Source of the DNA: Armatimonadetes bacterium Uphvl-Ar2
GTDB lineage: Bacteria; Armatimonadota; Fimbriimonadia; Fimbriimonadales; Fimbriimonadaceae
Assembly: GCA_002162095.1 (NCBI GenBank)
Contig: CP021424.1
Span: forward strand, 186,001-250,000
Reading direction: 5' to 3'
Length of the DNA: 64,000 bases
Shown: positions 1-64,000 of the stretch, in pieces
Layout of the letters: each line of letters opens with the position of its first letter
Position numbering within the stretch: position 1 is the stretch's first letter
The notes under the pieces: model-generated
What the model saw: the letters and a program-made list of their open reading frames with translations, nothing else
Database searches by the model: none
What the model was told of the DNA's origin: nothing
Translations under genes and position numbers: made by a program

Positions 1-144
1 CTTTATCGCTCCGAGTGGTCGGGTTCCTAGAAATTCGAAGCCGGGCTTGCTGCCCTCCATGGCGGCTCCCCCGGCTGAATTTTTCGGCTCCCGGCCTTCA
101 ACCCTGACTCCTTGTGCGGGCTGATGTTGTTATGATACTGGGAT

Positions 145-170
145 GGGGCTTACCTGTCAAGCCCCTCTTT
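145..170 (+). terminator. Terminator-like hairpin
   Basis: A perfect 7-bp stem (GGGGCTT / AAGCCCC) closes a 7-nt loop and is followed by TCTTT and a C run. It resembles a weak intrinsic terminator, possibly for a gene left of the window. The U-tract is poor, so it could equally be an untranslated-region hairpin. Confidence 0.3.
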
Positions 171-434
171 CCCCCAATTTGGGATGAGTTGTAAGAGATG
201 GACGATCACCCGCAAAACTGCTAGGTTCAAAAGGTGTCATTCATGTAGAACCGTGTATATGAGTTTTGGCTCCCAGTTTCGTCCCAAAAAAAGTGAAAAA
301 AGTTTTGGGAGGCCTGGCGGGTGGGGGGTTTGGCGGGCATTCGCCGGAATTCGAGGGGGCCAAAAATGCCGATGACCCACCCCAGGCGGGGCGGGCCAAT
401 CAGCGGACCAGACGAGGGGAAAGAAGTCTTGTCG

Positions 435-530
435 TTAGGGTTCAGGTTGTCGCAAAGCGTCTTTGGTCAATTCCCAGGCGGCAACCATGGCGACCACAGC
501 GAGAAAGGCGGCAATCATCGAGAACGTCAT
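435..530 (-). CDS. Possible 31-aa membrane microprotein
   Basis: An ATG-TAA frame of 31 codons encodes a hydrophobic N-terminal stretch (residues 3-18, rich in Ala, Val, Phe and Met) and a charged tail ending in PEP. This is the layout of a single-pass small membrane protein. A GGAG lies about 15 nt upstream of the ATG, too far for a good ribosome binding site. There is no family match I recognise. The frame is shown because it is the only protein-like translation in this stretch; it may be chance. Confidence 0.2.
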   Translation of the reverse strand: MTFSMIAAFLAVVAMVAAWELTKDALRQPEP

Positions 531-805
531 GCTTTAGAGTGGGCTCCGGACATGGTTTTCCCTGTTTGGCGCGGGCGGTTGCCCGCCGGGTTACCAGGGT
601 GAGGAATGTCCGGCGGATGTACCGTCAGCAGGCTTACTGGTGGCACCCTTACCAGGCTCGATTGAACCTGGCGCGATTCCGATAGGTTTGATCCATGTAC
701 TCCCCAAAAGTGCTCTTGCTCCATATGCCCCTGAACCGCCAGAATGCGGGTGCAAGTGATGCGCCTGCATGGTAACTCGTGCGGACGACCGAAAGTGAGT
801 AGTGA

Positions 806-1375
806 ATGAGTCAGCTTGTTGTGGACCCTGCACCACGTCAATCGAGGTGGCGAAAGCTGCTTGAGCTCTCCGTACGTTCGACAAACTCTGGTGGCTTGGC
901 TGCTTTCTGGCGGATTTGGACTGCGCTCGGCTTGTTTCTCGACGCCTTGGCCAAATTCATCATTCACGACCTCGAAGCCGATCGGATACTGAACGTTCGC
1001 GCAGAGTTTCCCGTGCACCTCATGCCTCTCTTTGGCGGCATCGAGGCGCTGGTCGGTATCCTGATGCTCGTCGGCCTGTTCGTTCGTCCGGTCGCAGTCT
1101 TGGTTTTCGTCGTGGCAGCGGCCCTCTACTTTCCGGTTTTCATTCCGGACCTCATCCAAGAGGGGCTGACTCGTGGTCTTCTTCGCAGGAATCCCTTCAA
1201 TACGCTCGCAGTAATGCCCTGGCTTGTATTCCTAGGTGCTGGCAAGTGGTCACTTGATGGATTGATTGAATCTCGACTGGCGAGTTCAAGGCAAGAGCTG
1301 AAGACCCCGACCGACGTGGCCGAGAACGAACCCGATCACTCCGCGATTGCCGAAGCTCAGAACCGGAACGAGTAG
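806..1375 (+). CDS. DoxX-family membrane protein
   Basis: A 189-aa protein with about four membrane segments between residues 30 and 150. The pattern of a small helix bundle with FGGIEALVG-type and AVMPWLVFLGAG-type segments is typical of the DoxX/SURF4 superfamily of inner-membrane proteins. Some members act in thiosulfate oxidation or redox homeostasis; most have no defined substrate. The N-terminal 30 and C-terminal 40 residues are polar and probably cytoplasmic. The ATG is preceded by a weak GAAAGTGAG. The last 19 bp overlap the 3' end of the convergent beta-barrel gene. Family assignment is fairly sure; function is unknown. Confidence 0.75.
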   Translation: MSQLVVDPAPRQSRWRKLLELSVRSTNSGGLAAFWRIWTALGLFLDALAKFIIHDLEADRILNVRAEFPVHLMPLFGGIEALVGILMLVGLFVRPVAVLVFVVAAALYFPVFIPDLIQEGLTRGLLRRNPFNTLAVMPWLVFLGAGKWSLDGLIESRLASSRQELKTPTDVAENEPDHSAIAEAQNRNE

Positions 1376-4300
1376 TCGAACCGCAGACCCCACTGGTTGG
1401 GGGCAAAGGACTGCGGACGGGCATGTTCCCAGTTCAGGTTGGTCACCGAAATCCCGAAGGTCTGGTTCGGGCCGGGGCGCTGGTCGTAGGCCAAGGAGAA
1501 CCAGTGACGCGTTTGACGCTTATCGTTGCGCTCGTCTTGGTTCAATCGGTATTCCAGGCGGAGCGGGCTCGGCGAGCCCGCGAACAGCAAAGCGTCAATC
1601 CCCATGCTGCGGATGAGCTGCTTGGTGTTGTCGTTGATCTTTTCATCAAAGACGAGGCCGAGCTTGGCATCATCCAGGCCGTTGTAGCCGATGCGCCACT
1701 GGTTGACGCGCCACTCGGTGGCCACGCTGCCGAGCAGGGCGCGGGATTCATCGCGAAGCGGGTTGGTCTTCATCTCGTGCGAGACAGACCAGGTTTGCCC
1801 GGCGCCAGCGATAAAGCGGAAATCACGCACCATCACCATGCTGTTGTCCGGCATGGTGCGCACGTTATAGTGGATGTCGGCGCGGATGGAAGCCTTGCCC
1901 GTGGTATCCGTGCTGACGGTGAACACACGGTCAATGGCGCGCTGCTGAAGGGCGTCAATCTGGCTGCGGTAGTCGAAACCGAAGCCAAAGTTGCCCGAGC
2001 GGCCCCCAAAGCCCAGGGAGCGGTTTTCCTTCTTCCACTGTTCCAGGTCGCGGTGGGTGTCGGCCGTGAAGTTGAACCGGACGTCCTTGAGGAAGCCCCA
2101 ATCCATCGGCTTGATGTTAGAAAGACTAAAGTTGCCCTGGTGCAGGTCGCGCTGGCCATCCCAGCCCTGGTGGCGGTAATCGCCGCCCACTTGCATGCCC
2201 GAGAACTGCCCGGCGGTAAGGCCCAGGCGTTGGTCGCGAGTGGCATTGCCGGCCCCGTTCAGGTTGCGAGCGGAGTTCCAGTTCAGGCGGATGTTGCTGC
2301 CGAAGTCCACCCAGAAACCGTAATCGCGGCGGGTTTGGTCCGGCTGCGAGTTGTCCCGGTCGATATGGCTATCCGTCACGCTGACGCCGGCGCGCGGCGT
2401 GAGTTGCGTGTTGATGGTGTTCGAGCGCAGAGTCTCGCGGGTGCCGTCTTCGAACTTAGCTTCGCTGTGCTCGGTGCGGATCGAAGTCGTGCTGTTCAGC
2501 TGCGTTTGGTAAACCAGCGTGTCGCGGGTGCTATCCGGTCGATTTTCTTCGCTACCATCCCAGCTGGATTCCTCGCGGCGGAGCGTGAGCTCGCCCAGGC
2601 GACCCATGTTACGGAAGAGTTCGAAGTGACGGTATCTCTGGTCCAGCAAGCTGGCCGTGGGGTCGAACCGGTTGTTCTCCCACAGTTGCAGGTTGATGCG
2701 CGTGAGACGGTCCAGGTTGATCTGGGCCTTGATGTCGCTGTTATTGAACTGCGTGACGCCATCCTCGGACTGGCCGGAGTTGGAGGCGTACTGCAGGTTG
2801 AGATTCGTATTGACGGCCCAGTTGACCAGCGATTCCGTTTGCGAGTTGCCGCGCATCGCCCCAAAGAGGTCGCGCTCGCCATCATTGAGGCTGCGGAACG
2901 CGCCGAAGGCCTGGTCCACCGACCGGTGGCGGTAGGTGGCTTCGAATCCCTTGTCCTTGTATTGGAACCACTGGCGGTTCAGATCGCCCTGGAGATCGTT
3001 GGCGCTGAAGTAGCTGGCCGTGAGCTGCCGGGCGCCGCCCAGGTTCATGCTGAGATCGGCATTGGTGCGGTCGAAACCGGTGTCCGTCCCCAGGATGCGC
3101 TGCTCGGTGGCCGTGAGAGCCGTGCGATCTTCAAACGAGTCGCTACTGGTTTGCGTGCGGACGGCCAGGTTCAGGTTCTGCGACGCAATGCCAAACTGCT
3201 GAACTTCGATGCCCCCCTCGCTGCTGCCGAGGCGGAACCAATTGCCCGTGACGGTGCTGTTGGCGCTAAGGCCGTAAGAACCACCCCAGAACTTGCGATC
3301 CATCCCCTGGCTGTTGCCCAGCATGCGGGCGTCGTTGCCATCCGGGTTTACGCCCGGACCCATCATGGCGACGATGGATTGCACCGCGCCGTTGATTTCT
3401 TCGCCGGATTGCGATCCAAATCGTTCAAAGCCGGAGTTCATCGCGTAGAAGCGGTGATCCAGAGTGAGGCGGCCGGCCGTGAGGCGCAAATCTTGTTGGT
3501 TGAGGCGACCCGTGTCGTCACGCAGAATGCGCGAGGTGTAGCTGAGCGCGGTCGGGCCGGCTAGCGCGAACGAGAAATTCTCGCGGCGCATGCCGACTTC
3601 CTTGGCCAGTTGGCCTCGGTCGCCTTCGCGGAGGTCGCCGAAGCGGCGGAAACCGTCCTCCACGTGCTGGTCAAACCAGTGGAGCTTGAGGTTGAGCCCT
3701 TCGTAGCTGAGGGCGCGGCGGCGGAGGTCGGAAACCCCTTGCTCGCTCACGCCGAGCTGTGTAAAGCCGAACTTGCCGATGCCCGTTTGAGCGACGGCAT
3801 CGATATTGGTGCGTTCCAGCCCGCGCTCCTTGGCGAGTTGGCCCCGATCTTCTTCGGCGATATCGTTGAACCGAGTGAAGCCTTGGTCCACGGTCTGCGA
3901 GTTGAAGTTCACTTGCAGGCCGCCGTATTGCAGGCTCATGCTGCGCCAGTCGATGCTGCCGTTCGAGTCGCCGACCGTGTTCATGCCCGAGCCCAGCACC
4001 ATGCCGCCCATGCGCAGGCCGCGCGCGGCAAAGTTGGTGCGCTTGAGGCCGCGTTCGCGGGCGAACTGGTTGATCTGGTCGGCGTTGAAGCCCGCCCCGC
4101 CCAGGGCATCCATGCCCATGAAATTCTTATCAATGGCGCGGTAGTCCACCGAGATGGTGCCCCCGGCCAGCGGGAGTGCCGCCGATTGGACAATGGCTTG
4201 GCCACTTCCCTCTTGAGCGCCCTGCTCGCCCGAACCGGCCCCGGTCATCAGGTCCACGGATTCGGTGGCGCGGCGTTCACCGGCGTAGATGCCGCCCTTG

Positions 4301-4875
4301 ATCTGCAGGCCCCCGGCCTTGAAGTTGTTGGCGAGCCCGTAGATGTCGGTCACGGTCACGCGGCCATCAGCGGACCGCTCGGTGACGCCCATCCCCAGGG
4401 CAAACGTGGCGCCCGGCACCAGGCTGAGCGAAGCGGTGGTGGCCGAGTTATCGCCCGTGAAGCGTCCGGTTTGGGCCTTGGTGGCGTCGTAGCGGTAGCT
4501 GACGCGCAGGCTGTCACCTTGTTGCACCGGCACCAGCAGCACGATGACGCCCGCCGCATAGTCCACGGTGTAGTCGCGGTCGCGGTCGAGGATGCGACCG
4601 CCGAGGTCAAGGCGCTCACTGAGCGACATGACGTGGCCGCGCCGAAGCGGAACGCGGGTGGAACCCGGGCGAACCGGGATCAATTCGAGAGCGGTGAGGC
4701 CACCCACGGCCTCGGGGATCATGGATTCCGCCGCGCTGTTGGCGCGCAGATTCGGAGCCGTGATCGGCAGGGTGTTTTCGGAAGTTTGGGAATTTTCGGG
4801 CGTAGTTTCCTGAGCTATCGCGAGACTCGAGATAGCGGCCGTCATGGCAAGCGTCATGATCGACTTGGAACGCAT
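1357..4875 (-). CDS. Large outer-membrane beta-barrel-like protein with internal repeats
   Basis: About 1172 aa. The start at 4875 is chosen because AAGGAAG lies 6 nt upstream and it gives a compact signal peptide (residues 1-22, cut near SLAIAQ); earlier in-frame ATGs exist at 4896 and 4917. After a Ser/Thr/Asn-rich linker, the body is made of alternating polar/aromatic strands and ends in DYSFRF. A C-terminal Phe is the classic recognition signal for BAM-dependent insertion. Six degenerate copies of a unit with core GF.RF.D..E.DR.QLA.E.GL.RTN occur between about 4075 and 2835. The ORF is monocistronic, with convergent and divergent neighbours. Function is unknown; it could be a porin-like channel or a structural outer-membrane protein. 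Confidence 0.6.
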   Translation of the reverse strand: MRSKSIMTLAMTAAISSLAIAQETTPENSQTSENTLPITAPNLRANSAAESMIPEAVGGLTALELIPVRPGSTRVPLRRGHVMSLSERLDLGGRILDRDRDYTVDYAAGVIVLLVPVQQGDSLRVSYRYDATKAQTGRFTGDNSATTASLSLVPGATFALGMGVTERSADGRVTVTDIYGLANNFKAGGLQIKGGIYAGERRATESVDLMTGAGSGEQGAQEGSGQAIVQSAALPLAGGTISVDYRAIDKNFMGMDALGGAGFNADQINQFARERGLKRTNFAARGLRMGGMVLGSGMNTVGDSNGSIDWRSMSLQYGGLQVNFNSQTVDQGFTRFNDIAEEDRGQLAKERGLERTNIDAVAQTGIGKFGFTQLGVSEQGVSDLRRRALSYEGLNLKLHWFDQHVEDGFRRFGDLREGDRGQLAKEVGMRRENFSFALAGPTALSYTSRILRDDTGRLNQQDLRLTAGRLTLDHRFYAMNSGFERFGSQSGEEINGAVQSIVAMMGPGVNPDGNDARMLGNSQGMDRKFWGGSYGLSANSTVTGNWFRLGSSEGGIEVQQFGIASQNLNLAVRTQTSSDSFEDRTALTATEQRILGTDTGFDRTNADLSMNLGGARQLTASYFSANDLQGDLNRQWFQYKDKGFEATYRHRSVDQAFGAFRSLNDGERDLFGAMRGNSQTESLVNWAVNTNLNLQYASNSGQSEDGVTQFNNSDIKAQINLDRLTRINLQLWENNRFDPTASLLDQRYRHFELFRNMGRLGELTLRREESSWDGSEENRPDSTRDTLVYQTQLNSTTSIRTEHSEAKFEDGTRETLRSNTINTQLTPRAGVSVTDSHIDRDNSQPDQTRRDYGFWVDFGSNIRLNWNSARNLNGAGNATRDQRLGLTAGQFSGMQVGGDYRHQGWDGQRDLHQGNFSLSNIKPMDWGFLKDVRFNFTADTHRDLEQWKKENRSLGFGGRSGNFGFGFDYRSQIDALQQRAIDRVFTVSTDTTGKASIRADIHYNVRTMPDNSMVMVRDFRFIAGAGQTWSVSHEMKTNPLRDESRALLGSVATEWRVNQWRIGYNGLDDAKLGLVFDEKINDNTKQLIRSMGIDALLFAGSPSPLRLEYRLNQDERNDKRQTRHWFSLAYDQRPGPNQTFGISVTNLNWEHARPQSFAPNQWGLRFDYSFRF

Positions 4876-5045
4876 GCGAACTTCCTTACTCTTCATTATG
4901 GGCCATCCTGGCGTCAAACGGAGGGCAAATCGAGGCCATTTGGGGACCTCTTTCCCCCTATAATTACGTGTTTAACGCCCGAAATGGTGCCGGGTTTCAT
5001 GAATTACCGATAAAGCCGCTTAAAAAGTCACCAATTCTTCATCTC

Positions 5046-5243
5046 ATGGAAGCGCGCGAAGGACTGGTGGTGGCCATTTTTCCTTACAACCAAGCCTATG
5101 AGCTCCTGATGCGCTGCCTGAACCATGCGGACGCCGATACCCCGGAGTTCGCGGCAGCACTGGAGACCCTCGCAGAGTCCATTCGGGAAGCCATTCGCGA
5201 AAGCGATCCCGAATCCCAACACGTCTACGATCTCGCGGCCTAA
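5046..5243 (+). CDS. Small hypothetical protein
   Basis: A 65-aa acidic helical protein beginning at an internal ATG (5046); an upstream in-frame ATG at 4968 would add 26 less protein-like residues. The sequence is dominated by a predicted helix rich in Glu, Ala and Arg (residues 30-55). It ends 4 nt inside the convergent oxidoreductase gene. No clear Shine-Dalgarno is visible before either start. I recognise no family. It is kept because its composition is protein-like and it fills the gap between two genes. Confidence 0.4.
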   Translation: MEAREGLVVAIFPYNQAYELLMRCLNHADADTPEFAAALETLAESIREAIRESDPESQHVYDLAA

Positions 5244-6379
5244 GTCGGCCCGGAATCCACTTCAATCCACGTCCTGGACGCGGCGCTTCGTTCGACCGCA
5301 TCCAGGACGCGTTGATTTAGGAGACCGTCTTCGAGGCTCGGTGAAATCGGCTGCCCGTTTGCCAAACATGTGAAGGCATCGCGGAGCGTATTGATGAACG
5401 TGTGTTCATAGCCGATGACGTGCCCAGCGGGCCAATAGGCCGACATAAAGGGGTGGCAACCATCGGTCGCTTGAATCGTTCGCCAACCCCGCGTTTCTAC
5501 GGGTCCGTCTTCAAAATAGACTTCGAGCTCGTTGAATCGTTCGAGATTAAACGCGAGGCTTCCCTTGCTACCATTGACCTCAAAACGGTTGTAATTCTTG
5601 CGACCCGTGGCAAAGCGGGTGGCTTCAAAGGTTCCGGTGACGCCGTTGGCAAACTCCGCTAGCCACATGGCCACATCATCCACATCCACCGGGGCCATTT
5701 CGACAGAACCCGGCAAGGGGCGTTCTTTGGTGATGGTCTTAAGGAAACCCGTGACTCTTGCGACCGGACCGATGAGGTACTGGGCGAGGTCTGTGATGTG
5801 AACGCCGATGTCGCCGAGCGAGCCGCTGCCGGCAATAGCCTTCTGCAAATGCCAGCCCCGGGGCGCCTGCGGGTTGACCAGCCAATCCTGAAGATAGGTG
5901 GCGCGCCAGTGGCGAATTTCGCCCAGATCACCGCGCTGAAGAATCTGATGCGCTAAGGCAATGGCCGGCACCCGGCGGTAGTTGTGCCAAATCAGGCTGG
6001 GGCGACCGCTGGCGCGCACGGCCTCGATAAATTGCTCCGCCTCGGCCAGGTTGCGGGCCATGGGCTTTTCGCAGAACACCACCTTCCCGGCCTTCGCCGC
6101 GGCGATCCCGATCTCGGCGTGCGAATCCTGCGGCGTGCCGATGTCGATGATGTCCACCTCGGGGTCATCAATCGCGGCGCGATAGTCGGTGGCGTAGCCT
6201 TCCCATCCAAAGCGGTCGGCGGCGGCCCGCACGCGGTCCTCGCGGCGCCCCACCAGCGTCTTCATCCGCACCTCACACGGCAAATCGAAATACCGGCCCA
6301 CTTGGCGATAGGCGTTGCTGTGCGCCATCCCCATGAACTGGTATCCGATCATGGCCACAGTGAGGGTGGGTTTCGACAT
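5240..6379 (-). CDS. Gfo/Idh/MocA-family oxidoreductase
   Basis: 379 aa from the ATG at 6379; an in-frame ATG lies 12 nt earlier. The N-terminal Rossmann fold begins with VAMIGYQFMGMAHSNAY, the dinucleotide-binding loop of this family, and DIIDIGTPQDSH and FCEKPM (about residues 75-112) give the conserved EKP motif. The C-terminal alpha/beta domain carries the GDIGVH..D segment used in sugar binding. Members oxidise or reduce sugars, inositols and related polyols with NAD(P). The substrate cannot be read from sequence. The gene stands alone; the next gene (dus) is 56 bp upstream on the same strand. Confidence 0.85.
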   Translation of the reverse strand: MSKPTLTVAMIGYQFMGMAHSNAYRQVGRYFDLPCEVRMKTLVGRREDRVRAAADRFGWEGYATDYRAAIDDPEVDIIDIGTPQDSHAEIGIAAAKAGKVVFCEKPMARNLAEAEQFIEAVRASGRPSLIWHNYRRVPAIALAHQILQRGDLGEIRHWRATYLQDWLVNPQAPRGWHLQKAIAGSGSLGDIGVHITDLAQYLIGPVARVTGFLKTITKERPLPGSVEMAPVDVDDVAMWLAEFANGVTGTFEATRFATGRKNYNRFEVNGSKGSLAFNLERFNELEVYFEDGPVETRGWRTIQATDGCHPFMSAYWPAGHVIGYEHTFINTLRDAFTCLANGQPISPSLEDGLLNQRVLDAVERSAASRTWIEVDSGPT

Positions 6380-6435
6380 CGTCCCCGACATTCTAGTCGA
6401 AGAAAATGAGAATATGCTCGTGCCTTTCGGGATGC

Positions 6436-7473
6436 TTAAACGGCGGCGGCCGAAAGCGTCAAGAATTCGCCCAAAAGGTCATCGAGCTCTTGCAATGAAC
6501 TCACGCGGGACAGCCGAGCCCGCATTTGGCTAGCCCCCGGCTCGCCCTTGATGTACATCGGTAGCTGCCCACGCAGGCGGCTGAGCGCGCGCAATTCCAC
6601 GGCGGGCGAGATGTCTTCCCCGCTCTCTACCGCCTCGAATTCGACCATGCTGCGGGCGTGTTCGCGCACCACGTCAATCCGCTCGAGGAGCGTGGGCAAC
6701 GGCGGAGCGGCTTCGCCCCGCATCTCGGCGGAAATGGCGGCTAGCGCCCACGGATTGCTGATGGCGGCGCGGCCCACCATCACACCGTCGCAGCCGGTTT
6801 CGTCGCGCATCCGGCGGGCATCGGCGGGGGTTTTCACGTCGCCATTGCCGATGAGGGGCACGGTGACGACTTCGCGCATCCGCCGGATGAGATCCCAGTC
6901 GGCTTCGCCTTCAAATCCCTGCTTGGCAAAGCGCGCATGAAGGGTGAGCATCTGCGCCCCGGCATCTTGGAACCGGCGCGCCAGGTCAGGGGCGGCAAAC
7001 TGCGAGTAATCCCACCCGGCGCGCACCTTGACGGTGACGGGCACCTTTACCGCGTCCACCACCGCGCGGACGATGCGCTCAGCGGTGTCGGGGTCCTTCA
7101 GCAGAGCCGCGCCGCTCCCGGTGCGGCACACCTTGGGCACCCAGCAGCCCATGTTGATATCAATGATGTCGGCCCCGGCATCGGCGCAGATGCGGGCGGT
7201 TTCGGCCATCACGTCGGGGTCGGCACCGAAGATTTGAATTCCGAGCGGGCGCTCCTCGGGGTCAATGCGGAGTTTGCGGTACGTCTTGCGGGCGTTGTAA
7301 TGGATCGCCATCGCGCTGACGAACTCGGTGAACATCAGGCCCGGCTGGCCAATCCGCTTGGCGATGACGCGCATGGGCAGGCTGGAGACATCTTCCATGG
7401 GGGCCAGCACCAAGGGTGTCTGCACCTCCACGTTCCCAACTTTGAATCCCGGCCACACCACGGCGAACTCCAA
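6436..7473 (-). CDS. dus: tRNA-dihydrouridine synthase
   Basis: 345 aa, the usual length for a bacterial Dus enzyme. These flavoenzymes reduce specific uridines in tRNA D-loops using NADPH. Visible are the FMN-barrel start PLVLAPMEDVSS, the active-site segment DINMGCWVPKVC with the catalytic Cys after NMG, the FMN-phosphate region HARFAKQGFEGEADW, and GNGDV. The residue after the catalytic Cys is Trp where most family members have Pro. Overall pattern is closest to the DusB subgroup. It probably shares a transcript with the upstream acyl-CoA carboxylase, although a GC-rich 7-bp hairpin (7493-7513) lies between them. Confidence 0.88.
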   Translation of the reverse strand: MEFAVVWPGFKVGNVEVQTPLVLAPMEDVSSLPMRVIAKRIGQPGLMFTEFVSAMAIHYNARKTYRKLRIDPEERPLGIQIFGADPDVMAETARICADAGADIIDINMGCWVPKVCRTGSGAALLKDPDTAERIVRAVVDAVKVPVTVKVRAGWDYSQFAAPDLARRFQDAGAQMLTLHARFAKQGFEGEADWDLIRRMREVVTVPLIGNGDVKTPADARRMRDETGCDGVMVGRAAISNPWALAAISAEMRGEAAPPLPTLLERIDVVREHARSMVEFEAVESGEDISPAVELRALSRLRGQLPMYIKGEPGASQMRARLSRVSSLQELDDLLGEFLTLSAAAV

Positions 7474-7520
7474 TAAACCTAGTTACGGCCCGGGCGGGGT
7501 GGGACGCCCCGCCGCGCGAC

Positions 7521-9034
7521 CTACTGCGTGCGTAGCGACCGGAACCCGTCCGCTCGATCCCACGCCGGCGACATGGGGGTGCGGCCCCCTTCGGCGGCAG
7601 CGGTGGGGGTGTGAGTCTGGCTGGCGGCCTGCACAAGGGCGCCGAGTTCCTCCGGCCACTCGGTGGGGGGCTGCCAGTCGGCAAACTGGCGGCCCAAGAA
7701 CCCGGTGTCGATGTCCCCCGCCAGGAACCCCGGGTGCCGGAGCACATCGCCCAGGTAGGCCACGTTGGTGGCCACCCCCAGGATGTGGGTGTCGTGCAGG
7801 GCGTGGACGGTGCGGCTCACGGCCTCGTCGCGAGTGGCTCCGTAGCCGATGAGCTTGGCGATGAGGCTGTCGTAGTAGCGCGTGACCTCGCGGCCCGGCC
7901 CGAAGCCCGTATCGAACCGAATCCCCGGCCCCACGGGTGCGGCCCATCCGCGCAAATAGCCGATGCTGGGCATAAACCCCTTGCTCGGGTCTTCGGCGAC
8001 GATGCGGCACTCGATGGCATGCCCCGAATGGCGGTGCGGTCCCCGTTCATCAGGGCCGGGGCAAGGGCCAAGGGTTCCCCCTGGGCGATGCGGATCTGCC
8101 ACTGCACCAGGTCTACGCCGGTGATCATTTCGGTGACCGGGTGCTCCACTTGCAGGCGCGCGTTGACTTCGAGGAAGGCGAACGACTCCGTATGGGGGTC
8201 GTACATGAATTCCACCGTGCCCGCCCCGGTGTAGCCCGCTGCGCGGATGAGGCGCGTGCAGCTTTCTCGCAGGGTCTGCCAGTGGGCGTCGGTCATCACC
8301 GGGCTGGGGGCTTCTTCCACCAGCTTTTGGTGGCGGCGTTGCAGGCTGCATTCGCGCTCAAAGAGACAAGCCACTTGCCCGTGCTGGTCGGCCAGCACCT
8401 GGACCTCGATATGGCGCGGCTGGGTGATGAGCCGCTCCACCATCATGTCGTCGTCATCAAAGGCTTGGCGAGCTTCCTCGCGGGCGAGGCGGAGGGCGCT
8501 TTCCAGTTCGTCATCGGAGAAAACCGCGCGCATGCCGCGTCCGCCACCCCCGGCCGAAGCCTTCAGCATCACGGGCAGGCCCATCTCGCGAGCGGCCTGC
8601 AGGATGCGTTCGTCGGAGGCTCCGGGCTCAAAGAAACCAGGCGCGATCGGCACGCCGTTCTCCACGGCCAGACGCTTGGCGTCAATCTTTGCGCCCAGGC
8701 TGCGCATGGCGGCCGCCGGAGGGCCAATGAAGATGAGTCCGGCGGCCTCCACGGCCTCGGCAAACTCGGCGCGCTCGCTCAAGAAGCCGTAGCCCGGGTG
8801 GATAGCGTCGGCACCGGTGGCCTTCGCGGCTTCGAGGATCGCATCGGATCGGAGGTAGCTCTCGCGGGGCTCAGGGCCGCCGACGTATACCGCTTCGTCC
8901 GCCCACTGCACGTGCAGGGCGGTTTCATCCGCTTCGCTATAGACCGCCACCGTCTTGATGCCCATCTCGCGGGCGGCGCGGATGATGCGGATGGCGATTT
9001 CGCCGCGATTGGCGATGAGAATCTTGCGAATCAC
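7521..9034 (-). pseudogene. accC: Biotin carboxylase subunit of acyl-CoA carboxylase, single-base frameshift
   Basis: Reads as a biotin carboxylase in two frames. Residues 1-338 run from KILIANRGEIA through the ATP-grasp Gly-rich loop (SAGGGGRGM), the Lys/Glu metal site and EVNARLQVEHPVTE. The frame then breaks after TAIRG, and the rest (HAIECRI, then RFDTG, YYDSLIAKL) continues one frame away. One extra G in the run at 8021-8025 restores IRGHAIECRI and gives about 504 aa, the normal family length. The enzyme carboxylates biotin using ATP and bicarbonate. ATGA overlap with an enoyl-CoA hydratase gene suggests a 3-methylcrotonyl-CoA or related carboxylase in leucine breakdown, but no carboxyltransferase is adjacent. 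Likely a sequencing indel. Confidence 0.85.
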
Positions 9035-9795
9035 TCCTTGGGGCCCTCTTCCACAAAGGACGCGCTTCGCTTGTTGAGGAATGCGGAGATCCCTTCGCGC
9101 CCTTCGTCACTCACGCGGCGTTGCGCCAGCAGGCGGGCGGCGGCTTCGGCCGTCAGCGGGCCGTCGGTCACCATCATCTTGCAGGCGTGGACGGCTTCAG
9201 GGCCGTTCTTGAGGATGTTCTGGATGACGCCTTCGGCCACAAAGTCCAGTTCGCCCGATTCCGCCAGCTTGTGCACCAGCCCGATGCGGTGGGCTTCGCG
9301 GGCATCAAAGACTTCGGCCGTGCAGAACAAGGCCCGCGCGTGGCCCGCGCCGATCTTGGGGAGCACGTAGGCGCCAATGGTGGCGGGCACCAGCCCCAGG
9401 CGGGCTTCGCTGAAACTGAACTTGGTATCCACCTCGGCAATGGCGACATCGCTGGCGGCCACCAGGCCGGCGCCCCCACCAAAGGCGGCCCCATGAACGA
9501 GCGATACAACAACGGCCGGGCAAGTGGCCATGGCGCGGAAGAGTTCGGCCAGCCGCAGGCAGTCTTGGTAGTTCTCTTCTTCGCTCACTTCGGAGGCGCG
9601 GCGCATCCAGTCGAGGTCGCCGCCGGCGCTAAAGGTCTTGCCATTGCCGCGCAGCACAACCACGCGCACGCCCTCCGGCAACTGTTGAAAGACCTCGGTG
9701 AGGCGGGCAATCAGGTCTTCGTTAAAGGCGTTCCGGACATCCGGGCGGTTCAAAGTCACCGCGTATCGCGCCCCATTGCGCTCCGTCAACAGCAT
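9031..9795 (-). CDS. Enoyl-CoA hydratase/isomerase
   Basis: A 254-aa crotonase-fold protein, full length. It shows NRPDVRNAFNEDL near the N-terminus, the oxyanion-hole segment GKTFSAGGDLDWM (about residues 55-67), HGAAFGGGAGLVAASDVAIA (about 105-124) and FSEARLGLVPA. The Glu in FSEARLG and the preceding Gly-rich loop match active crotonases. It hydrates or isomerises acyl-CoA double bonds. The stop overlaps the start of accC by ATGA, so the pair is translationally coupled. A methylglutaconyl-CoA hydratase role in leucine catabolism is the best guess; generic fatty-acid beta-oxidation is the alternative. Confidence 0.85.
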   Translation of the reverse strand: MLLTERNGARYAVTLNRPDVRNAFNEDLIARLTEVFQQLPEGVRVVVLRGNGKTFSAGGDLDWMRRASEVSEEENYQDCLRLAELFRAMATCPAVVVSLVHGAAFGGGAGLVAASDVAIAEVDTKFSFSEARLGLVPATIGAYVLPKIGAGHARALFCTAEVFDAREAHRIGLVHKLAESGELDFVAEGVIQNILKNGPEAVHACKMMVTDGPLTAEAAARLLAQRRVSDEGREGISAFLNKRSASFVEEGPKE

Positions 9796-9935
9796 GTTGT
9801 GCAGTATGCCCCGCCGCGCCGGGGTGATGGACCGGGACGGGTGTCAGTCCCATGTCCGTCTGTGCCCGGGGCCTCGCAGGTATTCTCTCGTCGCCGGGTG
9901 ACAACGGGGTCTCCAGGTCGTAAAGGACGACGCGC

Positions 9936-11165
9936 ATGACCGAAGTGATCATGCCCAAGATGGGCGACGGAATGGAGGAGGGCACTCTCCTCGAATGGCT
10001 GAAAAAGGACGGCGAGTCGGTGAAACCCGGCGAGGTCATCGGCACGATTCAAACTGACAAGGCCACGCTGGAACTGGAGTCTCCGGGGCGGGGCAAGCTG
10101 ACAGGATTCTTGATCCAATCGGGCGACACTGTGCCCGTGGGTCGTCCCATCGCAGCCATTTTGAAGGACGGCGAAAGCCTGCCCGCGAACTGGGGCAGCG
10201 GCGAAGCTTCCGCCCCGGCGTCAGAAGAGCCTGTAGCTGCCACCGAAGCTCCGGCCGCCAGCGCGGCGACCCCGGCGGCCACGACTTCTTCCAGAAACGA
10301 GCGCATCAAGGCCAGCCCGCTGGCCCGACGCGTGGCCGCTGATGCCGGTGTGGACCTGAGCGCGGTGACGGGCTCTGGACCCGGCGGACGCATTGTGCAC
10401 AAGGACGTGGTGGCCGCCATTGGCCAGCAGGGCTCTTCCCTGCCCAAGGCCGCGCCCAAGAGCGCCCCGGTGACGGCCAGCGCCGAAGACGTGAAGGTGC
10501 CGCTCAACTTCTTGCGCAAGATCATTGCCGAGCGCACCCACCAAAGCAAGATGGAAGCGCCCCATTTCTACGTGACCGTGGAAGTGGACATGGAGAAGAT
10601 CTACACGCTGCGCGAAGCCCTGAAGGAAGAAGAAGCCGGCAACATCAGCGTCAACGACTTTGTGGTGCGCGCGTGTGCCCTGGCCCTGCGCGAAATGCCG
10701 CAGGTGAACAGCACCTACCAAGGCGACTATCTTCTGCAGCTGGGCAACGTGAACATTGGCATAGCTGCCGCCGTGGATGACGGCCTGCTGGTGCCGGTGA
10801 TCCACCACGCCGACCAACTGACCCTGCGCCAGATTGCCGCCGCCAGCAAGGACTTGGTGACCAAGGCCCGCGCCGGTAAGCTGAGCCCGAATGAAATGAG
10901 CGGCTCGACCTTCAGCATCAGCAACATGGGCATGCTGGACGTTGACAACTTCGGCGCGATCATCAACGGCCCGAACGCCGCGATCCTCGCGATCTCTTCG
11001 GCCCGCAAGAAGGTCGTGGTGACGGAAAGCGACGAAGTGGAAGTGCGCTGGCGCATGAACATGACGGCCTCCTTTGACCACCGCGTGGTGGACGGGGCCG
11101 TGGGCGCTCAGTTCGTCAACATCGTGCGGGCGTACCTCGAAAGCCCGATGCGCTTGCTGAGCTAG
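9936..11165 (+). CDS. Dihydrolipoamide acyltransferase (E2) of a 2-oxoacid dehydrogenase
   Basis: 409 aa. Domains in order: one lipoyl domain (1-78, with the lipoyl-Lys at K42 in QTDKA), an Ala/Pro-rich linker (about 90-118), an E3-binding domain (about 122-160, KASPLARRVAADAG) and the catalytic acyltransferase core ending with SFDHRVVDG (His382). It transfers the acyl group from lipoate to CoA in pyruvate or branched-chain dehydrogenase complexes. The N-terminal MPKMGDGMEEG is the usual pyruvate-type start. No E1 or E3 genes adjoin, so the partners must lie elsewhere. A strong terminator follows 22 bp after the stop. Confidence 0.9.
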   Translation: MTEVIMPKMGDGMEEGTLLEWLKKDGESVKPGEVIGTIQTDKATLELESPGRGKLTGFLIQSGDTVPVGRPIAAILKDGESLPANWGSGEASAPASEEPVAATEAPAASAATPAATTSSRNERIKASPLARRVAADAGVDLSAVTGSGPGGRIVHKDVVAAIGQQGSSLPKAAPKSAPVTASAEDVKVPLNFLRKIIAERTHQSKMEAPHFYVTVEVDMEKIYTLREALKEEEAGNISVNDFVVRACALALREMPQVNSTYQGDYLLQLGNVNIGIAAAVDDGLLVPVIHHADQLTLRQIAAASKDLVTKARAGKLSPNEMSGSTFSISNMGMLDVDNFGAIINGPNAAILAISSARKKVVVTESDEVEVRWRMNMTASFDHRVVDGAVGAQFVNIVRAYLESPMRLLS

Positions 11166-11187
11166 GCTCGCTCCTAGCCAATAGAAC

Positions 11188-11225
11188 AACGCCGCCCGGG
11201 AGTGATCTCAGGCGGCGTTTTTTTG
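11188..11225 (+). terminator. Strong intrinsic terminator after the E2 gene
   Basis: A perfect 9-bp stem (AACGCCGCC / GGCGGCGTT) with a 14-nt loop is followed by a run of seven T. It ends the E2 transcript. The left arm also starts with AAC, so it may partly work for the convergent ROK gene ending at 11241. Confidence 0.9.
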
Positions 11226-11240
11226 TTTTCTGTGACCGAC

Positions 11241-12263
11241 TCAGGCAAGCTGACGAGCGAGGGCGGCCGCCCCCAGGATGCCCGCCGAGCGCAGGCGTTG
11301 CGCCCGCACGATGCGCACGTCATCCATCAGGCTCGGCACCGCAATGTCGCGGGCCTGCATGGTGAGGGCCGGGGCAAAGTGCGGCCACGCCTTGGCAATC
11401 TGCCCGCCAATGGCCACCACGTCCGGCGCAAACACGTTGATCAGGCTGCCCACGCCCGCGCCGAGGTAGGTGCCGTATTCATCCCACACGCGGCGGGCCA
11501 GGGGGTCACCGACGTCGGCGGCTTCGGCTACCAGCTTGGGGGTTACGAGGCTGAGGTCGCCCTTCACCCAGTCGTTCATGATGGACGCGCCCCGGCGCTT
11601 GAGCTTGTTCTGGGCACGCACGGTCAGGCCCTCGGCTTGGCCGTAGGCTTCCAATGCCCCGTAGGCGCCACTGTTGCACAGCATCCCGCCCATGGCAATG
11701 AGGGTATGGCCGAGTTCGACGCCGCCCTTGTTGCCGCCCACGAGGAGCAGAGGCCCGCTGGCCTGGCCATCGACGCTGCCCGGACCGAGTACGACCCCGC
11801 CCCCCACGCCCGTGCCCAGCGTGAACATGAGGAGACACTTAGCCTTCCCTTCGCCGCTGCCGAATTGGTATTCGCCCAGGGCGGCGCAGTTGGCGTCGTT
11901 GCCCATCACCACGGGCAGGCCGAGCCGCTCTTCCAGCGGTCCGCGCACGGCCACGTGCTGCCAATAGTAGAAGACCCCGTCGCGGTACTCGCCGAAGTTG
12001 GGGGCCCAGCGGACTTCCCCGCTGTCGTTGTCCACATGGCCCGGGATGGCAAGCCCCACGGCTCGCACGGGCTCACCGGCATCCGCGATGGCGGCCTTCA
12101 CCACCTGTGCCACGGCATCGAGGGTCGCATCCAGACCATTTTGAGCCTGACTGGGGGCCGAAATCGGTCGCAGGAGCCCCGGACGACCGTCGGATCGGAT
12201 GACCTGGGCACGGACATTTGTGCCTCCTAAATCGACACCGACAACCGCTTGCTGAGACTCCAT
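11241..12263 (-). CDS. ROK-family sugar kinase (glucokinase-like)
   Basis: 340 aa from the ATG at 12263. Conserved segments: GVDLGGTNVRAQ (phosphate loop), IPGHVDNDSGEVRWAPNF (sugar site), GNDANCAALGEYQFG with the catalytic Asp in GNDAN, and TLGTGVGGGVV (ATP site). These fit an ATP-dependent glucokinase or fructokinase of the ROK group. The zinc site is degenerate: after HTLIAMGG the usual three-cysteine cluster keeps only the first Cys (LCNSGAYGALEAY). The gene is divergent from moxR and convergent to the E2 gene. Confidence 0.85.
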   Translation of the reverse strand: MESQQAVVGVDLGGTNVRAQVIRSDGRPGLLRPISAPSQAQNGLDATLDAVAQVVKAAIADAGEPVRAVGLAIPGHVDNDSGEVRWAPNFGEYRDGVFYYWQHVAVRGPLEERLGLPVVMGNDANCAALGEYQFGSGEGKAKCLLMFTLGTGVGGGVVLGPGSVDGQASGPLLLVGGNKGGVELGHTLIAMGGMLCNSGAYGALEAYGQAEGLTVRAQNKLKRRGASIMNDWVKGDLSLVTPKLVAEAADVGDPLARRVWDEYGTYLGAGVGSLINVFAPDVVAIGGQIAKAWPHFAPALTMQARDIAVPSLMDDVRIVRAQRLRSAGILGAAALARQLA

Positions 12264-12297
12264 GACGACCAATTTTAACTTAGATGAAAAATTGCGG

Positions 12298-12325
12298 TTA
12301 CAACTAGGCCCGGAAAGCGTAAATA
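12298..12325 (+). promoter_or_regulatory. Possible promoter for the moxR operon
   Basis: TTACAA, a 16-bp spacer and TAAATA lie 40-65 bp before the preferred moxR start, in the gap between divergent genes. The match to the housekeeping consensus is moderate; no experimental start is implied. Confidence 0.3.
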
Positions 12326-12363
12326 ACCGTATGCTAGCGACAGATGCTGTGGGGAGCACTGTG

Positions 12364-13320
12364 ATGGACGCGGAAGCACTTAAGACCCTTGGGGGTGCGC
12401 TTCAGTCCGAATTGAGTCGAGTGATTGTTGGGAAGCCGGATTCCGTGCGAGACGCGGTGGTGACCCTTTTTTGTGGTGGTCACCTGCTGGTGGAAGACGT
12501 GCCGGGGGTCGGCAAAACGACCTTGGCCAAGGCCCTGGCGAGGGCGCTGGGCGGGGAGTTCCGCCGTGTGCAGTTCACGCCAGACCTGCTGCCGAGCGAC
12601 GTGACGGGCGGTTCGATTTTGAACCGCACCACGAACCAGTTTGAGTTCCAACCCGGACCGGTGTTTGCCAACGTCGTGCTGGTGGACGAAGTCAACCGCG
12701 CCACGCCGAAGACGCAATCTGCGCTTCTGGAAGCGATGGAAGAACGCCAGGTGACGGTGGACGGGGTGACCCGCCCGCTGCCCGACCCGTTCATGGTCAT
12801 CGCCACCCAGAACAACATCGAAATGACGGGGACTTACCCCCTGCCCGAAGCCCAGCTGGACCGCTTTTTGGCGCGGGTTTCGCTGGGATATCCGGACCGA
12901 AACAGCGAAACGGCCATCCTGACCGACCAGCAGACGACGCACCCGCTCTTGACCGTGAGCGCGCGCGCCACCTTGGCCGAAATCAGTGCCGCCCAGGCCG
13001 CCGTGCGCAAGATCTTTGTCCATGACAGCGTGAAGGAATACGTGGTGGACGTGGTGCGGGCCACGCGCGACAACGCGCAACTGGCGCTGGGCTCCTCGCC
13101 GCGCGGTTCGCTTTATCTGATGCTGGCCGGGCAAGCCCGGGCCGGACTCGAAGGCAGTGCCTTTGTGACGCCGGACCACATCAAGGCCGTAGCACCGCTG
13201 GTGCTGGGCCACCGCGTGATCGTGCGGGCCGAAGCTCGTGCGCGCGGTGCCACGGGGCCGAGCATCATCCAGCAAATCATGGGCACCGTCGCGACGCCCA
13301 CGGCATTCCGACCTTCGTAA
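12364..13320 (+). CDS. MoxR-type AAA+ ATPase
   Basis: 318 aa from the ATG at 12364, chosen because GGGGAG lies 7 nt upstream; a longer frame to 12262 would overlap the divergent kinase start. It has Walker A DVPGVGKTT, Walker B VLVDEVNRA, sensor VIATQNN and the arginine-finger region PEAQLDRF. MoxR ATPases act as chaperones that help assemble or activate partner proteins, usually encoded next to them. Here the partners are the DUF58 and transglutaminase proteins immediately downstream, the standard MoxR operon arrangement. Confidence 0.9.
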   Translation: MDAEALKTLGGALQSELSRVIVGKPDSVRDAVVTLFCGGHLLVEDVPGVGKTTLAKALARALGGEFRRVQFTPDLLPSDVTGGSILNRTTNQFEFQPGPVFANVVLVDEVNRATPKTQSALLEAMEERQVTVDGVTRPLPDPFMVIATQNNIEMTGTYPLPEAQLDRFLARVSLGYPDRNSETAILTDQQTTHPLLTVSARATLAEISAAQAAVRKIFVHDSVKEYVVDVVRATRDNAQLALGSSPRGSLYLMLAGQARAGLEGSAFVTPDHIKAVAPLVLGHRVIVRAEARARGATGPSIIQQIMGTVATPTAFRPS

Positions 13321-13330
13321 CGCCAGGCGC

Positions 13331-14517
13331 ATGAATAGATACGCCAGCATAGCGCTCACGGCGGCCGCGTTCTTCTTGATCGTGATGGCCGTGCTGAACG
13401 ATTCGCCACCCCTGTTTTACATGGGGACGGCGATGGTGGCCACGTTGCTGGCCGCCCGCCTGCAGGCGTATTTGGCCGTGCGGTATTTGCGGTTCGAGCG
13501 GTTTGCCCCGCCCGCGGTGGCCGTAGGCGAACCCGTGGTCATCGAGATGATTGTGTGGAGCGAGCGCCGCATCAAGCGGCCGCTGGTGACCGTGCGAGAC
13601 GGTCTGCCCGAGAGCCTACGACGACAAGAGCTGGCCCCGCCCTTGCCCGTGGCCCCGAGCTACGAGCAGCCCATCCGAACGCGCTATGAGTTCCGCCCTT
13701 GAAGCGCGGACGCTACCGCTGGAGCCTTGTGAAGGTGGAAGCGAGTGACGCCCTCGGTCTGGTGTATCTGAGCCACAAGCACCGCACCGAGCAGGCGGAA
13801 TTGACCGTCTACCCGGCCCCGTTGCCGGTGGAAGTGGAACTGAACCCCACCGCTGGGAGTGGCATTGCCGAAGTGGAAGCGGGACGAGTGCGCGGATCGG
13901 GCTTGGAGCCCCATGCCGTGCGCGAATATGTGAGTGGCGACCCGCTGCGCTACATTCACTGGAAGTCTTCGGCGCGGCGCGACACGCTGATGGTGAAGGA
14001 GTTCGACACCGGCACCAGCGTGAGCCTGGCCATCGTGCTGGACAACCGCAAAGCCACCGATGTCATCGATCTGGAAGGCAGCACGTTGGAGACCCTGTGC
14101 GGCCATGCGCTGTACCTGGCCGAGAGCTACCTGGAACGAGGCGCGGAGGTGACCTTCCCGCAGTACGAAAAGGTGGCGCGAGGCGAACATTCGGAACTCC
14201 GCATTCGGCAGGTGCGAGAGGTGCTGGTGGACGTGCAGGACGACCAGATTGAATCGCTCAGCGCGCAGCTGCTACGGGTGGCGGCGCCGCTGGCCGAATC
14301 CACCACGGTGGTGATTTTGCTGGCCGTGGCCGACCCCGATCTGCCCGCCGCCCTCACGCAGCTCGCGCACCTGCAGCGCGTGGTGCTGACCCTCGACGCG
14401 GCCGAATACGACGAGAAGCGAGCTCCGGGTAGCGCCTCGCATCCGGCCTACCTGCAAGAACTTGAGAGCGCCGGTGCCCGCGTGGTGCCTGTGGCGCGAC
14501 GGAGGCGAAGCTCGTGA
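13331..14517 (+). pseudogene. DUF58 protein, single-base frameshift
   Basis: The first frame (13331-13702) gives two membrane helices and the start of the soluble domain, ending at YEFRP then TGA. The second frame (from 13699) continues without a gap as LKRGRYRW, the conserved DUF58 centre, followed by GLEPHAVREYVSGDPLRYIHWKSSARR. One extra C in the CCC run at 13696-13698 joins them to about 395 aa, the usual family length. DUF58 proteins have a von Willebrand-like domain and work with MoxR ATPases. Spacing is 10 bp after moxR and 4-nt overlap with the transglutaminase gene. A sequencing indel is likelier than inactivation. Confidence 0.85.
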
Positions 14518-16670
14518 ACCGAAGCATTGAGAACACCAACTGGGTGGACTACCTGCTGGCGATTTGCGCCAGTGGATCGGCGGCGTACTCCCTTGGGATG
14601 AGCCTCGGGAAATCCGACCTGGCCATGACCCTGCTGGTCATGGTGGTGGCGGCCACGCTCATCGGTGCTTTGGGAGGCCGAGCGGCCAAGGGCACGAAGT
14701 TTTACACCTGGGACGGCGCACTAGCGGGGGTGACCTGCATGGCGCTGTTTACGCAGACGTTCCGCATCAATGGCATCCTGCCGGATGAAGGCTTTCCCTT
14801 CTCGCTCATCGTCGGCTGCACCCTCACGCTCTTGATTGTCGGCGGAGGCCTGTGGGCGTGGCGCGATGGCACTTTGCTGTTCACCAGCCTGCCCAGCCTC
14901 GCCATGTTCGGCTTGGTGGGCACGTTCGACACCTACAAGCCGGGCACGTTCCTGTTCTTTATCTACCTGGTGTGCACGGCGGTGCTCTATAGCCGCACCC
15001 ACTACCGCGCGATGGTGATTCGGGCCAAGGAGAGTGGGGTGGAAGAGCCGCACCTGCTCCACCGAGACGCCTGGCGTTGGATGGCGGGCTCCGGTTGGGC
15101 TTTTGCCTCCGCCGGGGCCATCATCGTGCTTAGCGTGATTGGCGGGCCGCTAGTACGAACGACGGTTCGCACGATCGTGCCCGACCCGCCCCTGCAAGGC
15201 GCCTCGCGAATTCAGCCGCCGCAGCCGCAAAACCGAACCGGCGCGAACCCGACCCCCAGCGATGTGCGCGTAGGAACGGGGCCGGTGGAACTGACTGATG
15301 GTGAGATGTTTGAGGTGAGCAAAAACGCAGGGATGTACCTGCGGACCTCGACCTACGACAACTTCACCGGCGCTGGCTGGCAATTGGATCGAACCAATTG
15401 GAACAAACCGAGCTTTACGGTGGACGAGCGTGGCCCTACTTCGAGCATTACCGGCCCCACCGGCGGCCTGATGGGCTACCAGCCGGACGGCGTGCCCCCG
15501 CTCGAACCCATTGGCAATCCGGTCCTCAACCGCATCATGATCCGGCGCATTGAGCAACAAACGGCCATGCTCCCGAGCCCTGGCCCGGTGGCCGAAGTGG
15601 ACGGCACGGAAATGCGCGTGACATGGTTCCCGACGGGCCAAGTCGCCGTCATTCCGCGCGAGGGGGTGTTGGGTCAGGTGTCGTACTCAGCAGTGGTGGT
15701 TCGCACCGGGAGCACGGACAAACCCTCGATTGACCCGATCAAGCGACTGGAGGAAGAAGAGCTTCAAGTTCTGCTGACTACCCGCCAGCGCCCAGCGGAA
15801 CTCCGGCGCATAAACAGCAACGGCGTGAACAACGCTCCGGTGCCCCCGCGCGTGCAAGAGTGGGTGCGGGAGACCATTGCCGGGGCCACGACGGACTACG
15901 ACAAGGCCGAACGCTTGCGCGCCCGTATTGCCCAGACGATTCAATACAACACCCAGGCCGAAGCCGTGCCACGCGGCATGAACGCGGTGGAGCACGCCCT
16001 TTTTGGCAAGAAGGAGGGCTACTGCGACCTGTTTGCCAGCACCATGACGGTGGCGGCAAGAGAAGCTGGCCTGACCGCCCGCTACGTGACCGGCTTTGTG
16101 CTGGATACGCCGGAAGTCACCGACGACAACTTCATCGTGGTGCGCGAGCGCATGAGCCACGCCTGGAGCGAGGTCTACTTTGAAGATGTCGGCTGGATTC
16201 CGTTCGACGCCACGATGGGCGCGACAGTGGCCCCTGGGGGAAGCCGCTATGACCGCCAGACTGACCCGTTCGCGGTGTTCAAGTCGGCGCAGGCGCGGCA
16301 GGTCTATTTCGGCATTGGCGGCTTGCTCGCACTTGGGGGCCTTTTCCTGCTGTTGCGAAATGTTCGGTTCCAAGCTCAGGATCGCCGAGCGATGCGCGAT
16401 GTCGCGAGCCTGGAGCGTTCGCACCGCCGGTTTGTGGCGGACGTGGAGCGATTCACCAAGTCCACGAAGAAGTTCAGCGAAACCACGCCGGAGTATCTAC
16501 AAGGCCAACGCAACGCGCTGGGCGAGTTCTTTGCCCCGGCGGCGGGGATTGCGCAGCAGTTCAATAACGCTTTCTTCGCCCCGTTCGGTATCGACGCGGA
16601 GACCAAGGACCGGCTGGACCAGCAGATTAAGCAACTCGGGCGCGAGATGAGTCAACATCGGAAACGATGA
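14514..16670 (+). CDS. Membrane-anchored transglutaminase-like protein
   Basis: 718 aa with a GTG start overlapping the DUF58 stop. About six to seven N-terminal membrane helices (15-205) precede a periplasmic region, then the transglutaminase core with Cys in EGYCDLFAS (about 503-511), His in MSHAWSEV and Asp in WIPFDAT, the full catalytic triad. One more membrane helix (about 595-612) is followed by a cytoplasmic charged tail of about 100 aa with coiled-coil character. This DUF3488/TgpA-like layout is the usual third member of MoxR operons. It probably crosslinks or hydrolyses envelope proteins; the substrate is unknown. Confidence 0.88.
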   Translation: MNRSIENTNWVDYLLAICASGSAAYSLGMSLGKSDLAMTLLVMVVAATLIGALGGRAAKGTKFYTWDGALAGVTCMALFTQTFRINGILPDEGFPFSLIVGCTLTLLIVGGGLWAWRDGTLLFTSLPSLAMFGLVGTFDTYKPGTFLFFIYLVCTAVLYSRTHYRAMVIRAKESGVEEPHLLHRDAWRWMAGSGWAFASAGAIIVLSVIGGPLVRTTVRTIVPDPPLQGASRIQPPQPQNRTGANPTPSDVRVGTGPVELTDGEMFEVSKNAGMYLRTSTYDNFTGAGWQLDRTNWNKPSFTVDERGPTSSITGPTGGLMGYQPDGVPPLEPIGNPVLNRIMIRRIEQQTAMLPSPGPVAEVDGTEMRVTWFPTGQVAVIPREGVLGQVSYSAVVVRTGSTDKPSIDPIKRLEEEELQVLLTTRQRPAELRRINSNGVNNAPVPPRVQEWVRETIAGATTDYDKAERLRARIAQTIQYNTQAEAVPRGMNAVEHALFGKKEGYCDLFASTMTVAAREAGLTARYVTGFVLDTPEVTDDNFIVVRERMSHAWSEVYFEDVGWIPFDATMGATVAPGGSRYDRQTDPFAVFKSAQARQVYFGIGGLLALGGLFLLLRNVRFQAQDRRAMRDVASLERSHRRFVADVERFTKSTKKFSETTPEYLQGQRNALGEFFAPAAGIAQQFNNAFFAPFGIDAETKDRLDQQIKQLGREMSQHRKR

Positions 16671-17803
16671 GCAAGGACATCGTGGCGAGGGCGTTGGCCC
16701 ACCGGGTCGTCCTGATTTGCGGGGATGAGGAGGTGCTGCGCATGGACGCCTGGCGCCGCATCCTGGCCGAGCTCAAAGACGACGACGGCTTTGACCGGGA
16801 GTCGTTTACGGCGGATAAATCGAAGCCGGGAGACTGGCTGGGTTCAGCTAGCCAGATTCCCTTTTTGGCTGCGCGGCGCACGGTGCTCGTGCGGCACCTC
16901 TTGCGCAAGAGCCCCCAGGACGCCAGCCGCACGCGCTACGACGACAAGCACCCGGCCGTGATGGCCCTCGCGGGGGTGCCCGAGAGCGGCTTTGTGCTGC
17001 TGATGGCCGACGACGAAGGCGGCGACCGCGAGAAGCGCGACCAGGCCGCCAAACACGCCGAGCAGTGGACCAAGGTGGTGACGGCCGCCAAGGGGCTGGT
17101 GCTGGAGTTCAAATCGAACCCCAGCGAGACGGTGCGGAGCGTGATGCAGGCCGCCGACGCCGCCGACAAAACGATCAAGCGCGACGCCGCCATGCTACTG
17201 GCCGAAATGGTGGGGGGCAAGCTTGCCCGCGCTCTGGCGGAGCTGGAAAAGTGCATCCTCTATGTGGGCGATGACCCCGTGATTTCGAGCGACGTCGTGA
17301 AGCGGGTGGTCATTGCCGAATCTGACTACAAAGCGCACCAACTGGTGCAGGCCATCACCACCGGGCACACCAGCGACGCGATGCTGCACTTGCGGCAGCT
17401 GATTGCCGAAGAGGGCCGCAACGCCACGGGGATTGTGAGTTATCTGGTGATGATCTTTAAGTCGGCGTGGCAAGCCCGCTTGGGGCTGGAGATGAACCAA
17501 CGCAACGGCGGGAGATTCTCGGCGGAGTTTGTGGATCTCTTGCCTGACCCGGGGCTGCACAAGGAGCCCGATTGGAAGCAACGGAGCGCCTTCCAAGTGG
17601 CGCGAGATTGGAATCGCGAGGGTTTGAGCGAGGCGATGCGGGTGCTGCTCGATGCCGATTGCCGCCTGAAAGGCCTGCGCCCCGGGCAAAGCGTGCCCGA
17701 CACCCTCGAGACCATGGTGTTGCAGCTCTCGCGGCTGGCCAAGGGCCTGCACAGCGGCGTTCCCCGCTTAGGGGATGCGCGTGAGCCGCTCCTCAAACTC
17801 TAA
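16667..17803 (+). CDS. holA: DNA polymerase III delta subunit
   Basis: 378 aa, overlapping the upstream stop by ATGA. It has the HolA layout: an N-terminal AAA+-like domain beginning VVLICGDEEVLRMDAWRRI, the middle domain with ALAELEKCILYVG and the C-terminal collar region. Delta opens the beta sliding clamp as part of the clamp loader. Sequence conservation in this family is low, so the call rests on length, the start motif and domain order. It appears co-transcribed with the transglutaminase. Its 3' end overlaps the convergent dGTPase gene by 36 bp. Confidence 0.82.
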   Translation: MSKDIVARALAHRVVLICGDEEVLRMDAWRRILAELKDDDGFDRESFTADKSKPGDWLGSASQIPFLAARRTVLVRHLLRKSPQDASRTRYDDKHPAVMALAGVPESGFVLLMADDEGGDREKRDQAAKHAEQWTKVVTAAKGLVLEFKSNPSETVRSVMQAADAADKTIKRDAAMLLAEMVGGKLARALAELEKCILYVGDDPVISSDVVKRVVIAESDYKAHQLVQAITTGHTSDAMLHLRQLIAEEGRNATGIVSYLVMIFKSAWQARLGLEMNQRNGGRFSAEFVDLLPDPGLHKEPDWKQRSAFQVARDWNREGLSEAMRVLLDADCRLKGLRPGQSVPDTLETMVLQLSRLAKGLHSGVPRLGDAREPLLKL

Positions 17804-18802
17804 CGGCAAGAACTCCTGCCGGTAGGTGCTAAGCGCGAAGCGATCCGTCATCCCCGCCACGTAGTCCAGCGCCCCTTGTACACCCGTGAACCCTTCGGGC
17901 AGTCTTCCCTTCGTGGCGTAGTGCACCAGAAGCGAGCGGACCACGAACTCGGCCTTCTCGACATCTTGATTGTGGACCGGATAGCTCAGGTAGACGTTTT
18001 CGAACATCCACTCCTTCAGGTCGTTCATCAACTGGAGCATTGGAGCGGAAAGTCGAATCGCGGGTTGATCCAGAGAGTGGGTGATGACATCGGTCACCAT
18101 CCGCTCGATCCGCTCCCCGTGGGAATGGCCGAGTTCGGAGAACGCAGCGGGTACGCCCGCGATGATCCCACTGCGGATGGCGTCGTCGAGGTCGTGGTTG
18201 AGATACGCAATGCGGTCGCTGATACGAACCACGGCGGCTTCGAGAGTACTCACGGGCTCGCCGTCGTGGGCGCTGAGGTCCGCGCGGCCCTTGCTATGCC
18301 CGCCGATGCCGCGCCGGGTTTCGGCCGTGAGGTTAAGCGGCGTGAGGATGTCCACCACCCGCAGGGAGTGTTCGGAGTGGTGGAAATGGGAAGGACCGCC
18401 GGGGGGCACGGCAGGATCGCGCAGGGCGTCATCGAGGGCACGTTCTCCGGCGTGGCCAAAGGGCGGATGCCCGACGTCGTGGCCGAGGGCAATGGCTTCG
18501 GTGAGGTCTTCGTTGAGGCGCAACGCTCGGCTGAGCGTGCGGGCGATCTGGGCGACTTCGAGCGTGTGCGTCAGACGAGTGCGATAGTGGTCGCCCACCG
18601 GGGCGATGAACACCTGCGTCTTGTGCTTAAGGCGCCGAAACGGCTTGCTGTGCAGAATCCGATCCCGGTCCTTCATGAACACCGTCCGCACGGCATCTTG
18701 GGGTTCCGGGCGCGCCCGGCCCTCACTTTCGCAGGCCAGGGCCGCGAAGGGCGAGAGCGACTGCCGCTCTCGCTCTTCCAGCGTCGCGCGTAGATTCGAC
18801 AT
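17768..18802 (-). CDS. dgt: Deoxyguanosinetriphosphate triphosphohydrolase-like protein
   Basis: 344 aa from the ATG at 18802. It has the HD-domain metal site: His in RLTHTLEV, HD in LGHDVGHPPFGHAGE, and Asp in RISDRIAYLNHDLDDA. The N-terminal RPEPQDAVRTVFMKDRDRI and SKPFRRLKHKTQVF are family hallmarks. Members split dNTPs into nucleoside and triphosphate and control dNTP pools. The length is that of the shorter dGTPase-like branch rather than the 505-aa E. coli type. It lies 6 bp downstream of asd on the same strand, so the two may be cotranscribed. Confidence 0.88.
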   Translation of the reverse strand: MSNLRATLEERERQSLSPFAALACESEGRARPEPQDAVRTVFMKDRDRILHSKPFRRLKHKTQVFIAPVGDHYRTRLTHTLEVAQIARTLSRALRLNEDLTEAIALGHDVGHPPFGHAGERALDDALRDPAVPPGGPSHFHHSEHSLRVVDILTPLNLTAETRRGIGGHSKGRADLSAHDGEPVSTLEAAVVRISDRIAYLNHDLDDAIRSGIIAGVPAAFSELGHSHGERIERMVTDVITHSLDQPAIRLSAPMLQLMNDLKEWMFENVYLSYPVHNQDVEKAEFVVRSLLVHYATKGRLPEGFTGVQGALDYVAGMTDRFALSTYRQEFLPLEFEERLTRIP

Positions 18803-18808
18803 CAACGC

Positions 18809-19819
18809 TTATTCAGACGCAGGCAAGGCGGCGTGGGCTTCCAGAATCTGCACGGCGTTGAGGGCGGCACCCTTGCGTAGTTGGTCGCCGCTCAGCATGA
18901 GGTTGAACCCGCGCACGTCGTCGGGGTCGCGGCGGAACCGGCCCACCAGCACCTCGTCCCCGTGGCTGGAATCCACCGGCATCGGGAAATGGTTGTTGGC
19001 TCGGTCATCCACCTCGCGCACGCCCGGGAAGACGGCGCACAGTTCGCGGACTTGGTCTTCGGTGGGCGCTTGGTCTCGGAACGTGATGTGGACCGTCTCG
19101 GTGTGGGCTCGCAGCACCGGTACGCGCACACAGGTGACGTTGAGTTGCAGGTCCGGGGCCTCCATGATCTTGCGGGCCTCGGCGCGCACCTTGCACTCTT
19201 CTCCGTTCCAACCCGTGTCGTCAATCGTCGTGTTGTGGCTGAAGAGGTTAAAGGCGTAAGGGTGAGGCATGATGCGCGGCACCACCGGCTCTTGGTTGAG
19301 GAACGCCTGGGTTTGCTCTTGTAGCTCTTCCATGGCGGCGGCTCCGGCGCCACTGGCGCTTTGGTAGGTGCTGACGATTACCCGCTCGATAGGAAACGCC
19401 CGATGGATAGGGGTGAGGGCCATGACGAGCAAGATGGCGGTGCAATTGCCCACCGGATAGAGCGTTTGCTGGCGCGAGATGAGGTGACCATTGACCTCGG
19501 GCACCACCAACGGCACGCCGGGCTCCATACGGAAAGCACTGGAGTTGTCAATGACAACCGCACCGGCGGCCTGGGCCGGCCCGGCCAGAGCGAGGCTGGG
19601 GCCGCTCCCGGCGCTAAGAAGAACGTAGTCAAGATTGGTGAGAGCCTCGGGACGCGCAGTCTGGATCTCAATTTCTTCGCCTTGGAACGGTAGCTTGGTG
19701 CCCGCCGAGCGGGCCGAAGCGAGGAGACGAAGTTCAGTCATTGGCAGTTTCCGCTCCGCCAGAATTTCCATGATCTCTCGACCGACGGCTCCGGTAGCGC
19801 CCACAATGCCAATTCGCAT
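18809..19819 (-). CDS. asd: Aspartate-semialdehyde dehydrogenase
   Basis: 336 aa, normal length. It has the NADP-binding GATGAVGREIMEIL at the start, active-site Cys126 in PVGNCTAILL, the STYQSASGAGAAAMEEL segment and VRVPVLRAHTE near the substrate site. It reduces aspartyl phosphate to aspartate semialdehyde for lysine, threonine, methionine and diaminopimelate synthesis. The gene is the first of a short minus-strand unit with dgt. It is divergent from the AraC regulator, with a promoter-like element between them. Confidence 0.92.
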   Translation of the reverse strand: MRIGIVGATGAVGREIMEILAERKLPMTELRLLASARSAGTKLPFQGEEIEIQTARPEALTNLDYVLLSAGSGPSLALAGPAQAAGAVVIDNSSAFRMEPGVPLVVPEVNGHLISRQQTLYPVGNCTAILLVMALTPIHRAFPIERVIVSTYQSASGAGAAAMEELQEQTQAFLNQEPVVPRIMPHPYAFNLFSHNTTIDDTGWNGEECKVRAEARKIMEAPDLQLNVTCVRVPVLRAHTETVHITFRDQAPTEDQVRELCAVFPGVREVDDRANNHFPMPVDSSHGDEVLVGRFRRDPDDVRGFNLMLSGDQLRKGAALNAVQILEAHAALPASE

Positions 19820-19876
19820 GCCCGCATGGGTACCCGAGTTCGCCCTTTTGGATGGGGGTCGGCTAGGGCTGGTGAC

Positions 19877-19906
19877 TTGCTATTCCGATGATATGAGTGA
19901 TATAAG
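19877..19906 (+). promoter_or_regulatory. Promoter candidate for the AraC-family gene
   Basis: TTGCTA, a 17-bp spacer and ATATAA(G) match the housekeeping promoter spacing well. The AraC-family start is 30 bp downstream, with AGAGGAAG as ribosome binding site. Confidence 0.45.
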
Positions 19907-19935
19907 GTGAATGGGCCTGGCTTAAGAGGAAGAAT

Positions 19936-20841
19936 TTGGCGCAAACAAAGAATCTGAGTTACGGGAGAAGGAACAGCCCGGACCGCGAATGGAACCGTGA
20001 ACTTCTGCTCGAAAGCGCCAGTGTACGAGCTTATCGCGGCCACTGCGATCTGTCTCAGCCGGTATCTCGTAAGTTCTCCGTGGCCAGCGATCAAGGCTGG
20101 GTGGCCCTAAGCAGCGAGGGTTGCCTTATTGCCCAATCTCCGCAGGGCGAAGCTCGCTATCTGGTGGGGGCGCGCTCGGGATTCTTGGTGTTCAGTGGCC
20201 TCTCGGGGCAGGTCGTTTACGGTCGCGGACTGCAAGATTGGATTGAAATCGAGTGGGAGATTGACCGGTTGCGCCCCCTGCGGGATTGGCTGAAGTCTCG
20301 GGAGATTGCGACTTCGGAAGGCCGCATTATGGTCTCGGGGGGACTCGAGGCCGAAGACTCCACCGGGGGTAGCCCTTTGGCTCGGGTCCGCCAGGCGCTG
20401 ACGCAAACCCACGACGGTACGGAGCCCCTGGTCATTGGCGCGCTCTATGAACTGTGCGCGAAATTGACCTGCCACGCCACCCGGCCCTTGCTGGGTGAAC
20501 CGGAAGGCGAACTGCCCGACTCTATAGCAAATCTTATAAAGTTTGTGCGCACGGACCCGGCACGTTCTTGGTCGTTGCGAGACGCCGCCCACGAGATCGG
20601 CTATTCCCCCTTCCACCTCAGCCGCACGTTCCGGGCGTCGATGCCGTATGGCTTCCCCGAGTACGTCGAGCGATGCCGGGCGGAAGTGGCCTGCCAGGAC
20701 GTGCTGACCACGCGAGAGTCGGTCGAGAAGATCGCGATCGAGAAAGGATTTGGGTCCGCGCAGGCCATGCGTGACGCTTTCCGACGCCACTTTGGCCTGT
20801 TGCCCAACGAAATCCGGACGCTTGGCGTTTACACCGTTTAG
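19936..20841 (+). CDS. AraC-family transcriptional regulator
   Basis: 301 aa with a TTG start preceded by AGAGGAAG. The C-terminal third (about 198-298) has the two helix-turn-helix units of the AraC family: [20 protein letters not shown] and [25 protein letters not shown]. The N-terminal 180 aa look like a small beta-rich sensor domain with no recognised ligand signature. The final 4 nt overlap the convergent trpB. The target is not evident; autoregulation or control of the divergent asd unit is possible. Confidence 0.82.
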
Positions 20842-22016
20842 TCGGCGCCGAGATTGAGCAGCTGCGCGGCGCGCTCCATATCCTTGTCGCCCCGGCCACT
20901 GAGGTTGACCACGATGCGGCTGCCCGGCTCAAATCGCCCCGGGTGGAAGAGCGGCACAAAAGCGTGCGCGGTTTCGAACGCCGGGATGATCCCTTCGAGG
21001 CGCGAGAGGTCGGTGAAAGCCTTGAGAACTTCGGCATCATCGGCGGCTTCGTACTGCACGCGGCCTTGGTCCTTGAGATAGGAGTGTTCGGCCCCCACCC
21101 CCGGGTAGTCCAGCCCCGCCGAGATGGAGTGCGTCGGCACCACTTGACCGTCGGCGTCTTGCATCATGTAGCTGTAGCTGCCGTGGAGCACGCCCGGGCT
21201 CCCCGCCGTGAGCGGTGCCGCATGGTGGCCGGTGGCGACGCCTTCCCCGCCCGCTTCCACACCCACCAGCTTCACGCTGGGGTCGTTGAGGAAACCATAG
21301 AAGAACCCAATGGCATTGCTGCCCCCGCCGATGCACGCAATGCCGTAATCGGGCAGGGTTTGGTAGCGCTCAAGGTATTGCCGGCGCGTTTCTTCGCCGA
21401 TGACCCGGTGGAACTCGCGCACCATGTGCGGGTAAGGGTGCGGACCGGCGGCCGTGCCGATGATGTAGTGGGTCGTCCTCACGTTGCTCACCCAGTCGCG
21501 CATGGCCTCGTTGAGAGCGTCCTTAAGCGTGCGGGTACCGCTGGTGACCGGAATGACCCGCGCGCCCATCAGCTGCATGCGGAAGACGTTGAGTCGCTGG
21601 CGGACGGTGTCCTCTTCGCCCATGTAGACATCGCATTCCAAGCCAAACAGGGCGCACACCGTGGCGGTGGCCACCCCGTGCTGCCCGGCGCCGGTCTCGG
21701 CGATGATGCGCTTCTTGCCCATGCGTTTGGCCAGCAGGGCTTGGCCGAGAGCGTTGTTGATTTTGTGGGCGCCGGTGTGGTTCAAGTCTTCGCGTTTGGC
21801 GCACACGTGGTAGCCGGTGACTTCGCTGAGGCGGGCAAGATGGGTGAGCGGGGTTTCGCGGCCCACAAATTCGGCGAGGAGGCGGTGGTACTCGGCCACA
21901 AACTCAGGGTCGGCCCAGGCTTTCGTAAATTCCTGATCCAGTTCATCCAGGGCCGGCACCAAGGTTTCTGGTACGTAACGCCCGCCGTAATTACCAAATC
22001 TTCCCTGCTCGCTCAA
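20838..22016 (-). CDS. trpB: Tryptophan synthase beta chain
   Basis: 392 aa, full length. PLP-binding Lys85 lies in [13 protein letters not shown], with [22 protein letters not shown] (PLP phosphate loop) and [13 protein letters not shown] following. It joins indole and serine to form tryptophan and normally works with TrpA in an alpha2beta2 complex. No trpA or other trp gene is adjacent, so the trp genes are dispersed here. The start ATG gives the standard [13 protein letters not shown] beginning. Confidence 0.95.
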
Positions 22017-22038
22017 CCTAAAACCACCGTTTGCGATT

Positions 22039-22740
22039 CTACGTTGTCTCCTGGGGGTAAGGCGCGGGAAGGGCCCGGGCTACCATCAAAGTCCCAGTGG
22101 CCAAGAGCCCGGGAAGCATCAGCAGATTGAGCAGCGGAATGTAGGCGCAAGCCCCCGCTACCACGGCAAACGGCAGCGCCCCGGGCAGGCGGAATGCCGC
22201 TGCGATCTGGCGCGGAAACAGCACCCGCCGCCGGGCAAAGGCGGGCGAGGTGAGGTCACAGAGGGCCAGGCACCCGGCGAGGAACGCCGCAAGAACCCCG
22301 GCCAGAATCCAGCTCACCGAGAGCGCGATGAGGCTGACAAAGATGGCAAAGCCAATGCGCATCGCGATTTCCAGCCCCGTGCGCGTGATCGATACCGTGG
22401 CCTCGGGCACCGCCCCAAACTTGAGATTCTCGATCCGCTTGGTCATATGCTCCCAAATGGGAGTGGCGATGCTGGTGGCACTGCCCAAATAGATGGCCTG
22501 CGAGACAAAGAGCAGGGCCAGCGCCACCAAGACCCGGCCGAGCACGCTGGCATCGAACTGCCCGCCGAAGCGACTAATGCCGGTGCCGATGAGGTGGGCC
22601 ACCCAGCCGCCCAGCAGCCACACGGCCAGCGCGTAGATGAAGATGAACGCGAAGAAACCCAGCACCATAGGCAAAATCGCCAAGGAGCGAAGCTCGCGAT
22701 TCCCCAAGACAAGGGCAAATCCTTCGCGGAACGGGGGCAT
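22039..22740 (-). CDS. EI24/CysZ-like integral membrane protein
   Basis: 233 aa from the ATG at 22740; the longer frame to 22815 begins with an unlikely Cys-rich stretch. It starts [17 protein letters not shown], the soluble lead-in seen in the EI24 domain family, and has about four membrane segments (22-45, 65-90, 130-165, 195-225). Bacterial members include CysZ sulfate transporters, but most are uncharacterised. It is 23 bp from the trpB start on the same strand, although it precedes it only as an independent neighbour. Confidence 0.65.
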
Positions 22741-22792
22741 GACATCACTATGCCTCGCCCACCGCGCCAGGTTGCATTCCCGGCAGCGGAAA

Positions 22793-22832
22793 CAAAAAAA
22801 AACCCCTGCGGCCATGTTGGCAGCAAGGGCTT
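22793..22832 (-). terminator. Intrinsic terminator of the pilus operon
   Basis: Read on the minus strand, CCCTTGC and CGCAGGGG arms with an imperfect inner stem (TGCC / GGC) are followed by nine T. It lies 20 bp after the stop of the 140-aa membrane protein and likely ends the pilus operon transcript. Confidence 0.8.
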
Positions 22833-22851
22833 TCTCCTTGTCGTTCGTTGA

Positions 22852-23274
22852 TTAGTAGCGCGGCGGACTGTCGCTGGTGCGCTTGATGGCGTAGAACACG
22901 CCTCCCACCAAGGCGGCCCCGCCGATGAACAGCAGCCAGCCTCCCCACGGGTTGCGCTTTTCGCGTTCGGCGGCCTTCTTCAGCACGTCCTCGGCATCCT
23001 TGCGGCTGCGGGCGGCATCACTGGCACTCAGCGCATCCTCGGCCTTCGATTGGTGGTCAAATTTGGCCTCGGCGTCTCGCTCGGTGTCTTGTTCGACGAC
23101 TCCGACCTCGTTGTACTGTCGATTCACCGATTCTTGTTGTTGTCTCAGTTGAGCTTCAGATTGCTCCCCGTGGAATTGCGCGTCTTTGGGCTTGTCCTCG
23201 ATGAACCCGAAGGCGGTGACGGCGAGCATGGCGGCCAGGGCCACCAGCCAGGGTTTATAGTTCATGCTTTTCAT
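22852..23274 (-). CDS. Hypothetical coiled-coil protein with two membrane segments
   Basis: 140 aa with AAGGAAAG just before the ATG. An N-terminal signal/anchor (residues 7-24) is followed by a long charged helical segment (35-105, Gln/Glu/Lys/Asp rich, coiled-coil-like) and a C-terminal membrane helix (110-130, WGGWLLFIGGAALVGG). The central part is therefore likely periplasmic. It is the last gene of the pilus operon, 8 bp after the PilX-like gene, which suggests an accessory role in pilus assembly. I recognise no family. Confidence 0.6.
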   Translation of the reverse strand: MKSMNYKPWLVALAAMLAVTAFGFIEDKPKDAQFHGEQSEAQLRQQQESVNRQYNEVGVVEQDTERDAEAKFDHQSKAEDALSASDAARSRKDAEDVLKKAAEREKRNPWGGWLLFIGGAALVGGVFYAIKRTSDSPPRY

Positions 23275-23282
23275 CTCTTTCC

Positions 23283-25241
23283 TTAGAATCCCTTGCGGAC
23301 AAATCCGCGATCTTGCCAGGTGCTGCGGAGCATCGTTGGACTACGCGGCAGGTTGAGGTCGATGAGCGGGTTGCGATCTGGTCCTCGCTCTCGAATACGA
23401 GTGTCGTAGTTCATGCGGATGGGCAGTGACCAGGTGACAATAGCTTCGTCGCGGGCGATGAGCGTCCCGTTGACTGTCATTCCACCGCCGGCCGTGCCCA
23501 CGTTCCCTCCACCGCAGAAGTTGGTGTAGATGACCGCGTCTACCTGATTCACACCCTCGGCGGCCGAGTTAATCCATGAGTCTGGCAGTACCGACTGGTA
23601 CAGTCGTCGCCCCGTCGAGTCAATCTCCATGGCATTGAACGGGGGGATATAGTTTCCTTGCTCATCGTATCGTCCCTTGGTGAAAGGCGGCTGCATGTAG
23701 GAGAGCGGATACGGGTTGGAGAAGGTGACGGGGTTACCCATGATGACGGACCCGCGCGCAGCCAAGCCGAGCATGTCGCGCTGCTCGTTGCGACCTTCGA
23801 TCGTGCTCATGCTGGAGCCCGTGAAGTCGGGCGGGTTCAGGTAGCGCACCGAGCCAATGACGTGGACATTGCGCCCAGTGTAGATAGTGCCCCGCCCACT
23901 AACTGTTCCCTTGATGGCGACGTCTTGCGTGAACACCACCGGACCGTGGATACGAATTGGGTGTGTCGTCGTGCCAATCAATACTGCAGACCCTGTAAAC
24001 ACTCCATCGGTTGTGGCTCTGACCCATCCCGGTGCCAACGGTCCACTTCCGTCAGGATCATGCCAAACGTCTAAATAGGCGCCACTATAGTTCACGTTGG
24101 GCGTGCCGTCTCCATTAAAGGGGTTGGCCGAGCCCGGGTTCCCCATATAGTTCGGGTTCGCGGTGCCATCGCCAAAGAACTGCTTATCGTTCTGGTACGT
24201 CTGCGCCATCGTTTGGTAGCGGCTAATGTCGCTCAGGTCAGGCATCACCAACTCTTCCGTGGGTTCCGTATCGAGCGTGGCCGTGGTGGGGGTGGCCCCG
24301 GTGGAGGTTCGTTCCCACTTCTTGGTGCCGGTGGAGTCCATGGCCGCCGCGCCAAACACGCGATTGCTCTGAATCTGGGCTTCCGAGAAGAAGACCAGAT
24401 CGCGCCACTGCTCAAACTCTGCGCTACCTATAGCACCGTGAATCGCCGGGTTATAGGCCTGTCGCATGCGGGTACGGTGCGGGGTTGCCCCATTAGCCAC
24501 AGTGGCCGCGTATGAGGAGTCGGACTCTTTCACCGGAAGATTGTTGACAATTCCGGCTGCCGGCGGGTCTAGTTTCGTATTGACCGAAGCTATCATGCTG
24601 CCGTTGATGGTGCCCGTCCCGGTGATGAAGTCGAAATTTCCGTTGGCTCGCATGTCGCCGTTCACCAGCAGGGTGGTAGCATTAAAGCCGCTCATCCAAC
24701 CGTAGTTGTTGATGAAATAAGTGTAGTCAAAGATGCCGCTGCGGGCGAGCTCATAGTTGGCGGTGACGTCCACCGTCATGCTGGACTCATTCGCGTCGAG
24801 AGCCCCGTTGTTGTTGGTATCGAGCCAACCCACGGAGCGCACAGTGACAATGCGTCGAAAAGGATCGGCGGCGGGCGTTGTGTAGCCAATTACGGCCGAA
24901 GCATAGCGACCGACGCCCGAGACATCGTCCGTCACCGCCAGCATCGGGTTCGCTTCGCTGGCCCCGGCCAACGTGCTATCCATGTCGACAAACATCTGGG
25001 TTTGCTTAAACGGGATCCAGAGGCTGAGGAGGACATCCTGCACCCCCGCCTCACACAGGTGCGAGGCCTGGACTTCGGCCGTGGTGGCGCGACTATCGCG
25101 GATGCTCTGGGTGGCCCATTCGAGGTAAGTCACGCTGGAGACGCTCAGGATCATCATGATCCCGAACGTAGTGACCAGCGCGTTGCCCCGCTGCTTGCTC
25201 CGACGCGAGTGTCCTTTGAAGATTGGTAGTTTGATTCTCAT
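23283..25241 (-). CDS. PilX-like pilus assembly protein with calcium-binding loop
   Basis: 652 aa. The basic N-terminus followed by GNALVTTFGIMMILSVSSVTYLEWA (shown here as about residues 19-43) is the PilX/GspK-type prepilin-like helix. Residues 141-152 (DTNNNGALDANE) form an EF-hand-like calcium loop. The middle has tandem GDGT.N.NY motifs (about 355-385), and the C-terminal half is beta-rich with VVFTQDVAIKGTVSGRG-type repeats resembling a right-handed helix. In related operons such proteins cap or initiate the pseudopilus. It overlaps the PilW-like gene by ATGA. Confidence 0.6.
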   Translation of the reverse strand: MRIKLPIFKGHSRRSKQRGNALVTTFGIMMILSVSSVTYLEWATQSIRDSRATTAEVQASHLCEAGVQDVLLSLWIPFKQTQMFVDMDSTLAGASEANPMLAVTDDVSGVGRYASAVIGYTTPAADPFRRIVTVRSVGWLDTNNNGALDANESSMTVDVTANYELARSGIFDYTYFINNYGWMSGFNATTLLVNGDMRANGNFDFITGTGTINGSMIASVNTKLDPPAAGIVNNLPVKESDSSYAATVANGATPHRTRMRQAYNPAIHGAIGSAEFEQWRDLVFFSEAQIQSNRVFGAAAMDSTGTKKWERTSTGATPTTATLDTEPTEELVMPDLSDISRYQTMAQTYQNDKQFFGDGTANPNYMGNPGSANPFNGDGTPNVNYSGAYLDVWHDPDGSGPLAPGWVRATTDGVFTGSAVLIGTTTHPIRIHGPVVFTQDVAIKGTVSGRGTIYTGRNVHVIGSVRYLNPPDFTGSSMSTIEGRNEQRDMLGLAARGSVIMGNPVTFSNPYPLSYMQPPFTKGRYDEQGNYIPPFNAMEIDSTGRRLYQSVLPDSWINSAAEGVNQVDAVIYTNFCGGGNVGTAGGGMTVNGTLIARDEAIVTWSLPIRMNYDTRIRERGPDRNPLIDLNLPRSPTMLRSTWQDRGFVRKGF

Positions 25242-25819
25242 CGGGTGAGTTGCGGAATGTTCCGAAGGTAGATGGTCTCCCGTTGCCGCCCCAGGGCATT
25301 GACCGATGCGTCGTTGTTGGTTTGGGTCACCACCTTGATGGTAAGTTGCCGCGTAATGGCCCCCGGGCCGGCGGTGAAAATGTCATAGGCCGCGCCGGTG
25401 CCGCCGATATCCGCAGGCATGACGTTGCGGGCCAGTACGCGGGTATTCGCGCCCTCGACGAGTTCAATCGTCTCGTCGCCGGCGTTGTACTGGATCCGGC
25501 GGACAACGCCATCCCAAGTGGCCGGAACCGTGAAGTTGCCACTGGCGTCTTCTTCCGGCAACCGGAATTCGAGGCTCATCCCATCCCCGGCCACCGTGAC
25601 GGCCATGGCCTGGCGAAGCTGGTCGCTGATGGCGCGGACCGCCTGGCGACTTTGGGTTTCGGCGACGATGCGCTCACTCCCCCGCAGCCAGTTCTCCATC
25701 CCGCTCAGGTAGATAGAGATGCCGCCAAAGATGACGAGGGTGCCCAAGATGCTAGCCACCATCACTTCGACGAGGGTCAAGCCCCGGCGGCGATTGAACT
25801 TAAGGCGGGTCGGCTTCAT
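25238..25819 (-). CDS. PilW-like minor pseudopilin
   Basis: 193 aa with a prepilin signal: basic leader NRRRG, cleavage after Gly, then LTLVEVMVAS with Glu at +5, and a hydrophobic helix to about residue 35. The C-terminal domain is beta-rich with EFRLPEEDASGNF and EIYLRN-type strands. Prepilin peptidase should cleave and methylate it. Position between PilV- and PilX-like genes, with ATGA overlaps on both sides, supports a minor pilin role in priming fibre assembly. Confidence 0.75.
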   Translation of the reverse strand: MKPTRLKFNRRRGLTLVEVMVASILGTLVIFGGISIYLSGMENWLRGSERIVAETQSRQAVRAISDQLRQAMAVTVAGDGMSLEFRLPEEDASGNFTVPATWDGVVRRIQYNAGDETIELVEGANTRVLARNVMPADIGGTGAAYDIFTAGPGAITRQLTIKVVTQTNNDASVNALGRQRETIYLRNIPQLTR

Positions 25820-26274
25820 AAGTTGCCCACCATGCTGGCGACCACGACCTCGCGGTTCAGGTCTCGTTCGCGCCAGGTCACACGGATGGTGACGCGGCGC
25901 AGGTCAAATCGGACTTGCTCCACCGTGACGGTGCCTTCCCCGTCCGGGAGCACTTCGGAAGGACTATCATTTTCACCGTTGTCCACGTCGGTCCACTCCC
26001 AGGTGTTCACAGCCGACGGGGTGGCGCTATCCACCAAGCCGTTGGCAAACATCTGCGGACCTGTCATGTTCGCAAAGCCTCGACTCTTGAGGCTCTCCAT
26101 CTGCTTTTGGGCGAGGGCCGTGGCCTGGTTGTTGAAGTTGGCCTTGGCGCGGCTAGTGTTGGCCGTGGGCATCGTGGCGGCAAAAATTAATGCGCAGGCT
26201 AGGACCAAAAAGGAGGCGATCATGATCTCGATGAGGGAGTGACCGCTGGTTCGGGGTTTAGCTTGAGAGCGCAT
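25816..26274 (-). CDS. PilV-like minor pseudopilin
   Basis: 152 aa. The leader PRTSG is followed by HSLIEIMIASFLVLACALIF, a type III signal with Glu at +5 and an unusual His at +1 instead of Phe or Leu. A polar C-terminal domain follows. It overlaps the PilW-like gene by ATGA and lies 86 bp after the major pilin gene, separated from it by a hairpin. This makes it the first of the minor pilins in the operon. Confidence 0.72.
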   Translation of the reverse strand: MRSQAKPRTSGHSLIEIMIASFLVLACALIFAATMPTANTSRAKANFNNQATALAQKQMESLKSRGFANMTGPQMFANGLVDSATPSAVNTWEWTDVDNGENDSPSEVLPDGEGTVTVEQVRFDLRRVTIRVTWRERDLNREVVVASMVGNL

Positions 26275-26300
26275 TTTCTTTCTCGAAGTTCAAAATGAGA

Positions 26301-26334
26301 GATACGAGCGGGGCAAATGCCACCCGCCCGTATC
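26301..26334 (-). terminator. Hairpin between major pilin and minor pilin genes
   Basis: Arms GATACGGGCGGG and CCCGCTCGTATC (one mismatch, minus strand) enclose an 8-9-nt loop, followed by TCTCATTTTG. The U-tract is weak, so it probably acts as a partial terminator or 3' stabiliser giving more major pilin than minor pilin transcript. Confidence 0.55.
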
Positions 26335-26359
26335 TATTGTTGGTTGAAGAAGCCAGGCT

Positions 26360-26713
26360 TTAGAGACCAGACTTGTCGGTGCGCCAGGTGGCAGCGTCGC
26401 GACCGCGGAACGTAGAGTCCGTACCGATCGTCGTTTCGTTGGCCACAGCACCGGTCACGGGCCAGGTCACCGGCCAGTTCTTCATGTAGTCCGACATGGT
26501 CGCACAGTCGTCGCCGACCGCAAGGCCTTCGTTCATCGCGCACTGCTCCTTAGCAGCTTCGATCTGCTCCAGGTTGGCGATGATCGTTTGCGCGCGGCTG
26601 TTCTGGCGAGCCGTGATGAAGTTCGGCACTGCAATCGCAAGCAGGATGCCGATGATCAGCACGACAATCATGATTTCGACGAGGGTAAAGCCCTTCTTCT
26701 TCTTGTTCGTCAT
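26360..26713 (-). CDS. Type IV pilin / major pseudopilin
   Basis: 117 aa with the classic prepilin start: KKKKG, cleavage, FTLVEIMIVVLIIGILLAIAVPNF, Glu at +5 and a helix to about residue 33. A short C-terminal domain contains two Cys (about 58 and 69) that could form a disulfide. GGAAGAAG precedes the ATG. As the first and shortest gene of the pilus operon it is the likely major subunit. No assembly ATPase, platform protein or secretin is in the window, so it could belong to a type II secretion-like or type IV pilus system. Confidence 0.88.
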   Translation of the reverse strand: MTNKKKKGFTLVEIMIVVLIIGILLAIAVPNFITARQNSRAQTIIANLEQIEAAKEQCAMNEGLAVGDDCATMSDYMKNWPVTWPVTGAVANETTIGTDSTFRGRDAATWRTDKSGL

Positions 26714-26824
26714 GGTCTTCTTCCGGTCCGTTATGTACCGGCCTACTGTACAGGTCGGTATGTGTACGGGAAATCCTAACGGGACGATCGAAACAATGAG
26801 GCGCGACTGGTAGTCTGAAGGAAT

Positions 26825-27708
26825 ATGAAGCAGTCAACGGCCCTTCTCGCATGTGTGGTGGTGATGAGCCCGGCCCTGGCGTCGGCGGATCCGTTCCGGC
26901 CCAGCATGGCCGACCAGGTGAAACTGGGGGCGGACGAGGCGGCCCGTATCCGCAAGGAAGAGCCGGTCCTGAAGGCCACGGACCCGCGCGTGATCGAACT
27001 GCGAAAGATCGGAGCGGAACTGGTGGCGGCCATACCCCCAACAGCATGCGGGGCAAGCCGTGGACCTACACCTTCGACATCATTGATAAGAATGAAGTCA
27101 ATGCCTTTGCCCTGCCGGGCGGGCCGATCTTCTTCTATTCCGGCATCCTGAGCAAGATGACCACCAAGGACCAGATGGCGGGCGTGGTGGGCCACGAGAT
27201 CGTGCACGTGCTGAACCAGCACTGGGCCAGCCAGTACGCGGACAACACCAAGCGCCGCCTGGGCATCCTCGCCGTCCTCACGATCTTGAATGCCGGCGAC
27301 ACGGTCTTTGACCTGGCCAGCGTGGGCGATGCGCTCTACAGCCTGGGTTACAGCCGCAAGCACGAAACTGAAAGCGACAAGGTGGGCTACGACATCATGA
27401 TGCGCGCGGGCTACAACCCGAACGGCATGGCCGAGGTCTTTGAAATGTTAGCCAAGGAAGGGGGCGGTGGCGGCCCGGAATGGGCCCGCACCCACCCCGA
27501 CGCCAATAAGCGCGTGGCTTCGATCCGCGAGATGGTTAAGAAAGAAACGCGGCCGCTGCCCGCAGTGCGGGCGCGGGACGCCAAGTCCATTGCCGCCGGC
27601 ACCACGGCCAGCCCCGGCGAGCGGCTACCGGGCAAGGGCGGCGGAACTAGCCTTCGACCGGGCGGAACTCAGCGCTCGACTCCGCACTGGCTAAACTGCG
27701 GATGCTAA
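26825..27708 (+). pseudogene. M48-family metallopeptidase, single-base frameshift
   Basis: The first frame gives a signal peptide (about 1-21, ASA/DP) and the start of the mature protein, up to AELVAAIPP. The second frame continues as NSMRGKPWTYTFDIIDKNEVNAFALPGG, then the zinc site GHEIVHVLNQH and a distal Glu in HETESDKVGYDI. One extra C in the run near 27049-27053 joins the frames to about 294 aa. M48 peptidases of the BepA/LoiP type act in outer-membrane protein quality control. The last 62 bp overlap the convergent mrp gene. The C-terminal 20 residues look atypical. The indel is probably a sequencing error. Confidence 0.85.
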
Positions 27709-28738
27709 CGTGGCGGGCGAGGTCTCCGGCCACCTGCCGGAAGGCCTGCGCCTGCGCACTATTCGGGTCCGCCACTACACTGGGTAGCCCTTGGTCGGCC
27801 GCCGCCCCTACGCCCGGATCGAGCGGGATACTACCGAGAAACGGCACCTGGAGCTGTTGGGCCAGTTCGTCTCCCCGCAACCCCGCGAAGATCCGCGAGA
27901 CGGTGCCACAAGTCGGGCAGCTGTAGGTGGCCATGTTCTCCACCACCCCGAGGATGGGGGAATTGAGGCGCCGGAAGAGCCCCGCCGCCTTGCCCGCAAT
28001 GTTCGCCGCCACGTTGTGCGGCGTGGTGACGAGGAGCACGCCCGTAAGCGGGACAAGCTGCGCCAGGCTCATGGGGGCGTCGCCAGTGCCGGGGGGCAGG
28101 TCCACCAGCAGGTAGTCCAGGTTGCCCCAGGCCACGTCCGAGAGAAGCTGCTTCACCGTGCCGGCCACCATGGGGCCGCGCCAAAGCACGGCCTGGCCAT
28201 CTTCGAGGAGATAGCCCAGCGACATCATGCTGACGCCGAACCGCGTAATGGGGATGATGCGCTCATCCTGGGTAAGCGGGCGCTCGGCGTGGGTGCCGGT
28301 CATCAGGGGGATGCTGGGGCCGTAGACGTCGGCGTCCAGGATGCCGACCCGGGCTCCGGTTTGGGCTAGGGCCACGGCCAAATTGAGGGTGACGGTGCTC
28401 TTTCCGACTCCACCCTTACCGCTCGCTACGGCGATAATCTGCTTGACCCCGGGGACCAGGTTCTCCGCTTGGGGGCCACGTTCGCGCACGCGGGCGGTCA
28501 TCGTGACTTGCACCGCCGTGACACCCGGGAGGTCGCGTACCACCGATTCGCACTGCGCTTGCAGTTCTTCCCGCACCGGACAGGCCGGCGTGGTGAGTTC
28601 GACCGTAAAGCTCACTTCCCCTTCGGATGAGATCTCCACGTCTTTCACAAAGCCGAGGGAGACAATGTCGCGGTGCAGGTCCGGGTCCTTCACCAGGCGC
28701 AGGGCGTTCAATACGCTCTCGGCGTTGGGCAAGCTCAT
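27647..28738 (-). CDS. mrp: Mrp/ApbC-type iron-sulfur carrier ATPase
   Basis: 363 aa. An N-terminal MIP18-type domain (1-85, VKDPDLHRDIVSLGFV) is fused to a P-loop ATPase with the deviant Walker A SGKGGVGKST, switch ILDADVYGPS and VDLPPGTGDAP. A CPTCG motif near residue 278 supplies the bridging Cys pair that holds a [4Fe-4S] cluster between two subunits. It delivers iron-sulfur clusters to client enzymes. Length and domain order are normal. Confidence 0.92.
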   Translation of the reverse strand: MSLPNAESVLNALRLVKDPDLHRDIVSLGFVKDVEISSEGEVSFTVELTTPACPVREELQAQCESVVRDLPGVTAVQVTMTARVRERGPQAENLVPGVKQIIAVASGKGGVGKSTVTLNLAVALAQTGARVGILDADVYGPSIPLMTGTHAERPLTQDERIIPITRFGVSMMSLGYLLEDGQAVLWRGPMVAGTVKQLLSDVAWGNLDYLLVDLPPGTGDAPMSLAQLVPLTGVLLVTTPHNVAANIAGKAAGLFRRLNSPILGVVENMATYSCPTCGTVSRIFAGLRGDELAQQLQVPFLGSIPLDPGVGAAADQGLPSVVADPNSAQAQAFRQVAGDLARHVSIRSLASAESSAEFRPVEG

Positions 28739-28825
28739 GGGGATGAGCCTACCGGGCAGGGGCCTCTCGCCTCGGGGACGGCATGGGACAGGCCGGCTTT
28801 CACCTCAACCCTGATCCATGAAGAA

Positions 28826-28860
28826 GGGCCCCGCTGGAAAGCGGAGCCCCTTTCGTTTTT
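28826..28860. terminator. Intrinsic terminator hairpin
   Basis: A 10-bp stem (GGGCCCCGCT / AGCGGAGCCC, one mismatch) with a GGAA loop is followed on the plus strand by CTTTCGTTTTT. On the minus strand it sits 30 bp after the sigma-factor stop, where its U-tract is weaker. It may insulate sigma and mrp units in both directions. Confidence 0.6.
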
Positions 28861-28889
28861 GAACGTAGACCAACCTGCTGCGATTCAGG

Positions 28890-29549
28890 TTATGCCAGTT
28901 CTATCTGCAAGTCCTTGGCCAAATGGGCGCGCGCCCGAAATAACCAGCTTTTTACGGTGCCTTCCGGGGCTCCCGTGGCCAGAGCGATGTCGCCCACAGC
29001 CATCTGCTGCTCGTGCCGCATGCGGATGATCTCGCGGTAGCGGGCAGGCAATCGGTTGATCGCCTCTTGGATCGAGCGCGCACTTTGCCGGGCTTCCACG
29101 GATTCCTCCACCGTGTCGCCGTTGTCGGCCAGCACGTGTTCAAAGTGTTCCAGGGGCTCGCCCACTCGCTTGCGTTGCCGCACGATGTCGATGCAGCAGT
29201 TGGAACAGATCCGCATCAGCCACGGCAGGATGGCTCGCTCGGCATCGAAACCGCTCAGGGCTCGGTACGCCTTGACGAACGTTTCCTGGGTCGCGTCTTC
29301 CGCATCCTCCTGGTTGCGGAGAAGGCGCATAGCGTGACCCTTCACGGCCTGACCATGGAGATCCATGAGCATCTCGAAGGCCAACTCGTCTCCACGCTGG
29401 GCCCGAGCCACCAGATGGCTCTCCCACGTTTCCACCCGCGCTGCGGGCCAAATGGTTCGCGAACTGCGTCGTTCCACAGTTTCAACATAAGGGACAAAAC
29501 GGGGGTCCTGGGCCGAAACGGGGGTCCGCGTCCCGAAAATTGGGTCCAT
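28890..29549 (-). CDS. ECF-type RNA polymerase sigma factor
   Basis: 219 aa. Region 2 spans about 52-125 (LVARAQRGDELAFEMLMDLH, then AEDATQETFVKAYRAL and ILPWLMRICSN), and region 4 spans about 160-215 (LPARYREIIRMRH, then PEGTVKSWLFRARAHL). It directs core polymerase to stress or envelope-response promoters. The first 45 residues are extra and unlike the usual ECF start, so translation may begin further in. No anti-sigma gene adjoins it, unlike the second ECF factor at 31382-31918. Confidence 0.85.
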   Translation of the reverse strand: MDPIFGTRTPVSAQDPRFVPYVETVERRSSRTIWPAARVETWESHLVARAQRGDELAFEMLMDLHGQAVKGHAMRLLRNQEDAEDATQETFVKAYRALSGFDAERAILPWLMRICSNCCIDIVRQRKRVGEPLEHFEHVLADNGDTVEESVEARQSARSIQEAINRLPARYREIIRMRHEQQMAVGDIALATGAPEGTVKSWLFRARAHLAKDLQIELA

Positions 29550-29660
29550 TTCGTCCCGCAAGGTTCCCCGGTCCTACGCGAGAGGACCGAAAATCCCCGC
29601 AAGAACCCGGCAAAAATCCTTGGTGAGAAACTTGGTTCGGCATTCCGACGATGTAGAAAT

Positions 29661-30566
29661 ATGGGGATGAAGCGAGTGGCTTGCTTCTTGGGGCTCATCT
29701 TGCCCTTCGCCTTTCTGGCCTTCGTCGGCATTCGCGGACGAATCTCAGAAAGCGACTACCAGGTCGTTGAGTACGGCCGGGTGAATGCCGAGCGCCTCTA
29801 CGCCTACGGCCCCTATGTGAAATCCGCGGAGATGCTGGCCCTGCGCCCTGCCCGCGAAGTCACCGACGAAGAGCTGGCGCACGTCACTCAATCTTGGATT
29901 GACGCTTACGCCGATGGCCAACTTAAGGACGTACTGCCGGCCCGGCTTTCCGACATCGGAGAAACGGGACCGAAGCAAGAGATCCTGCGTGCACGTGCCC
30001 TCCTCGCCCGCCGAATGGAGAGTCGCATGATTGACGCGACCCGCCGCAAGGACTACTCGGAAGCGAGCCACTGGGCCGTCTTGATGCTCCGTCTCGGCGA
30101 AGTCGGCAAGTTCAGCGACTTCGTGCACATGGGCGAATCGGGCCTGTACCAGATCAGCGCTCTCCGAGTGGCCGAGGACATTGCTCCCGAGCTGAGCGCC
30201 ACTGACCGCAACGTGATTTGGGAAGCAATGCAGGACACCAAGGACAACGATGCCGCCCTACGCCGTCTGTGGCATCACATGGAACTGCTCGGCGCGCACG
30301 AACTCCGCGAGCGGCACGGCGACTGGCGTCCCATCGTCGCGAAAGCCAAGACGCGCGAAAGCAGCGACGTGGCCAACAGCATCAGCAAGTGGGCCTACAT
30401 TGCGTTCGTACCGAACAAAAAGATGGACCTCTTTACACAAGTGAATCTGAGCCTGATTACTTTGGACCGGGCTCAGACTCAATTGAAGAAGACCGAAGAG
30501 GCCTTACTCAGTGAGCAAGAAAACGTTGCTCACATTGTCACTCAAGGCCAACCCCTGAGCTCGTAG
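29661..30566 (+). CDS. Hypothetical exported helical protein
   Basis: About 301 aa from ATG 29661 (another ATG at 29667). The N-terminus KRVACFLGLILPFAFLAFVG is a signal peptide or membrane anchor. The rest is predicted all-helical and polar, with RARALLARRMESRMID- and SEASHWAVLMLRLGEV-type amphipathic helices reminiscent of TPR-like repeats, and a coiled-coil-like C-terminus. No family recognised. It lies between two ECF sigma genes on the opposite strand and overlaps the anti-sigma gene by 63 bp at its 3' end. Confidence 0.6.
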   Translation: MGMKRVACFLGLILPFAFLAFVGIRGRISESDYQVVEYGRVNAERLYAYGPYVKSAEMLALRPAREVTDEELAHVTQSWIDAYADGQLKDVLPARLSDIGETGPKQEILRARALLARRMESRMIDATRRKDYSEASHWAVLMLRLGEVGKFSDFVHMGESGLYQISALRVAEDIAPELSATDRNVIWEAMQDTKDNDAALRRLWHHMELLGAHELRERHGDWRPIVAKAKTRESSDVANSISKWAYIAFVPNKKMDLFTQVNLSLITLDRAQTQLKKTEEALLSEQENVAHIVTQGQPLSS

Positions 30567-31352
30567 CTTCTCGACCATCGTCTCGAGGTTGTCCTCGGGC
30601 GTCAGGCTCCACTTGAACGTTCGTTCGCTGCTGGGATTGGCGACTTCGATCGCCACACCCTGGTGGTTGCTGATGGCGGTCGCCAGGTCGAGGATGCTGC
30701 CTTCCCCTTCCTGGGTCGTGACCTTCTCTTGGCCAGGAATCACGACGTAGCGGTCCGCCAGATTGTCATTAGCAAAGTCGAACCACACGCCGCGCGCGGC
30801 CGACTGGGGATTGGTGAACGCTTGGCGAAGCACCTCACTGCCGACTTCAAACTTCTGCTCCACCGGACCTTCCAAGCCGTCACGGACTTCTAGTTGGTCG
30901 CCCTTGGGGCTCTGCAGCACGATGGAAAGCTCGCTCTCGATCATGCGGAACTCGGACCGAGTCGGTACGGTGTTGCCGCCCAGCATGCTGGCTTGCGAGG
31001 CATTACTGCCGCCGCCGCGATTGAGCGAAATCAGGATAACCGGCACCAACACGACCGCAGCCGCCACGCCGTAACCGATGGGGCTACGAAACAGCTCGAT
31101 CAGGTTAAACCGCCGAGGGGCCGGGGCGGCAGATTCCAAGGATTCGGTAATGCGGCGACTGAGTTCTAAAGGGACCTCAATCACCTCGTCCCGGCCGCCC
31201 TCCAGAGCGACCAGAATGGCACAGAACTGATCATAGTCCTTGCGAAGCGCGGCATCTTGCCGGAGCGCCCGTTCAAATTGCTCCCGCAGGCCAGCCTCTA
31301 GGGTGCCCTCTCGATATTCAGAGAATAAATCTCTCGCTTGTTGCGAATTCAT
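30504..31352 (-). CDS. Membrane-bound anti-sigma factor
   Basis: 282 aa. A cytoplasmic N-terminal domain (1-90, starting NSQQARDLFSEYREGTLE, the acidic helical fold of zinc-less anti-sigma proteins) is followed by one membrane helix (about 94-112, YGVAAAVVLVPVILISL) and an extracytoplasmic domain of about 165 aa. It sits 29 bp after the ECF sigma gene on the same strand, the usual partner arrangement. It should hold the sigma factor at the membrane until an envelope signal releases it. The HxxxCxxC motif of ZAS proteins is absent. Confidence 0.72.
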   Translation of the reverse strand: MNSQQARDLFSEYREGTLEAGLREQFERALRQDAALRKDYDQFCAILVALEGGRDEVIEVPLELSRRITESLESAAPAPRRFNLIELFRSPIGYGVAAAVVLVPVILISLNRGGGSNASQASMLGGNTVPTRSEFRMIESELSIVLQSPKGDQLEVRDGLEGPVEQKFEVGSEVLRQAFTNPQSAARGVWFDFANDNLADRYVVIPGQEKVTTQEGEGSILDLATAISNHQGVAIEVANPSSERTFKWSLTPEDNLETMVEKLRAQGLALSDNVSNVFLLTE

Positions 31353-31381
31353 ATGGCCCTCGCTTTGTTGATGTGACTTTC

Positions 31382-31918
31382 CTATTCTTGGAAAAGTTCC
31401 ATCGAACCGGACAGTTGGTCCCGCAAGGCCACGCGAGCGCGATTCAGGCGGCTTTTGACAGTGCCGAGCGGGAGGTCCAGAGCCTCGGCAATCTCCTCGT
31501 AGCTCAGGCCTTCGACGTGATACATCACCAGCATGGCACGCTGGAATTCGGGCATCTCGCCCAGGGCGCTTTGCACGGCTTCTTCGCGGGCGGATTTGAC
31601 AGCCAACTCCGCCGGGCCGTCGGCCGTGTCTTCAATTTGCCGTTCGAGTTCGCCTTCCCCGCTGGGGTTGCTCACGTCCAGGCTTTGGTGCTGATGCCGC
31701 CGCTCCCGCTTGCGGGCATCCAGGAAACAGTTGGTGACGATCCGGTAGAGCCAAGTCCCAAAAGCGCTCTGGCCGCGAAAGTTGTGGAGGGCGGCGTGGA
31801 CCCGCACAAAGGCGTCCGCCACGATATCGCTGGCTTCGTCCTGGTTACGGACGAGACGGTAGGCGTACTTGTAGGCGCGGTCCTCGTACTTGCGGACCAG
31901 AGCGTTGAACGCCTGCAT
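31382..31918 (-). CDS. ECF-type RNA polymerase sigma factor
   Basis: 178 aa from the first available ATG. Region 2 (FNALVRKYEDRAYKYAYRLV, then EASDIVADAFVRVHAAL and FGTWLYRIVTNC) and region 4 (MPEFQRAMLVMYHVEGLSYEEIAEALDLPLGTVKSRL) are clear. Upstream of the ATG the same frame reads DDLLLIERSQAGD, which looks like the normal ECF N-terminus but lacks a standard start codon. The real start is therefore upstream, via an uncommon codon or a lost base. It is paired with the anti-sigma gene 29 bp downstream. Confidence 0.85.
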   Translation of the reverse strand: MQAFNALVRKYEDRAYKYAYRLVRNQDEASDIVADAFVRVHAALHNFRGQSAFGTWLYRIVTNCFLDARKRERRHQHQSLDVSNPSGEGELERQIEDTADGPAELAVKSAREEAVQSALGEMPEFQRAMLVMYHVEGLSYEEIAEALDLPLGTVKSRLNRARVALRDQLSGSMELFQE

Positions 31919-31968
31919 GTCGCCGGCTTGGCTCCGTTCAATGAGCAGAAGGTCGTCGGCAAATTGAG

Positions 31969-32493
31969 TTACGAGGCACCTCCCGTGCGGGTGCGGCGCG
32001 TGGCGGCCTGTTGGATAGCCTGCTTCTCTTCGTCGCTCCAGCCCAGCGGGTTCTGCCCGTCCACCATCTCCTTGGCGTAAATGCGGTTGTGCGAGCGGCC
32101 CACCACGTTGCTGAGCACGACCCCGTGGCCTTCGTCATCGTAGGCGGCCACAGCGAAGGACTGCTGCCCGCTCACATCATCAAAGGCATCAAACCGAACG
32201 ACACCCAAGAACCGCTTGCTGGTTCGCAGTCGCGACTCCACGTCGGTCAGACGCTCGGACATGGATTGGTGTTGCTGTTTGAGTTCGCGGCGCTCAGCGA
32301 AGTGCTGGTTGAGCGAGTCCATGAGCGATTCGCCTTGGACGTCGCGGAGCATGAGATCGAGCTGGCGACGCAGAGACTTGAGCTGCACCAAGAGCGCCAC
32401 GACGGCCAGGGCCAAGACGCCGACGACAACGCTGATTGCGAGGAGCCACGTTTGCTGTTGAGCTAGAGATGGGGTCGCCGTTGCCAAAGTCAT
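31969..32493 (-). CDS. DUF4446-family protein
   Basis: 174 aa. An N-terminal membrane helix (about 16-38, LLAISVVVGVLALAVVALLV) is followed by a charged coiled coil (40-90) and a small domain with RFLGVVRFDAFDDVSGQQSF and GVVLSNVVGRSHNRIYAKEM, the conserved core of DUF4446. The function of this family is unknown. The end of the gene runs into the sigma-factor region with little spacing, so the three minus-strand genes may be one unit. It is divergent from lepB. Confidence 0.8.
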   Translation of the reverse strand: MTLATATPSLAQQQTWLLAISVVVGVLALAVVALLVQLKSLRRQLDLMLRDVQGESLMDSLNQHFAERRELKQQHQSMSERLTDVESRLRTSKRFLGVVRFDAFDDVSGQQSFAVAAYDDEGHGVVLSNVVGRSHNRIYAKEMVDGQNPLGWSDEEKQAIQQAATRRTRTGGAS

Positions 32494-32544
32494 GCCAAGA
32501 ATGCCCTTCGTTGCGAGTATAACCAGTTTGGGAGTTGACCAAGG

Positions 32545-33021
32545 ATGAAGAAGCCCAAGCGAAAAATCGTGCTCGTGACTGGATTCACGGTGTTCTTGCT
32601 ATTGATGCTCGGATTTAGCGTCTTTTTCTTCCTGAATTTCAACACGGCCTCGGTGAGTGGCCCTTCGATGGAGCCGACCCTCAAGAACGGCCGTCGGTTG
32701 CTGTTCACCCGGGCGTACTGGCTGGTCGGGGACATTCGAAAGAATGACATCATCGTATTCACCAGCCCGGACGACCCCAAAGAATCGGTCATCAAGCGCG
32801 TGGCCGGCCTGCCGGGTGACAAAATTGATCCGCTAAACGCCCCGAATGACTGGGGGCTCGCTCGTGGCCCGTTCACCGTGCCCGAGGGCACCTATTACGT
32901 TTTGGGCGACAATGCGGAGGTCAGTGAAGACAGCCGCGACTTCGGCCCGCTTCCCAAGGACCTGGTGCGCGGCAAGATCGTGATCCTGGGGTCCTCAGAA
33001 AGCGTCGCGGCGAACCGATAG
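32545..33021 (+). CDS. lepB: Signal peptidase I
   Basis: 158 aa, the short Gram-positive/diverged form. One N-terminal membrane anchor (9-31), catalytic Ser41 in GPSMEPTL and general-base Lys84 in VIKRVAGLPGD are followed by LGDNAEVSEDSRDFG. It removes signal peptides from Sec and Tat substrates. AAGG precedes the ATG, and TATAAC at 32517 could serve as a -10 element. The NUDIX gene follows after 25 bp. Confidence 0.92.
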   Translation: MKKPKRKIVLVTGFTVFLLLMLGFSVFFFLNFNTASVSGPSMEPTLKNGRRLLFTRAYWLVGDIRKNDIIVFTSPDDPKESVIKRVAGLPGDKIDPLNAPNDWGLARGPFTVPEGTYYVLGDNAEVSEDSRDFGPLPKDLVRGKIVILGSSESVAANR

Positions 33022-33046
33022 TAGAGTAGGAATACACAAAGAAAGT

Positions 33047-33541
33047 ATGAAATTCCCCTGTGGACAGTACGGCAGGCAAAGGCTAGAGTTCCACCCGGCA
33101 CCGTTCCGGGCGCCTCTTCGTGCCTTCGCCGCGCTGGTTTTCCCCTGGCAGGATTCACGCGTTCTTTTGTGCAACATCTGCGATCGGGGCTGGTGTATCC
33201 CCAGTGGGCGCGTGGAGCCCAACGAAAGTAGCTGCGATGCCGCCCGCCGCGAGGCCCAAGAAGAGGCCGGAGCCCTGCTGAGCGACATGCTCTACATCGG
33301 GGCGTACCGCATCAGCGAGCGCAACGAAGTGCGCTGGGCCGATGTTTATGTGGCGCAGGTGAGCGAACTGGTGGAGATGGATCCGCAGTTCGAATCCATT
33401 GGTCGGCGTTGGGCCGACCCCGATGAGTTGCCCGGCATCTACCACCTCTGGAATCCGCTGACCGAGATGCTCTTCCAGCACAGTCAGCAGGTGCTGCAAC
33501 GGCACCTCAGCCTGGCCGAGTATCGCTGCGACCAGGCCTGA
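33047..33541 (+). CDS. NUDIX hydrolase
   Basis: 164 aa. The Nudix box begins GRVEPNE and continues to REAQEEAGA (about residues 54-77), matching GX5EX7REUXEEXGU. Members hydrolyse nucleoside diphosphates linked to other groups; the exact substrate is not predictable. It is in line with lepB and ends 3 bp before the convergent purF stop. The first 20 residues are atypical and the start may lie slightly downstream. Confidence 0.85.
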   Translation: MKFPCGQYGRQRLEFHPAPFRAPLRAFAALVFPWQDSRVLLCNICDRGWCIPSGRVEPNESSCDAARREAQEEAGALLSDMLYIGAYRISERNEVRWADVYVAQVSELVEMDPQFESIGRRWADPDELPGIYHLWNPLTEMLFQHSQQVLQRHLSLAEYRCDQA

Positions 33542-33544
33542 GCC

Positions 33545-35023
33545 TTATTCCGTCCCCGGCAGGAGGCGCTGAGCGGTATCCACCGAGGCCATGCTGCCCA
33601 GGTGCTCGCTCTTCATCAGCACTTCCTTGCTCATGTTCTCGGGCACCGGGATGGGGTACTGGCCGGTGAAGCAGGCCAGGCAGTAATCCCGCATCGGGCG
33701 GCCCACGGCCATGGCCGTGCCGGTGACGCTGAGGTAGCCGAGGCTCTCGGCGCCGATGTCCCGGCGGATGGCGTCAATCGAGAAATTGGCGGCGGCGAGT
33801 TCGCTCTTGGTGGGGAAATCCACCCCGTAGAAGCAGGGCGAGATGATGGGCGGGGCGGTGATGCGCACGTGGACCTCCTTGGCCCCGGCTTCCTTCAGCA
33901 GCCGCACAATCTGACGCATGGTGGTGCTGCGCACGATGCTGTCGTCCACCAGCACCAAGCGCTTGTCGCGAATAGCGTCCGGTAGAGGACTGAGCTTGAG
34001 GCGCACGCCCCGCTCGCGCATGGAGGGGTCGGGTTCGATGAACGTGCGGTGGATGTAACGGCTTTTGATCAGCCCCTCGCCCACCGGGATGCCGCTGGCT
34101 TTGCTGTAGCCCAGCGCCGCCGGGAACCCACTATCCGGCACCGGCACCACGAGGTCGGCTTCCACCGGATGCTCGCGGGCCAGGGTTTCGCCCATGCGGC
34201 TACGGGCGGCATAGACGGTGCTGCCGTCCAGGTAGCTATCCGGCCGGGCGAAGTAGATAAATTCGAACAGGCAGGTGGCGCGCTGCGGGCGGGTGGACAT
34301 GCGGTCACTGGTGATGCCGTTTTCGTCAATCAGGACGACCTCACCGGGTTCAATTTCGCGCTCGAAGGTGGCCCCCACAGGGCCGAAGGCGCAGGATTCA
34401 CTGGCCACCACCCAGCCATCGCCCAGGCGGCCCAGAACCAGGGGGCGCAGGCCGTGCGGGTCGCGGAAAGCCACGATGTGCCGGGGCGTGAGGACGACGA
34501 CGCTGTAGGCCCCCACCAGGTCAACCATGGTACGGCGGGCACTCTCGATGGGGCCGTGTTCGAGGTGGTAAGCGTAGAGGCGGGCGATGGCCTCGCTATC
34601 CGTGTTGCCCTGGTAGGGCAACCCGAGAGACGTAACGCGGGCGCGCAGGTCCACCGGGTTCACCAGGTTGCCGTTGTGGGCCACGGCCACATCGCCCACC
34701 ACGCTTTGGCAATAAATCGGCTGGACACCGTCGGCGCCGCTGCCTCCGCTGGTGCTGTAGCGAGTGTGCCCTACACTCATATGGCCCGGGAGCTGGGCGA
34801 GGTCGGATTCGGTGAAAACCTGCGCCACTAGGCCGCCGCCCCGGTGCATGCGCACGTCGTGGCCGTCGCTGACGGCAATCCCGGCCGCCTCTTGGCCTCG
34901 GTGCTGGAGCGCGAAAAGCGCGAAGAAGGAAAGCCGGGCGACGTCGCGCCCCGGCGCGTAGATGCCCATCACTCCGCATTCATGAGCCGGCTTGTCGCCG
35001 AATTCGGGAGGGAGGGCCTTCAT
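33545..35023 (-). CDS. purF: Amidophosphoribosyltransferase
   Basis: 492 aa from ATG 35023; an upstream in-frame start would add 23 unlikely residues. A propeptide of about 15 aa precedes the catalytic Cys16 in HECGVMGIYAP, as in the Bacillus-type enzyme that is matured by self-cleavage. The glutaminase domain has GHTRYSTSGGS and HNGNLVN, and the PRPP site is LVLVDDSIVRSTTM. Cysteines in SPCFYGVD and DYCLACF fit the [4Fe-4S] ligand set. It catalyses the first step of purine synthesis. No other pur gene is nearby. Confidence 0.95.
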   Translation of the reverse strand: MKALPPEFGDKPAHECGVMGIYAPGRDVARLSFFALFALQHRGQEAAGIAVSDGHDVRMHRGGGLVAQVFTESDLAQLPGHMSVGHTRYSTSGGSGADGVQPIYCQSVVGDVAVAHNGNLVNPVDLRARVTSLGLPYQGNTDSEAIARLYAYHLEHGPIESARRTMVDLVGAYSVVVLTPRHIVAFRDPHGLRPLVLGRLGDGWVVASESCAFGPVGATFEREIEPGEVVLIDENGITSDRMSTRPQRATCLFEFIYFARPDSYLDGSTVYAARSRMGETLAREHPVEADLVVPVPDSGFPAALGYSKASGIPVGEGLIKSRYIHRTFIEPDPSMRERGVRLKLSPLPDAIRDKRLVLVDDSIVRSTTMRQIVRLLKEAGAKEVHVRITAPPIISPCFYGVDFPTKSELAAANFSIDAIRRDIGAESLGYLSVTGTAMAVGRPMRDYCLACFTGQYPIPVPENMSKEVLMKSEHLGSMASVDTAQRLLPGTE

Positions 35024-35081
35024 TCCTGTGAGTGTATCCCCTGGCCCCTCGCCCCGCCGTGATGCGGGGTACTTTCGTGGC

Positions 35082-35432
35082 ATGGCACGCACAGTGGTCT
35101 TGATCTACGGCATCCTCGTCCTTCTTGGGGGCGTGGCAGGCTATCAGATTAGCGGGAGTACGGTCTCGCTCATCGCCGGGGGCGGCGTGGGCACGGCGCT
35201 GCTGGTTTGCTACGCTCTGGCGGCCAAGAAGCCCGCGATGGCGTTCCGCACGGCCGGGATGCTGACGCTGGTGATGCTCGGATTCTGGTCGTTCCGCACG
35301 TATACGCTGATGAACGAGGGCAAGTCGATCATGATGGCGGCGGGCAATATCGTGCTGGCGGCGGTGGTGCTGGGCTTGCTGGCGTACGCGCACTTCAGCG
35401 CGGTGAAGCAGAAGGCGGCCAGCGAAGGCTAA
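35082..35432 (+). CDS. TMEM14-family small membrane protein
   Basis: 116 aa with four membrane helices. Gly-rich GGVAGYQISGS and GGGVGTALLVCYALA and the KPAMAFRTAGML segment resemble the TMEM14 family. Some members are linked to haem or fatty-acid transport, mainly in eukaryotes; bacterial function is unknown. The start is the ATG at 35082. It is divergent from purF (59 bp apart) and followed by a terminator. Confidence 0.65.
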   Translation: MARTVVLIYGILVLLGGVAGYQISGSTVSLIAGGGVGTALLVCYALAAKKPAMAFRTAGMLTLVMLGFWSFRTYTLMNEGKSIMMAAGNIVLAAVVLGLLAYAHFSAVKQKAASEG

Positions 35433-35441
35433 TCCTCATTT

Positions 35442-35463
35442 GGCAACCATTGGGTTGCCTTTA
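35442..35463 (+). terminator. Short intrinsic terminator
   Basis: A perfect 7-bp stem (GGCAACC / GGTTGCC) with a 4-nt loop and a short T run lies 10 bp after the TMEM14-like stop. Confidence 0.55.
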
Positions 35464-35496
35464 GGATCGTAGAAGAGTCAAGGTCGGAAAAGTCGC

Positions 35497-35826
35497 ATGA
35501 GTCTTGCATTCCTCCAACTTGTGATGACTTTTCCTTATTCCGTTGGGCTGGGCTTTTTCGTGCTCATGAACTGGCCTGTTGTCTTTAAAGTGAAGCCCGG
35601 TGCGTCTGGCGTCTGGAGCGTAGGGCGGCAAATTGAAGTCGTGCTTGCCCACTTTATCTATGCATGCCTCATCGGCTTTTTCTCATCGCTGTACGTTTTC
35701 CTTGAGGTGATGGGGGTGATTTGGTGGGTGTCGCTCATGCTCATCCTCTGGTCCATGAAGAGCAAGCTCGCCCTGAATGAATCCAAGCGTCCCTCCTTTG
35801 CTTGGGCAAAACCACGCGGCAGTTAG
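35497..35826 (+). CDS. Hypothetical membrane protein
   Basis: 109 aa with about three membrane segments (6-26, 45-68, 70-85) and a basic C-terminus. Base composition is a little less GC-rich than its neighbours. No family recognised. It is followed after 112 bp by another small membrane protein gene on the same strand. Confidence 0.5.
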   Translation: MSLAFLQLVMTFPYSVGLGFFVLMNWPVVFKVKPGASGVWSVGRQIEVVLAHFIYACLIGFFSSLYVFLEVMGVIWWVSLMLILWSMKSKLALNESKRPSFAWAKPRGS

Positions 35827-35938
35827 TCTCATGCGTCTGGGCTGGGAGCCGACCCGCTTCCCTACCCAAAAGAACTGGACGATTATGGAGTCTATGAGGC
35901 GACCCCGGGGTACGATGCCCGCACACTCAGGAGTCAGA

Positions 35939-36433
35939 GTGAGCCAATCCGTCAGCGACCACAACCGAAGATCCTTGCTCTGGGAGCAGTGGGCGTTCCT
36001 TACCGCTCCGCCCCTCTTGGTGGGTGCCCTGTACTACGGCCAAGCGCAACAGTGGTTCTCACTTGCGGAGCGAGATTTCAAATTTGCCCTTACGGGGTGT
36101 CTTCTCATTCCGGTGGGGGTTCTAATGAAAGCGGGCGCTTCCGAATTTGACTCAAAAGCTCGCCAATTTGCCGAAGGTTGCGCGATTGCAGGCGTATTGT
36201 CCATGTTTGCGAAGAACTGGGAGCGTGTTCCGTATGAATTGCTCTTTTGCGTATTCTTCGCTGTCGCCTATATCGCGGTTTGCTACCACTACTTTCTTAT
36301 TGTCACTGGCAAACTAGAGCCCAAGGCCTTTCGTTTCGCTAACCCGCCGGAAATCCTGACCGCGAATCGGCGCAAACCTAAGAAGTCCCCCCGCCGCAAA
36401 GCAAAGGCGCGCGCCAAAACTGCGGCTCGTTAG
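35939..36433 (+). CDS. Hypothetical membrane protein
   Basis: 164 aa from a GTG at 35939, chosen for its AGGAG 5 nt upstream; the open frame runs further left without a better start. About four membrane segments lie between residues 15 and 122, followed by a very basic C-terminal tail (RRKPKKSPRRKAKARAK) that could contact nucleic acid or the membrane surface. GC content is lower than in surrounding genes. No family recognised. It overlaps the convergent gene by 4 nt. Confidence 0.5.
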   Translation: MSQSVSDHNRRSLLWEQWAFLTAPPLLVGALYYGQAQQWFSLAERDFKFALTGCLLIPVGVLMKAGASEFDSKARQFAEGCAIAGVLSMFAKNWERVPYELLFCVFFAVAYIAVCYHYFLIVTGKLEPKAFRFANPPEILTANRRKPKKSPRRKAKARAKTAAR

Positions 36434-37137
36434 CCTTTCTCCGCCTCAGCAGGCGGCGCACTGACCGGAAGCCGGTTGGTGAATGTAGCCGTGCGCGTCC
36501 GGCGATCCGAGAACATCTGAATCTCAAACGACTCGCCTGGCGCAATCGTGGTCGTGCTGTAGGCGGCGTACCACACCCGCCAGAAGTCGCCAAAGTAGCC
36601 CTGCCGGATCGGCGGACGCTCGTTGTGCATGGCATCCCACCAGTCAAAGCCCTCCACCTGGCGGCGTTCGCGACCGCGCAGCACGGCCAGGGGCCGCAGG
36701 GTCAGTTCTTCCCTTTTGTCGCCTTGCACCAGCACCACGCGCACATCCCCCAGCGGGGTCGGGTCGGGTTTGGTGCGCTCACCGACCTCATAAGTCGTCA
36801 TTTTGGGGAAGGCGCACAAGCTGACCACAAAAGTCGAGCCCTGCAGGTAGCGCCCTTCTAGATCCCGCCAAGCAGCCTCGGTTTGCGCCGGGGTCCAGGC
36901 GTGGCGCGCCCCTTCGTAGCCGGTCCAACGGGAAAGGAAGCGCGGGCTCAGCCAGGTCACCTGTTCGGCGGATTGCCACCAGCGGCCATCCCACCAGCGG
37001 CTCACCCACACGCGGTCGCGCTCCAGCATGCCCTCCACCTGGGCGCGTTCGCCCCGGACGGCATACTCGGCCCCCCAGGCCAGGCTGGCCGGGTCGGGCG
37101 GCGTGGCCAAAAGCAGGGCCAACGCGAAAGCGCTCAT
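36430..37137 (-). CDS. Hypothetical exported protein
   Basis: 235 aa with a short hydrophobic N-terminus (2-12) that could be a signal peptide. The mature part is rich in Trp and Arg (RWWDGRWWQ, FDWWDAMHN, DFWRVWYAAY) and beta-like at the C-terminus, with an immunoglobulin-like ending FEIQMFSDRRTRTATF. It is translationally coupled to the upstream DUF2993-like gene by an ATGA overlap. No family recognised. Confidence 0.55.
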   Translation of the reverse strand: MSAFALALLLATPPDPASLAWGAEYAVRGERAQVEGMLERDRVWVSRWWDGRWWQSAEQVTWLSPRFLSRWTGYEGARHAWTPAQTEAAWRDLEGRYLQGSTFVVSLCAFPKMTTYEVGERTKPDPTPLGDVRVVLVQGDKREELTLRPLAVLRGRERRQVEGFDWWDAMHNERPPIRQGYFGDFWRVWYAAYSTTTIAPGESFEIQMFSDRRTRTATFTNRLPVSAPPAEAEKG

Positions 37138-37949
37138 ATCCCCGTATTTTCGGCAGGTTTTTCTGGAATTTGAGTCCGACCCGAGGCGATCATGAGACCG
37201 TTTTCGGCGCGGATGGTCTCCACGTTCACTGCGCCGTAGAGCCCGAGGTCAGCGTCCAGGTCCACCACGGGGTTCATCACGTCCAGCAGAACCTTGGCGG
37301 CCATGGGGTCGGCGGGCACGCCGTCGAAGGTGATGCGGGCACGGTCCAGCATCACGCGGCGGCCATCGGGGCTCACGAGCTTGGCCAGCACAGAGAAGCG
37401 ACTCTTGACGATGACGAACTCGCCGTAGCCATCCACGCGCACCCAGCCGTCTTCCAGCGTAACCTGGCACTCCTTGATCTCGGCGTACTTGCGGTCGATC
37501 CACTCGGCGAGGTCGGTACCGCGCACGGTGACGGAACCCGTACCCTGCCCGCTCCGCGCCAGGCGGATGGTGCGCTCCCGTCGGGCGAGGTCAAAATCGT
37601 AGCGGCACTCGGGGATGTCGGCCACGAGGCTCTGCACCAGCAGACCGCGCAACCGGAACTCGGTCAGTCGCAATTGCAGGCTGCGGATGCGCCCGCTGGG
37701 GTTACGTTCGGGTTCGGTGAAGAGCGGGAGTTCATCCAGCGTGAACCGCTCCGCGAAAATCTGGGCCACGGTGAGGTCGCCCTGCAGGGCCCCGACCCCG
37801 TGGGGGCGCACGTTCACCCGCACTTTCTTCTCGTCTCCGCCCAGCTTGGAGCTGATCTCAGACGCGGCGGCGCGTTCAAATCGGCGTTCTTCGCTCTGAC
37901 CCAGGCCCAACAGCAAGCCCAGCCCGGCCGCCACCACGATTAGCCCCAT
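37134..37949 (-). CDS. DUF2993/LmeA-like lipid-binding protein
   Basis: 271 aa. An N-terminal hydrophobic anchor (1-17) precedes an all-beta domain with alternating strands, including VRVNVRPHGVGALQGDLTV and LQLRLTEFRLRGLLVQSL. This pattern and length match DUF2993, which includes LmeA, a periplasmic phospholipid-binding protein of mycobacteria. The domain is related to tubular lipid-binding folds. It is the first gene of a two-gene unit and is divergent from ygfZ (12 bp apart). Confidence 0.6.
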   Translation of the reverse strand: MGLIVVAAGLGLLLGLGQSEERRFERAAASEISSKLGGDEKKVRVNVRPHGVGALQGDLTVAQIFAERFTLDELPLFTEPERNPSGRIRSLQLRLTEFRLRGLLVQSLVADIPECRYDFDLARRERTIRLARSGQGTGSVTVRGTDLAEWIDRKYAEIKECQVTLEDGWVRVDGYGEFVIVKSRFSVLAKLVSPDGRRVMLDRARITFDGVPADPMAAKVLLDVMNPVVDLDADLGLYGAVNVETIRAENGLMIASGRTQIPEKPAENTGI

Positions 37950-37961
37950 ACTCAGGAGTAT

Positions 37962-38849
37962 ATGTCAACGAGTTTTTGGGCGCGCCTGGATGACCTGATG
38001 GGACTCAGTAGTACCGGGGATGACGCCGTGGCCTGGTGGCAGGGGCAAACCACGCAGGACGTGGCCGCGTGGAGCGTGGGGCAAGTGGGCAGCACCTGCC
38101 TGGTCACCCCCACTGGGCAACTGGCCGCCATTGTGCGCGGGCAGCGCACGGAGCAGGGTTTCCACTGGGTGACCGAGGCCGCCGAGGTGCTGCTGGAGCG
38201 CGTGCGGGACTTCGTGATTTTGGAAGACGTGAACCTGACCGTGAGCGGCGTGGGGGGTGTGACCATCCAAGGGCCGCTGGCCGAGGAGTGGATGGAACAA
38301 CAGGGCGTAACCGGCGACGCGGGGCCGCTGCCTTTCGGGGGCTACGCCATCCGCCAGCGACGATGCGCCTTTGGGGGCTGGGATCTGGTGGGGGTGGGCG
38401 ACCCCGAAGAGCTTCCCGTCTTGCTCCCCGGTGACGAAGTGGAACCCGAAGACGTTTTTGCGGCGATGCTGCGGGCGGGGATTCCGCAGTTCGGGGTGGA
38501 CACCCACGATAAGCTCTTGCCGCCGGAACTGGGGCCGGAGTTCGAGCGCGAACACATCTCCTACAACAAGGGTTGCTACACGGGCCAAGAAGTGCTGCAA
38601 CGCCTGCACAGCCGGGGCCACACCAACCGCACCTGGGTGCAGATTCAACTGCGCGGGCCGGTGTTGATCAGCGAACCCGTGATGAGCGAGCAAAACGAGC
38701 GCATTGGCTCGATGACGCAACTCGCGCCGATGCCAGATGACACCCTGTTGGCGGGTGCCTTCCTCAAGAACGATTACGCGATGGTGGGCACCCCGGTGAG
38801 GGTGGCGGACCAACTCGGCGAAGTGATCTCCCCCGAGTCACGCCCCTAA
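37962..38849 (+). CDS. ygfZ: Folate-binding YgfZ-family protein
   Basis: 295 aa. The family signature KGCYTGQEVLQRL (Cys conserved) is present around residue 204, and the N-terminal half resembles the aminomethyltransferase (GcvT) fold with an FVILEDVNLTV segment. YgfZ-like proteins bind folate and help assemble or repair certain iron-sulfur enzymes. Length is normal. It is followed by proline dehydrogenase after 33 bp. Confidence 0.88.
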   Translation: MSTSFWARLDDLMGLSSTGDDAVAWWQGQTTQDVAAWSVGQVGSTCLVTPTGQLAAIVRGQRTEQGFHWVTEAAEVLLERVRDFVILEDVNLTVSGVGGVTIQGPLAEEWMEQQGVTGDAGPLPFGGYAIRQRRCAFGGWDLVGVGDPEELPVLLPGDEVEPEDVFAAMLRAGIPQFGVDTHDKLLPPELGPEFEREHISYNKGCYTGQEVLQRLHSRGHTNRTWVQIQLRGPVLISEPVMSEQNERIGSMTQLAPMPDDTLLAGAFLKNDYAMVGTPVRVADQLGEVISPESRP

Positions 38850-38882
38850 ATCCCCTTCCCCTGCCCGGGCCGGGGCTGTAGA

Positions 38883-39818
38883 ATGGCGGGCGCATCCATG
38901 CTTTTCCGCTCGCTCATTCTGGCGGTGTCACGATGGCGCCCCATCCGGTCAATGGTGACCCGGAGCCGCATTTTCCGTCCCCTCGTGAGTCGCTTCGTCG
39001 CCGGGGAAAGTTTGGATTCCGCCATTGCTTCGGCGGAGGCCCTAGCGGCCGAGGGTTTATTCTCCACCCTCGACCTGCTGGGCGAGAACGTGGCGACGGT
39101 GGAAGAAGCCGCCCAGGCCCGCGAGGCCTACATCGAGGTGGTGAACCGGATTGCCAAGAGCCCGCACCGCGACCTCATCAACATCAGCATTAAGCTCACC
39201 GCGCTGGGGCTGGACCAGGGCGAGGACGTAGCCGAGGCCAACTTTAAGCAACTGCTGGCCGCCGCGCAGCCGCACAACATCTTCGTGCGGGCGGACATGG
39301 AAGCCAGCGAGTACACCGAGCGCACCGTCGCGATGATTGAACGGGTGCACGCCGAGTACCCCAACACCGGCACCGTGATGCAGAGCTACCTGAAGCGGCT
39401 GGATGGCGACCTGACGCGCTTGCTGGCCCTGCCCACCCGGGTGCGCATTGTGAAGGGCGCCTACCTGGAGCCCGAAACCGTGGCCTACCAAGACAAAGCC
39501 GTGGTGGACCAGAAGTACGTGGAAGCCGCCCAGCGCCTGCTGAAGGCCGGCCACTACCCCGCCATTGCCACCCACGACGAGGCGATCATCCAGTCCCTGC
39601 GCGGGTTCATTAAGAAGGAAGGCATCGCCAAAGAATCGTTTGAGTGGCAGATGCTGTACGGCATCCGGCGCGATTTGCAGTCGTCGCTGCGGGCGGAAGG
39701 GTTCAACGTGCGGGTGTACATCCCCTACGGCGAGCAGTGGTATCCGTACTTCACGCGGCGACTGGCGGAGCGCCCGGCCAACCTCATCTTCATCGCAAAG
39801 GCCACCTTCCGAAAGTAG
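38883..39818 (+). CDS. Proline dehydrogenase
   Basis: 311 aa, the monofunctional form. Motifs of the FAD-dependent TIM barrel are present: LDLLGENV, NISIKLTALGL, VRADMEAS, GTVMQSYLKR, RIVKGAYLEPE, ATHDE and the C-terminal EWQMLYGIR with VYIPYGEQWYPYF..RLAERP. It oxidises proline to pyrroline-5-carboxylate. No P5C dehydrogenase adjoins. An alternative start at 38898 would shorten it by five residues. Confidence 0.93.
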   Translation: MAGASMLFRSLILAVSRWRPIRSMVTRSRIFRPLVSRFVAGESLDSAIASAEALAAEGLFSTLDLLGENVATVEEAAQAREAYIEVVNRIAKSPHRDLINISIKLTALGLDQGEDVAEANFKQLLAAAQPHNIFVRADMEASEYTERTVAMIERVHAEYPNTGTVMQSYLKRLDGDLTRLLALPTRVRIVKGAYLEPETVAYQDKAVVDQKYVEAAQRLLKAGHYPAIATHDEAIIQSLRGFIKKEGIAKESFEWQMLYGIRRDLQSSLRAEGFNVRVYIPYGEQWYPYFTRRLAERPANLIFIAKATFRK

Positions 39819-39843
39819 GGGACAGGTATCCTGGCAGGCACAT

Positions 39844-40287
39844 ATGGGCCTCCTAGAGAATCTACGTCACAGCTACTTGGTGGAGGGTCTCACGAACGAT
39901 GAAATCGCCGCCGTAGCCTCGGTGGCCGATGAAATGTCCTTTGCGGCGGATGAGGACATCATCCGCGAGGGCGAACTTGCCACTGAGATTTACGTTTTGC
40001 TGGAAGGCAAGGTGCGCGTGACCACTTCGACCGGCGAGATCATTGCCCGGCTTGGCCCCGGGGCCGTGTTCGGTGAGTTAGCCCTGTTCCAGCACGACGA
40101 TCGCACGGCCACGGTTACGGCGGATACGGCCGCCGTACTGGCGCGGGCTTCGGCTTCGAGCCTGAATGCATTGATCGACTCCAACCCGGGGGCGGGCGTG
40201 AAGGTGCTGCGCAACCTGGGCAAGACCCTGTGCCAACGGCTCCGCAGTAGCAACGTGCAGCTCGAAGCCGTCTTGGCTTCGTTGTAA
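39844..40287 (+). CDS. Cyclic-nucleotide-binding domain protein
   Basis: 147 aa, a stand-alone CNBD. It shows EDIIREGELATEIYVLLEGKVRV and the phosphate-binding cassette GPGAVFGELALFQHDDRTATV; the usual Arg is in the DRTAT segment. No DNA-binding domain follows, so it probably acts as a sensor or membrane-associated switch. It lies 25 bp after proline dehydrogenase and 5 bp before the alkyltransferase-like gene. Confidence 0.85.
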   Translation: MGLLENLRHSYLVEGLTNDEIAAVASVADEMSFAADEDIIREGELATEIYVLLEGKVRVTTSTGEIIARLGPGAVFGELALFQHDDRTATVTADTAAVLARASASSLNALIDSNPGAGVKVLRNLGKTLCQRLRSSNVQLEAVLASL

Positions 40288-40292
40288 CGGCC

Positions 40293-40591
40293 ATGAGGGG
40301 GGAAATGCGCCGCGTGGTTCGCGAGATTCCCCCGGGCTACGTGCTGGCCTACGGCCAAGTGGGCCGACGCATGGTGCCCCCACCACCGGCCGCATTGTCG
40401 GGCAGATCATCGCCCACGAAACCGACGACATCCCCTGGTGGCGCGTGGTGAATGCGCAGGGTGAGCTCTCGATTGCCCGCCGCGACCCGGTGCTGGCGCA
40501 GCGCCAGCGGGCGCACCTGAAGGCCGAGGGGATTGAACTGACCGAAGCCGGGCGGGTGCCGTTGGGCCATTTCTTGCCAGAGGATGAATGA
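40293..40591 (+). pseudogene. Alkyltransferase-like (MGMT-fold) protein, single-base frameshift
   Basis: The first frame reads MRREI-type start to IPPGYVLAYGQVGRRM and then goes off into low-complexity Pro. The correct continuation (TTGRIVGQIIAHETDDIPWWRVVNAQGELS) is one frame away. One extra G at 40371-40373 gives GRRMGAPTTGRIVG and an uninterrupted 99-aa protein. PWWRVV replaces the PCHRV of true methyltransferases, so it is an ATL protein that flags alkylated guanine for nucleotide excision repair. Its stop directly abuts the aroC start. A sequencing indel is likely. Confidence 0.85.
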
Positions 40592-41686
40592 ATGAGTAGC
40601 AGCTTTGGGCAGATGCTCCGGATCACCACGTTTGGGGAATCGCACGGCGGGGCCGTGGGCGTGGTGCTGGATGGCTTCCCTGCCCGCTTCCCGGTGAGCC
40701 TTGAGGTCATTCAGGCGGCATTGGACCGTCGCCGCCCGGGGCAAAGCTCGCTCACCACCCAGCGCCGGGAAAGCGACACGGTGGAAATCCTGAGCGGGGT
40801 GCAAGACGGCCTGAGCCTGGGCACGCCCATCGCCCTGATGGTGCGCAACGAAGACCAGCGCCCGCGCGACTACGCCAACATGGCCGACGCCTACCGCCCC
40901 AGCCACGCCGACTTCACTTACGATGTCAAATACGGCATTCGGGCGGCCAGCGGGGGCGGGCGCAGCAGTGCCCGCGAGACGGTGGGGCGCGTGGCCGCTG
41001 GGGCCCTGGCACAGGCGTGGCTGGCCGCCACCTACGGCGTGGAGATTGTCGCCTGGGTGAGCCAGGTGGGCACGATTTCCACGCGGGTGAATGAAGATAC
41101 GGTGACGGTGGCCCAGGTGGACGCCAACGACGTGCGATGCCCGCACCCCGAACACGCCGCCGCCATGATTGCGGCCATCGAGGCCGCGCGGCGCGATGGA
41201 GACTCTTTAGGCGGGTGCGTGAGTGCTGTCGCCCGGGGTGTGCCGGTGGGCTGGGGCGAACCGATTTTTGACAAGCTCGAAGCGGATCTGGCTAAAGCCA
41301 TGATGAGCCTGCCCGCTACCAAGGGATTCGAAATCGGAAGCGGTTTTGCCGGCACCCAGATGACGGGGAAATCGCATAACGATGCCTTTGTGAAGGACGA
41401 ATCCGGGCGCATTGTCACCACCAGCAATCACAGCGGGGGCATCCAGGGGGGCATTAGCAACGGCATGCCCATCCGGGTGCGCGTAGGGTTCAAGCCCGTC
41501 GCCACAATCTCAAGCGAACAAGAGACGGTGACGCCGGAAGGTGACGCTACCGTCCTGGCCGCGAAGGGGCGGCACGATCCGTGCGTGCTTCCGCGGGCGG
41601 TGCCGATTGTTGAAGCGATGCTGGCGCTGGTGCTTGCGGATCACGCGCTTCGTCACTCGGCTTATTCCCACCTTCCCCATCCGTAG
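40592..41686 (+). CDS. aroC: Chorismate synthase
   Basis: 364 aa, normal length. Signatures: [14 protein letters not shown] at the start, [13 protein letters not shown], then [17 protein letters not shown] and the C-terminal [19 protein letters not shown]. It converts EPSP to chorismate with reduced FMN in aromatic amino-acid synthesis. Its start codon follows the alkyltransferase-like stop directly. The last 140 bp are antisense to the convergent lipoprotein gene. Confidence 0.95.
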
Positions 41687-42125
41687 GCGCGGCACTCGGG
41701 AAGAGTTCGTCAATCATCCCCTGCCAATACATCTTGTCCTCGGGCAGGCTCAGCGTGAGTTGCTGACGGAGCATGGTTTCGACCTTAGCCTTTTGCTCCG
41801 GTTCGACTATGATGACCTCGCGCAAAAGGTCGGCTCCGATACGCTGGACCTCGAAATCTTCGTGCAACAGGGCGTCTTCGATGAAGCTCCAGGCCCCGTT
41901 GCGCACAATCCGCTCACTGTTCATCTGGTCGCGGTGGACCTCGAACATGCCTTGCGCGGCCTCATAAGTGAGCGAACTCTCGGCCGCACTTGCATCGGCG
42001 GGTAAAGCGGGTTGGAGTCGGGCGGAACCGTTGCTTGAAGTGGTCTCGCCGCAGCCCTGAATCATGATGCCCAAGGTTAAGGTTGCCAACAAGCCCCAAA
42101 ACGAACGGCTAATTCCTGACTTCAA
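41547..42125 (-). CDS. Putative lipoprotein
   Basis: 192 aa from a TTG at 42125, chosen because CGGAG lies 7 nt upstream and it gives a normal lipoprotein signal; the longer frame to a GTG at 42155 would abut the pstB start. The signal ends with the lipobox IQGC and the mature protein starts [10 protein letters not shown] helical middle is followed by a Pro/Ala-rich disordered tail. No family recognised. The 3' 140 bp overlap aroC. Confidence 0.6.
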
Positions 42126-42155
42126 GGTTGCACTCCGGTTACACTTATATGCCAC

Positions 42156-42950
42156 ATGACGGTCGTTTCCGAAGCAAACTCCGGTAGTTCTACACTCGAT
42201 GGCCGTCTCAAAGCCTCTGGTGTTGACTTCTTTTATGGCACGTTCCAGGCTCTTTACGGGGTCGAACTGACCTGTGAACCCCGCCAGGTAACGGCTCTGA
42301 TTGGGCCCTCCGGCTGCGGCAAGAGCACATTTTTACGTTGCCTTAACCGTATGAACGACCTGATCGATGGCGCCCGGATGACCGGAACCATCACGTTAGA
42401 CGACGTGGACATCTACGGACCGGACGTGGACCCCGTCGAACTACGCAAGGTGGTGGGCATGGTGTTCCAAAAGCCCAACCCGTTCCCGATGTCCATCTTC
42501 GAGAACATCGCCTACGGCCCCAAGATCCATGGCATGCACAAGGGCAACGACCTGAAGGACCACGTGGAGCAGTGCCTGCGCCGCGCCGCCCTGTGGGACG
42601 AGGTGAAGGACAAGCTGAACCAGAGCGCCAATGGCCTGAGTGGGGGCCAGCAGCAGCGGCTGTGCATTGCCCGCACCCTGAGCGTGAACCCGGAAGTCAT
42701 CCTTATGGACGAGCCGTGCTCGGCGCTGGACCCGATTGCCACCGCCAAGATTGAGGAGTTGATGCTGGAGCTCCGCAAGACGTTCACCATCGTGATCGTC
42801 ACCCACAACATGCAGCAGGCCCAGCGTGCCAGCGACAAGACGGCGTTTTTCCATCAGGGCAAGATGATTGAAACCGGGCCGACGACGCGCCTGTTTGGCA
42901 ACCCGCAGAATCAGCTGACCGAGGACTACATTTCGGGTCGGTTTGGCTAA
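42156..42950 (+). CDS. pstB: Phosphate ABC transporter ATP-binding protein
   Basis: 264 aa with Walker [11 protein letters not shown]-loop [12 protein letters not shown] (the PstB-specific sequence), signature LSGGQQQR and Walker [14 protein letters not shown], then the switch His in VTHNMQQA. It powers PstSCAB phosphate uptake. No pstS, pstC, pstA or phoU is adjacent, so this copy is separated from its partners. Confidence 0.93.
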
Positions 42951-43041
42951 AGCAGGAGAAGACCCCCCGTAGAGGTGCTGGTTTTTGGGACCCGACGTGC
43001 GAACAGGGTCCGGAATGCGTCACTCTTGCCAGGGGCGGATC

Positions 43042-43845
43042 ATGCCAGGGCTTGTTTTTGAATCGCCGGACGCGCGGATTGGCCTGCGGGCCAACAAGAC
43101 GGTCGCGGCTCTCAATTCGCGGGCCTCAGAACGCCTGGGATTAGCCACCGAGAACGTACTGGGCGCGCCGGTGGAGCGCGTCTTCCCTTCCCCCACCCCC
43201 AGCGATTGGGGAGCCTGGCAACCCCAAGACCAAGCCGCCAGCCCTCCGATTCAGCTCAGCGACAGCACGTTCCAGTTGGTCCCCACCACGGGCAGCGCCC
43301 CCGAACCCGACCAAGAGCCACTCTTTTGGTTCAACTTGGTGCCCTTTGCCGGGGATGCCACCGCGCCTTCCTCACCGCTCGTGGACCTGTGGACGCAGGC
43401 CCTGATGGCGATTGAGACCCCGGCGGAATTGTTTGCCATTGTGCGGGCCGGGCACCGCTTGATGCCGGGGACGGCGGGCCTCCTGGCTGCGCTCGACCCT
43501 GCGACCCAAACCCTGACCACCGTGGCCAAATGGGGCAGCACTGAAGTCTCCCCCGCGCAGCCCGCCCCGGCGCGAAGTTCGTGGGCGATGCGGCTCGGTC
43601 GGCCGGTGGATTCGCTGGACCTCCCAGACGGCTTCACCCAAGGGCACATCGTGGCGGCGTTCGATGAAGCCACATACTGTGTGCCGGTGGTCGCCGGCGG
43701 ACGGGTCTGGGGCGTGCTCTCCACGCGGCGCCCCGCCCACACCGGGGTAATGCCCGAAGACCACCGCCAGATGCAGGTGGGCATGGCCCGTCGCATCGGC
43801 ATTGTGTGGGATCGGGTGAGCCGCTACGCGGCGGACGCGGACTAA
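43042..43845 (+). CDS. PAS/GAF-type sensor-like protein
   Basis: 267 aa from the ATG at 43042 (AGGGGCG upstream); a longer frame starts at 42985. Residues 1-60 look PAS-like (SRASERLGLATENVLGAPVERVF). Residues 125-255 look GAF-like, with a helical lead-in, central sheet and the closing VAGGRVWGVLSTRR. No catalytic output domain is attached, so it may signal through a partner. Ligand unknown. Confidence 0.55.
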   Translation: MPGLVFESPDARIGLRANKTVAALNSRASERLGLATENVLGAPVERVFPSPTPSDWGAWQPQDQAASPPIQLSDSTFQLVPTTGSAPEPDQEPLFWFNLVPFAGDATAPSSPLVDLWTQALMAIETPAELFAIVRAGHRLMPGTAGLLAALDPATQTLTTVAKWGSTEVSPAQPAPARSSWAMRLGRPVDSLDLPDGFTQGHIVAAFDEATYCVPVVAGGRVWGVLSTRRPAHTGVMPEDHRQMQVGMARRIGIVWDRVSRYAADAD

Positions 43846-43851
43846 GGCGGC

Positions 43852-44463
43852 TTAGTCGGTGAGGCCCAGCGCCCCGCGCATCTGCCGTACCGGGTCATCG
43901 TGCGGGTCAATCACCACGCCTTGCCAGCCTCGTTTTTGGGCGGCGGCGACGTTGGCCGCTCCATCATCAAAGAACATGATCTCAGGCCCCTCGAGGGCGA
44001 GGGCAAGCTCCACCGTGGCGTAGATGGCGGTATCGGGCTTGTTGAGGCCCAGTTCGTGGCTGGCAAAGTGGTGGTGCAGGGCGGCAATGGCGGGATAGTG
44101 ATCGACCGAAGTGAGAAAGGGCCAGTGCAGGGCGCTCGTGTTACTCAGGCACGCCGTGACGAGGCCTAGTGCTTGCAACGTATCCACCAGCTCCTTGCTT
44201 CCCGGGTACGGGTCGCTGAGGATGGCCATGTGGAGTTGCTGGGCTTCTTCTGCCCCCGTTAGGCCCTGCCGCGCGGCCAGGCGTTGCAGATATTCCGCTT
44301 CACCGATCTCTGCGCCTTGGTAGGCGGTGAGGTCAGGGTCTTTGCCGAGGGCCAGGTCTTCACGGACGCTGAGGCCGCATTGCCGCGCCGCCGCGCCCCA
44401 CGAATGATTGATCTGCACGAGGACACCCCCCAGGTCAAAAACCACAGCGCGCAAAGAACTCAC
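43852..44463 (-). CDS. HAD-superfamily hydrolase
   Basis: 203 aa with a GTG start. Motif I is AVVFDLGGVLVQ (nucleophile Asp), motif II is TACLSNTS, motif III is the Lys in LGLNKPDTAIY and motif IV is IMFFDDGAANV. The FDLGGVL form is typical of the YihX-like subfamily I phosphatases acting on small sugar or nucleotide phosphates. It is 6 bp from the convergent GAF-type gene and divergent from the chemoreceptor-like gene. Confidence 0.85.
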   Translation of the reverse strand: MSSLRAVVFDLGGVLVQINHSWGAAARQCGLSVREDLALGKDPDLTAYQGAEIGEAEYLQRLAARQGLTGAEEAQQLHMAILSDPYPGSKELVDTLQALGLVTACLSNTSALHWPFLTSVDHYPAIAALHHHFASHELGLNKPDTAIYATVELALALEGPEIMFFDDGAANVAAAQKRGWQGVVIDPHDDPVRQMRGALGLTD

Positions 44464-44544
44464 TCTAAGAATGTACTCTCTGCAACGATTTCCCCTGAAG
44501 TCCGGCCGTCCAAGGTCCGATGATTTTTACGGGGAGTCACATAG

Positions 44545-45927
44545 GTGGACGTTTCACAAGTTCTATTCGCGGTCGGCGGAGCGACCGTTGGCGCCAGTCT
44601 CACGGCCGTAATTGCCTTCAAACTTGGGCAAAGTCGGTGGCAACGCCTGGCCCATCCCTTTGAGCGAGCCCACCTGGCCAACCCTGATGAGCTTTCGGCC
44701 ACGCCGCAGGCATTCTTTGATCGCTGGCAGGCCGTGATGGCCGAGCTGAGCAATCAGACGCAGAAGTTCAGCACCCTTTCGTTTAAGGACTCGATCCCGC
44801 CAGGACAGAGCCTCATCAGCCTGCGATTGGCGCACGCTTCCGAGCGGATCCGAGTGCAAATGGCCCGCATTTCAAACCACGAGGCCTTTATTAACGACCA
44901 CGCGGTGGAAGTGCAAGGGCTCTCGCAATCCCTGCAAGAAGTGGCGCAGCGACTGAGCGCATCGGCCGATCTGGCCACGATTCTCGGGGAAGAAGCCTCG
45001 GTAGCGTCTCAGGAGGAACTGGAGCGAGGCGGACGCTTGGCGCAATTGGCCAGCGAGCACCACGAGCAGTTCCACCGCATCGTTTCGGAGTTGAACGAGA
45101 AAGTCCAGGGTTGCCCAGAGCAAACAGGCAAGCTCGACGACTTTGTCGGATTTCTCGATAAGTTTACCTACGATGACGAACTGGCCAACCTGCTGAACGA
45201 AGTCAAGCAGCATCTGATGGAGCTCACGCGCATCATCGGCGAGCAAGAGCTTGTGGTGACCAAAAACGAGACGATGCTGGGCAAAGTGCGCAAGATTGCG
45301 CGTCAGTGCAGGCTCCTCAGCTTCAACGCCGCAATTGAGAGCTCACGCAACGGCGCCAATGGCTTGGCCTTCTCCGTGGTTGCCAATGAGATTCGCGAAC
45401 TGGCCGAAGCCACCGAGATTGCCACGAACGAGATGGAATCCCTCTCCGCCCTGCTCCGCAGCGGATTTGAATCCATGATCCGGCAGAGCAAGGAGGTGGT
45501 GGGGTCGTTGGCGAGCATCATGCTCGTCGCCGACGAAAATGTCCAGCGGGTCCACGATTTCTTGGCGCAAAGCCAAGAAATGCGGGCATTCATCCTGGCC
45601 GGCCAGGAGCAACTGGCGACGACTGGCAAAGCCATGCTGAAAATCTCGGACGAGACAGACGCCTTTGCGGACCAAACGGTGCGGGATGCTTCGCTCACGG
45701 CCCGGCTTGTGGCCAAGGCCGACGAGATGGCCGCGCAACTCAACGAACTGCGACAAGACATCCCGGCGATTTTTGACAAGATTCAGGCTTCCGACCGGCT
45801 GATCCAGGATATCCGCGCGGCGGATGCGGAACTGCAAACCACGCTCAATGAAGCGAAGTTTGAGCGCCGCTCGGCCCGCCGCAATCAGGAAGATCGCGCG
45901 AAGCAACGCGCCCAGCGCGCCGCCTAG
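44545..45927 (+). CDS. Chemoreceptor-like (methyl-accepting) signalling protein
   Basis: 460 aa, GTG start with GGGGAG upstream. One N-terminal membrane helix (about 5-25) leads straight into long coiled coils. The signalling-domain hairpin lies around residues 250-295 (RKIARQCRLLSFNAAIESS, then AFSVVANEIRELAEA), with a tip changed from the usual IEAARAGE. No periplasmic sensor domain and no recognisable HAMP are present. It may sense cytoplasmic or membrane state, or serve a non-motility function. No che genes are adjacent. Its stop overlaps the first gene of the phage-like cluster by 4 nt. Confidence 0.75.
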   Translation: MDVSQVLFAVGGATVGASLTAVIAFKLGQSRWQRLAHPFERAHLANPDELSATPQAFFDRWQAVMAELSNQTQKFSTLSFKDSIPPGQSLISLRLAHASERIRVQMARISNHEAFINDHAVEVQGLSQSLQEVAQRLSASADLATILGEEASVASQEELERGGRLAQLASEHHEQFHRIVSELNEKVQGCPEQTGKLDDFVGFLDKFTYDDELANLLNEVKQHLMELTRIIGEQELVVTKNETMLGKVRKIARQCRLLSFNAAIESSRNGANGLAFSVVANEIRELAEATEIATNEMESLSALLRSGFESMIRQSKEVVGSLASIMLVADENVQRVHDFLAQSQEMRAFILAGQEQLATTGKAMLKISDETDAFADQTVRDASLTARLVAKADEMAAQLNELRQDIPAIFDKIQASDRLIQDIRAADAELQTTLNEAKFERRSARRNQEDRAKQRAQRAA

Positions 45928-48900
45928 CTCCACTCGCGGCCATTGTCGGACTCGTAGCTCCGAAGCACGCCCTCTTGCACCACCCACAGGTGTAGGCGGC
46001 GTTCTCCGTTTTGTCCGCGCGGGCCTTCGGCGACGGCCAGGCCAACCGTATCAACCGGGCCAATGGACGGAAGTGACGTGGGGCCGAAAAGTATCTCGCC
46101 CCTCCGGTCGGTGATGTGGCCCACAACGCTACCCGTCGCCTCCCCTTCGATCCAATACACAAATCGGAGGCCATCGGGGCTGATCCACGCCGCCGGAAAC
46201 TGGGCATCGGTGCCGGAACTGATGATTTGACCCTGCGGGTTTTCGTTGGGATTCATGGTTGCAAAGTGAATCTGCCCGACCTGGCTCCACCAGAGGCCGA
46301 GCGGGGCATCGAGCTTAGTGGCGAGCCAGCGTACGGCCGCTGAGTGGGCGTCTTCGCCCGTGTCCCATTCGGCTAACGGTTGCGTGCGGCGGTCGGCGAT
46401 GCCGAGCCAGAGCGTGCCCTCCCGGGCAAAGGCGTGCGCCCAGCGGCCGTCGGGGTGGAGATCGGCGGCCACGATGGTGCCGGGCAGTTCTTTGAGCCCC
46501 GTGAGGCCGAAGGCGCCATTCCAAGGGCGCATCCGAGCTTGGTCCGCGTTGCCGATTCGCCAGCGGTATTGCGCGGGCTCGTTGTGGTCCAGCGGCATAC
46601 GATGCTCTCGCACGTACCACCCCGGAACCCCGGGCGCATGGGGGGCGAGCACGTCTTGGCCGTCGGGGTTGTGCAGCGAGAACGGCTGGTTCGCCACGTA
46701 GATGCGGGGTTCCACCGCGCCCACCATCACGCCTTGCTCGTAGGGGCCGGTCGGGTTTCCGTCTGCATCGCGTGCTCGCACGGGCCAGAGCGCGAGTGGA
46801 GGCAACTCAGAGGCGGTGTTCACCAGGGCCCAGGCGAGTTCGTTGGCGCCGGAGTTGGCCCAAGGAAACGCCAGGCTATTGCGCTCCACTTGCCCTCTCG
46901 CTTGGCCCTCGTAATCGTCATAGAGTTCGCCACACTCGGCATCTAGATTTTCCTCCGAGTGCACGCCCTCGGCCAGCACGCGCCGCGTGGCCAAGGCGTC
47001 AAGAACGCTGCTTGTGAACCCCGCGCCATTCACCGTCGGCGGGTTTTGCCAGCCTTGGTCGTACCAATCCCACAGCCCATGCCCCACTCCTGGCCCGAGC
47101 GGCCAGAACCACGCCCCCGAGTGCCCGGTGAAGTTGAACCACGTGGGGGCCTCGGCGGCGCGGTGGGCGATGGGATAGGCGATAACAATGGGGCCAGGCG
47201 GGTCGGTGGGCGTGATCTCGAAGACCAAGTGCGACATACGCCGCCCACTGATGAGGGGGAAGGCGATCGCCGCTTCGGGGTCGGCCATAAGGGGAATGGA
47301 GCGACCTGCCGGGCGCAGATCGACGCCCTGATCGTTCGTGATGCCCGCGCCGTGATCGAGTCCCCAAGTTCCGGCATCGATGGCATCGGTGCCCTTGAGC
47401 AGCCGGAAACAGCCCGGCTCAACGGGGTCGCCCTCGTTCCACCAAACCGGTTCGGTCATTTCGGGGCTCAGGCGCCCTAGACGGACCGAGTCGATACCCG
47501 CTCCCGACCAATCCACCTCCACATCCTGGGCGGTGGCGGGGGCCATAAAAGGCGGCGAGGTGAGGTTGGCCCACTCGAGATTCACCCGAACGGGCTCCGG
47601 ACCAGCCGGAGTGACTTCCACCCCCAGCGGGGTGAGGGCAAAAGTTCCGCCCTCGGCCGACCATCGCTCACTGCCTGCCAGCGAGAACGCCACCGGTACG
47701 CCCATCGGGGCGCGCCGCATTTGCCACCGGGAGGCCCCCACCCACCGCTTCCCGCCCAGGTAGCCATCCGTAAAAGGGGTGAAGGCCGAAGCCATGAGCG
47801 GGCACGTAGTGAGCGAGTTGCGTGTCCTCGTCTGCTCACTCGGGAGCAGGGCCGGGTGCATAAGATGCTGCGCCCGCACCGGCTCCCAGTACAGCCGGGG
47901 ATCGGTGGGCGAGTTTTCCACAGGCCACGGGGAAAAGTGGTGGAAAACGCTCCAGTGAGGGTGAATCCATGTGGAAAAGTAGCGCACCAAGGGGTCGGCA
48001 TGCCTCCAGGCGGGCTCCATCTCGGGGTTCTCTGCCACCCTATCCACACGAATCGGAAACACCACTGACTCCCCCGCGTAGCTCCCCGCCACGTAGGCCG
48101 GGTCAAAGGTGCAGTCGCTCTCCGGGTTGGTGGCCAGCACATCCACCCGGGCCGCCACGCAGGGGGCCAAGGGTTCCGGGTCAAAGATCTCCCGCTCCAG
48201 AGCGTGGGGGTTGGTTCGCAGCACGCTTAGCCGCACCCCCTGCCGCGCATGGGTGATGTCGGTCTGGATCGTGCGGATGAGGTTGGGGTTTTGCGTATTC
48301 AGTTGGTGCGGCCCCTCGGCGCGGTCACTGCTTCGCTCCAGCGTGACCTGCGGGAACCCCGCCCGCTGCACCAACAGGGCAAAGTCGGGGTTCAGGCGAT
48401 GGATTGACCGGGGTAGTGCGGGCACCAATTGCACCCGGCCCCGGGTGGACCTTGCCGCCAGCCTCGCCGGGCCGCTCATGGTGCCGGGTACGCAGGTGCG
48501 CTCGGCTTCGGCCTCGATTTGCATCCGAAGAAGATCCCCCCAGGAGCGGGTCGCAATGACAATGCCTCCCGCATCCCCTTCGGGCGTCTCGAAACCTGGC
48601 AGCCGCACGGGCAAATCCCGCCAAGCCCCATCCGTGTCAAATCGCCAACCCCCCGAGACCAATTGATCCAGAGCCAAAGTCCAGGCGTACTCCCCGGGGC
48701 CGGTGTAGCCACTGCCGCCGTTCCCTCCCGAGATGATGGGCGGCAAACCCACCAGGGGGATGTAGCCCGGGCCGCACCCGGTACTGAGTTCATCCAGCCC
48801 GGGCAGGGTGAGCCATGGCTCATCATTGGCTACCAGTTCGAGACTCTCCACGGCCAGCCGGAACTGGCCCGTGTTCTCTCGGGCATACAGCCGCACTCCG

Positions 48901-49199
48901 TGCAGTACCAGACTCAAACTCACCGATGTCCGGACGCCCGCGCCGCCGATCACATGCCCACCGATGGGAGCATGCGGACCCTCGTAGCGGGCCTGCCACT
49001 GCCCTCCCCCGGCGGTGCCGCTGGCCACACTGAGGGCAAATCCGGGGGCAATGTTCTGCACGCTGATGACGCTCTCGGTGCGCAGCTGGGCGTCGTGTTG
49101 CCAGTTCAGCGGCCCGGTGCCCGCGGCGGCCACATCGGCGGTGCTTGCCGCCCGGAATTCCAGCCGATCCCAGGCGGCGAGGCGTCCGTTCACCGGCAT
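45924..49199 (-). CDS. Large tail-tip / receptor-binding candidate
   Basis: 1091 aa, the last and largest gene of the cluster. The N-terminal 200 aa are beta-rich and Gly-rich, the middle contains many Trp-Pro-containing loops (for example FNFTGHSGAWFWPLGPG), and the last 230 aa carry regularly spaced strands with DLHPDGRWAHAF, ISPDGLRFVYWI and EGVLRSYESD that resemble a beta-propeller. No enzymatic motif was seen. Position after the hub suggests the tail-tip protein that contacts cells. It is 4 bp after the SGNH gene. Confidence 0.55.
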   Translation of the reverse strand: MPVNGRLAAWDRLEFRAASTADVAAAGTGPLNWQHDAQLRTESVISVQNIAPGFALSVASGTAGGGQWQARYEGPHAPIGGHVIGGAGVRTSVSLSLVLHGVRLYARENTGQFRLAVESLELVANDEPWLTLPGLDELSTGCGPGYIPLVGLPPIISGGNGGSGYTGPGEYAWTLALDQLVSGGWRFDTDGAWRDLPVRLPGFETPEGDAGGIVIATRSWGDLLRMQIEAEAERTCVPGTMSGPARLAARSTRGRVQLVPALPRSIHRLNPDFALLVQRAGFPQVTLERSSDRAEGPHQLNTQNPNLIRTIQTDITHARQGVRLSVLRTNPHALEREIFDPEPLAPCVAARVDVLATNPESDCTFDPAYVAGSYAGESVVFPIRVDRVAENPEMEPAWRHADPLVRYFSTWIHPHWSVFHHFSPWPVENSPTDPRLYWEPVRAQHLMHPALLPSEQTRTRNSLTTCPLMASAFTPFTDGYLGGKRWVGASRWQMRRAPMGVPVAFSLAGSERWSAEGGTFALTPLGVEVTPAGPEPVRVNLEWANLTSPPFMAPATAQDVEVDWSGAGIDSVRLGRLSPEMTEPVWWNEGDPVEPGCFRLLKGTDAIDAGTWGLDHGAGITNDQGVDLRPAGRSIPLMADPEAAIAFPLISGRRMSHLVFEITPTDPPGPIVIAYPIAHRAAEAPTWFNFTGHSGAWFWPLGPGVGHGLWDWYDQGWQNPPTVNGAGFTSSVLDALATRRVLAEGVHSEENLDAECGELYDDYEGQARGQVERNSLAFPWANSGANELAWALVNTASELPPLALWPVRARDADGNPTGPYEQGVMVGAVEPRIYVANQPFSLHNPDGQDVLAPHAPGVPGWYVREHRMPLDHNEPAQYRWRIGNADQARMRPWNGAFGLTGLKELPGTIVAADLHPDGRWAHAFAREGTLWLGIADRRTQPLAEWDTGEDAHSAAVRWLATKLDAPLGLWWSQVGQIHFATMNPNENPQGQIISSGTDAQFPAAWISPDGLRFVYWIEGEATGSVVGHITDRRGEILFGPTSLPSIGPVDTVGLAVAEGPRGQNGERRLHLWVVQEGVLRSYESDNGREWS

Positions 49200-49203
49200 C
49201 GGA

Positions 49204-50148
49204 TTAGAACAAAGCTCCCGGCGCGAAGGTCGAGAGGATGAGCGGCCCGGTAAGCGTCGTGCCCGTGGACATCACCCGCACAATTGGCACCGGCCACGGA
49301 GTGTGGGCGGGCCAGGTGGTGGGGATATCCACGGTTTCGCCGCGCCAGGTCAGCACCCGCACGGCATCACTCGTCACGGACTTCGCCACGGTCGCTCCGA
49401 ACGGGAAATCCTGGTCACTTGCCACCGCCGCCAGCACCGTGGAGCCCATCGCAGCCCCTACCGTCGCGCCACATGGCTCACCCACCAGGGCGCGGGCCAT
49501 CACGCCCGCCAGGCGCGCATAGCCGATGCGGTTGAAGTGGGTGTTGTCGCTGGGCAAGTACCACAGGTTGGACCATCCCACCCGCAGCAGGTCGTGGCTG
49601 CCCGCGTAGACGACCGCGCGGCCCAGGTTTTGCTGGTCGCGCACGGCATCCTTGTGGCCTTGCACCACGGGCTCCATCACGCTATCCACCAGCCAGTTTT
49701 CGCTGGACTTTTGCGGCGGGCGGCTGACGCTGAGCACCCGCAAGGTTTCATCGGCAAAGGCCTCCGAGAACCATGCGTTGAAATCCGCCCGCGCCCCCGC
49801 TCGATCTTGCCCCGGAGGGCTGTTGGTGCCCGCCACTAGGATGATGAGATCGGGGCGGAAAGTGGCCACCCGCGCCCGCACGATGCTGGTGAGCTGGGCC
49901 ACGGTGTTGCCGCCGTAGCCCTCGTGCCGCCAGTCGCGGACGTATTCGCCGAGGTCGTCGGGGTTCGAGGTCTGGCTGCCCACGTACTCCCAGTTGCTGT
50001 AGCCCCAAGCGCTCATGATGCGCTTGAGCGGGCTACGCCAGCCACTGGTGCCGCCAGTACCGGCCGTGAGGCTGTCGCCCATGGCCATGACGCGCACCAC
50101 GCGTCCTTCTTGGAATCGGGTTTTGAGATCGGTTGCGTAAATGTTCAT
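49204..50148 (-). CDS. SGNH/GDSL hydrolase in the tail operon
   Basis: 314 aa. Block I is VMAMGDSLTAGTGG (Ser nucleophile about residue 26), block III is LVAGTNSPP and block V is PSDNTHFNRIGYARLA (Asp and His). The set is complete, so it should be an active esterase or deacetylase. The C-terminal 90 aa form a beta-rich extra domain. Located between the hub and tip genes, it probably trims O-acyl groups from the recipient cell surface or peptidoglycan. Confidence 0.8.
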   Translation of the reverse strand: MNIYATDLKTRFQEGRVVRVMAMGDSLTAGTGGTSGWRSPLKRIMSAWGYSNWEYVGSQTSNPDDLGEYVRDWRHEGYGGNTVAQLTSIVRARVATFRPDLIILVAGTNSPPGQDRAGARADFNAWFSEAFADETLRVLSVSRPPQKSSENWLVDSVMEPVVQGHKDAVRDQQNLGRAVVYAGSHDLLRVGWSNLWYLPSDNTHFNRIGYARLAGVMARALVGEPCGATVGAAMGSTVLAAVASDQDFPFGATVAKSVTSDAVRVLTWRGETVDIPTTWPAHTPWPVPIVRVMSTGTTLTGPLILSTFAPGALF

Positions 50149-50154
50149 GCAGGA

Positions 50155-50292
50155 TTAGTTGAGGGTTTGCGCGCGGCGGGCGGGGCGGCGAGCCAGGTCG
50201 GCTCCCCCTCGGCGCACGGCGCGGCGTTCGGTCGAATGCAGCGAGCGGCGGCGGCCCAAATCGGCCAGCCGCACCAGAGGTCGGTAGTTCAT
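50155..50292 (-). CDS. 45-aa arginine-rich protein
   Basis: Starts with ATG overlapping the hub stop (ATGA) and ends 6 bp before the SGNH gene, so it is translationally coupled. Twelve or more Arg residues in 45 aa, including RRRSLHS, RRAVRRGG and ARRPARRAQ. It has no hydrophobic segment. It may bind nucleic acid or stabilise the tail tip. It is too short to assign; the tight coupling is the main evidence that it is real. Confidence 0.45.
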   Translation of the reverse strand: MNYRPLVRLADLGRRRSLHSTERRAVRRGGADLARRPARRAQTLN

Positions 50293-52418
50293 TGCGAGTT
50301 GATTTCGAGGCTGTCCACGGCCTCGGCGGTATAGAGCGCGTCGCGCCAGTGCGAGTCCGGTTCTTCGCGCGTGAAGGTGCAGCCGAAGGCCCGGATGCGC
50401 CACCAGCCGCGCCCTTCCAGTTCCACTACATCGCCGCGCCACAGGGGCCGGCCATCGAGGGCCAGGAGCAAGTCGCTACGGAATTCGCACATCTGCCGGG
50501 GGCGGCTCATCCGCCGAAACAAGCGGCGAGCGGCTTCTTCCACGGCGCTAGTTGAGCTCAAAACGGGGTCAATCAGGGCGTAACGCCGGCGGGTGCCCAG
50601 CCAATTGAGCGGCCGTTGCTCGGGGGCCAGGGTGGGGTCCTGCGAGGCCGCATCGCGCTGCCCCGCCTGCAAGATCTGCTCCCGCACCGGGTCCCAGCCC
50701 GTGACCTGCACTTCGTTGGCATCCGGCTCGATCCATCGTTGCTGAAACGCGCGATACACCAGCGTCGCCGCCTCCCCCTCCCGGGCTTCGGCCAGGGTGA
50801 GGACGGGGGTAGTGGGCAGATCTTCGGGCGCGAGGGCGAACCACTCCGGTTCTCCTGATGCGCGGGGCCGGAACCCCCACCACCAATCGGCGGCATAAGT
50901 CTCCAGCAGCCGGGCGATCCAGTCGGTGGCGGCGTCGCCCCGCTCGATCAAGGCGGGCCACCGGGCCGCCCCGTCATTCGGCAACCGGAAGTCCGTCGCC
51001 GAAATCACGCGCGGGCCCGTCCAGCCGCTGGCATCCAGCAAGAATTCCAGCGCCTCGGTCAGGGTCAGGCCATCCAGCGCACAAGGTTCGGCGAAGGTCG
51101 CCTCGCTCAGCCGCGCCCAGGCGTCGCTGGCCGCGATTTGCGCCCGGTCCGCCCCGGCAAAAGGTGTGAAGTGCTCCCCGTATTCGGTCTGCACGCCGTC
51201 CAGTGCCAGGGTGGAGCCCAGGTTCACGCGCACCGGCCGGTGCGTTGTGCTCAGTCGCCGCCCGGTTTGGGCTTCCCACGCCGCCGGGTCGCGAGCCGTC
51301 CAATCGAAACTCACCCGGCGCGGGTCGTCGGGCACGCTCAGGGCCGCGCCCAGGGCTTCCCCCGTCACGTCCAGCGTGGCCGCCGGCGTAAAGTCATTTT
51401 GCGCGGCGTAGGCCAGGCTCACCCCCCGCACCATCGGCGTCACCAGCGGGCTAGGCGAAGCGAAGTCCATGCGCAGACGCACCCGGGCCGTCACCCCGTC
51501 GGGGGCCCACGGGTTGCCATCTTCATCGGCCAGCGAAACATCCACGGTGCCCGGCCCCGCCCCAAAGAGGCGGTAGGGCAAGCCATCCCCCGGCCAACCG
51601 TCGTGGTCGAACGGCATCGGCGTTTCGCCAATCTGCGGCGGCTCACTCAGCTGTTGCCGCACCGTGTACGCAAAGCCCGACGTGGCAAACCGCAGGGGCG
51701 CAAGTTGCACCTGCACCGCCCCGTGCGGCACCTGGAACCACACCGGCCCGGCGGGGGTCACCGGCTCCGCATCCCCCTCGCTCAGCACATACGAGAACCC
51801 GTTTCCGGCGAGGGCATAGACCAGAAGCTCCTCGCCCCGCATCGGGATCAGCATCACCTGGAACACCTGCCCGGTCCTCACGTCTCCCGCCCGCGCCCCG
51901 CTGATGCGCCCGTAGTGCACCGCGCGGCCATCCCGCCACACTTCGGTGGTGCCGTCGCTCCAGAACACCAGCCCCGTCCCGGCCGTGAGGTCGCCGGTGG
52001 CGCTCCACCCCACGCGCACGGCTTCGTACCGCTCCCCGCTCCCGTAGGCAAACCACGCCAGCCACAGGCCTTCGTTGGCGCCCATCGGGGCCAGGCTCGT
52101 TCCGCCCCGCGCGGCGTTGGCATCCACGCGCCCCATCCAGGGGCCCCGGCCGCTCTGGTCGTAGCGGTTTTCCCACCCCGGCCCGAGGTCAAAGTCGGCA
52201 GTGCTCCACTTCGCGTTCGCGCCGGTGTCGTCCGTGTACCACGCATCCCGCAAGGGTTGGGGTCGCAGCATCAGGGTGTGCGTGATGGGGTCGAGCCAGG
52301 TGCCCGCGAAGGCAGCCCCGTCCAGTTCCCCCGCCAGTTCCAGGCCGTTGGCGGCCAGGCTCAGTAGGGGGCGGGCGACGCGGGTTTGGGCGTGATCCAG
52401 GGCAATGCTTAGGGCCAA
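50289..52418 (-). CDS. Tail hub / distal tail protein candidate
   Basis: 709 aa. The N-terminal half is beta-sandwich-like, and the C-terminal half (about 420-690) has the gp27/VgrG-like hub pattern: RPVRVNLGSTLALDG, AWARLSEATFAEP, LTLTEALEFLLDASGW, then ERGDAATDWIARLLETYAADW and a closing DVVELEGRGWWRIRAF. Such proteins form the trimeric hub under the tail tube. It overlaps the upstream gene by 10 nt and the 45-aa gene by 4 nt. Likely a fusion of distal-tail and hub functions, since no separate distal-tail gene is present. Confidence 0.6.
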   Translation of the reverse strand: MALSIALDHAQTRVARPLLSLAANGLELAGELDGAAFAGTWLDPITHTLMLRPQPLRDAWYTDDTGANAKWSTADFDLGPGWENRYDQSGRGPWMGRVDANAARGGTSLAPMGANEGLWLAWFAYGSGERYEAVRVGWSATGDLTAGTGLVFWSDGTTEVWRDGRAVHYGRISGARAGDVRTGQVFQVMLIPMRGEELLVYALAGNGFSYVLSEGDAEPVTPAGPVWFQVPHGAVQVQLAPLRFATSGFAYTVRQQLSEPPQIGETPMPFDHDGWPGDGLPYRLFGAGPGTVDVSLADEDGNPWAPDGVTARVRLRMDFASPSPLVTPMVRGVSLAYAAQNDFTPAATLDVTGEALGAALSVPDDPRRVSFDWTARDPAAWEAQTGRRLSTTHRPVRVNLGSTLALDGVQTEYGEHFTPFAGADRAQIAASDAWARLSEATFAEPCALDGLTLTEALEFLLDASGWTGPRVISATDFRLPNDGAARWPALIERGDAATDWIARLLETYAADWWWGFRPRASGEPEWFALAPEDLPTTPVLTLAEAREGEAATLVYRAFQQRWIEPDANEVQVTGWDPVREQILQAGQRDAASQDPTLAPEQRPLNWLGTRRRYALIDPVLSSTSAVEEAARRLFRRMSRPRQMCEFRSDLLLALDGRPLWRGDVVELEGRGWWRIRAFGCTFTREEPDSHWRDALYTAEAVDSLEINSQ

Positions 52419-52930
52419 GTCGCCTCTTGGCGGGCGGCCTGGATCCAGCGCGCGGCCTCTTGCGCCACCAGTTCCCGCAGCGTCGCCGCCACGTTGTCAA
52501 AGGCATCGCGGCCGGTGCGCCGCACGGTGAATGAGGCCATCTCCACCGGGGTGAGGCCGGGCGCATTCGGTCGGCCCATAACGTCTTCTTCCGGGGCTTC
52601 ACTCTGGCCCCAGTGCGCCGCGTCCTCCGGCATCTCCCACTGCTCGGTAGCGGTGGGCACGCGGGGCACCGCCGGGGGCTCGGCGCGCGGCGCGGCAGGC
52701 CGAGGCGCCGGCGTCAAAGGGTCAGGTTCGCCCTGGCGCTCTAGCGCCGGTGTCGTCTCCGGCGTCGGTCTCTCATGGGGTTGCGGCTTGGGGTCCTCGG
52801 CCGGCGGGTCCGGGATGTAGTAGATCCCGGGGTCATCCGTCGGCAGCCATTCGCTTTCGTCCGGCTCGCGGGCCGAGCGCATCGCGGGCTCGTCCGAGTC
52901 CCCCGGCCACCACCACAGGCCCTCACTCAC
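52409..52930 (-). CDS. Short protein in the tape-measure position
   Basis: 173 aa with a GTG start inside GTGAGTGA, overlapping the chaperone stop. A Trp-rich start (GLWWWPGDSDEP) is followed by a Pro/Glu-rich, probably disordered middle (35-100) and an amphipathic helical C-terminus (about 120-170, ending LRELVAQEAARWIQAARQ). A tape measure normally lies here and is many hundreds of residues long. If this is one, the tail would be only about 25 nm by the usual 0.15 nm per residue. Alternatively it is a second chaperone and the true tape measure is absent. Confidence 0.5.
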   Translation of the reverse strand: MSEGLWWWPGDSDEPAMRSAREPDESEWLPTDDPGIYYIPDPPAEDPKPQPHERPTPETTPALERQGEPDPLTPAPRPAAPRAEPPAVPRVPTATEQWEMPEDAAHWGQSEAPEEDVMGRPNAPGLTPVEMASFTVRRTGRDAFDNVAATLRELVAQEAARWIQAARQEATWP

Positions 52931-53225
52931 CGGCCCACGCCTCCCAGGCTGCCGTGAGGCTCGCTCGGCTCACCCGCTCAACCAAGGCATCGAACAACAC
53001 CCCGGCCGAAGCCGCCATATCCAGCGCGGACTCCACCGTAAGCGGCATCGACGCGCACAATTCCGCCAGCAAGAACGCCTCGTAGATCACACGCGGCGAA
53101 AACGGCAATTCCGGCCCCGCCTCGCGCACAAACGCCTCCGCCTCGGCCCGCAAGGCGCGGACCTCATCCACATGGGCGCAAGTGTGAAACTCCCACCGCC
53201 GCCCGCCTAAGGAGAACGCAATCAA
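52923..53225 (-). CDS. Tail assembly chaperone candidate
   Basis: 100 aa from a TTG that overlaps the tail-tube stop (TTGA). The upstream part of the same frame is a shadow of the tail-tube gene. The sequence has an N-terminal strand (IAFSLGGRRWEFHT) and then helices (VRALRAEAEAFVREA, IYEAFLLAELCA), like small tail chaperones that coat the tape measure. Position between tube and tape-measure slot supports this. The call rests mainly on context. Confidence 0.55.
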   Translation of the reverse strand: MIAFSLGGRRWEFHTCAHVDEVRALRAEAEAFVREAGPELPFSPRVIYEAFLLAELCASMPLTVESALDMAASAGVLFDALVERVSRASLTAAWEAWAGE

Positions 53226-54028
53226 ACGGTGGCCTCCGCCGAGACTGGCCCCTGGCTTCGCCAGCCATACTCGGTCTGCACCAGCTTCCCTTCGCGTACC
53301 CGGAAGGCAAAGTGCTCCCATACAAAATTGCCCGAGTAGGTTTGTCCTCCGCTGGCGCGGCTGGTGATTTCCATCGCGACCCGGGCCTCGGGTTGGCTCA
53401 TCGCCCGGGCCAGCAGGCTGGCGGTGCCCGTGGGCGAAGTGGGATACGCGCCCGTATCCGGCCCCACGCCACCCAGCTCGGCTCGCACCACCTGGATGTC
53501 GCCCATCGTCCAGCGGTGCTCCCACTGGGTCAGCGCCATCGGCAGGCTCACGGTCACCCCGTTGATCTCCATCACCAGGTCCACCAGCGCATTGGTCAGT
53601 GCCCCGTGCGAGGCCGCCGCCAGCGGCACCGCCGTCACCGGCACCGCCAGCTCCAATTGGGCGCTAAAATCACGCTCCACCAGCACCGGCCAGCGCCAGG
53701 CATCGCCCACGCCGCTACCTTCGGCGTGGTCAAATTCGCCGCGCACCGTGCCTCGCCGGAGGTGAGCCCGCAGGGGCGCACCCCCCACTTGTAACTGCGA
53801 CACATCCAGGTGGCTCACCCGGAACGGAGCCGTGCCCAGGCTGGTCACCAGGGCCGCCACACGGGCCTCTCGTTTCACCGGTTGGGCCGTGCGCGCACTT
53901 CGCGTCAGGGGTCGCCCGTCTTCGGTGGTGGTCATCACCTGATACCGCGCCCCTTGCACCGTCGCCAGCAAACTCTCGCTCGCGACATCAAACACCGAAA
54001 GATCCCAACCGGTCGCCCGGTCACTCAT
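53222..54028 (-). CDS. Major tail tube protein candidate
   Basis: 268 aa, beta-rich, starting DRATGWDLSVFDVASESLL and containing repeated strands such as WPVLVERDFSAQLELAVPVTAV and INGVTVSLPMALTQWEH. Size and position after the tail terminator match siphovirus tail-tube proteins. It overlaps the tail-terminator stop by ATGA. The ATG at 54028 is followed by a Ser-Asp start. Sequence-level homology cannot be claimed by eye. Confidence 0.55.
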   Translation of the reverse strand: MSDRATGWDLSVFDVASESLLATVQGARYQVMTTTEDGRPLTRSARTAQPVKREARVAALVTSLGTAPFRVSHLDVSQLQVGGAPLRAHLRRGTVRGEFDHAEGSGVGDAWRWPVLVERDFSAQLELAVPVTAVPLAAASHGALTNALVDLVMEINGVTVSLPMALTQWEHRWTMGDIQVVRAELGGVGPDTGAYPTSPTGTASLLARAMSQPEARVAMEITSRASGGQTYSGNFVWEHFAFRVREGKLVQTEYGWRSQGPVSAEATV

Positions 54029-54459
54029 TCTTCATTCACCTCGTTCAATGGGGGGCGGTGGGCCGTAACTCGGCACCGAAAGTGCACCGTCACGCCCGTG
54101 CGGGATTCCCGCGCATCGCCCCGGCGCGGGTGCAAGTCAATCTGCGGCACGTGCGCCAACACGATGCCCGGCAAGGCCAAGAGCGCCTCGCGGAGAACAT
54201 GCGCGCGGTCCAGTGCCACGGCATCGGCGTTCAAGTCTTCGCGGGGCCACAGCCCGCGGATTGCCCACGCCCAATGGCCAGCATCGGCGGTGGGAGTTTC
54301 CGGGTCGTATTTCACTTCGGTCAGTAGCACTTGCGCCAAAGGGATGGCTCCCTCGGCATCGGCCACCTCGGCGGCCTGGGTGCGGATGCGGATCGGCCCC
54401 CAGGCCGCTTCCACCGCCGCTACGAGCGCCGCCCGGAGGCTGATGTAAGTCGCCATCAT
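54025..54459 (-). CDS. Tail terminator / tail completion candidate
   Basis: 144 aa. An N-terminal helix (ISLRAALVAAVEAAWG) is followed by a small alpha/beta domain with VLLTEVKYDPE and a late strand TGVTVHFRCRVTA. The family pattern of tail terminators is a short N-terminal helix plus a four-strand sheet. The first two codons are ATGATG, overlapping the upstream stop. Role inferred from position between head-closure and tail-tube genes. Confidence 0.5.
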   Translation of the reverse strand: MMATYISLRAALVAAVEAAWGPIRIRTQAAEVADAEGAIPLAQVLLTEVKYDPETPTADAGHWAWAIRGLWPREDLNADAVALDRAHVLREALLALPGIVLAHVPQIDLHPRRGDARESRTGVTVHFRCRVTAHRPPLNEVNEE

Positions 54460-54785
54460 GCGGTTTGCAACTCCACGGTGGCGTGGGCCAGGATCGGCTC
54501 AGCATCGTGCACTACCGGCTCCGACACCACCATCCATTGCTGGTCGCCGTGCTGAATCCAGTCCCCACTGCGGAGGGGAGCCAAATCGGCAATCTCGCCG
54601 CGCAGGATCGCTCGCTGTTCCGTCGTTACTTGCCCGGGTTCCACCGCAGCTTGAGGCTGAAACCCATCCAAATGAGCTGCAAACGAACCCATCAGCACTC
54701 GCTCATGGCCCACCACCAGCGTGCCTTCCAGCACCTCGCCCAGCCGAAACCACTGCACCCAATGCGGCCGCAACGGCAGCGGCAT
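54456..54785 (-). CDS. Head-closure (stopper) protein candidate
   Basis: 109 aa, compact and beta-rich. The segment LRSGDWIQHGDQQWMVVSEP (GD.I.. ..W.V pattern) is characteristic of the head-closure/SPP1 gp16-like fold that plugs the filled capsid. It overlaps neighbours on both sides by 1-4 nt. The call is supported by motif and position. Confidence 0.6.
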   Translation of the reverse strand: MPLPLRPHWVQWFRLGEVLEGTLVVGHERVLMGSFAAHLDGFQPQAAVEPGQVTTEQRAILRGEIADLAPLRSGDWIQHGDQQWMVVSEPVVHDAEPILAHATVELQTA

Positions 54786-55390
54786 CAGACGCGCACCCGC
54801 CGGTACCTCTGCACCGCCGCCTCGCCCCGCTCTTGCAAGAAATCGCTCAGCGTGGCCGCGTCGCCGCGCTTGAGCGTCACCGAACCTTGCCGCACCTCAC
54901 GCCACGCTCCGGGCTGGGCTTGTTCGCTCATCAGCACCCGCGCCGCCGCGCGGTCCAGCACCGCCATCCAGGCGTCCATTGGGATGGTCACGCCATAGCC
55001 GCGCCGGCCTTCCACCTCAATCGGGGCTCGCCCCTGCACGGGGATGCCCCATTGCAGCCAGGTGTAGGGCCGCCCGTGGGCGGGAGCCCCACTGGGTTCC
55101 AGCCAGTAATCCTCGCCCGGCGTCAGCGTCCGCCCCGCCCAGCGCACCGCATCCACGCTCACGTAGCCGCCGTTCAGGTCTTGCCACACCATGCCGGAGG
55201 GCACCAGGGTCTGCACACTGGCGGCGGTCTCCGCCAAAAAGGGGTTCCACCCCGTCTCGCTTTCCCAGCGCTGAACTTCCGCCTCCATGCGGTCGGTCAG
55301 CGAGGGTGACCCCGGGGGTGTTTCCACCCCCAGGGTCTGCAAATAGGCACCGAGTTCGGCCCCGGTCGGCCAATTCGCCTTCCCCGCCAT
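54785..55390 (-). CDS. Head-tail connector (adaptor) candidate
   Basis: 201 aa. It begins WPTGAELGAYLQTLG and includes DRMEAEVQRWESETGWNPF, an amphipathic helix as in gp6/gp15-type adaptor proteins, then a beta domain and a helical C-terminus. It lies 3 bp after the capsid stop and overlaps the stopper gene by one base. The adaptor forms a ring between portal and stopper. Confidence 0.6.
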   Translation of the reverse strand: MAGKANWPTGAELGAYLQTLGVETPPGSPSLTDRMEAEVQRWESETGWNPFLAETAASVQTLVPSGMVWQDLNGGYVSVDAVRWAGRTLTPGEDYWLEPSGAPAHGRPYTWLQWGIPVQGRAPIEVEGRRGYGVTIPMDAWMAVLDRAAARVLMSEQAQPGAWREVRQGSVTLKRGDAATLSDFLQERGEAAVQRYRRVRV

Positions 55391-55393
55391 CCG

Positions 55394-56959
55394 TTAGAGG
55401 CCGGTTACCGTACAGGCCGCCGCATCACGGAAGCTGGCCAAAGCCGCCCGCAGGTGGGCGCGCACCGTCAGCACGTTCTTGGCGAACGTATCCGTGTGCG
55501 ATTCGCTCACCGCCATCGTGATGCCCTGGCGGATGACCAACCCGAAGTACTGCGTATCCATCACCAGCGCCGTGCCGACCGGCAGAGCTTCGTTGAGGGC
55601 AATCGAGACCCCCATCAGGCGCGTCGTCATCTCGTCGCTGGGGTGCCCCATCACGTATTGGCCATCGGTGGTGCGGGCCAGCACCAGCTTCAGGTAGTCG
55701 GCCGGGTTCAGCAGGATCAAGTTGGGCACCGCGCCCCCATTGCCGACGCCGCTGCGGCGAACCTTGTCCATCCCCTTGGCCAGCGCGTCAATGATCGGGT
55801 CGGCGCCCTTGGCCTGGGTTTGGATACCCGGCAGGTTCAGCAAGCCCGTGAGGTTGGGCGCGTTGCCGTCCCCGCTCAAGCACTGCGAATCCAGCACCTG
55901 CCGCAGCATCAGGCTCAGCCGCTGCTCGATGAGGGCGCGCACGCCGGGTTCGTCTTCCAGTTGCTCTTCGGTCACCGGCAGCACCACGCCCAGGCGGCGG
56001 ATCGGCACCGTCACCTCGGCAAAGGTCAGCGTGGCCTCGTCCAGCGCCGCATTCTCACCCTTGGTGCCAGCGGCATTGGTGAACACGCTCTCCCGCATGA
56101 GCTTAAAGGCGTTCTGCTGCGTGGGGATGACCGGGAGAAAGTCCACCAATTGCGGCGGGCGCTGCACGCTGGGCACCAGATAGCCGCTGCGCAGCACTTC
56201 CGGCGGCATGCCCGCAGTTGTGGTCATCGTCGCTTTGGCTTCCAGGGCGCGGCGGGTGTCCACCGCCAGTTCCACCTCCGGCATATGGCGGCTGCCTCGG
56301 TTTTGCCAGGATTCACTGGCGAAGAGGGCGTCGGCCAGCCCCTTTTGCTCCAGCGGCAGGGTGGCGGCAGACGAAACGTTGAGGCGGCCGCTCGGGGCGG
56401 CGATTTGAGGGTTATCCATAGGGAGTTGAGGGGTGCGGGGCGCTTCCTCCCGCTCGTTTTTCACGGCCAGCACCTGGGCTTCCGGGTGGGCCGGCATGGT
56501 CACAATCGAAACTTCCCGGACTTCGAGGGCCCGGATGCGGCGGCGGGCTTGGGGGTCCGGGCTGGGCTCGCTGGCTAGCACGCAGTAGCCAATGCTGAGG
56601 CCCACTTTCTTGCCTCTTTGCAGGCGCTCTTGCACCACGGTTTGGGCTTGCTGCGCGGCGGGCGTGGTGTGGAACCGCATCCGCACAAAGAGACCCTTAG
56701 CGTCTTCCTTGGCCTCCTCGATAGTTGCCACGGGGAGCTCGGACCAGTCGTGGCCCACCGCGCCAAAGCCCTCTTGCGTCAAAGCATCCAAGTTGCGGTA
56801 GGCGCCGGGGAGGATGATGTCCCCCACTCGATCCGGGCCACCGAGGACGGAAGCGTAGCCTTCCAGTACGCCCTCTAGCGATGGCGTGTCAAGGGGCTGG
56901 TCCGGCAAATCGGGGATAAAACTGAGTTCAACGCGCGAGTTATCCCCACGTTTATCCAA
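55394..56959 (-). CDS. Fused HK97-type prohead protease and major capsid protein
   Basis: 521 aa from a TTG at 56959 that overlaps the portal stop; the ORF runs open further but would overlap portal by 160 bp. Residues 1-165 are a U35-like prohead protease: catalytic His in VGHDWSELP, Ser in KVGLSIGY and Glu in LEVREVSIV, followed by TMPAHPEA. Residues about 200-521 are an HK97-fold capsid protein: delta-like helical part, then FLPVIPTQQN, AEVTVPIRRLGVVLPVTEEQL, LSLMLRQVLDSQCLSGDG and the C-terminal FGLVIRQGITMAVSE. The fusion replaces the usual two genes. Confidence 0.82.
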   Translation of the reverse strand: MDKRGDNSRVELSFIPDLPDQPLDTPSLEGVLEGYASVLGGPDRVGDIILPGAYRNLDALTQEGFGAVGHDWSELPVATIEEAKEDAKGLFVRMRFHTTPAAQQAQTVVQERLQRGKKVGLSIGYCVLASEPSPDPQARRRIRALEVREVSIVTMPAHPEAQVLAVKNEREEAPRTPQLPMDNPQIAAPSGRLNVSSAATLPLEQKGLADALFASESWQNRGSRHMPEVELAVDTRRALEAKATMTTTAGMPPEVLRSGYLVPSVQRPPQLVDFLPVIPTQQNAFKLMRESVFTNAAGTKGENAALDEATLTFAEVTVPIRRLGVVLPVTEEQLEDEPGVRALIEQRLSLMLRQVLDSQCLSGDGNAPNLTGLLNLPGIQTQAKGADPIIDALAKGMDKVRRSGVGNGGAVPNLILLNPADYLKLVLARTTDGQYVMGHPSDEMTTRLMGVSIALNEALPVGTALVMDTQYFGLVIRQGITMAVSESHTDTFAKNVLTVRAHLRAALASFRDAAACTVTGL

Positions 56960-56970
56960 AGTTATCCACA
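56940..56970 (+). repeat. Three tandem DnaA-box-like 9-mers
   Basis: TTATCCCCA, TTATCCAAA and TTATCCACA occur at 56940, 56952 and 56962. The third is the exact consensus DnaA box and the others differ by one or two bases. They lie in the portal/protease junction and are also coding. They may be chance, but three in 31 bp is unusual. Confidence 0.5.
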
Positions 56971-58136
56971 CCCCGATTGAGAACCGCTCGGCCCTCGTCC
57001 GCCGTCCACAGCCCGACTTGAACGTTCTCTCGCACCCGCGCGTGGCGGTCGCTTTCGTCCTCCTGCAAGGCCCGCACGTCGCGCAGGTCAAACTCGGCCT
57101 GGGCGGGCGGGTCAAACTCCGGCATGAGCTGATCGGTGATCTGCTCCGCCACCAGCCGCCACTTCGGAATCAAGAACGACTCCACCGCCGCCTCCCGCGC
57201 TTCGCGGAAGTTGCTAAATGTGGCGTGCTCCATGCCCGAACCCAGCCCCAGCACCAGCGCCGAGACGCCCAACAGGGCCGTGATTCGCTCTTCAGGCAGG
57301 CGCACCAGCCGGTCCAGGCTCATCTGCTCGGGGCTGAACCCCAGCGGAGTCACATCCAGCGGGATGGTGGGAAACACCACTCCACCCGCTTGGTCACCCG
57401 CCGTCGCCTGGGTCAGCAAGCGCTTGGTTTCGTGCACAAAGTGGTCGGTGATCGCCCCGGCGTCGCCCGCGTCTCGCACCGTCACCAGGAGGCTGGGGGC
57501 CGGCGCGCGCATCAGTGCCCGGTGGTATTGCGCCACCTCGTTATCGGTGCGAATCTCACACTCAATCGCCCGCAAGGGCGACTGCCCCCGCAGGGGATTC
57601 TCCGGGTCAATCCCGTCCATAAAGTGCAGCACGTCGCCGGGGGTCATCCACACTTCCCCGCCGCTGGTGGCCACCCGGTACCCGGCCAGGCGGTGGCTGG
57701 TGCCGGGCATCGCCACCGGCGTCACACTCGCCGAAGGCCACCAATCTAAGCCGATCACCTGGCCCGTCTCGTCGCGGACCTTGTGCAGATAGGCGTTGCC
57801 ATCCAGCACCAGGTCCATCACCAGGGCCTGCCGGATCTGTCGCCCCGAGACCTTGCTCGGTTCGCCCAGCCGCGCGTGCGGCCGCTGCAGCAGCAAAGCC
57901 GCCGGGTGGTGGTCGTCCCATTGTCCATCCCGGCGCACCCGCAAGGGGGGCTCGGTGAACGTGCGCATGGCCCACTGGACCACCGCCATCACGATCGAAT
58001 TCGTCTCAGCATCGCGCCGAGAGCGTGGGGGCAAAGGCAGCACCGCCCCGCCGGCAATACGCGCCGGGCTCGGGTTTGGTGGGCTCTCCGCCCCGGCCCC
58101 GAAGGGCCATTTCCATTTCTTCATTTCTTGGTTCAT
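56952..58136 (-). CDS. HK97-type portal protein
   Basis: 394 aa. Typical segments: ALVMDLVLDGNAYLHKVRDE, WWPSASVTPV, DVLHFMDGIDPENPLRGQSPLRA and PEERITALLGVSALVLGLGSGMEHATFSNFREAREA, the classic portal core, ending with a helical crown. It forms the dodecameric ring through which DNA enters. The start is clear of terL by 10 bp, and the stop overlaps the TTG start of the protease-capsid gene. Confidence 0.88.
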   Translation of the reverse strand: MNQEMKKWKWPFGAGAESPPNPSPARIAGGAVLPLPPRSRRDAETNSIVMAVVQWAMRTFTEPPLRVRRDGQWDDHHPAALLLQRPHARLGEPSKVSGRQIRQALVMDLVLDGNAYLHKVRDETGQVIGLDWWPSASVTPVAMPGTSHRLAGYRVATSGGEVWMTPGDVLHFMDGIDPENPLRGQSPLRAIECEIRTDNEVAQYHRALMRAPAPSLLVTVRDAGDAGAITDHFVHETKRLLTQATAGDQAGGVVFPTIPLDVTPLGFSPEQMSLDRLVRLPEERITALLGVSALVLGLGSGMEHATFSNFREAREAAVESFLIPKWRLVAEQITDQLMPEFDPPAQAEFDLRDVRALQEDESDRHARVRENVQVGLWTADEGRAVLNRGVDNFG

Positions 58137-58146
58137 CAGGTGCCCG

Positions 58147-59319
58147 TCAAGTCACCCGGGCGGGCCGCTTGAGGGCCTGGGCGGCCAGGGCCAGCGCGCA
58201 TACGCAGTCATCGTGGCCGTGGGGCGGGCCCTCCATCACCACCCGGCCGCTGGCGGACGTGCGGTAGGCAAAGCTCTCCAGTTCGGCGGTTTGCACGGGC
58301 ACATCCATCAGGCGCAACCCTTGCCGCTCAAAGCGCAGCGCCAGCCGCTCCATCATCGTCGCCTTGCTCTCGGCGGTGAACACCACTGGGCGCACTCGCA
58401 CGCCCTGCTCTTTCAGCAGTTCGCACACCGGGTCGCCCAGGCCCGTGCTGTCCACGTGGGCTACGGCATCGTAGGCGTGGGCCAGTTCGGCCAGGCGAAG
58501 GGCCGTCACCGTCCAGGTTTGTCCGCGCCAACGCCGCCAGGCCACCTGCCGCCCGTTCGGGTCCAGCACCGTGGCCACCGTCCAGTCGTGGTGGCGGCCC
58601 AGGTCCACGCCCATCACGTAGCTTTGGGTGGGGTCCGGCGGGTCGTCGCCGGTTCGGCCTGCATCCACCGCTTCGCGCACCCCGCCGAACACGGCCCCCT
58701 CCTCATCGGCGAACTCGGCCAGATACTCCTGCCGAAACGCCCGCTCCGAGAGGTCGCCCCGCGCCGCTTCAATCTCCGCCGCCGGAAGGTGGGGGTTCTC
58801 GGCGCTAGGGGCGTGAAACGAAGCCCACCCTTCCCCCTCTTGCGAGAACAGAGCAAAGAAGTCCCCCCGCCCCCGTGGCGTGCTGAGGAAAGCCGCCTGC
58901 CCTGCGTCGTCGGTCAGCGTCGGGCGGATGGTTTCGGCCCACACCCGGGCGAGATCACGCACGATGGCGGCCTCGTCCACCAGGGCCAGGGCCAGTCTCC
59001 GGCCCCGCCCCGCATCCGGGTCGTCGAAGCTAAAGAACGAGATCGAACCGCCCGTAATCAGGTCGATCCGGCGCTCATCTTCGCTCATCCGCCGCGCCAC
59101 CGGGGCCAGGGTTTGCCGCAGGGTCCGCCACGGCTCGCTCAAAAAGCGATACGTCGGCCCAAACCACCCCACCGGCCGCCCCGCCAGGGCCGCTTGCACG
59201 CTCAGGTGTTCCCCCAGCGTCGTCTTGCCCCAGCGCCGCCCGCACGCCAGTACGCGGAACCGGGCGTGGCTATCCAACACCCGCCGCTGCCCGGCATGGG
59301 GGCGCGGCAACGAAAGCAC
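58147..59319 (-). CDS. terL: Large terminase subunit
   Basis: 390 aa from the GTG at 59319; a longer start at 59355 would overlap the preceding gene. ATPase: Walker A GRRWGKTT (27-34), Walker B LALALVDEAA, motif III FLSTPRG. Nuclease: Asp in VMGVDLGRHHDWT, then HVDSTGLGD and the final Asp pair in GHDDCVCALALA. All catalytic positions appear intact. It pumps and cuts DNA during packaging. Intactness suggests the packaging machine still works. Confidence 0.9.
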   Translation of the reverse strand: MLSLPRPHAGQRRVLDSHARFRVLACGRRWGKTTLGEHLSVQAALAGRPVGWFGPTYRFLSEPWRTLRQTLAPVARRMSEDERRIDLITGGSISFFSFDDPDAGRGRRLALALVDEAAIVRDLARVWAETIRPTLTDDAGQAAFLSTPRGRGDFFALFSQEGEGWASFHAPSAENPHLPAAEIEAARGDLSERAFRQEYLAEFADEEGAVFGGVREAVDAGRTGDDPPDPTQSYVMGVDLGRHHDWTVATVLDPNGRQVAWRRWRGQTWTVTALRLAELAHAYDAVAHVDSTGLGDPVCELLKEQGVRVRPVVFTAESKATMMERLALRFERQGLRLMDVPVQTAELESFAYRTSASGRVVMEGPPHGHDDCVCALALAAQALKRPARVT

Positions 59320-59329
59320 AATCCGGTCA

Positions 59330-59560
59330 TCACTCGTCCCGATACACCACCTCAATCGTGGTGGGCGTCGGGGCCTCGGTGGGGGCGGGTTCGAGGCGGC
59401 TCACCAGTTCCTTCAGTGCCGTCGGGTTGCCCGCCAGGGCACTCTCAATGAAGGTGCGAATCACCTCCCGGGCCAGCCGATAGTCGTCGGCTCGAAGGGC
59501 TTCGCGCAGCAAGTCCACATCCGCTCCCGCCGGCAGCGTCCGCGTGCGGCGTCGCGCCAT
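59330..59560 (-). CDS. Minimal small-terminase candidate
   Basis: 76 aa just upstream of terL, the usual terS site. A basic N-terminus (ARRRTRTL), two short helices (VDLLREALRADDYRLAREVI and NPTALKELVSRLE) and a polar tail are visible. The helix-turn-helix DNA-binding domain of phage small terminases is not. If it is TerS, it keeps only an oligomerisation part, which would suit non-specific headful packaging. It could instead be an unrelated small packaging cofactor. Confidence 0.5.
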   Translation of the reverse strand: MARRRTRTLPAGADVDLLREALRADDYRLAREVIRTFIESALAGNPTALKELVSRLEPAPTEAPTPTTIEVVYRDE

Positions 59561-59564
59561 GGGC

Positions 59565-59744
59565 TCAGGTCAGGGGTTCCAGGCCCAGTGCGGCCAGCAC
59601 TCCGGCCATCGCCCCGGCCACCCAGCGGCGCCCGGCCAGGCTCCAATCGAAGGCGCCCGGGGTGCGGGTCCAGGCGTGCAGGTCAACGACGATGGCGGAC
59701 ACCAGCCCGCCCAGGGCACCGGCCCCGATCTTGTTCATGTTCAT
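59565..59744 (-). CDS. 59-aa membrane protein
   Basis: Starts NMNKIGAGALGGLVSAIV and has a second hydrophobic stretch, WVAGAMAGVLAALGL, giving two short membrane helices separated by a polar turn. Two in-frame ATGs are possible (59744, 59738). It lies 4 bp before the small-terminase-like gene and 13 bp after the holin-like gene. Two-helix topology and position in the lysis block suggest a second holin or holin-like partner. Confidence 0.5.
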   Translation of the reverse strand: MNMNKIGAGALGGLVSAIVVDLHAWTRTPGAFDWSLAGRRWVAGAMAGVLAALGLEPLT

Positions 59745-59757
59745 ATTGTGTTGGTGG

Positions 59758-59946
59758 CTATTCCAGCCGGTCGCTCAGCCGCTCGACGGCCAATTTCAGG
59801 CCCTCCAGCGTGGCGCGGAATTCGGTCAGCAGATGGATGAGGGCACTTCGGTCGGCACTCCAGGCCTTCACGACCTGCCACATGAGGAAGCCCGCCATGA
59901 TGGCCGTGGGGCCGTGCACCGAGAGCGCCGCTAAGAGGGCGTCCAC
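59758..59946 (-). CDS. Holin-like protein
   Basis: 62 aa from a GTG at 59946 that overlaps the CHAP stop; a start at 59988 would add 14 out-of-place residues. One membrane helix (about 8-25, HGPTAIMAGFLMWQVV) is followed by an amphipathic coiled-coil-like helix. This is the layout of BhlA/UviB-type holins. Together with the CHAP hydrolase it would form a lysis pair. Confidence 0.5.
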   Translation of the reverse strand: MDALLAALSVHGPTAIMAGFLMWQVVKAWSADRSALIHLLTEFRATLEGLKLAVERLSDRLE

Positions 59947-60485
59947 TTGGCCTCGGTGAGCTTGATCACCTTCAGTTGGGGCGTCCACAAGCGTTGCCGA
60001 CGGTAGACGCCATCGCCTTCGCGGCTCCCCGCATCGTTGGTGTTGCCCTCAATCGTCTCGGCCAGCCAGCCCCGCGCCGTGCGGCGCATGCGCACAATGA
60101 AGCCGATATGGCCCCGCCATGCCGCCCGGTCGCACCAGGCAAAGAGGTCTCCCCGCCGGGCTTGAGCCGGGTCGGCCGTGACTCGAAAGCGGCTGCCGTG
60201 CACCCAGTGGCACACCGAGGCGGAGTTGCGCGGCAGTTGCCCGCGCTCCGCCCCCGCTTGCAAGAGCTGATAGGTGACGAAGGCCGCGCACCAGGGTGCG
60301 CCAGGCTGGAGCCCGCAAGCGGCCAAGTACTGGTCGATGTGGGGGCCTGAGTTCCGACCGGATTCCCGCACCCGCAAAGTGTCAGCGGCATGGGCGGCCA
60401 ATAGTAAAGCCCGCTCGGGAATCATAAAGGTGGCCCATTCCGAGGCCGAATAGCCCGGCACGGGCGCTCGTTCCGCATTTTGCAT
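59931..60485 (-). CDS. CHAP-type peptidoglycan hydrolase (endolysin)
   Basis: 184 aa. CHAP/NlpC-type catalytic Cys in GAPWCAAFVTYQ (about 66), His in RGHIGFIVRM and a polar third residue in IEGNTNDAGSREGDG. No signal peptide, so export would depend on the holin-like protein. It is the first gene of the cluster; a promoter must lie in the 205-bp gap to the divergent CAP-domain gene. It may lyse producers or open the cell wall during entry. Confidence 0.85.
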   Translation of the reverse strand: MQNAERAPVPGYSASEWATFMIPERALLLAAHAADTLRVRESGRNSGPHIDQYLAACGLQPGAPWCAAFVTYQLLQAGAERGQLPRNSASVCHWVHGSRFRVTADPAQARRGDLFAWCDRAAWRGHIGFIVRMRRTARGWLAETIEGNTNDAGSREGDGVYRRQRLWTPQLKVIKLTEAKWTPS

Positions 60486-60495
60486 GGGGTCATCA

Positions 60496-60514
60496 CGCGG
60501 GTCCTATGCCCGCG
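60496..60514. promoter_or_regulatory. Inverted repeat in front of the CHAP gene
   Basis: CGCGGG and CCCGCG with a 7-nt spacer lie 11 bp upstream of the CHAP start, in the divergent gap. It could be an operator or a 5' untranslated hairpin. Confidence 0.3.
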
Positions 60515-60690
60515 CCAATGTTCTTTAAAGGCCGAACGCCAGGGTTTGTGACCAGCCCCACGAAGACCTGCCTCCACCCCTGGGTTGTCCTTGAATTGCT
60601 TACATTTCTTTCCCCCAACCCGTAGAAATGCGGTAAGAACAACGCGGGGGGTGATGCGTTTGCTCCTCCGCTTCGTCTGAGGTTGAAATC

Positions 60691-61134
60691 ATGCTTGTGT
60701 CTTGCCTTCTTCTGGTCCAGCATTCGGCACTGGCCAGCCGGACCTTGCCCCCTGAACCCCAAGCCAAACTGGCCGCCTCGGTCAACGCCTACCGGCAGGC
60801 CAAGTCTCTTAGTCCCCTCGCGCTCAACGAGAACCTCAATCAGGCCGCCCAGGCCATGGCCGAAGACCTCGCCCGCACCGGTGACCTTGATCACGTGGAC
60901 TCTCGGGGCCGCCAGTTGCGCACCCGCGTGGAGGCTGCGGGATACCAAAACTGGCGCCGCATCACCGAAAACCTGGCGATGGGCAGCGAGACCAGCGACC
61001 AAACGGTGACCATGTGGGATGAGAGCCCGGGGCACAAGGCCGCCCTCAACCGGGCCGACATCACCGAGCACGGCGTGGGCGTGGCCCCCGGCCCCTATGG
61101 CACCGTGTGGGTGTGGATCGGTGGCCGCCGCTAA
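60691..61134 (+). CDS. CAP/SCP-domain secreted protein
   Basis: 147 aa with a short signal peptide (about 1-15) and GAGG 8 nt before the ATG. The CAP domain is complete: VNAYRQAKSLSPLALNENL, the His in DLDHVDSRG, ENLAMG and SPGHKAALN. CAP proteins are extracellular and have lipid-binding or protease-like roles. It faces away from the phage-like cluster across a 205-bp gap. It could be cargo, part of the release system or an unrelated neighbour. Confidence 0.82.
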   Translation: MLVSCLLLVQHSALASRTLPPEPQAKLAASVNAYRQAKSLSPLALNENLNQAAQAMAEDLARTGDLDHVDSRGRQLRTRVEAAGYQNWRRITENLAMGSETSDQTVTMWDESPGHKAALNRADITEHGVGVAPGPYGTVWVWIGGRR

Positions 61135-61204
61135 CGCCACCTTTCCCCACCCCTTTTTCGTCATGGCCCTCGCTTTCCTGCCCCGATTTCCGTTATATTA
61201 GTAT

Positions 61205-61220
61205 GTAGACTTTTGTCTAC
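61205..61220. promoter_or_regulatory. Palindromic operator candidate
   Basis: A perfect 6-bp inverted repeat, GTAGAC-TTTT-GTCTAC, lies 8 bp before the ATG at 61228. A TATATT (61194-61199) just upstream could be a -10 element. The location over the presumed transcript start fits a repressor site, possibly for autoregulation by the next two genes. Confidence 0.45.
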
Positions 61221-61227
61221 TATCGCA

Positions 61228-61584
61228 ATGACGCAGACACTCAGCCGGGACGACTGGCGCGAGATCTGTCTGGTGCTGAGGGAATGGGCCCGCGTGGACC
61301 AAGACCCCGGCCAGCAGTACGCGCCGCGCCCATCGCAAATTCAAACTCCCCGCCGCTTTCGGCAAGACCCGCAGATTCTCCACTTCCGATTGGTCGAAGA
61401 CTTCCTCGGGCCGCACGCCTCCCGGGCCCTGCGCATGCACTTGCGCACGGTCAGCCGCCTGGGCGAACTCGCCTGCTCGCTCCCCGTCCCCGAAACCGTG
61501 GCCGCCCAGCGCGACCGCGTGATTCTGGGCATCGCCGAGGCCAACCAAGAAACCCGCCGGGTGGAGCGCACCCGTGCCGACTAG
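61228..61584 (+). CDS. Hypothetical protein upstream of a sigma-like gene
   Basis: 118 aa from the ATG at 61228 (a TTG at 61213 is inside the palindrome). It is polar and helical, with LSRDDWREICLVLREWARV, then HFRLVEDFLGPHASRALRMHLRTV and LGELACSLPVPETVAAQRD. No motif recognised. It overlaps the next gene by 11 nt, indicating translational coupling. It may be a partner or antagonist of that sigma-like protein. Confidence 0.55.
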   Translation: MTQTLSRDDWREICLVLREWARVDQDPGQQYAPRPSQIQTPRRFRQDPQILHFRLVEDFLGPHASRALRMHLRTVSRLGELACSLPVPETVAAQRDRVILGIAEANQETRRVERTRAD

Positions 61585-62032
61585 CCCCCACTGGGTGGAG
61601 GCCCACCGCGACTGGATTCGGGCGCGGCTGGCCCAGCGCATGCGCACCATCTATACGGCCACGGCCGAGGACCAAGAGGACCTGGTGCAAGAGGTGATGA
61701 TCCGCATGTTGGCGCAGCCCGCCCCGCCCCTGCCCCAGGCTTACCTGGGCCGGGCCATGAGCTGGGTGATCGCCGAATTTGTGGCCAAGTCTCAGCGGCG
61801 CGCGCCCGCGCGGTTGCCGGAAGATTGGGCCGACCCCACCGCCGCCCGCGCCCTCAATTGCGTGGAGTGGCGGGCCGACCTGGATGCCGCGCTGGCTACC
61901 CTGCCCGAACCCCACCAACTGGCGTTTTTGCTGCGCATGGTGGGCTACGGCGATGCCGAGATTGGGCAGATCATGGGGTGGTCGGCCGTCCGCGTGCGGA
62001 AGATGCGTCAGCGCTTCCGCCGCGCGGCGTGA
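61574..62032 (+). CDS. Sigma-70-like / phage late-regulator-like protein
   Basis: 152 aa with a GTG start. A region-2-like segment (RTIYTATAEDQEDLVQEVMIRML, about 24-46) is followed by a C-terminal helix-turn-helix like region 4 (LPEPHQLAFLLRMVGYGDAEIGQIMGWSAVRVRKMRQRF, about 112-150). It is shorter than normal ECF factors, resembling phage late-transcription regulators. Its place beside the capsid cluster makes it a good candidate for switching that cluster on. Confidence 0.65.
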   Translation: MPTSPHWVEAHRDWIRARLAQRMRTIYTATAEDQEDLVQEVMIRMLAQPAPPLPQAYLGRAMSWVIAEFVAKSQRRAPARLPEDWADPTAARALNCVEWRADLDAALATLPEPHQLAFLLRMVGYGDAEIGQIMGWSAVRVRKMRQRFRRAA

Positions 62033-62109
62033 GCTAAGTTGCGAATAAGTCTTTAGACCTATATTTTGCCCCCCCCTTGACATGTGAAGGCTAGGTTTCG
62101 CGATTCTTC

Positions 62110-62118
62110 TGTTACAAT
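62110..62118 (+). promoter_or_regulatory. Extended -10 close to the start codon
   Basis: TGTTACAAT (extended -10) ends 6 bp before the ATG of the Cys-rich protein, which would give an almost leaderless transcript. TTGACA at 62077 is too far upstream to serve as the matching -35. Confidence 0.3.
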
Positions 62119-62124
62119 GTAGTC

Positions 62125-62484
62125 ATGCGAAGCACGATTGCAAAGTTCGCCCTTTCCACCGTCTTTGGCGTGACACTCGGTCTGGGACTCGGTAGCGTGA
62201 CCCCAGCCCCAACAACGCCAACGCCGGCGCAAGAGCTGTTTGACCGGCCGCTTCCAAACAACTGTCACACTTACGATTGTTGTGGGGATGGAACGCCTTT
62301 GTGCGTAAACAAGAGCTTTCGATACGGTGCTGGTGTTCCATGGTGGAATTCGAACGCAGGGGGCCCATCATATGCACTCAATTGTGCGGTGGCGCATTTT
62401 GAGTTGTCTGGATGCAACGGCGCAATCCTAAGAGTCGATTACCTCAATCGCCTTTGTTGCAGAATGCCGTCGGCCGGAGAGTAG
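62125..62484 (+). CDS. Small secreted cysteine-rich protein
   Basis: 119 aa. A signal peptide (about 1-28, LALSTVFGVTLGLGLG-type, shown loosely) precedes a mature domain with nine Cys, clustered as NNCHTYDCCGDGTPLC, NCAVAHF, GCNGA and LCCRM. This spacing suggests a disulfide-linked miniprotein. GC content is lower than in the rest of the window. No family recognised. It is 8 bp before the first pseudopilin gene and may be cotranscribed with it. Confidence 0.6.
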   Translation: MRSTIAKFALSTVFGVTLGLGLGSVTPAPTTPTPAQELFDRPLPNNCHTYDCCGDGTPLCVNKSFRYGAGVPWWNSNAGGPSYALNCAVAHFELSGCNGAILRVDYLNRLCCRMPSAGE

Positions 62485-62492
62485 TGCTAGAC

Positions 62493-63188
62493 ATGCGAAG
62501 AAGAAATTTGGATTCCAAGAGATATGGACTCACACTTACTGAGGTTGTCGTTTCGATTGCAATTATTGCGGTTGTGAGCCTCATTACCTTCGGCGTAATG
62601 ATGAAAGCAAAGGACTCTTCTAAAGATGCAGTTGTGTTCAGCAACTTGAAGCAAATCGGGACTAGTCACTTGTTATATTCTCAAGATTTTGACGACGGAA
62701 TGCCAAATCATGTGCCAGTGAATGGAGGAAAGCCGGTGAACGCTGAGCCTGGCAAGCCGTTTGACCCCAAGAAGCCTGGCAATATTGTCAAGTATATTGA
62801 AAACCCTACTGGTTGGAAATCTCTCCTACAGAACTACGGTGCTAGCTCCGACATGTTCTTCTCCCCGGCAGATCCCTTTGCAAGAACTGACAAAGTGCTC
62901 TATGGAACTGTTGGCCCGTCCAATTCCAAGGACACTTCTATAACCTATCCAAGCGGGACAATAACTCCAATCGCAGTAGAAGATGGACGTGTCTACTGGA
63001 CTTTGACTCAGGCTGAGGAATCGAATCGCAATGAAAGTCGTCCACTGCTCATTACGAACATTTATCATCCTCAAAACTCGAAGAAGGCACTGACTGTTCA
63101 TCGATTGAGTAGAAGCGTTCCGTCATGGTATCTTGAGGGTAACGTCCGATCCGTTGATCTTAGGACCGCCAGTCCGATTCATGACTGA
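62493..63188 (+). CDS. Prepilin-type pseudopilin, tandem copy 1
   Basis: 231 aa from the ATG at 62493, with CGGCCGGAGA upstream. The prepilin signal is SKRYG, cleavage, LTLTEVVVSIAIIAVVSLIT with Glu at +5. The globular part has SNLKQIGTSHLLYSQDFDDGMP and ends with HRLSRSVPSWYLEGNVRSVD, resembling the DUF1559-type ending. Such proteins are abundant in Armatimonadota and Planctomycetes and their role is unclear. Low GC. Confidence 0.8.
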   Translation: MRRRNLDSKRYGLTLTEVVVSIAIIAVVSLITFGVMMKAKDSSKDAVVFSNLKQIGTSHLLYSQDFDDGMPNHVPVNGGKPVNAEPGKPFDPKKPGNIVKYIENPTGWKSLLQNYGASSDMFFSPADPFARTDKVLYGTVGPSNSKDTSITYPSGTITPIAVEDGRVYWTLTQAEESNRNESRPLLITNIYHPQNSKKALTVHRLSRSVPSWYLEGNVRSVDLRTASPIHD

Positions 63189-63251
63189 ATGTTTACAGTC
63201 GGCATTGATAATCGCCGTCTTACTGGAGTCCAACGGCCGGAGATTAAGTCT

Positions 63252-63944
63252 GTGAAAGCACCTCACCTGGGATGTAGAAGCAAGCAAGAAGGCTTCACGT
63301 TGACTGAGTTGGTCGTTTGCATTGCAATTGTTGCCATCGCAAGCTTGATTACTTTCGGAGTCATCATGCGGGTGAAAGACGGTGCCAAGGACACGACTGT
63401 CCTCTCGAATTTGAGGCAAATCGGAGTGAGTCACATCCTGTACGCGCAGGACTACGACGATGGCCTGCCCTCCATCGTACCCGTAAGTGGCGGCGTTCCT
63501 TCCTCATATAACCAGGGAGATCGAATTGAAGACATTCCGATGACAACCTTTAAAGGCGACGCGAAGGGGTGGAAAGGGCTGTTGATTCCATATGGGCCAG
63601 AAAGTGGGATGTTTTATTCTCCCGCTGACCCCTACGCGCGCTCGAATCATGCGCTCTTTGGCACTTCCGGACCATACGATTCTGCAGACTCGTCGGTCAC
63701 TTATTGCATGGGCGCCATGATACCTTCATCGGTTCATCAAGGATTTGTCTTCTGGAGGCTATCTCGGGCCGAGGAGTGGAATCGCGACGGCATTCGCCCA
63801 TTCTTGGTAACAAACATTTTTGAGCCAACAGGACAAATGAAGTCAATAACCGTCCACCGCCTTGGACGGAGGGTACCTGCTTGGTACCTGGAGGGTAACA
63901 GCAAGATGATTGATGTAAAGCAGGCAAACCCCGCTTATAACTGA
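63252..63944 (+). CDS. Prepilin-type pseudopilin, tandem copy 2
   Basis: 230 aa from a GTG at 63252, chosen because it gives a 14-residue basic leader ending KQEG and has CGGCCGGAGA upstream; the open frame continues left to an ATG at 63189. The signal is FTLTELVVCIAIVAIASLIT. The body parallels copy 1 throughout (SNLRQIGVSHILYAQDYDDGLP, FYSPADPYAR, HRLGRRVPAWYLEGN). The two are tandem duplicates of roughly half-identical sequence. Confidence 0.8.
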   Translation: MKAPHLGCRSKQEGFTLTELVVCIAIVAIASLITFGVIMRVKDGAKDTTVLSNLRQIGVSHILYAQDYDDGLPSIVPVSGGVPSSYNQGDRIEDIPMTTFKGDAKGWKGLLIPYGPESGMFYSPADPYARSNHALFGTSGPYDSADSSVTYCMGAMIPSSVHQGFVFWRLSRAEEWNRDGIRPFLVTNIFEPTGQMKSITVHRLGRRVPAWYLEGNSKMIDVKQANPAYN

Positions 63945-64000
63945 GCTCAAAGTCCAAATTGGCCAATTCCACGGGGCGTCAACCGGATGGTGCGAAGTGG

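Follow-up and report, generated by a model that had tools for sequence, protein, structure and literature searches.

Characterised gene transfer agents are few, and come from alphaproteobacteria, a spirochete, a sulfate reducer and a methanogen (PMC9662315, which also provides the definition used here). RcGTA of Rhodobacter capsulatus (Rhodogtaviriformidae) is compact, at about 14-15 kb, and its genes are arranged in head-packaging-tail order; it is vertically inherited and without replication genes, and its TerS, gp1, has no helix-turn-helix (PMC6854486). In Brachyspira, the structural genes and terL of BhGTA/VSH-1 (Brachygtaviriformidae) lie at separate chromosomal places and have co-diversified with the host (PMC9662315). 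The literature searched contained no gene transfer agent or domesticated capsid in Armatimonadota, of either the window type or the Mu type described below.

Here, a gene cluster in a 64,000-nucleotide stretch of the Armatimonadetes bacterium Uphvl-Ar2 genome (the window) is compared with these systems. The combined data suggest that it is probably a domesticated siphovirus-like particle locus, vertically inherited in a Fimbriimonadaceae clade, and that it most likely encodes a gene transfer agent. This clade comprises the window's genus (g1; three genomes: G000, which holds the window, G001 and G002) and its sister genus (g30; eight genomes). The cluster resembles RcGTA in all the respects given above, the compact size and gene order having been pointed out in a first-pass annotation of the window, but in layout and logic only: RcGTA belongs to another phylum and probably has an independent phage origin. 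Unlike RcGTA, the window cluster has a protease-capsid fusion, almost no tape measure and an SGNH tip; a CHAP lysin and a sigma factor are adjacent, and in the sister genus the system is split between two loci. Separate loci and host co-diversification recall BhGTA, whose proteins are mostly unlike those of known phages, whereas the window gene set is clearly of HK97 type.

Closer relatives are Fimbriimonadaceae siphoprophages (e.g., in G007, G036, G075 and G165) and the free Synechococcus phage Sc-Yong805-2. All have a homologous hub, and several also share the capsid, portal and gene order of the window cluster. They differ in having tape measures of at least 484 aa; in addition, Sc-Yong805-2 carries antirepressor and integrase genes, unlike the window cluster. 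Scanning IMG/VR with the hub returned one contig, equal in size to a G080 contig.

Gene content and genomic setting

The cluster occupies 14.6 kb of the minus strand (45924-60485, coordinates verified in the window), at 231.9-246.5 kb of a closed 2.63 Mb Fimbriimonadaceae genome. It encodes TerS-like, TerL, portal, protease-capsid, head-tail, tail, hub, SGNH and CHAP proteins (Table 1). The conserved unit extends past the cluster to 62032 by a plus-strand cassette of CAP, p118 and sigma-factor genes (60691-62032). In G001, a tRNA-Gln adjoins this unit with its 3' end toward it. As an att site this tRNA was rejected, its 3' end not being repeated at the left side.

Table 1. Genes of the conserved unit, with window coordinates and the basis of each assignment
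Position (strand)	Product	Basis and conservation
45924..49199 (-)	Tail-tip / receptor-binding candidate, 1091 aa	Final gene of the cluster
49204..50148 (-)	SGNH/GDSL esterase	PF13472 4e-10; G002 counterpart 50% identical
50155..50292 (-)	Small conserved protein, 45 aa	G002 53% identical; 47 aa in g30 (G180/G181)
50289..52418 (-)	Baseplate/tail hub, 709 aa	Homologues in g1, g30, prophages
52409..52930 (-)	173-aa protein, tape-measure position	Between hub and chaperone
52923..53171 (-)	82-aa protein, tail-assembly-chaperone position	Gene order; G001 93% identical
53222..54028 (-)	Tail-tube candidate, 268 aa	Conserved in g1/g30
54025..54459 (-)	144-aa protein, tail-terminator position	Gene order; homologues in G001, G002
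54456..54785 (-)	109-aa protein, head-tail stopper position	Gene order; G001 homologue
54785..55390 (-)	Head-tail adaptor (connector)	phrog_442 1e-7; homologues in every related cluster
55394..57115 (-)	S78 prohead protease + HK97 major capsid protein, one fused ORF	PF04586 1e-18; PF05065 8e-27
56952..58136 (-)	Portal protein	PF04860 1.5e-38
58147..59355 (-)	Large terminase (TerL)	PF17289/PF03237; phrog_2 9e-39
59330..59560 (-)	Small-terminase-like protein (TerS-like, p76), 76 aa	
59565..59744 (-)	Holin candidate, 59-aa small membrane-type protein	Conserved in G002
59758..59946 (-)	Holin candidate, 62-aa small membrane-type protein	50% identical in G002 and G059
59931..60485 (-)	CHAP endolysin	phrog_9589 endolysin 1e-12; CHAP match just under Pfam cut-off
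60691..61134 (+)	CAP-domain secreted protein	PF00188 1e-16; beside cluster also in G001, G002
61228..61584 (+)	p118, 118 aa	G002 40% identical; dN/dS 0.05 vs G001
61574..62032 (+)	Sigma-70-family factor	PF08281 6e-6; phrog_1740 1e-6

The first-pass annotation had described a complete head-packaging-tail-lysis set on one strand, with tight overlaps, intact catalytic residues, host-like GC and host genes on the left. The gene set and the overlaps are as described, and host genes lie on the right as well as the left. The catalytic motifs are likewise present in TerL (GRRWGKT, ALVDE, D251, D302, HDDC), the protease (GHD/GLSIG), the SGNH esterase (GDS, GTN, DNTH) and the CHAP protein (WC, GHIG, EGN). 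In contrast, GC is somewhat higher in the cluster (66-70%) than in the host (60-65%), and the tail is not full-length. At the tape-measure position, where the window encodes 173 aa and g30 only 73-78 aa, seven related prophage loci encode 484-581 aa and Sc-Yong805-2 has about 593 codons. The near absence of a tape measure also sets a limit to the proposed RcGTA parallel.

Protease and capsid, fused in the window, are encoded separately in g30 and prophage L095; the true start of the fused ORF is probably downstream of 56952 and not at 57115. For the hub, Foldseek matched eCIS, VgrG, Mu gp44 and T4 gp27 hubs (best E 3e-10), making the predicted model useful for identification despite its low confidence (pLDDT 52). 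The model of the tube candidate (pLDDT 57) gave weak matches to tail tube and neck proteins, including those of RcGTA, and is only suggestive of a tail tube. The 1091-aa tip has no Pfam or PHROG match; it is related to proteins of prophages L095 (phmmer 1e-29) and L092 (1e-5) and is also present in G001 and G002. Upstream of it, the SGNH esterase is probably a tail-tip deacylase of a surface polymer. The sigma-70-family gene, a candidate regulator of the cluster, is beside it in both G001 and G002, and inverted in the latter.

The TerS-like protein of g1, like RcGTA gp1, is without the N-terminal helix-turn-helix, which the TerS of g30 keeps (phrog_1482, 6e-25). At its C-terminus it weakly resembles the g30 TerS proteins (hhalign P 5e-4).

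The reported lack of integrase, replication genes and att repeats was borne out. A search covering tyrosine recombinases found four in the genome, Xer-sized at 1.645 Mb and 147.6 kb and phage-type at 485.7 and 508.8 kb; the one closest to the cluster, at a distance of 84 kb, is Xer-sized. Among the neighbouring gene calls, none was recognised as a phage replication gene, and no att-like direct repeats were found flanking the cluster. The locus itself therefore does not present the integrase, regulator, replication genes and att sites of a temperate phage.

Inheritance within the genus

All three g1 genomes carry the cluster, at a single locus. In G002, the order aroC-pstB-p267-HAD-cluster is orthologous, although the host proteins there are just 28-75% identical. 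The G001 unit is spread over two contigs, each end with the flanks seen in the window; its middle, terminase and portal genes included, is unassembled. Between G000 and G001, dS is mostly 0.11-0.25 in the cluster and 0.02-0.79 in right-flank host genes: cluster dS is that of host genes. Recent transfer, first suggested by a cluster dS of 0.2 against 1.3-1.8 on the left flank, was dropped because similarity on the right flank equals that of the cluster (93% over 15 kb, with dS in agreement). The outlier in dS is the left-flank group at 43042-45927, not the cluster.

For the same pair, dN/dS in the cluster runs mostly from 0.02 (capsid) up to about 0.25, and 697 substitutions include no stop, where about 16 would be expected under neutrality. 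This constraint argues against a decaying defective (cryptic) prophage, stripped of its integration and replication genes, as do retention in three of three g1 species at host-level divergence and the intactness of the genes after the split in g30. Such a prophage would account for the absence of integrase, repressor and replication genes nearby, for the tRNA-Gln that adjoins the unit in G001, a type of site classically used for phage attachment, and for the apparent frameshifts in G180, but on balance it is quite unlikely.

Split and apparent loss in the sister genus

In G059 (closed) and G182, CHAP-TerS-TerL-portal is separated from protease-MCP-...-hub-tip by about 1.2 Mb or more, and each half has the same host neighbours in both species. 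In the split loci, dS is similar to that of the surrounding genes and dN/dS is mostly 0.03-0.15, indicating purifying selection. Because the cluster is divided, it cannot excise as one phage. Trees of TerL, MCP and hub recover g1 and g30, following the host tree. In the TerL tree, G183 is deepest in g30, matching PheT; the placement of G184 alone disagrees with the host tree, and is weakly supported.

These data bear on whether the cluster belongs to an intact temperate phage or satellite with integration and replication genes elsewhere or borrowed. The family does have related prophages with full tape measures, and G180 has one of these alongside the domesticated set. However, an orthologous position that does not vary, dS at host level, trees congruent with that of the host and the g30 split make this reading very improbable, and the compared genomes showed no excision, circularised forms or insertion at varying sites. 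Satellites that make their own capsids have an integrase and lack tail genes, which counts against a satellite here: no integrase is nearby, and hub, tube candidate and tip are present.

Two of the eight g30 genomes (G031 and G049) are without the system, which is consistent with loss and indicates that it is dispensable. No portal was found beside TerL in G180, G181 or G183, and no hub in G183; in G180 the tube, tip and protease genes have apparent frameshifts (decay or assembly error). Some g30 species may be losing the function.

Domestication, in which the cluster would be kept for particle production and not phage reproduction, is strongly supported by these sequence comparisons because of the one fixed g1 locus, host-like dS, low dN/dS, the g30 split and tree congruence. 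The first-pass annotation had made this claim, and relatives' synteny, gene and host trees and dN/dS uphold it. The observations it had named beforehand as speaking against it did not appear: there is no integrase past the right edge, no att pair and no absence within the genus.

A candidate gene transfer agent

Gene transfer agents have particle proteins derived from caudoviricetes; here, the terminase, portal, protease, capsid and adaptor match significant families, as judged from the genes. Their genomes are fully endogenised, often at more than one locus, and the system has one fixed locus in g1 and two in G059 and G182. Mostly vertical inheritance with host co-diversification is seen in synteny, dS and trees. 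By definition, such agents also package mostly random host DNA and deliver it to other cells (PMC9662315). On a further trait, incomplete packaging of the agent's own genome, the split g30 loci are only suggestive: they cannot be packaged as one piece, but the outcome would also depend on head capacity. A gene transfer agent appears the likeliest reading of the cluster.

We infer particle production, packaged DNA, lysis, delivery and regulation as follows. Expression would be switched on by the sigma factor next to the cluster or by a host regulator; the TerS-like protein, TerL and portal would load HK97-type heads with chromosomal DNA. Without a DNA-reading helix-turn-helix in the TerS-like protein, packaging might start without sequence preference, although this absence is only suggestive of random packaging. 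A very short tail, with the hub and SGNH-bearing tip, would then be attached, the producer cell lysed by the holin candidates and CHAP endolysin, and the DNA handed to relatives by the tail tip.

The mini tail might, however, fail to deliver DNA. A domesticated capsid could instead have a non-transfer job, such as DNA release or storage or a competitor-killing particle. That the tail is nearly gone fits this proposal, as does a phylum-wide Mu-type set without nearby tail genes, for which delivery may not be the purpose. Intact terminase and portal motifs under selection point instead to DNA packaging, and the retained hub, SGNH protein and tip to target-cell contact, leaving a non-transfer role unlikely.

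A Mu-type head gene set across the phylum

TerL matches were obtained in 73 of 101 relatives; most of these are not window-type clusters but belong to a Mu-type pair. About half of the sampled Armatimonadota carry this different, mostly single-copy head set: TerS, TerL, Mu portal, Mu-type protease, cement protein, gpT capsid and connector proteins. Searches with PF05065 and PF04586 did not find the capsid of these genomes, which was detected by gpT alignment. Capsid-forming satellites (cf-PICI) share with this set their own terminase, portal and capsid and the lack of tail genes, none being visible near the Mu-type genes. The Mu-type set differs from cf-PICI in that no adjacent integrase was seen, and in its mostly single copy, frequent scattering among housekeeping genes and co-divergence with the host.

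The window's clade is without the Mu-type set; therefore, the window cluster appears to be a replacement of an older head-only system found across the phylum. The fuller scenario, which we regard as evenly balanced, is that an ancestral, tailless, domesticated Mu-type DNA-packaging capsid was lost in this clade and replaced by an independently domesticated, nearly tailless HK97-type particle. If so, near-tailless cell-serving particles would be an old feature of the phylum and a new viriform class. A case from Armatimonadota supported by sequence, its TerS-like protein lacking the DNA-reading domain and its tail nearly lost, would show a repeated, convergent origin of domesticated DNA-carrying particles. 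With the Mu-type set across the phylum, questions of how old such systems are and what they serve become testable, and one version of the Mu-type capsid module is present in a cultured strain, Chthonomonas calidirosea T49 (G143).

Proposed function

Judged by its gene content and inheritance, the 14.6-kb cluster is most likely a gene transfer agent. Particle production would be sigma-controlled and confined to some cells; heads would be filled with chromosomal DNA by a headful mechanism; the producer would be lysed by CHAP and holin candidates; and DNA would be delivered via a short hub/SGNH tip. Six features have been proposed to define gene transfer agents: phage-derived proteins, endogenisation, vertical co-diversification, packaging capacity, random DNA and delivery (PMC9662315). 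Three of the six are found here: the proteins derive from phage, the set is endogenised at one locus or at several, and it has been inherited vertically, diversifying along with the host. A search of the open-access literature found no paper on gene transfer agents in Armatimonadota, and the cluster alone is a new lineage within an established type, with unusual traits.

Composition and surroundings of the cluster

Gene calls, family matches and motifs recover the cluster as the first-pass annotation had it, with some corrections. The gene set is present as described, except that protease and capsid are fused in one ORF; in the tail set, only 173 aa occupy the tape-measure position. The TerS-like gene encodes 76 aa. 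Host genes lie on the left as reported, but also on the right, and the GC content described as host-like is 66-70% versus 60-65% in the surroundings. A cassette encoding a CAP protein, p118 (a conserved 118-aa neighbour) and a sigma factor travels with the cluster. The hub gene also occurs in Chthonomonas sp. UBA2785 (96% identical) and in the Fimbriimonadaceae MAGs ACE_ARM5, ACE_ARM8 and ACE_ARM7; these are the genomes G001, G002, G059 and G182 used below. The host of the window accordingly belongs to Fimbriimonadaceae, Armatimonadota.

Features discussed, in window coordinates (186001-250000 of the closed 2.63-Mb genome, G000) unless stated
Feature	Coordinates	Strand	Observation
Three host genes, including a chemotaxis protein, left of cluster	43042-45927		dS 1.3-1.8 against G001; far more diverged than all surroundings, as if replaced
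Particle gene cluster	45924-60485	minus	
Hub	50289-52418	minus	Low-confidence model (pLDDT 52) includes a galectin-like fold segment, possibly sugar-binding
CAP protein/p118/sigma factor cassette	60691-62032	plus	
Low-GC DNA (50%, ~2 kb)	62033-64019		Two N-methyl pilin-like genes; G000 insertion relative to G001, between sigma gene and tRNA-Gln
tRNA-Gln	64038-64111		Just beyond the window
L076 (contig C197 of G002)	6672-8710		Isomerase and next neighbour

The cluster is not a phage at present, and the earlier statement that integrase, replication genes and att repeats are missing is borne out around it. The whole genome encodes four tyrosine recombinases, two Xer-sized and two phage-type (at 485.7 and 508.8 kb), the nearest lying at least 84 kb from the cluster. 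Gene calls in the 45 kb left of the cluster and the 24 kb right of it are host-type only, and a search for a direct repeat flanking the cluster gave none. The tRNA-Gln 3' end points to the unit and has no copy left of the cluster; in G001, this tRNA abuts the unit. It may mark where a phage originally entered.

Inheritance in genus g1 and its sister genus g30

The synteny, dN/dS and tree comparisons proposed by the first-pass annotation all support its reading that the cluster is domesticated. Within the window's genus (g1), G001 carries the same genes, 87-98% identical to those of G000; the right flank outside the cluster is 93% identical over 15 kb. Synonymous divergence is alike in the two regions, with dS mostly 0.11-0.25 in the cluster and 0.02-0.79 in right-flank host genes. 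Between these genomes, the capsid shows a dN/dS of 0.02, the tube candidate, adaptor and hub show 0.04-0.11, and the tip, the SGNH protein and the smallest proteins show 0.15-0.25; terL and portal of G001 lie in an assembly gap. The 697 substitutions over 3529 codons created no stops, and about 16 would be expected from random placement. G002, the third g1 genome, has exactly the window's order (aroC, pstB, p267, HAD, then cluster), with neighbourhood host proteins just 28-75% and cluster proteins 34-62% identical. Its sigma-p118-CAP cassette still adjoins the cluster, but inverted.

In g30, window-type TerL is present in six of eight genomes, one full-length copy each; G031 and G049 lack both parts of the set. 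Two genomes, G059 (closed) and G182, have it split into two parts, ~1.2 Mb or more apart even around the circle. The first (CHAP, two small proteins, TerS, TerL, portal) adjoins an adenylosuccinate-lyase-like gene; the second (protease, capsid, adaptor, small proteins, tube candidate, hub, tip) adjoins pgk. In a 16-gene comparison of G059 with G182, dS falls in the range of neighbouring genes (0.35-1.14), and dN/dS is mostly 0.03-0.15, with a maximum of 0.28 for the mini tape measure. A phage genome in pieces cannot work, so pieces that stay intact imply that selection acts on the cell.

Elsewhere in g30, the two parts face each other in G180 and G181, with portal not adjacent to TerL; they are on separate contigs in G184; and in G183, CHAP lies ~9 kb from TerL and a search for the hub found none. 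At the G180 locus, tube, tip and protease match in two frames, indicating frameshifts by decay or sequencing error; G180 additionally has a distinct prophage, whose tape measure is 581 aa long. TerL, MCP and hub trees each recover g1 and g30, as does host PheT, the sole discordance being the weakly supported placement of G184.

A second head gene set in the phylum

TerL matches in most relatives do not represent the window's cluster: this TerL lies beside a Mu-type portal (PF06074), in another set. The host genes on either side of these pairs (L039-L054) include rpmB, rpsT and one for a peptidyl-prolyl isomerase. Of 291 Armatimonadota genomes, 144 have PF06074, mostly in a single copy, and none of 14 control genomes has it; some weaker, longer matches are ordinary prophages. 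The gpT capsid (PF10124) occurs in 125 of the 291.

Several deep families hold the whole set in one cluster (L272-L276, L279, L285, L287, L290): TerS, TerL, portal, Mu-type protease (phrog_976), cement protein (phrog_1731), gpT capsid (3.5e-77), connector proteins and often endolysin. No tail genes are recognisable up to where host genes restart; tail genes may lie at a third locus. In Fimbriimonadales, the set is dispersed between housekeeping genes, and the capsid lies elsewhere, in a module of protease, cement, capsid, small proteins and connector. Capsid modules across the phylum are L304-L323 and L046. Protease, cement and capsid occur in all 19 fetched loci of the order and in L046, and both connectors in all except the two family f2 loci. 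The distance from TerL-portal to capsid is 19 kb (G011), 0.75 Mb (G008) or 1.0 Mb (G043, G019). The divergence distances of capsid and TerL correlate with those of host PheT (capsid r 0.85, TerL r 0.77) and with each other (r 0.78; 20-26 genomes, p <= 0.002), also within family (r 0.57-0.65, p <= 0.002).

Mu portal and gpT are both absent from 11/11 g1/g30 genomes. At L076, the isomerase and its neighbour are present without the TerL-portal pair that they flank in genus g10; L076 is an ancestral site left empty. Most simply read, the Mu-type system is older in the phylum, was lost in g1/g30 and was replaced by the window's system. Loss and replacement form a single tree event, so the fact that the two systems exclude each other cannot count as statistically independent evidence. 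The chances are about even that the window's cluster and the head-only Mu-type set together constitute a new class.

In G143, taken as the cultured strain Chthonomonas calidirosea T49, the gpT capsid/cement module (L316) also holds a phage head protease (phrog_53, 1e-52), a portal-like protein (phrog_3753, 6e-19) and endolysin. Compact HK97-type clusters with no obvious tape-measure gene occur in genera g28/g29 (L091 in G029; L092/L093 in the 1.5-Mb genomes G030 and G048), which also lack the Mu-type set; these are possibly further domestications.

Predicted particle

The gene between chaperone and hub encodes 484-581 aa in seven related prophage loci and 73-173 aa in the g1/g30 clade, with only a 44-aa ORF called in G002. 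In siphophages, the tape measure determines how long the tail is, which would predict a tail of roughly 10-25 nm here. The hub model (pLDDT 52) matches hubs of eCIS, VgrG, Mu gp44 and T4 gp27. Weak similarity to g30 TerS, limited to the C-terminal part, and a place before TerL tentatively suggest that the 76-aa protein is TerS; it lacks the N-terminal helix-turn-helix that the g30 proteins have. Like this protein, the TerS of RcGTA appears to lack a DNA-binding domain; it binds DNA non-specifically, the proposed reason for random packaging by RcGTA (PMC6854486).

Synechococcus phage Sc-Yong805-2 (OR075997.1) has its hub and layout in common with the cluster, with a gene of ~593 codons in the tape-measure position; its true host may be the cyanobacterium or a companion in its culture.
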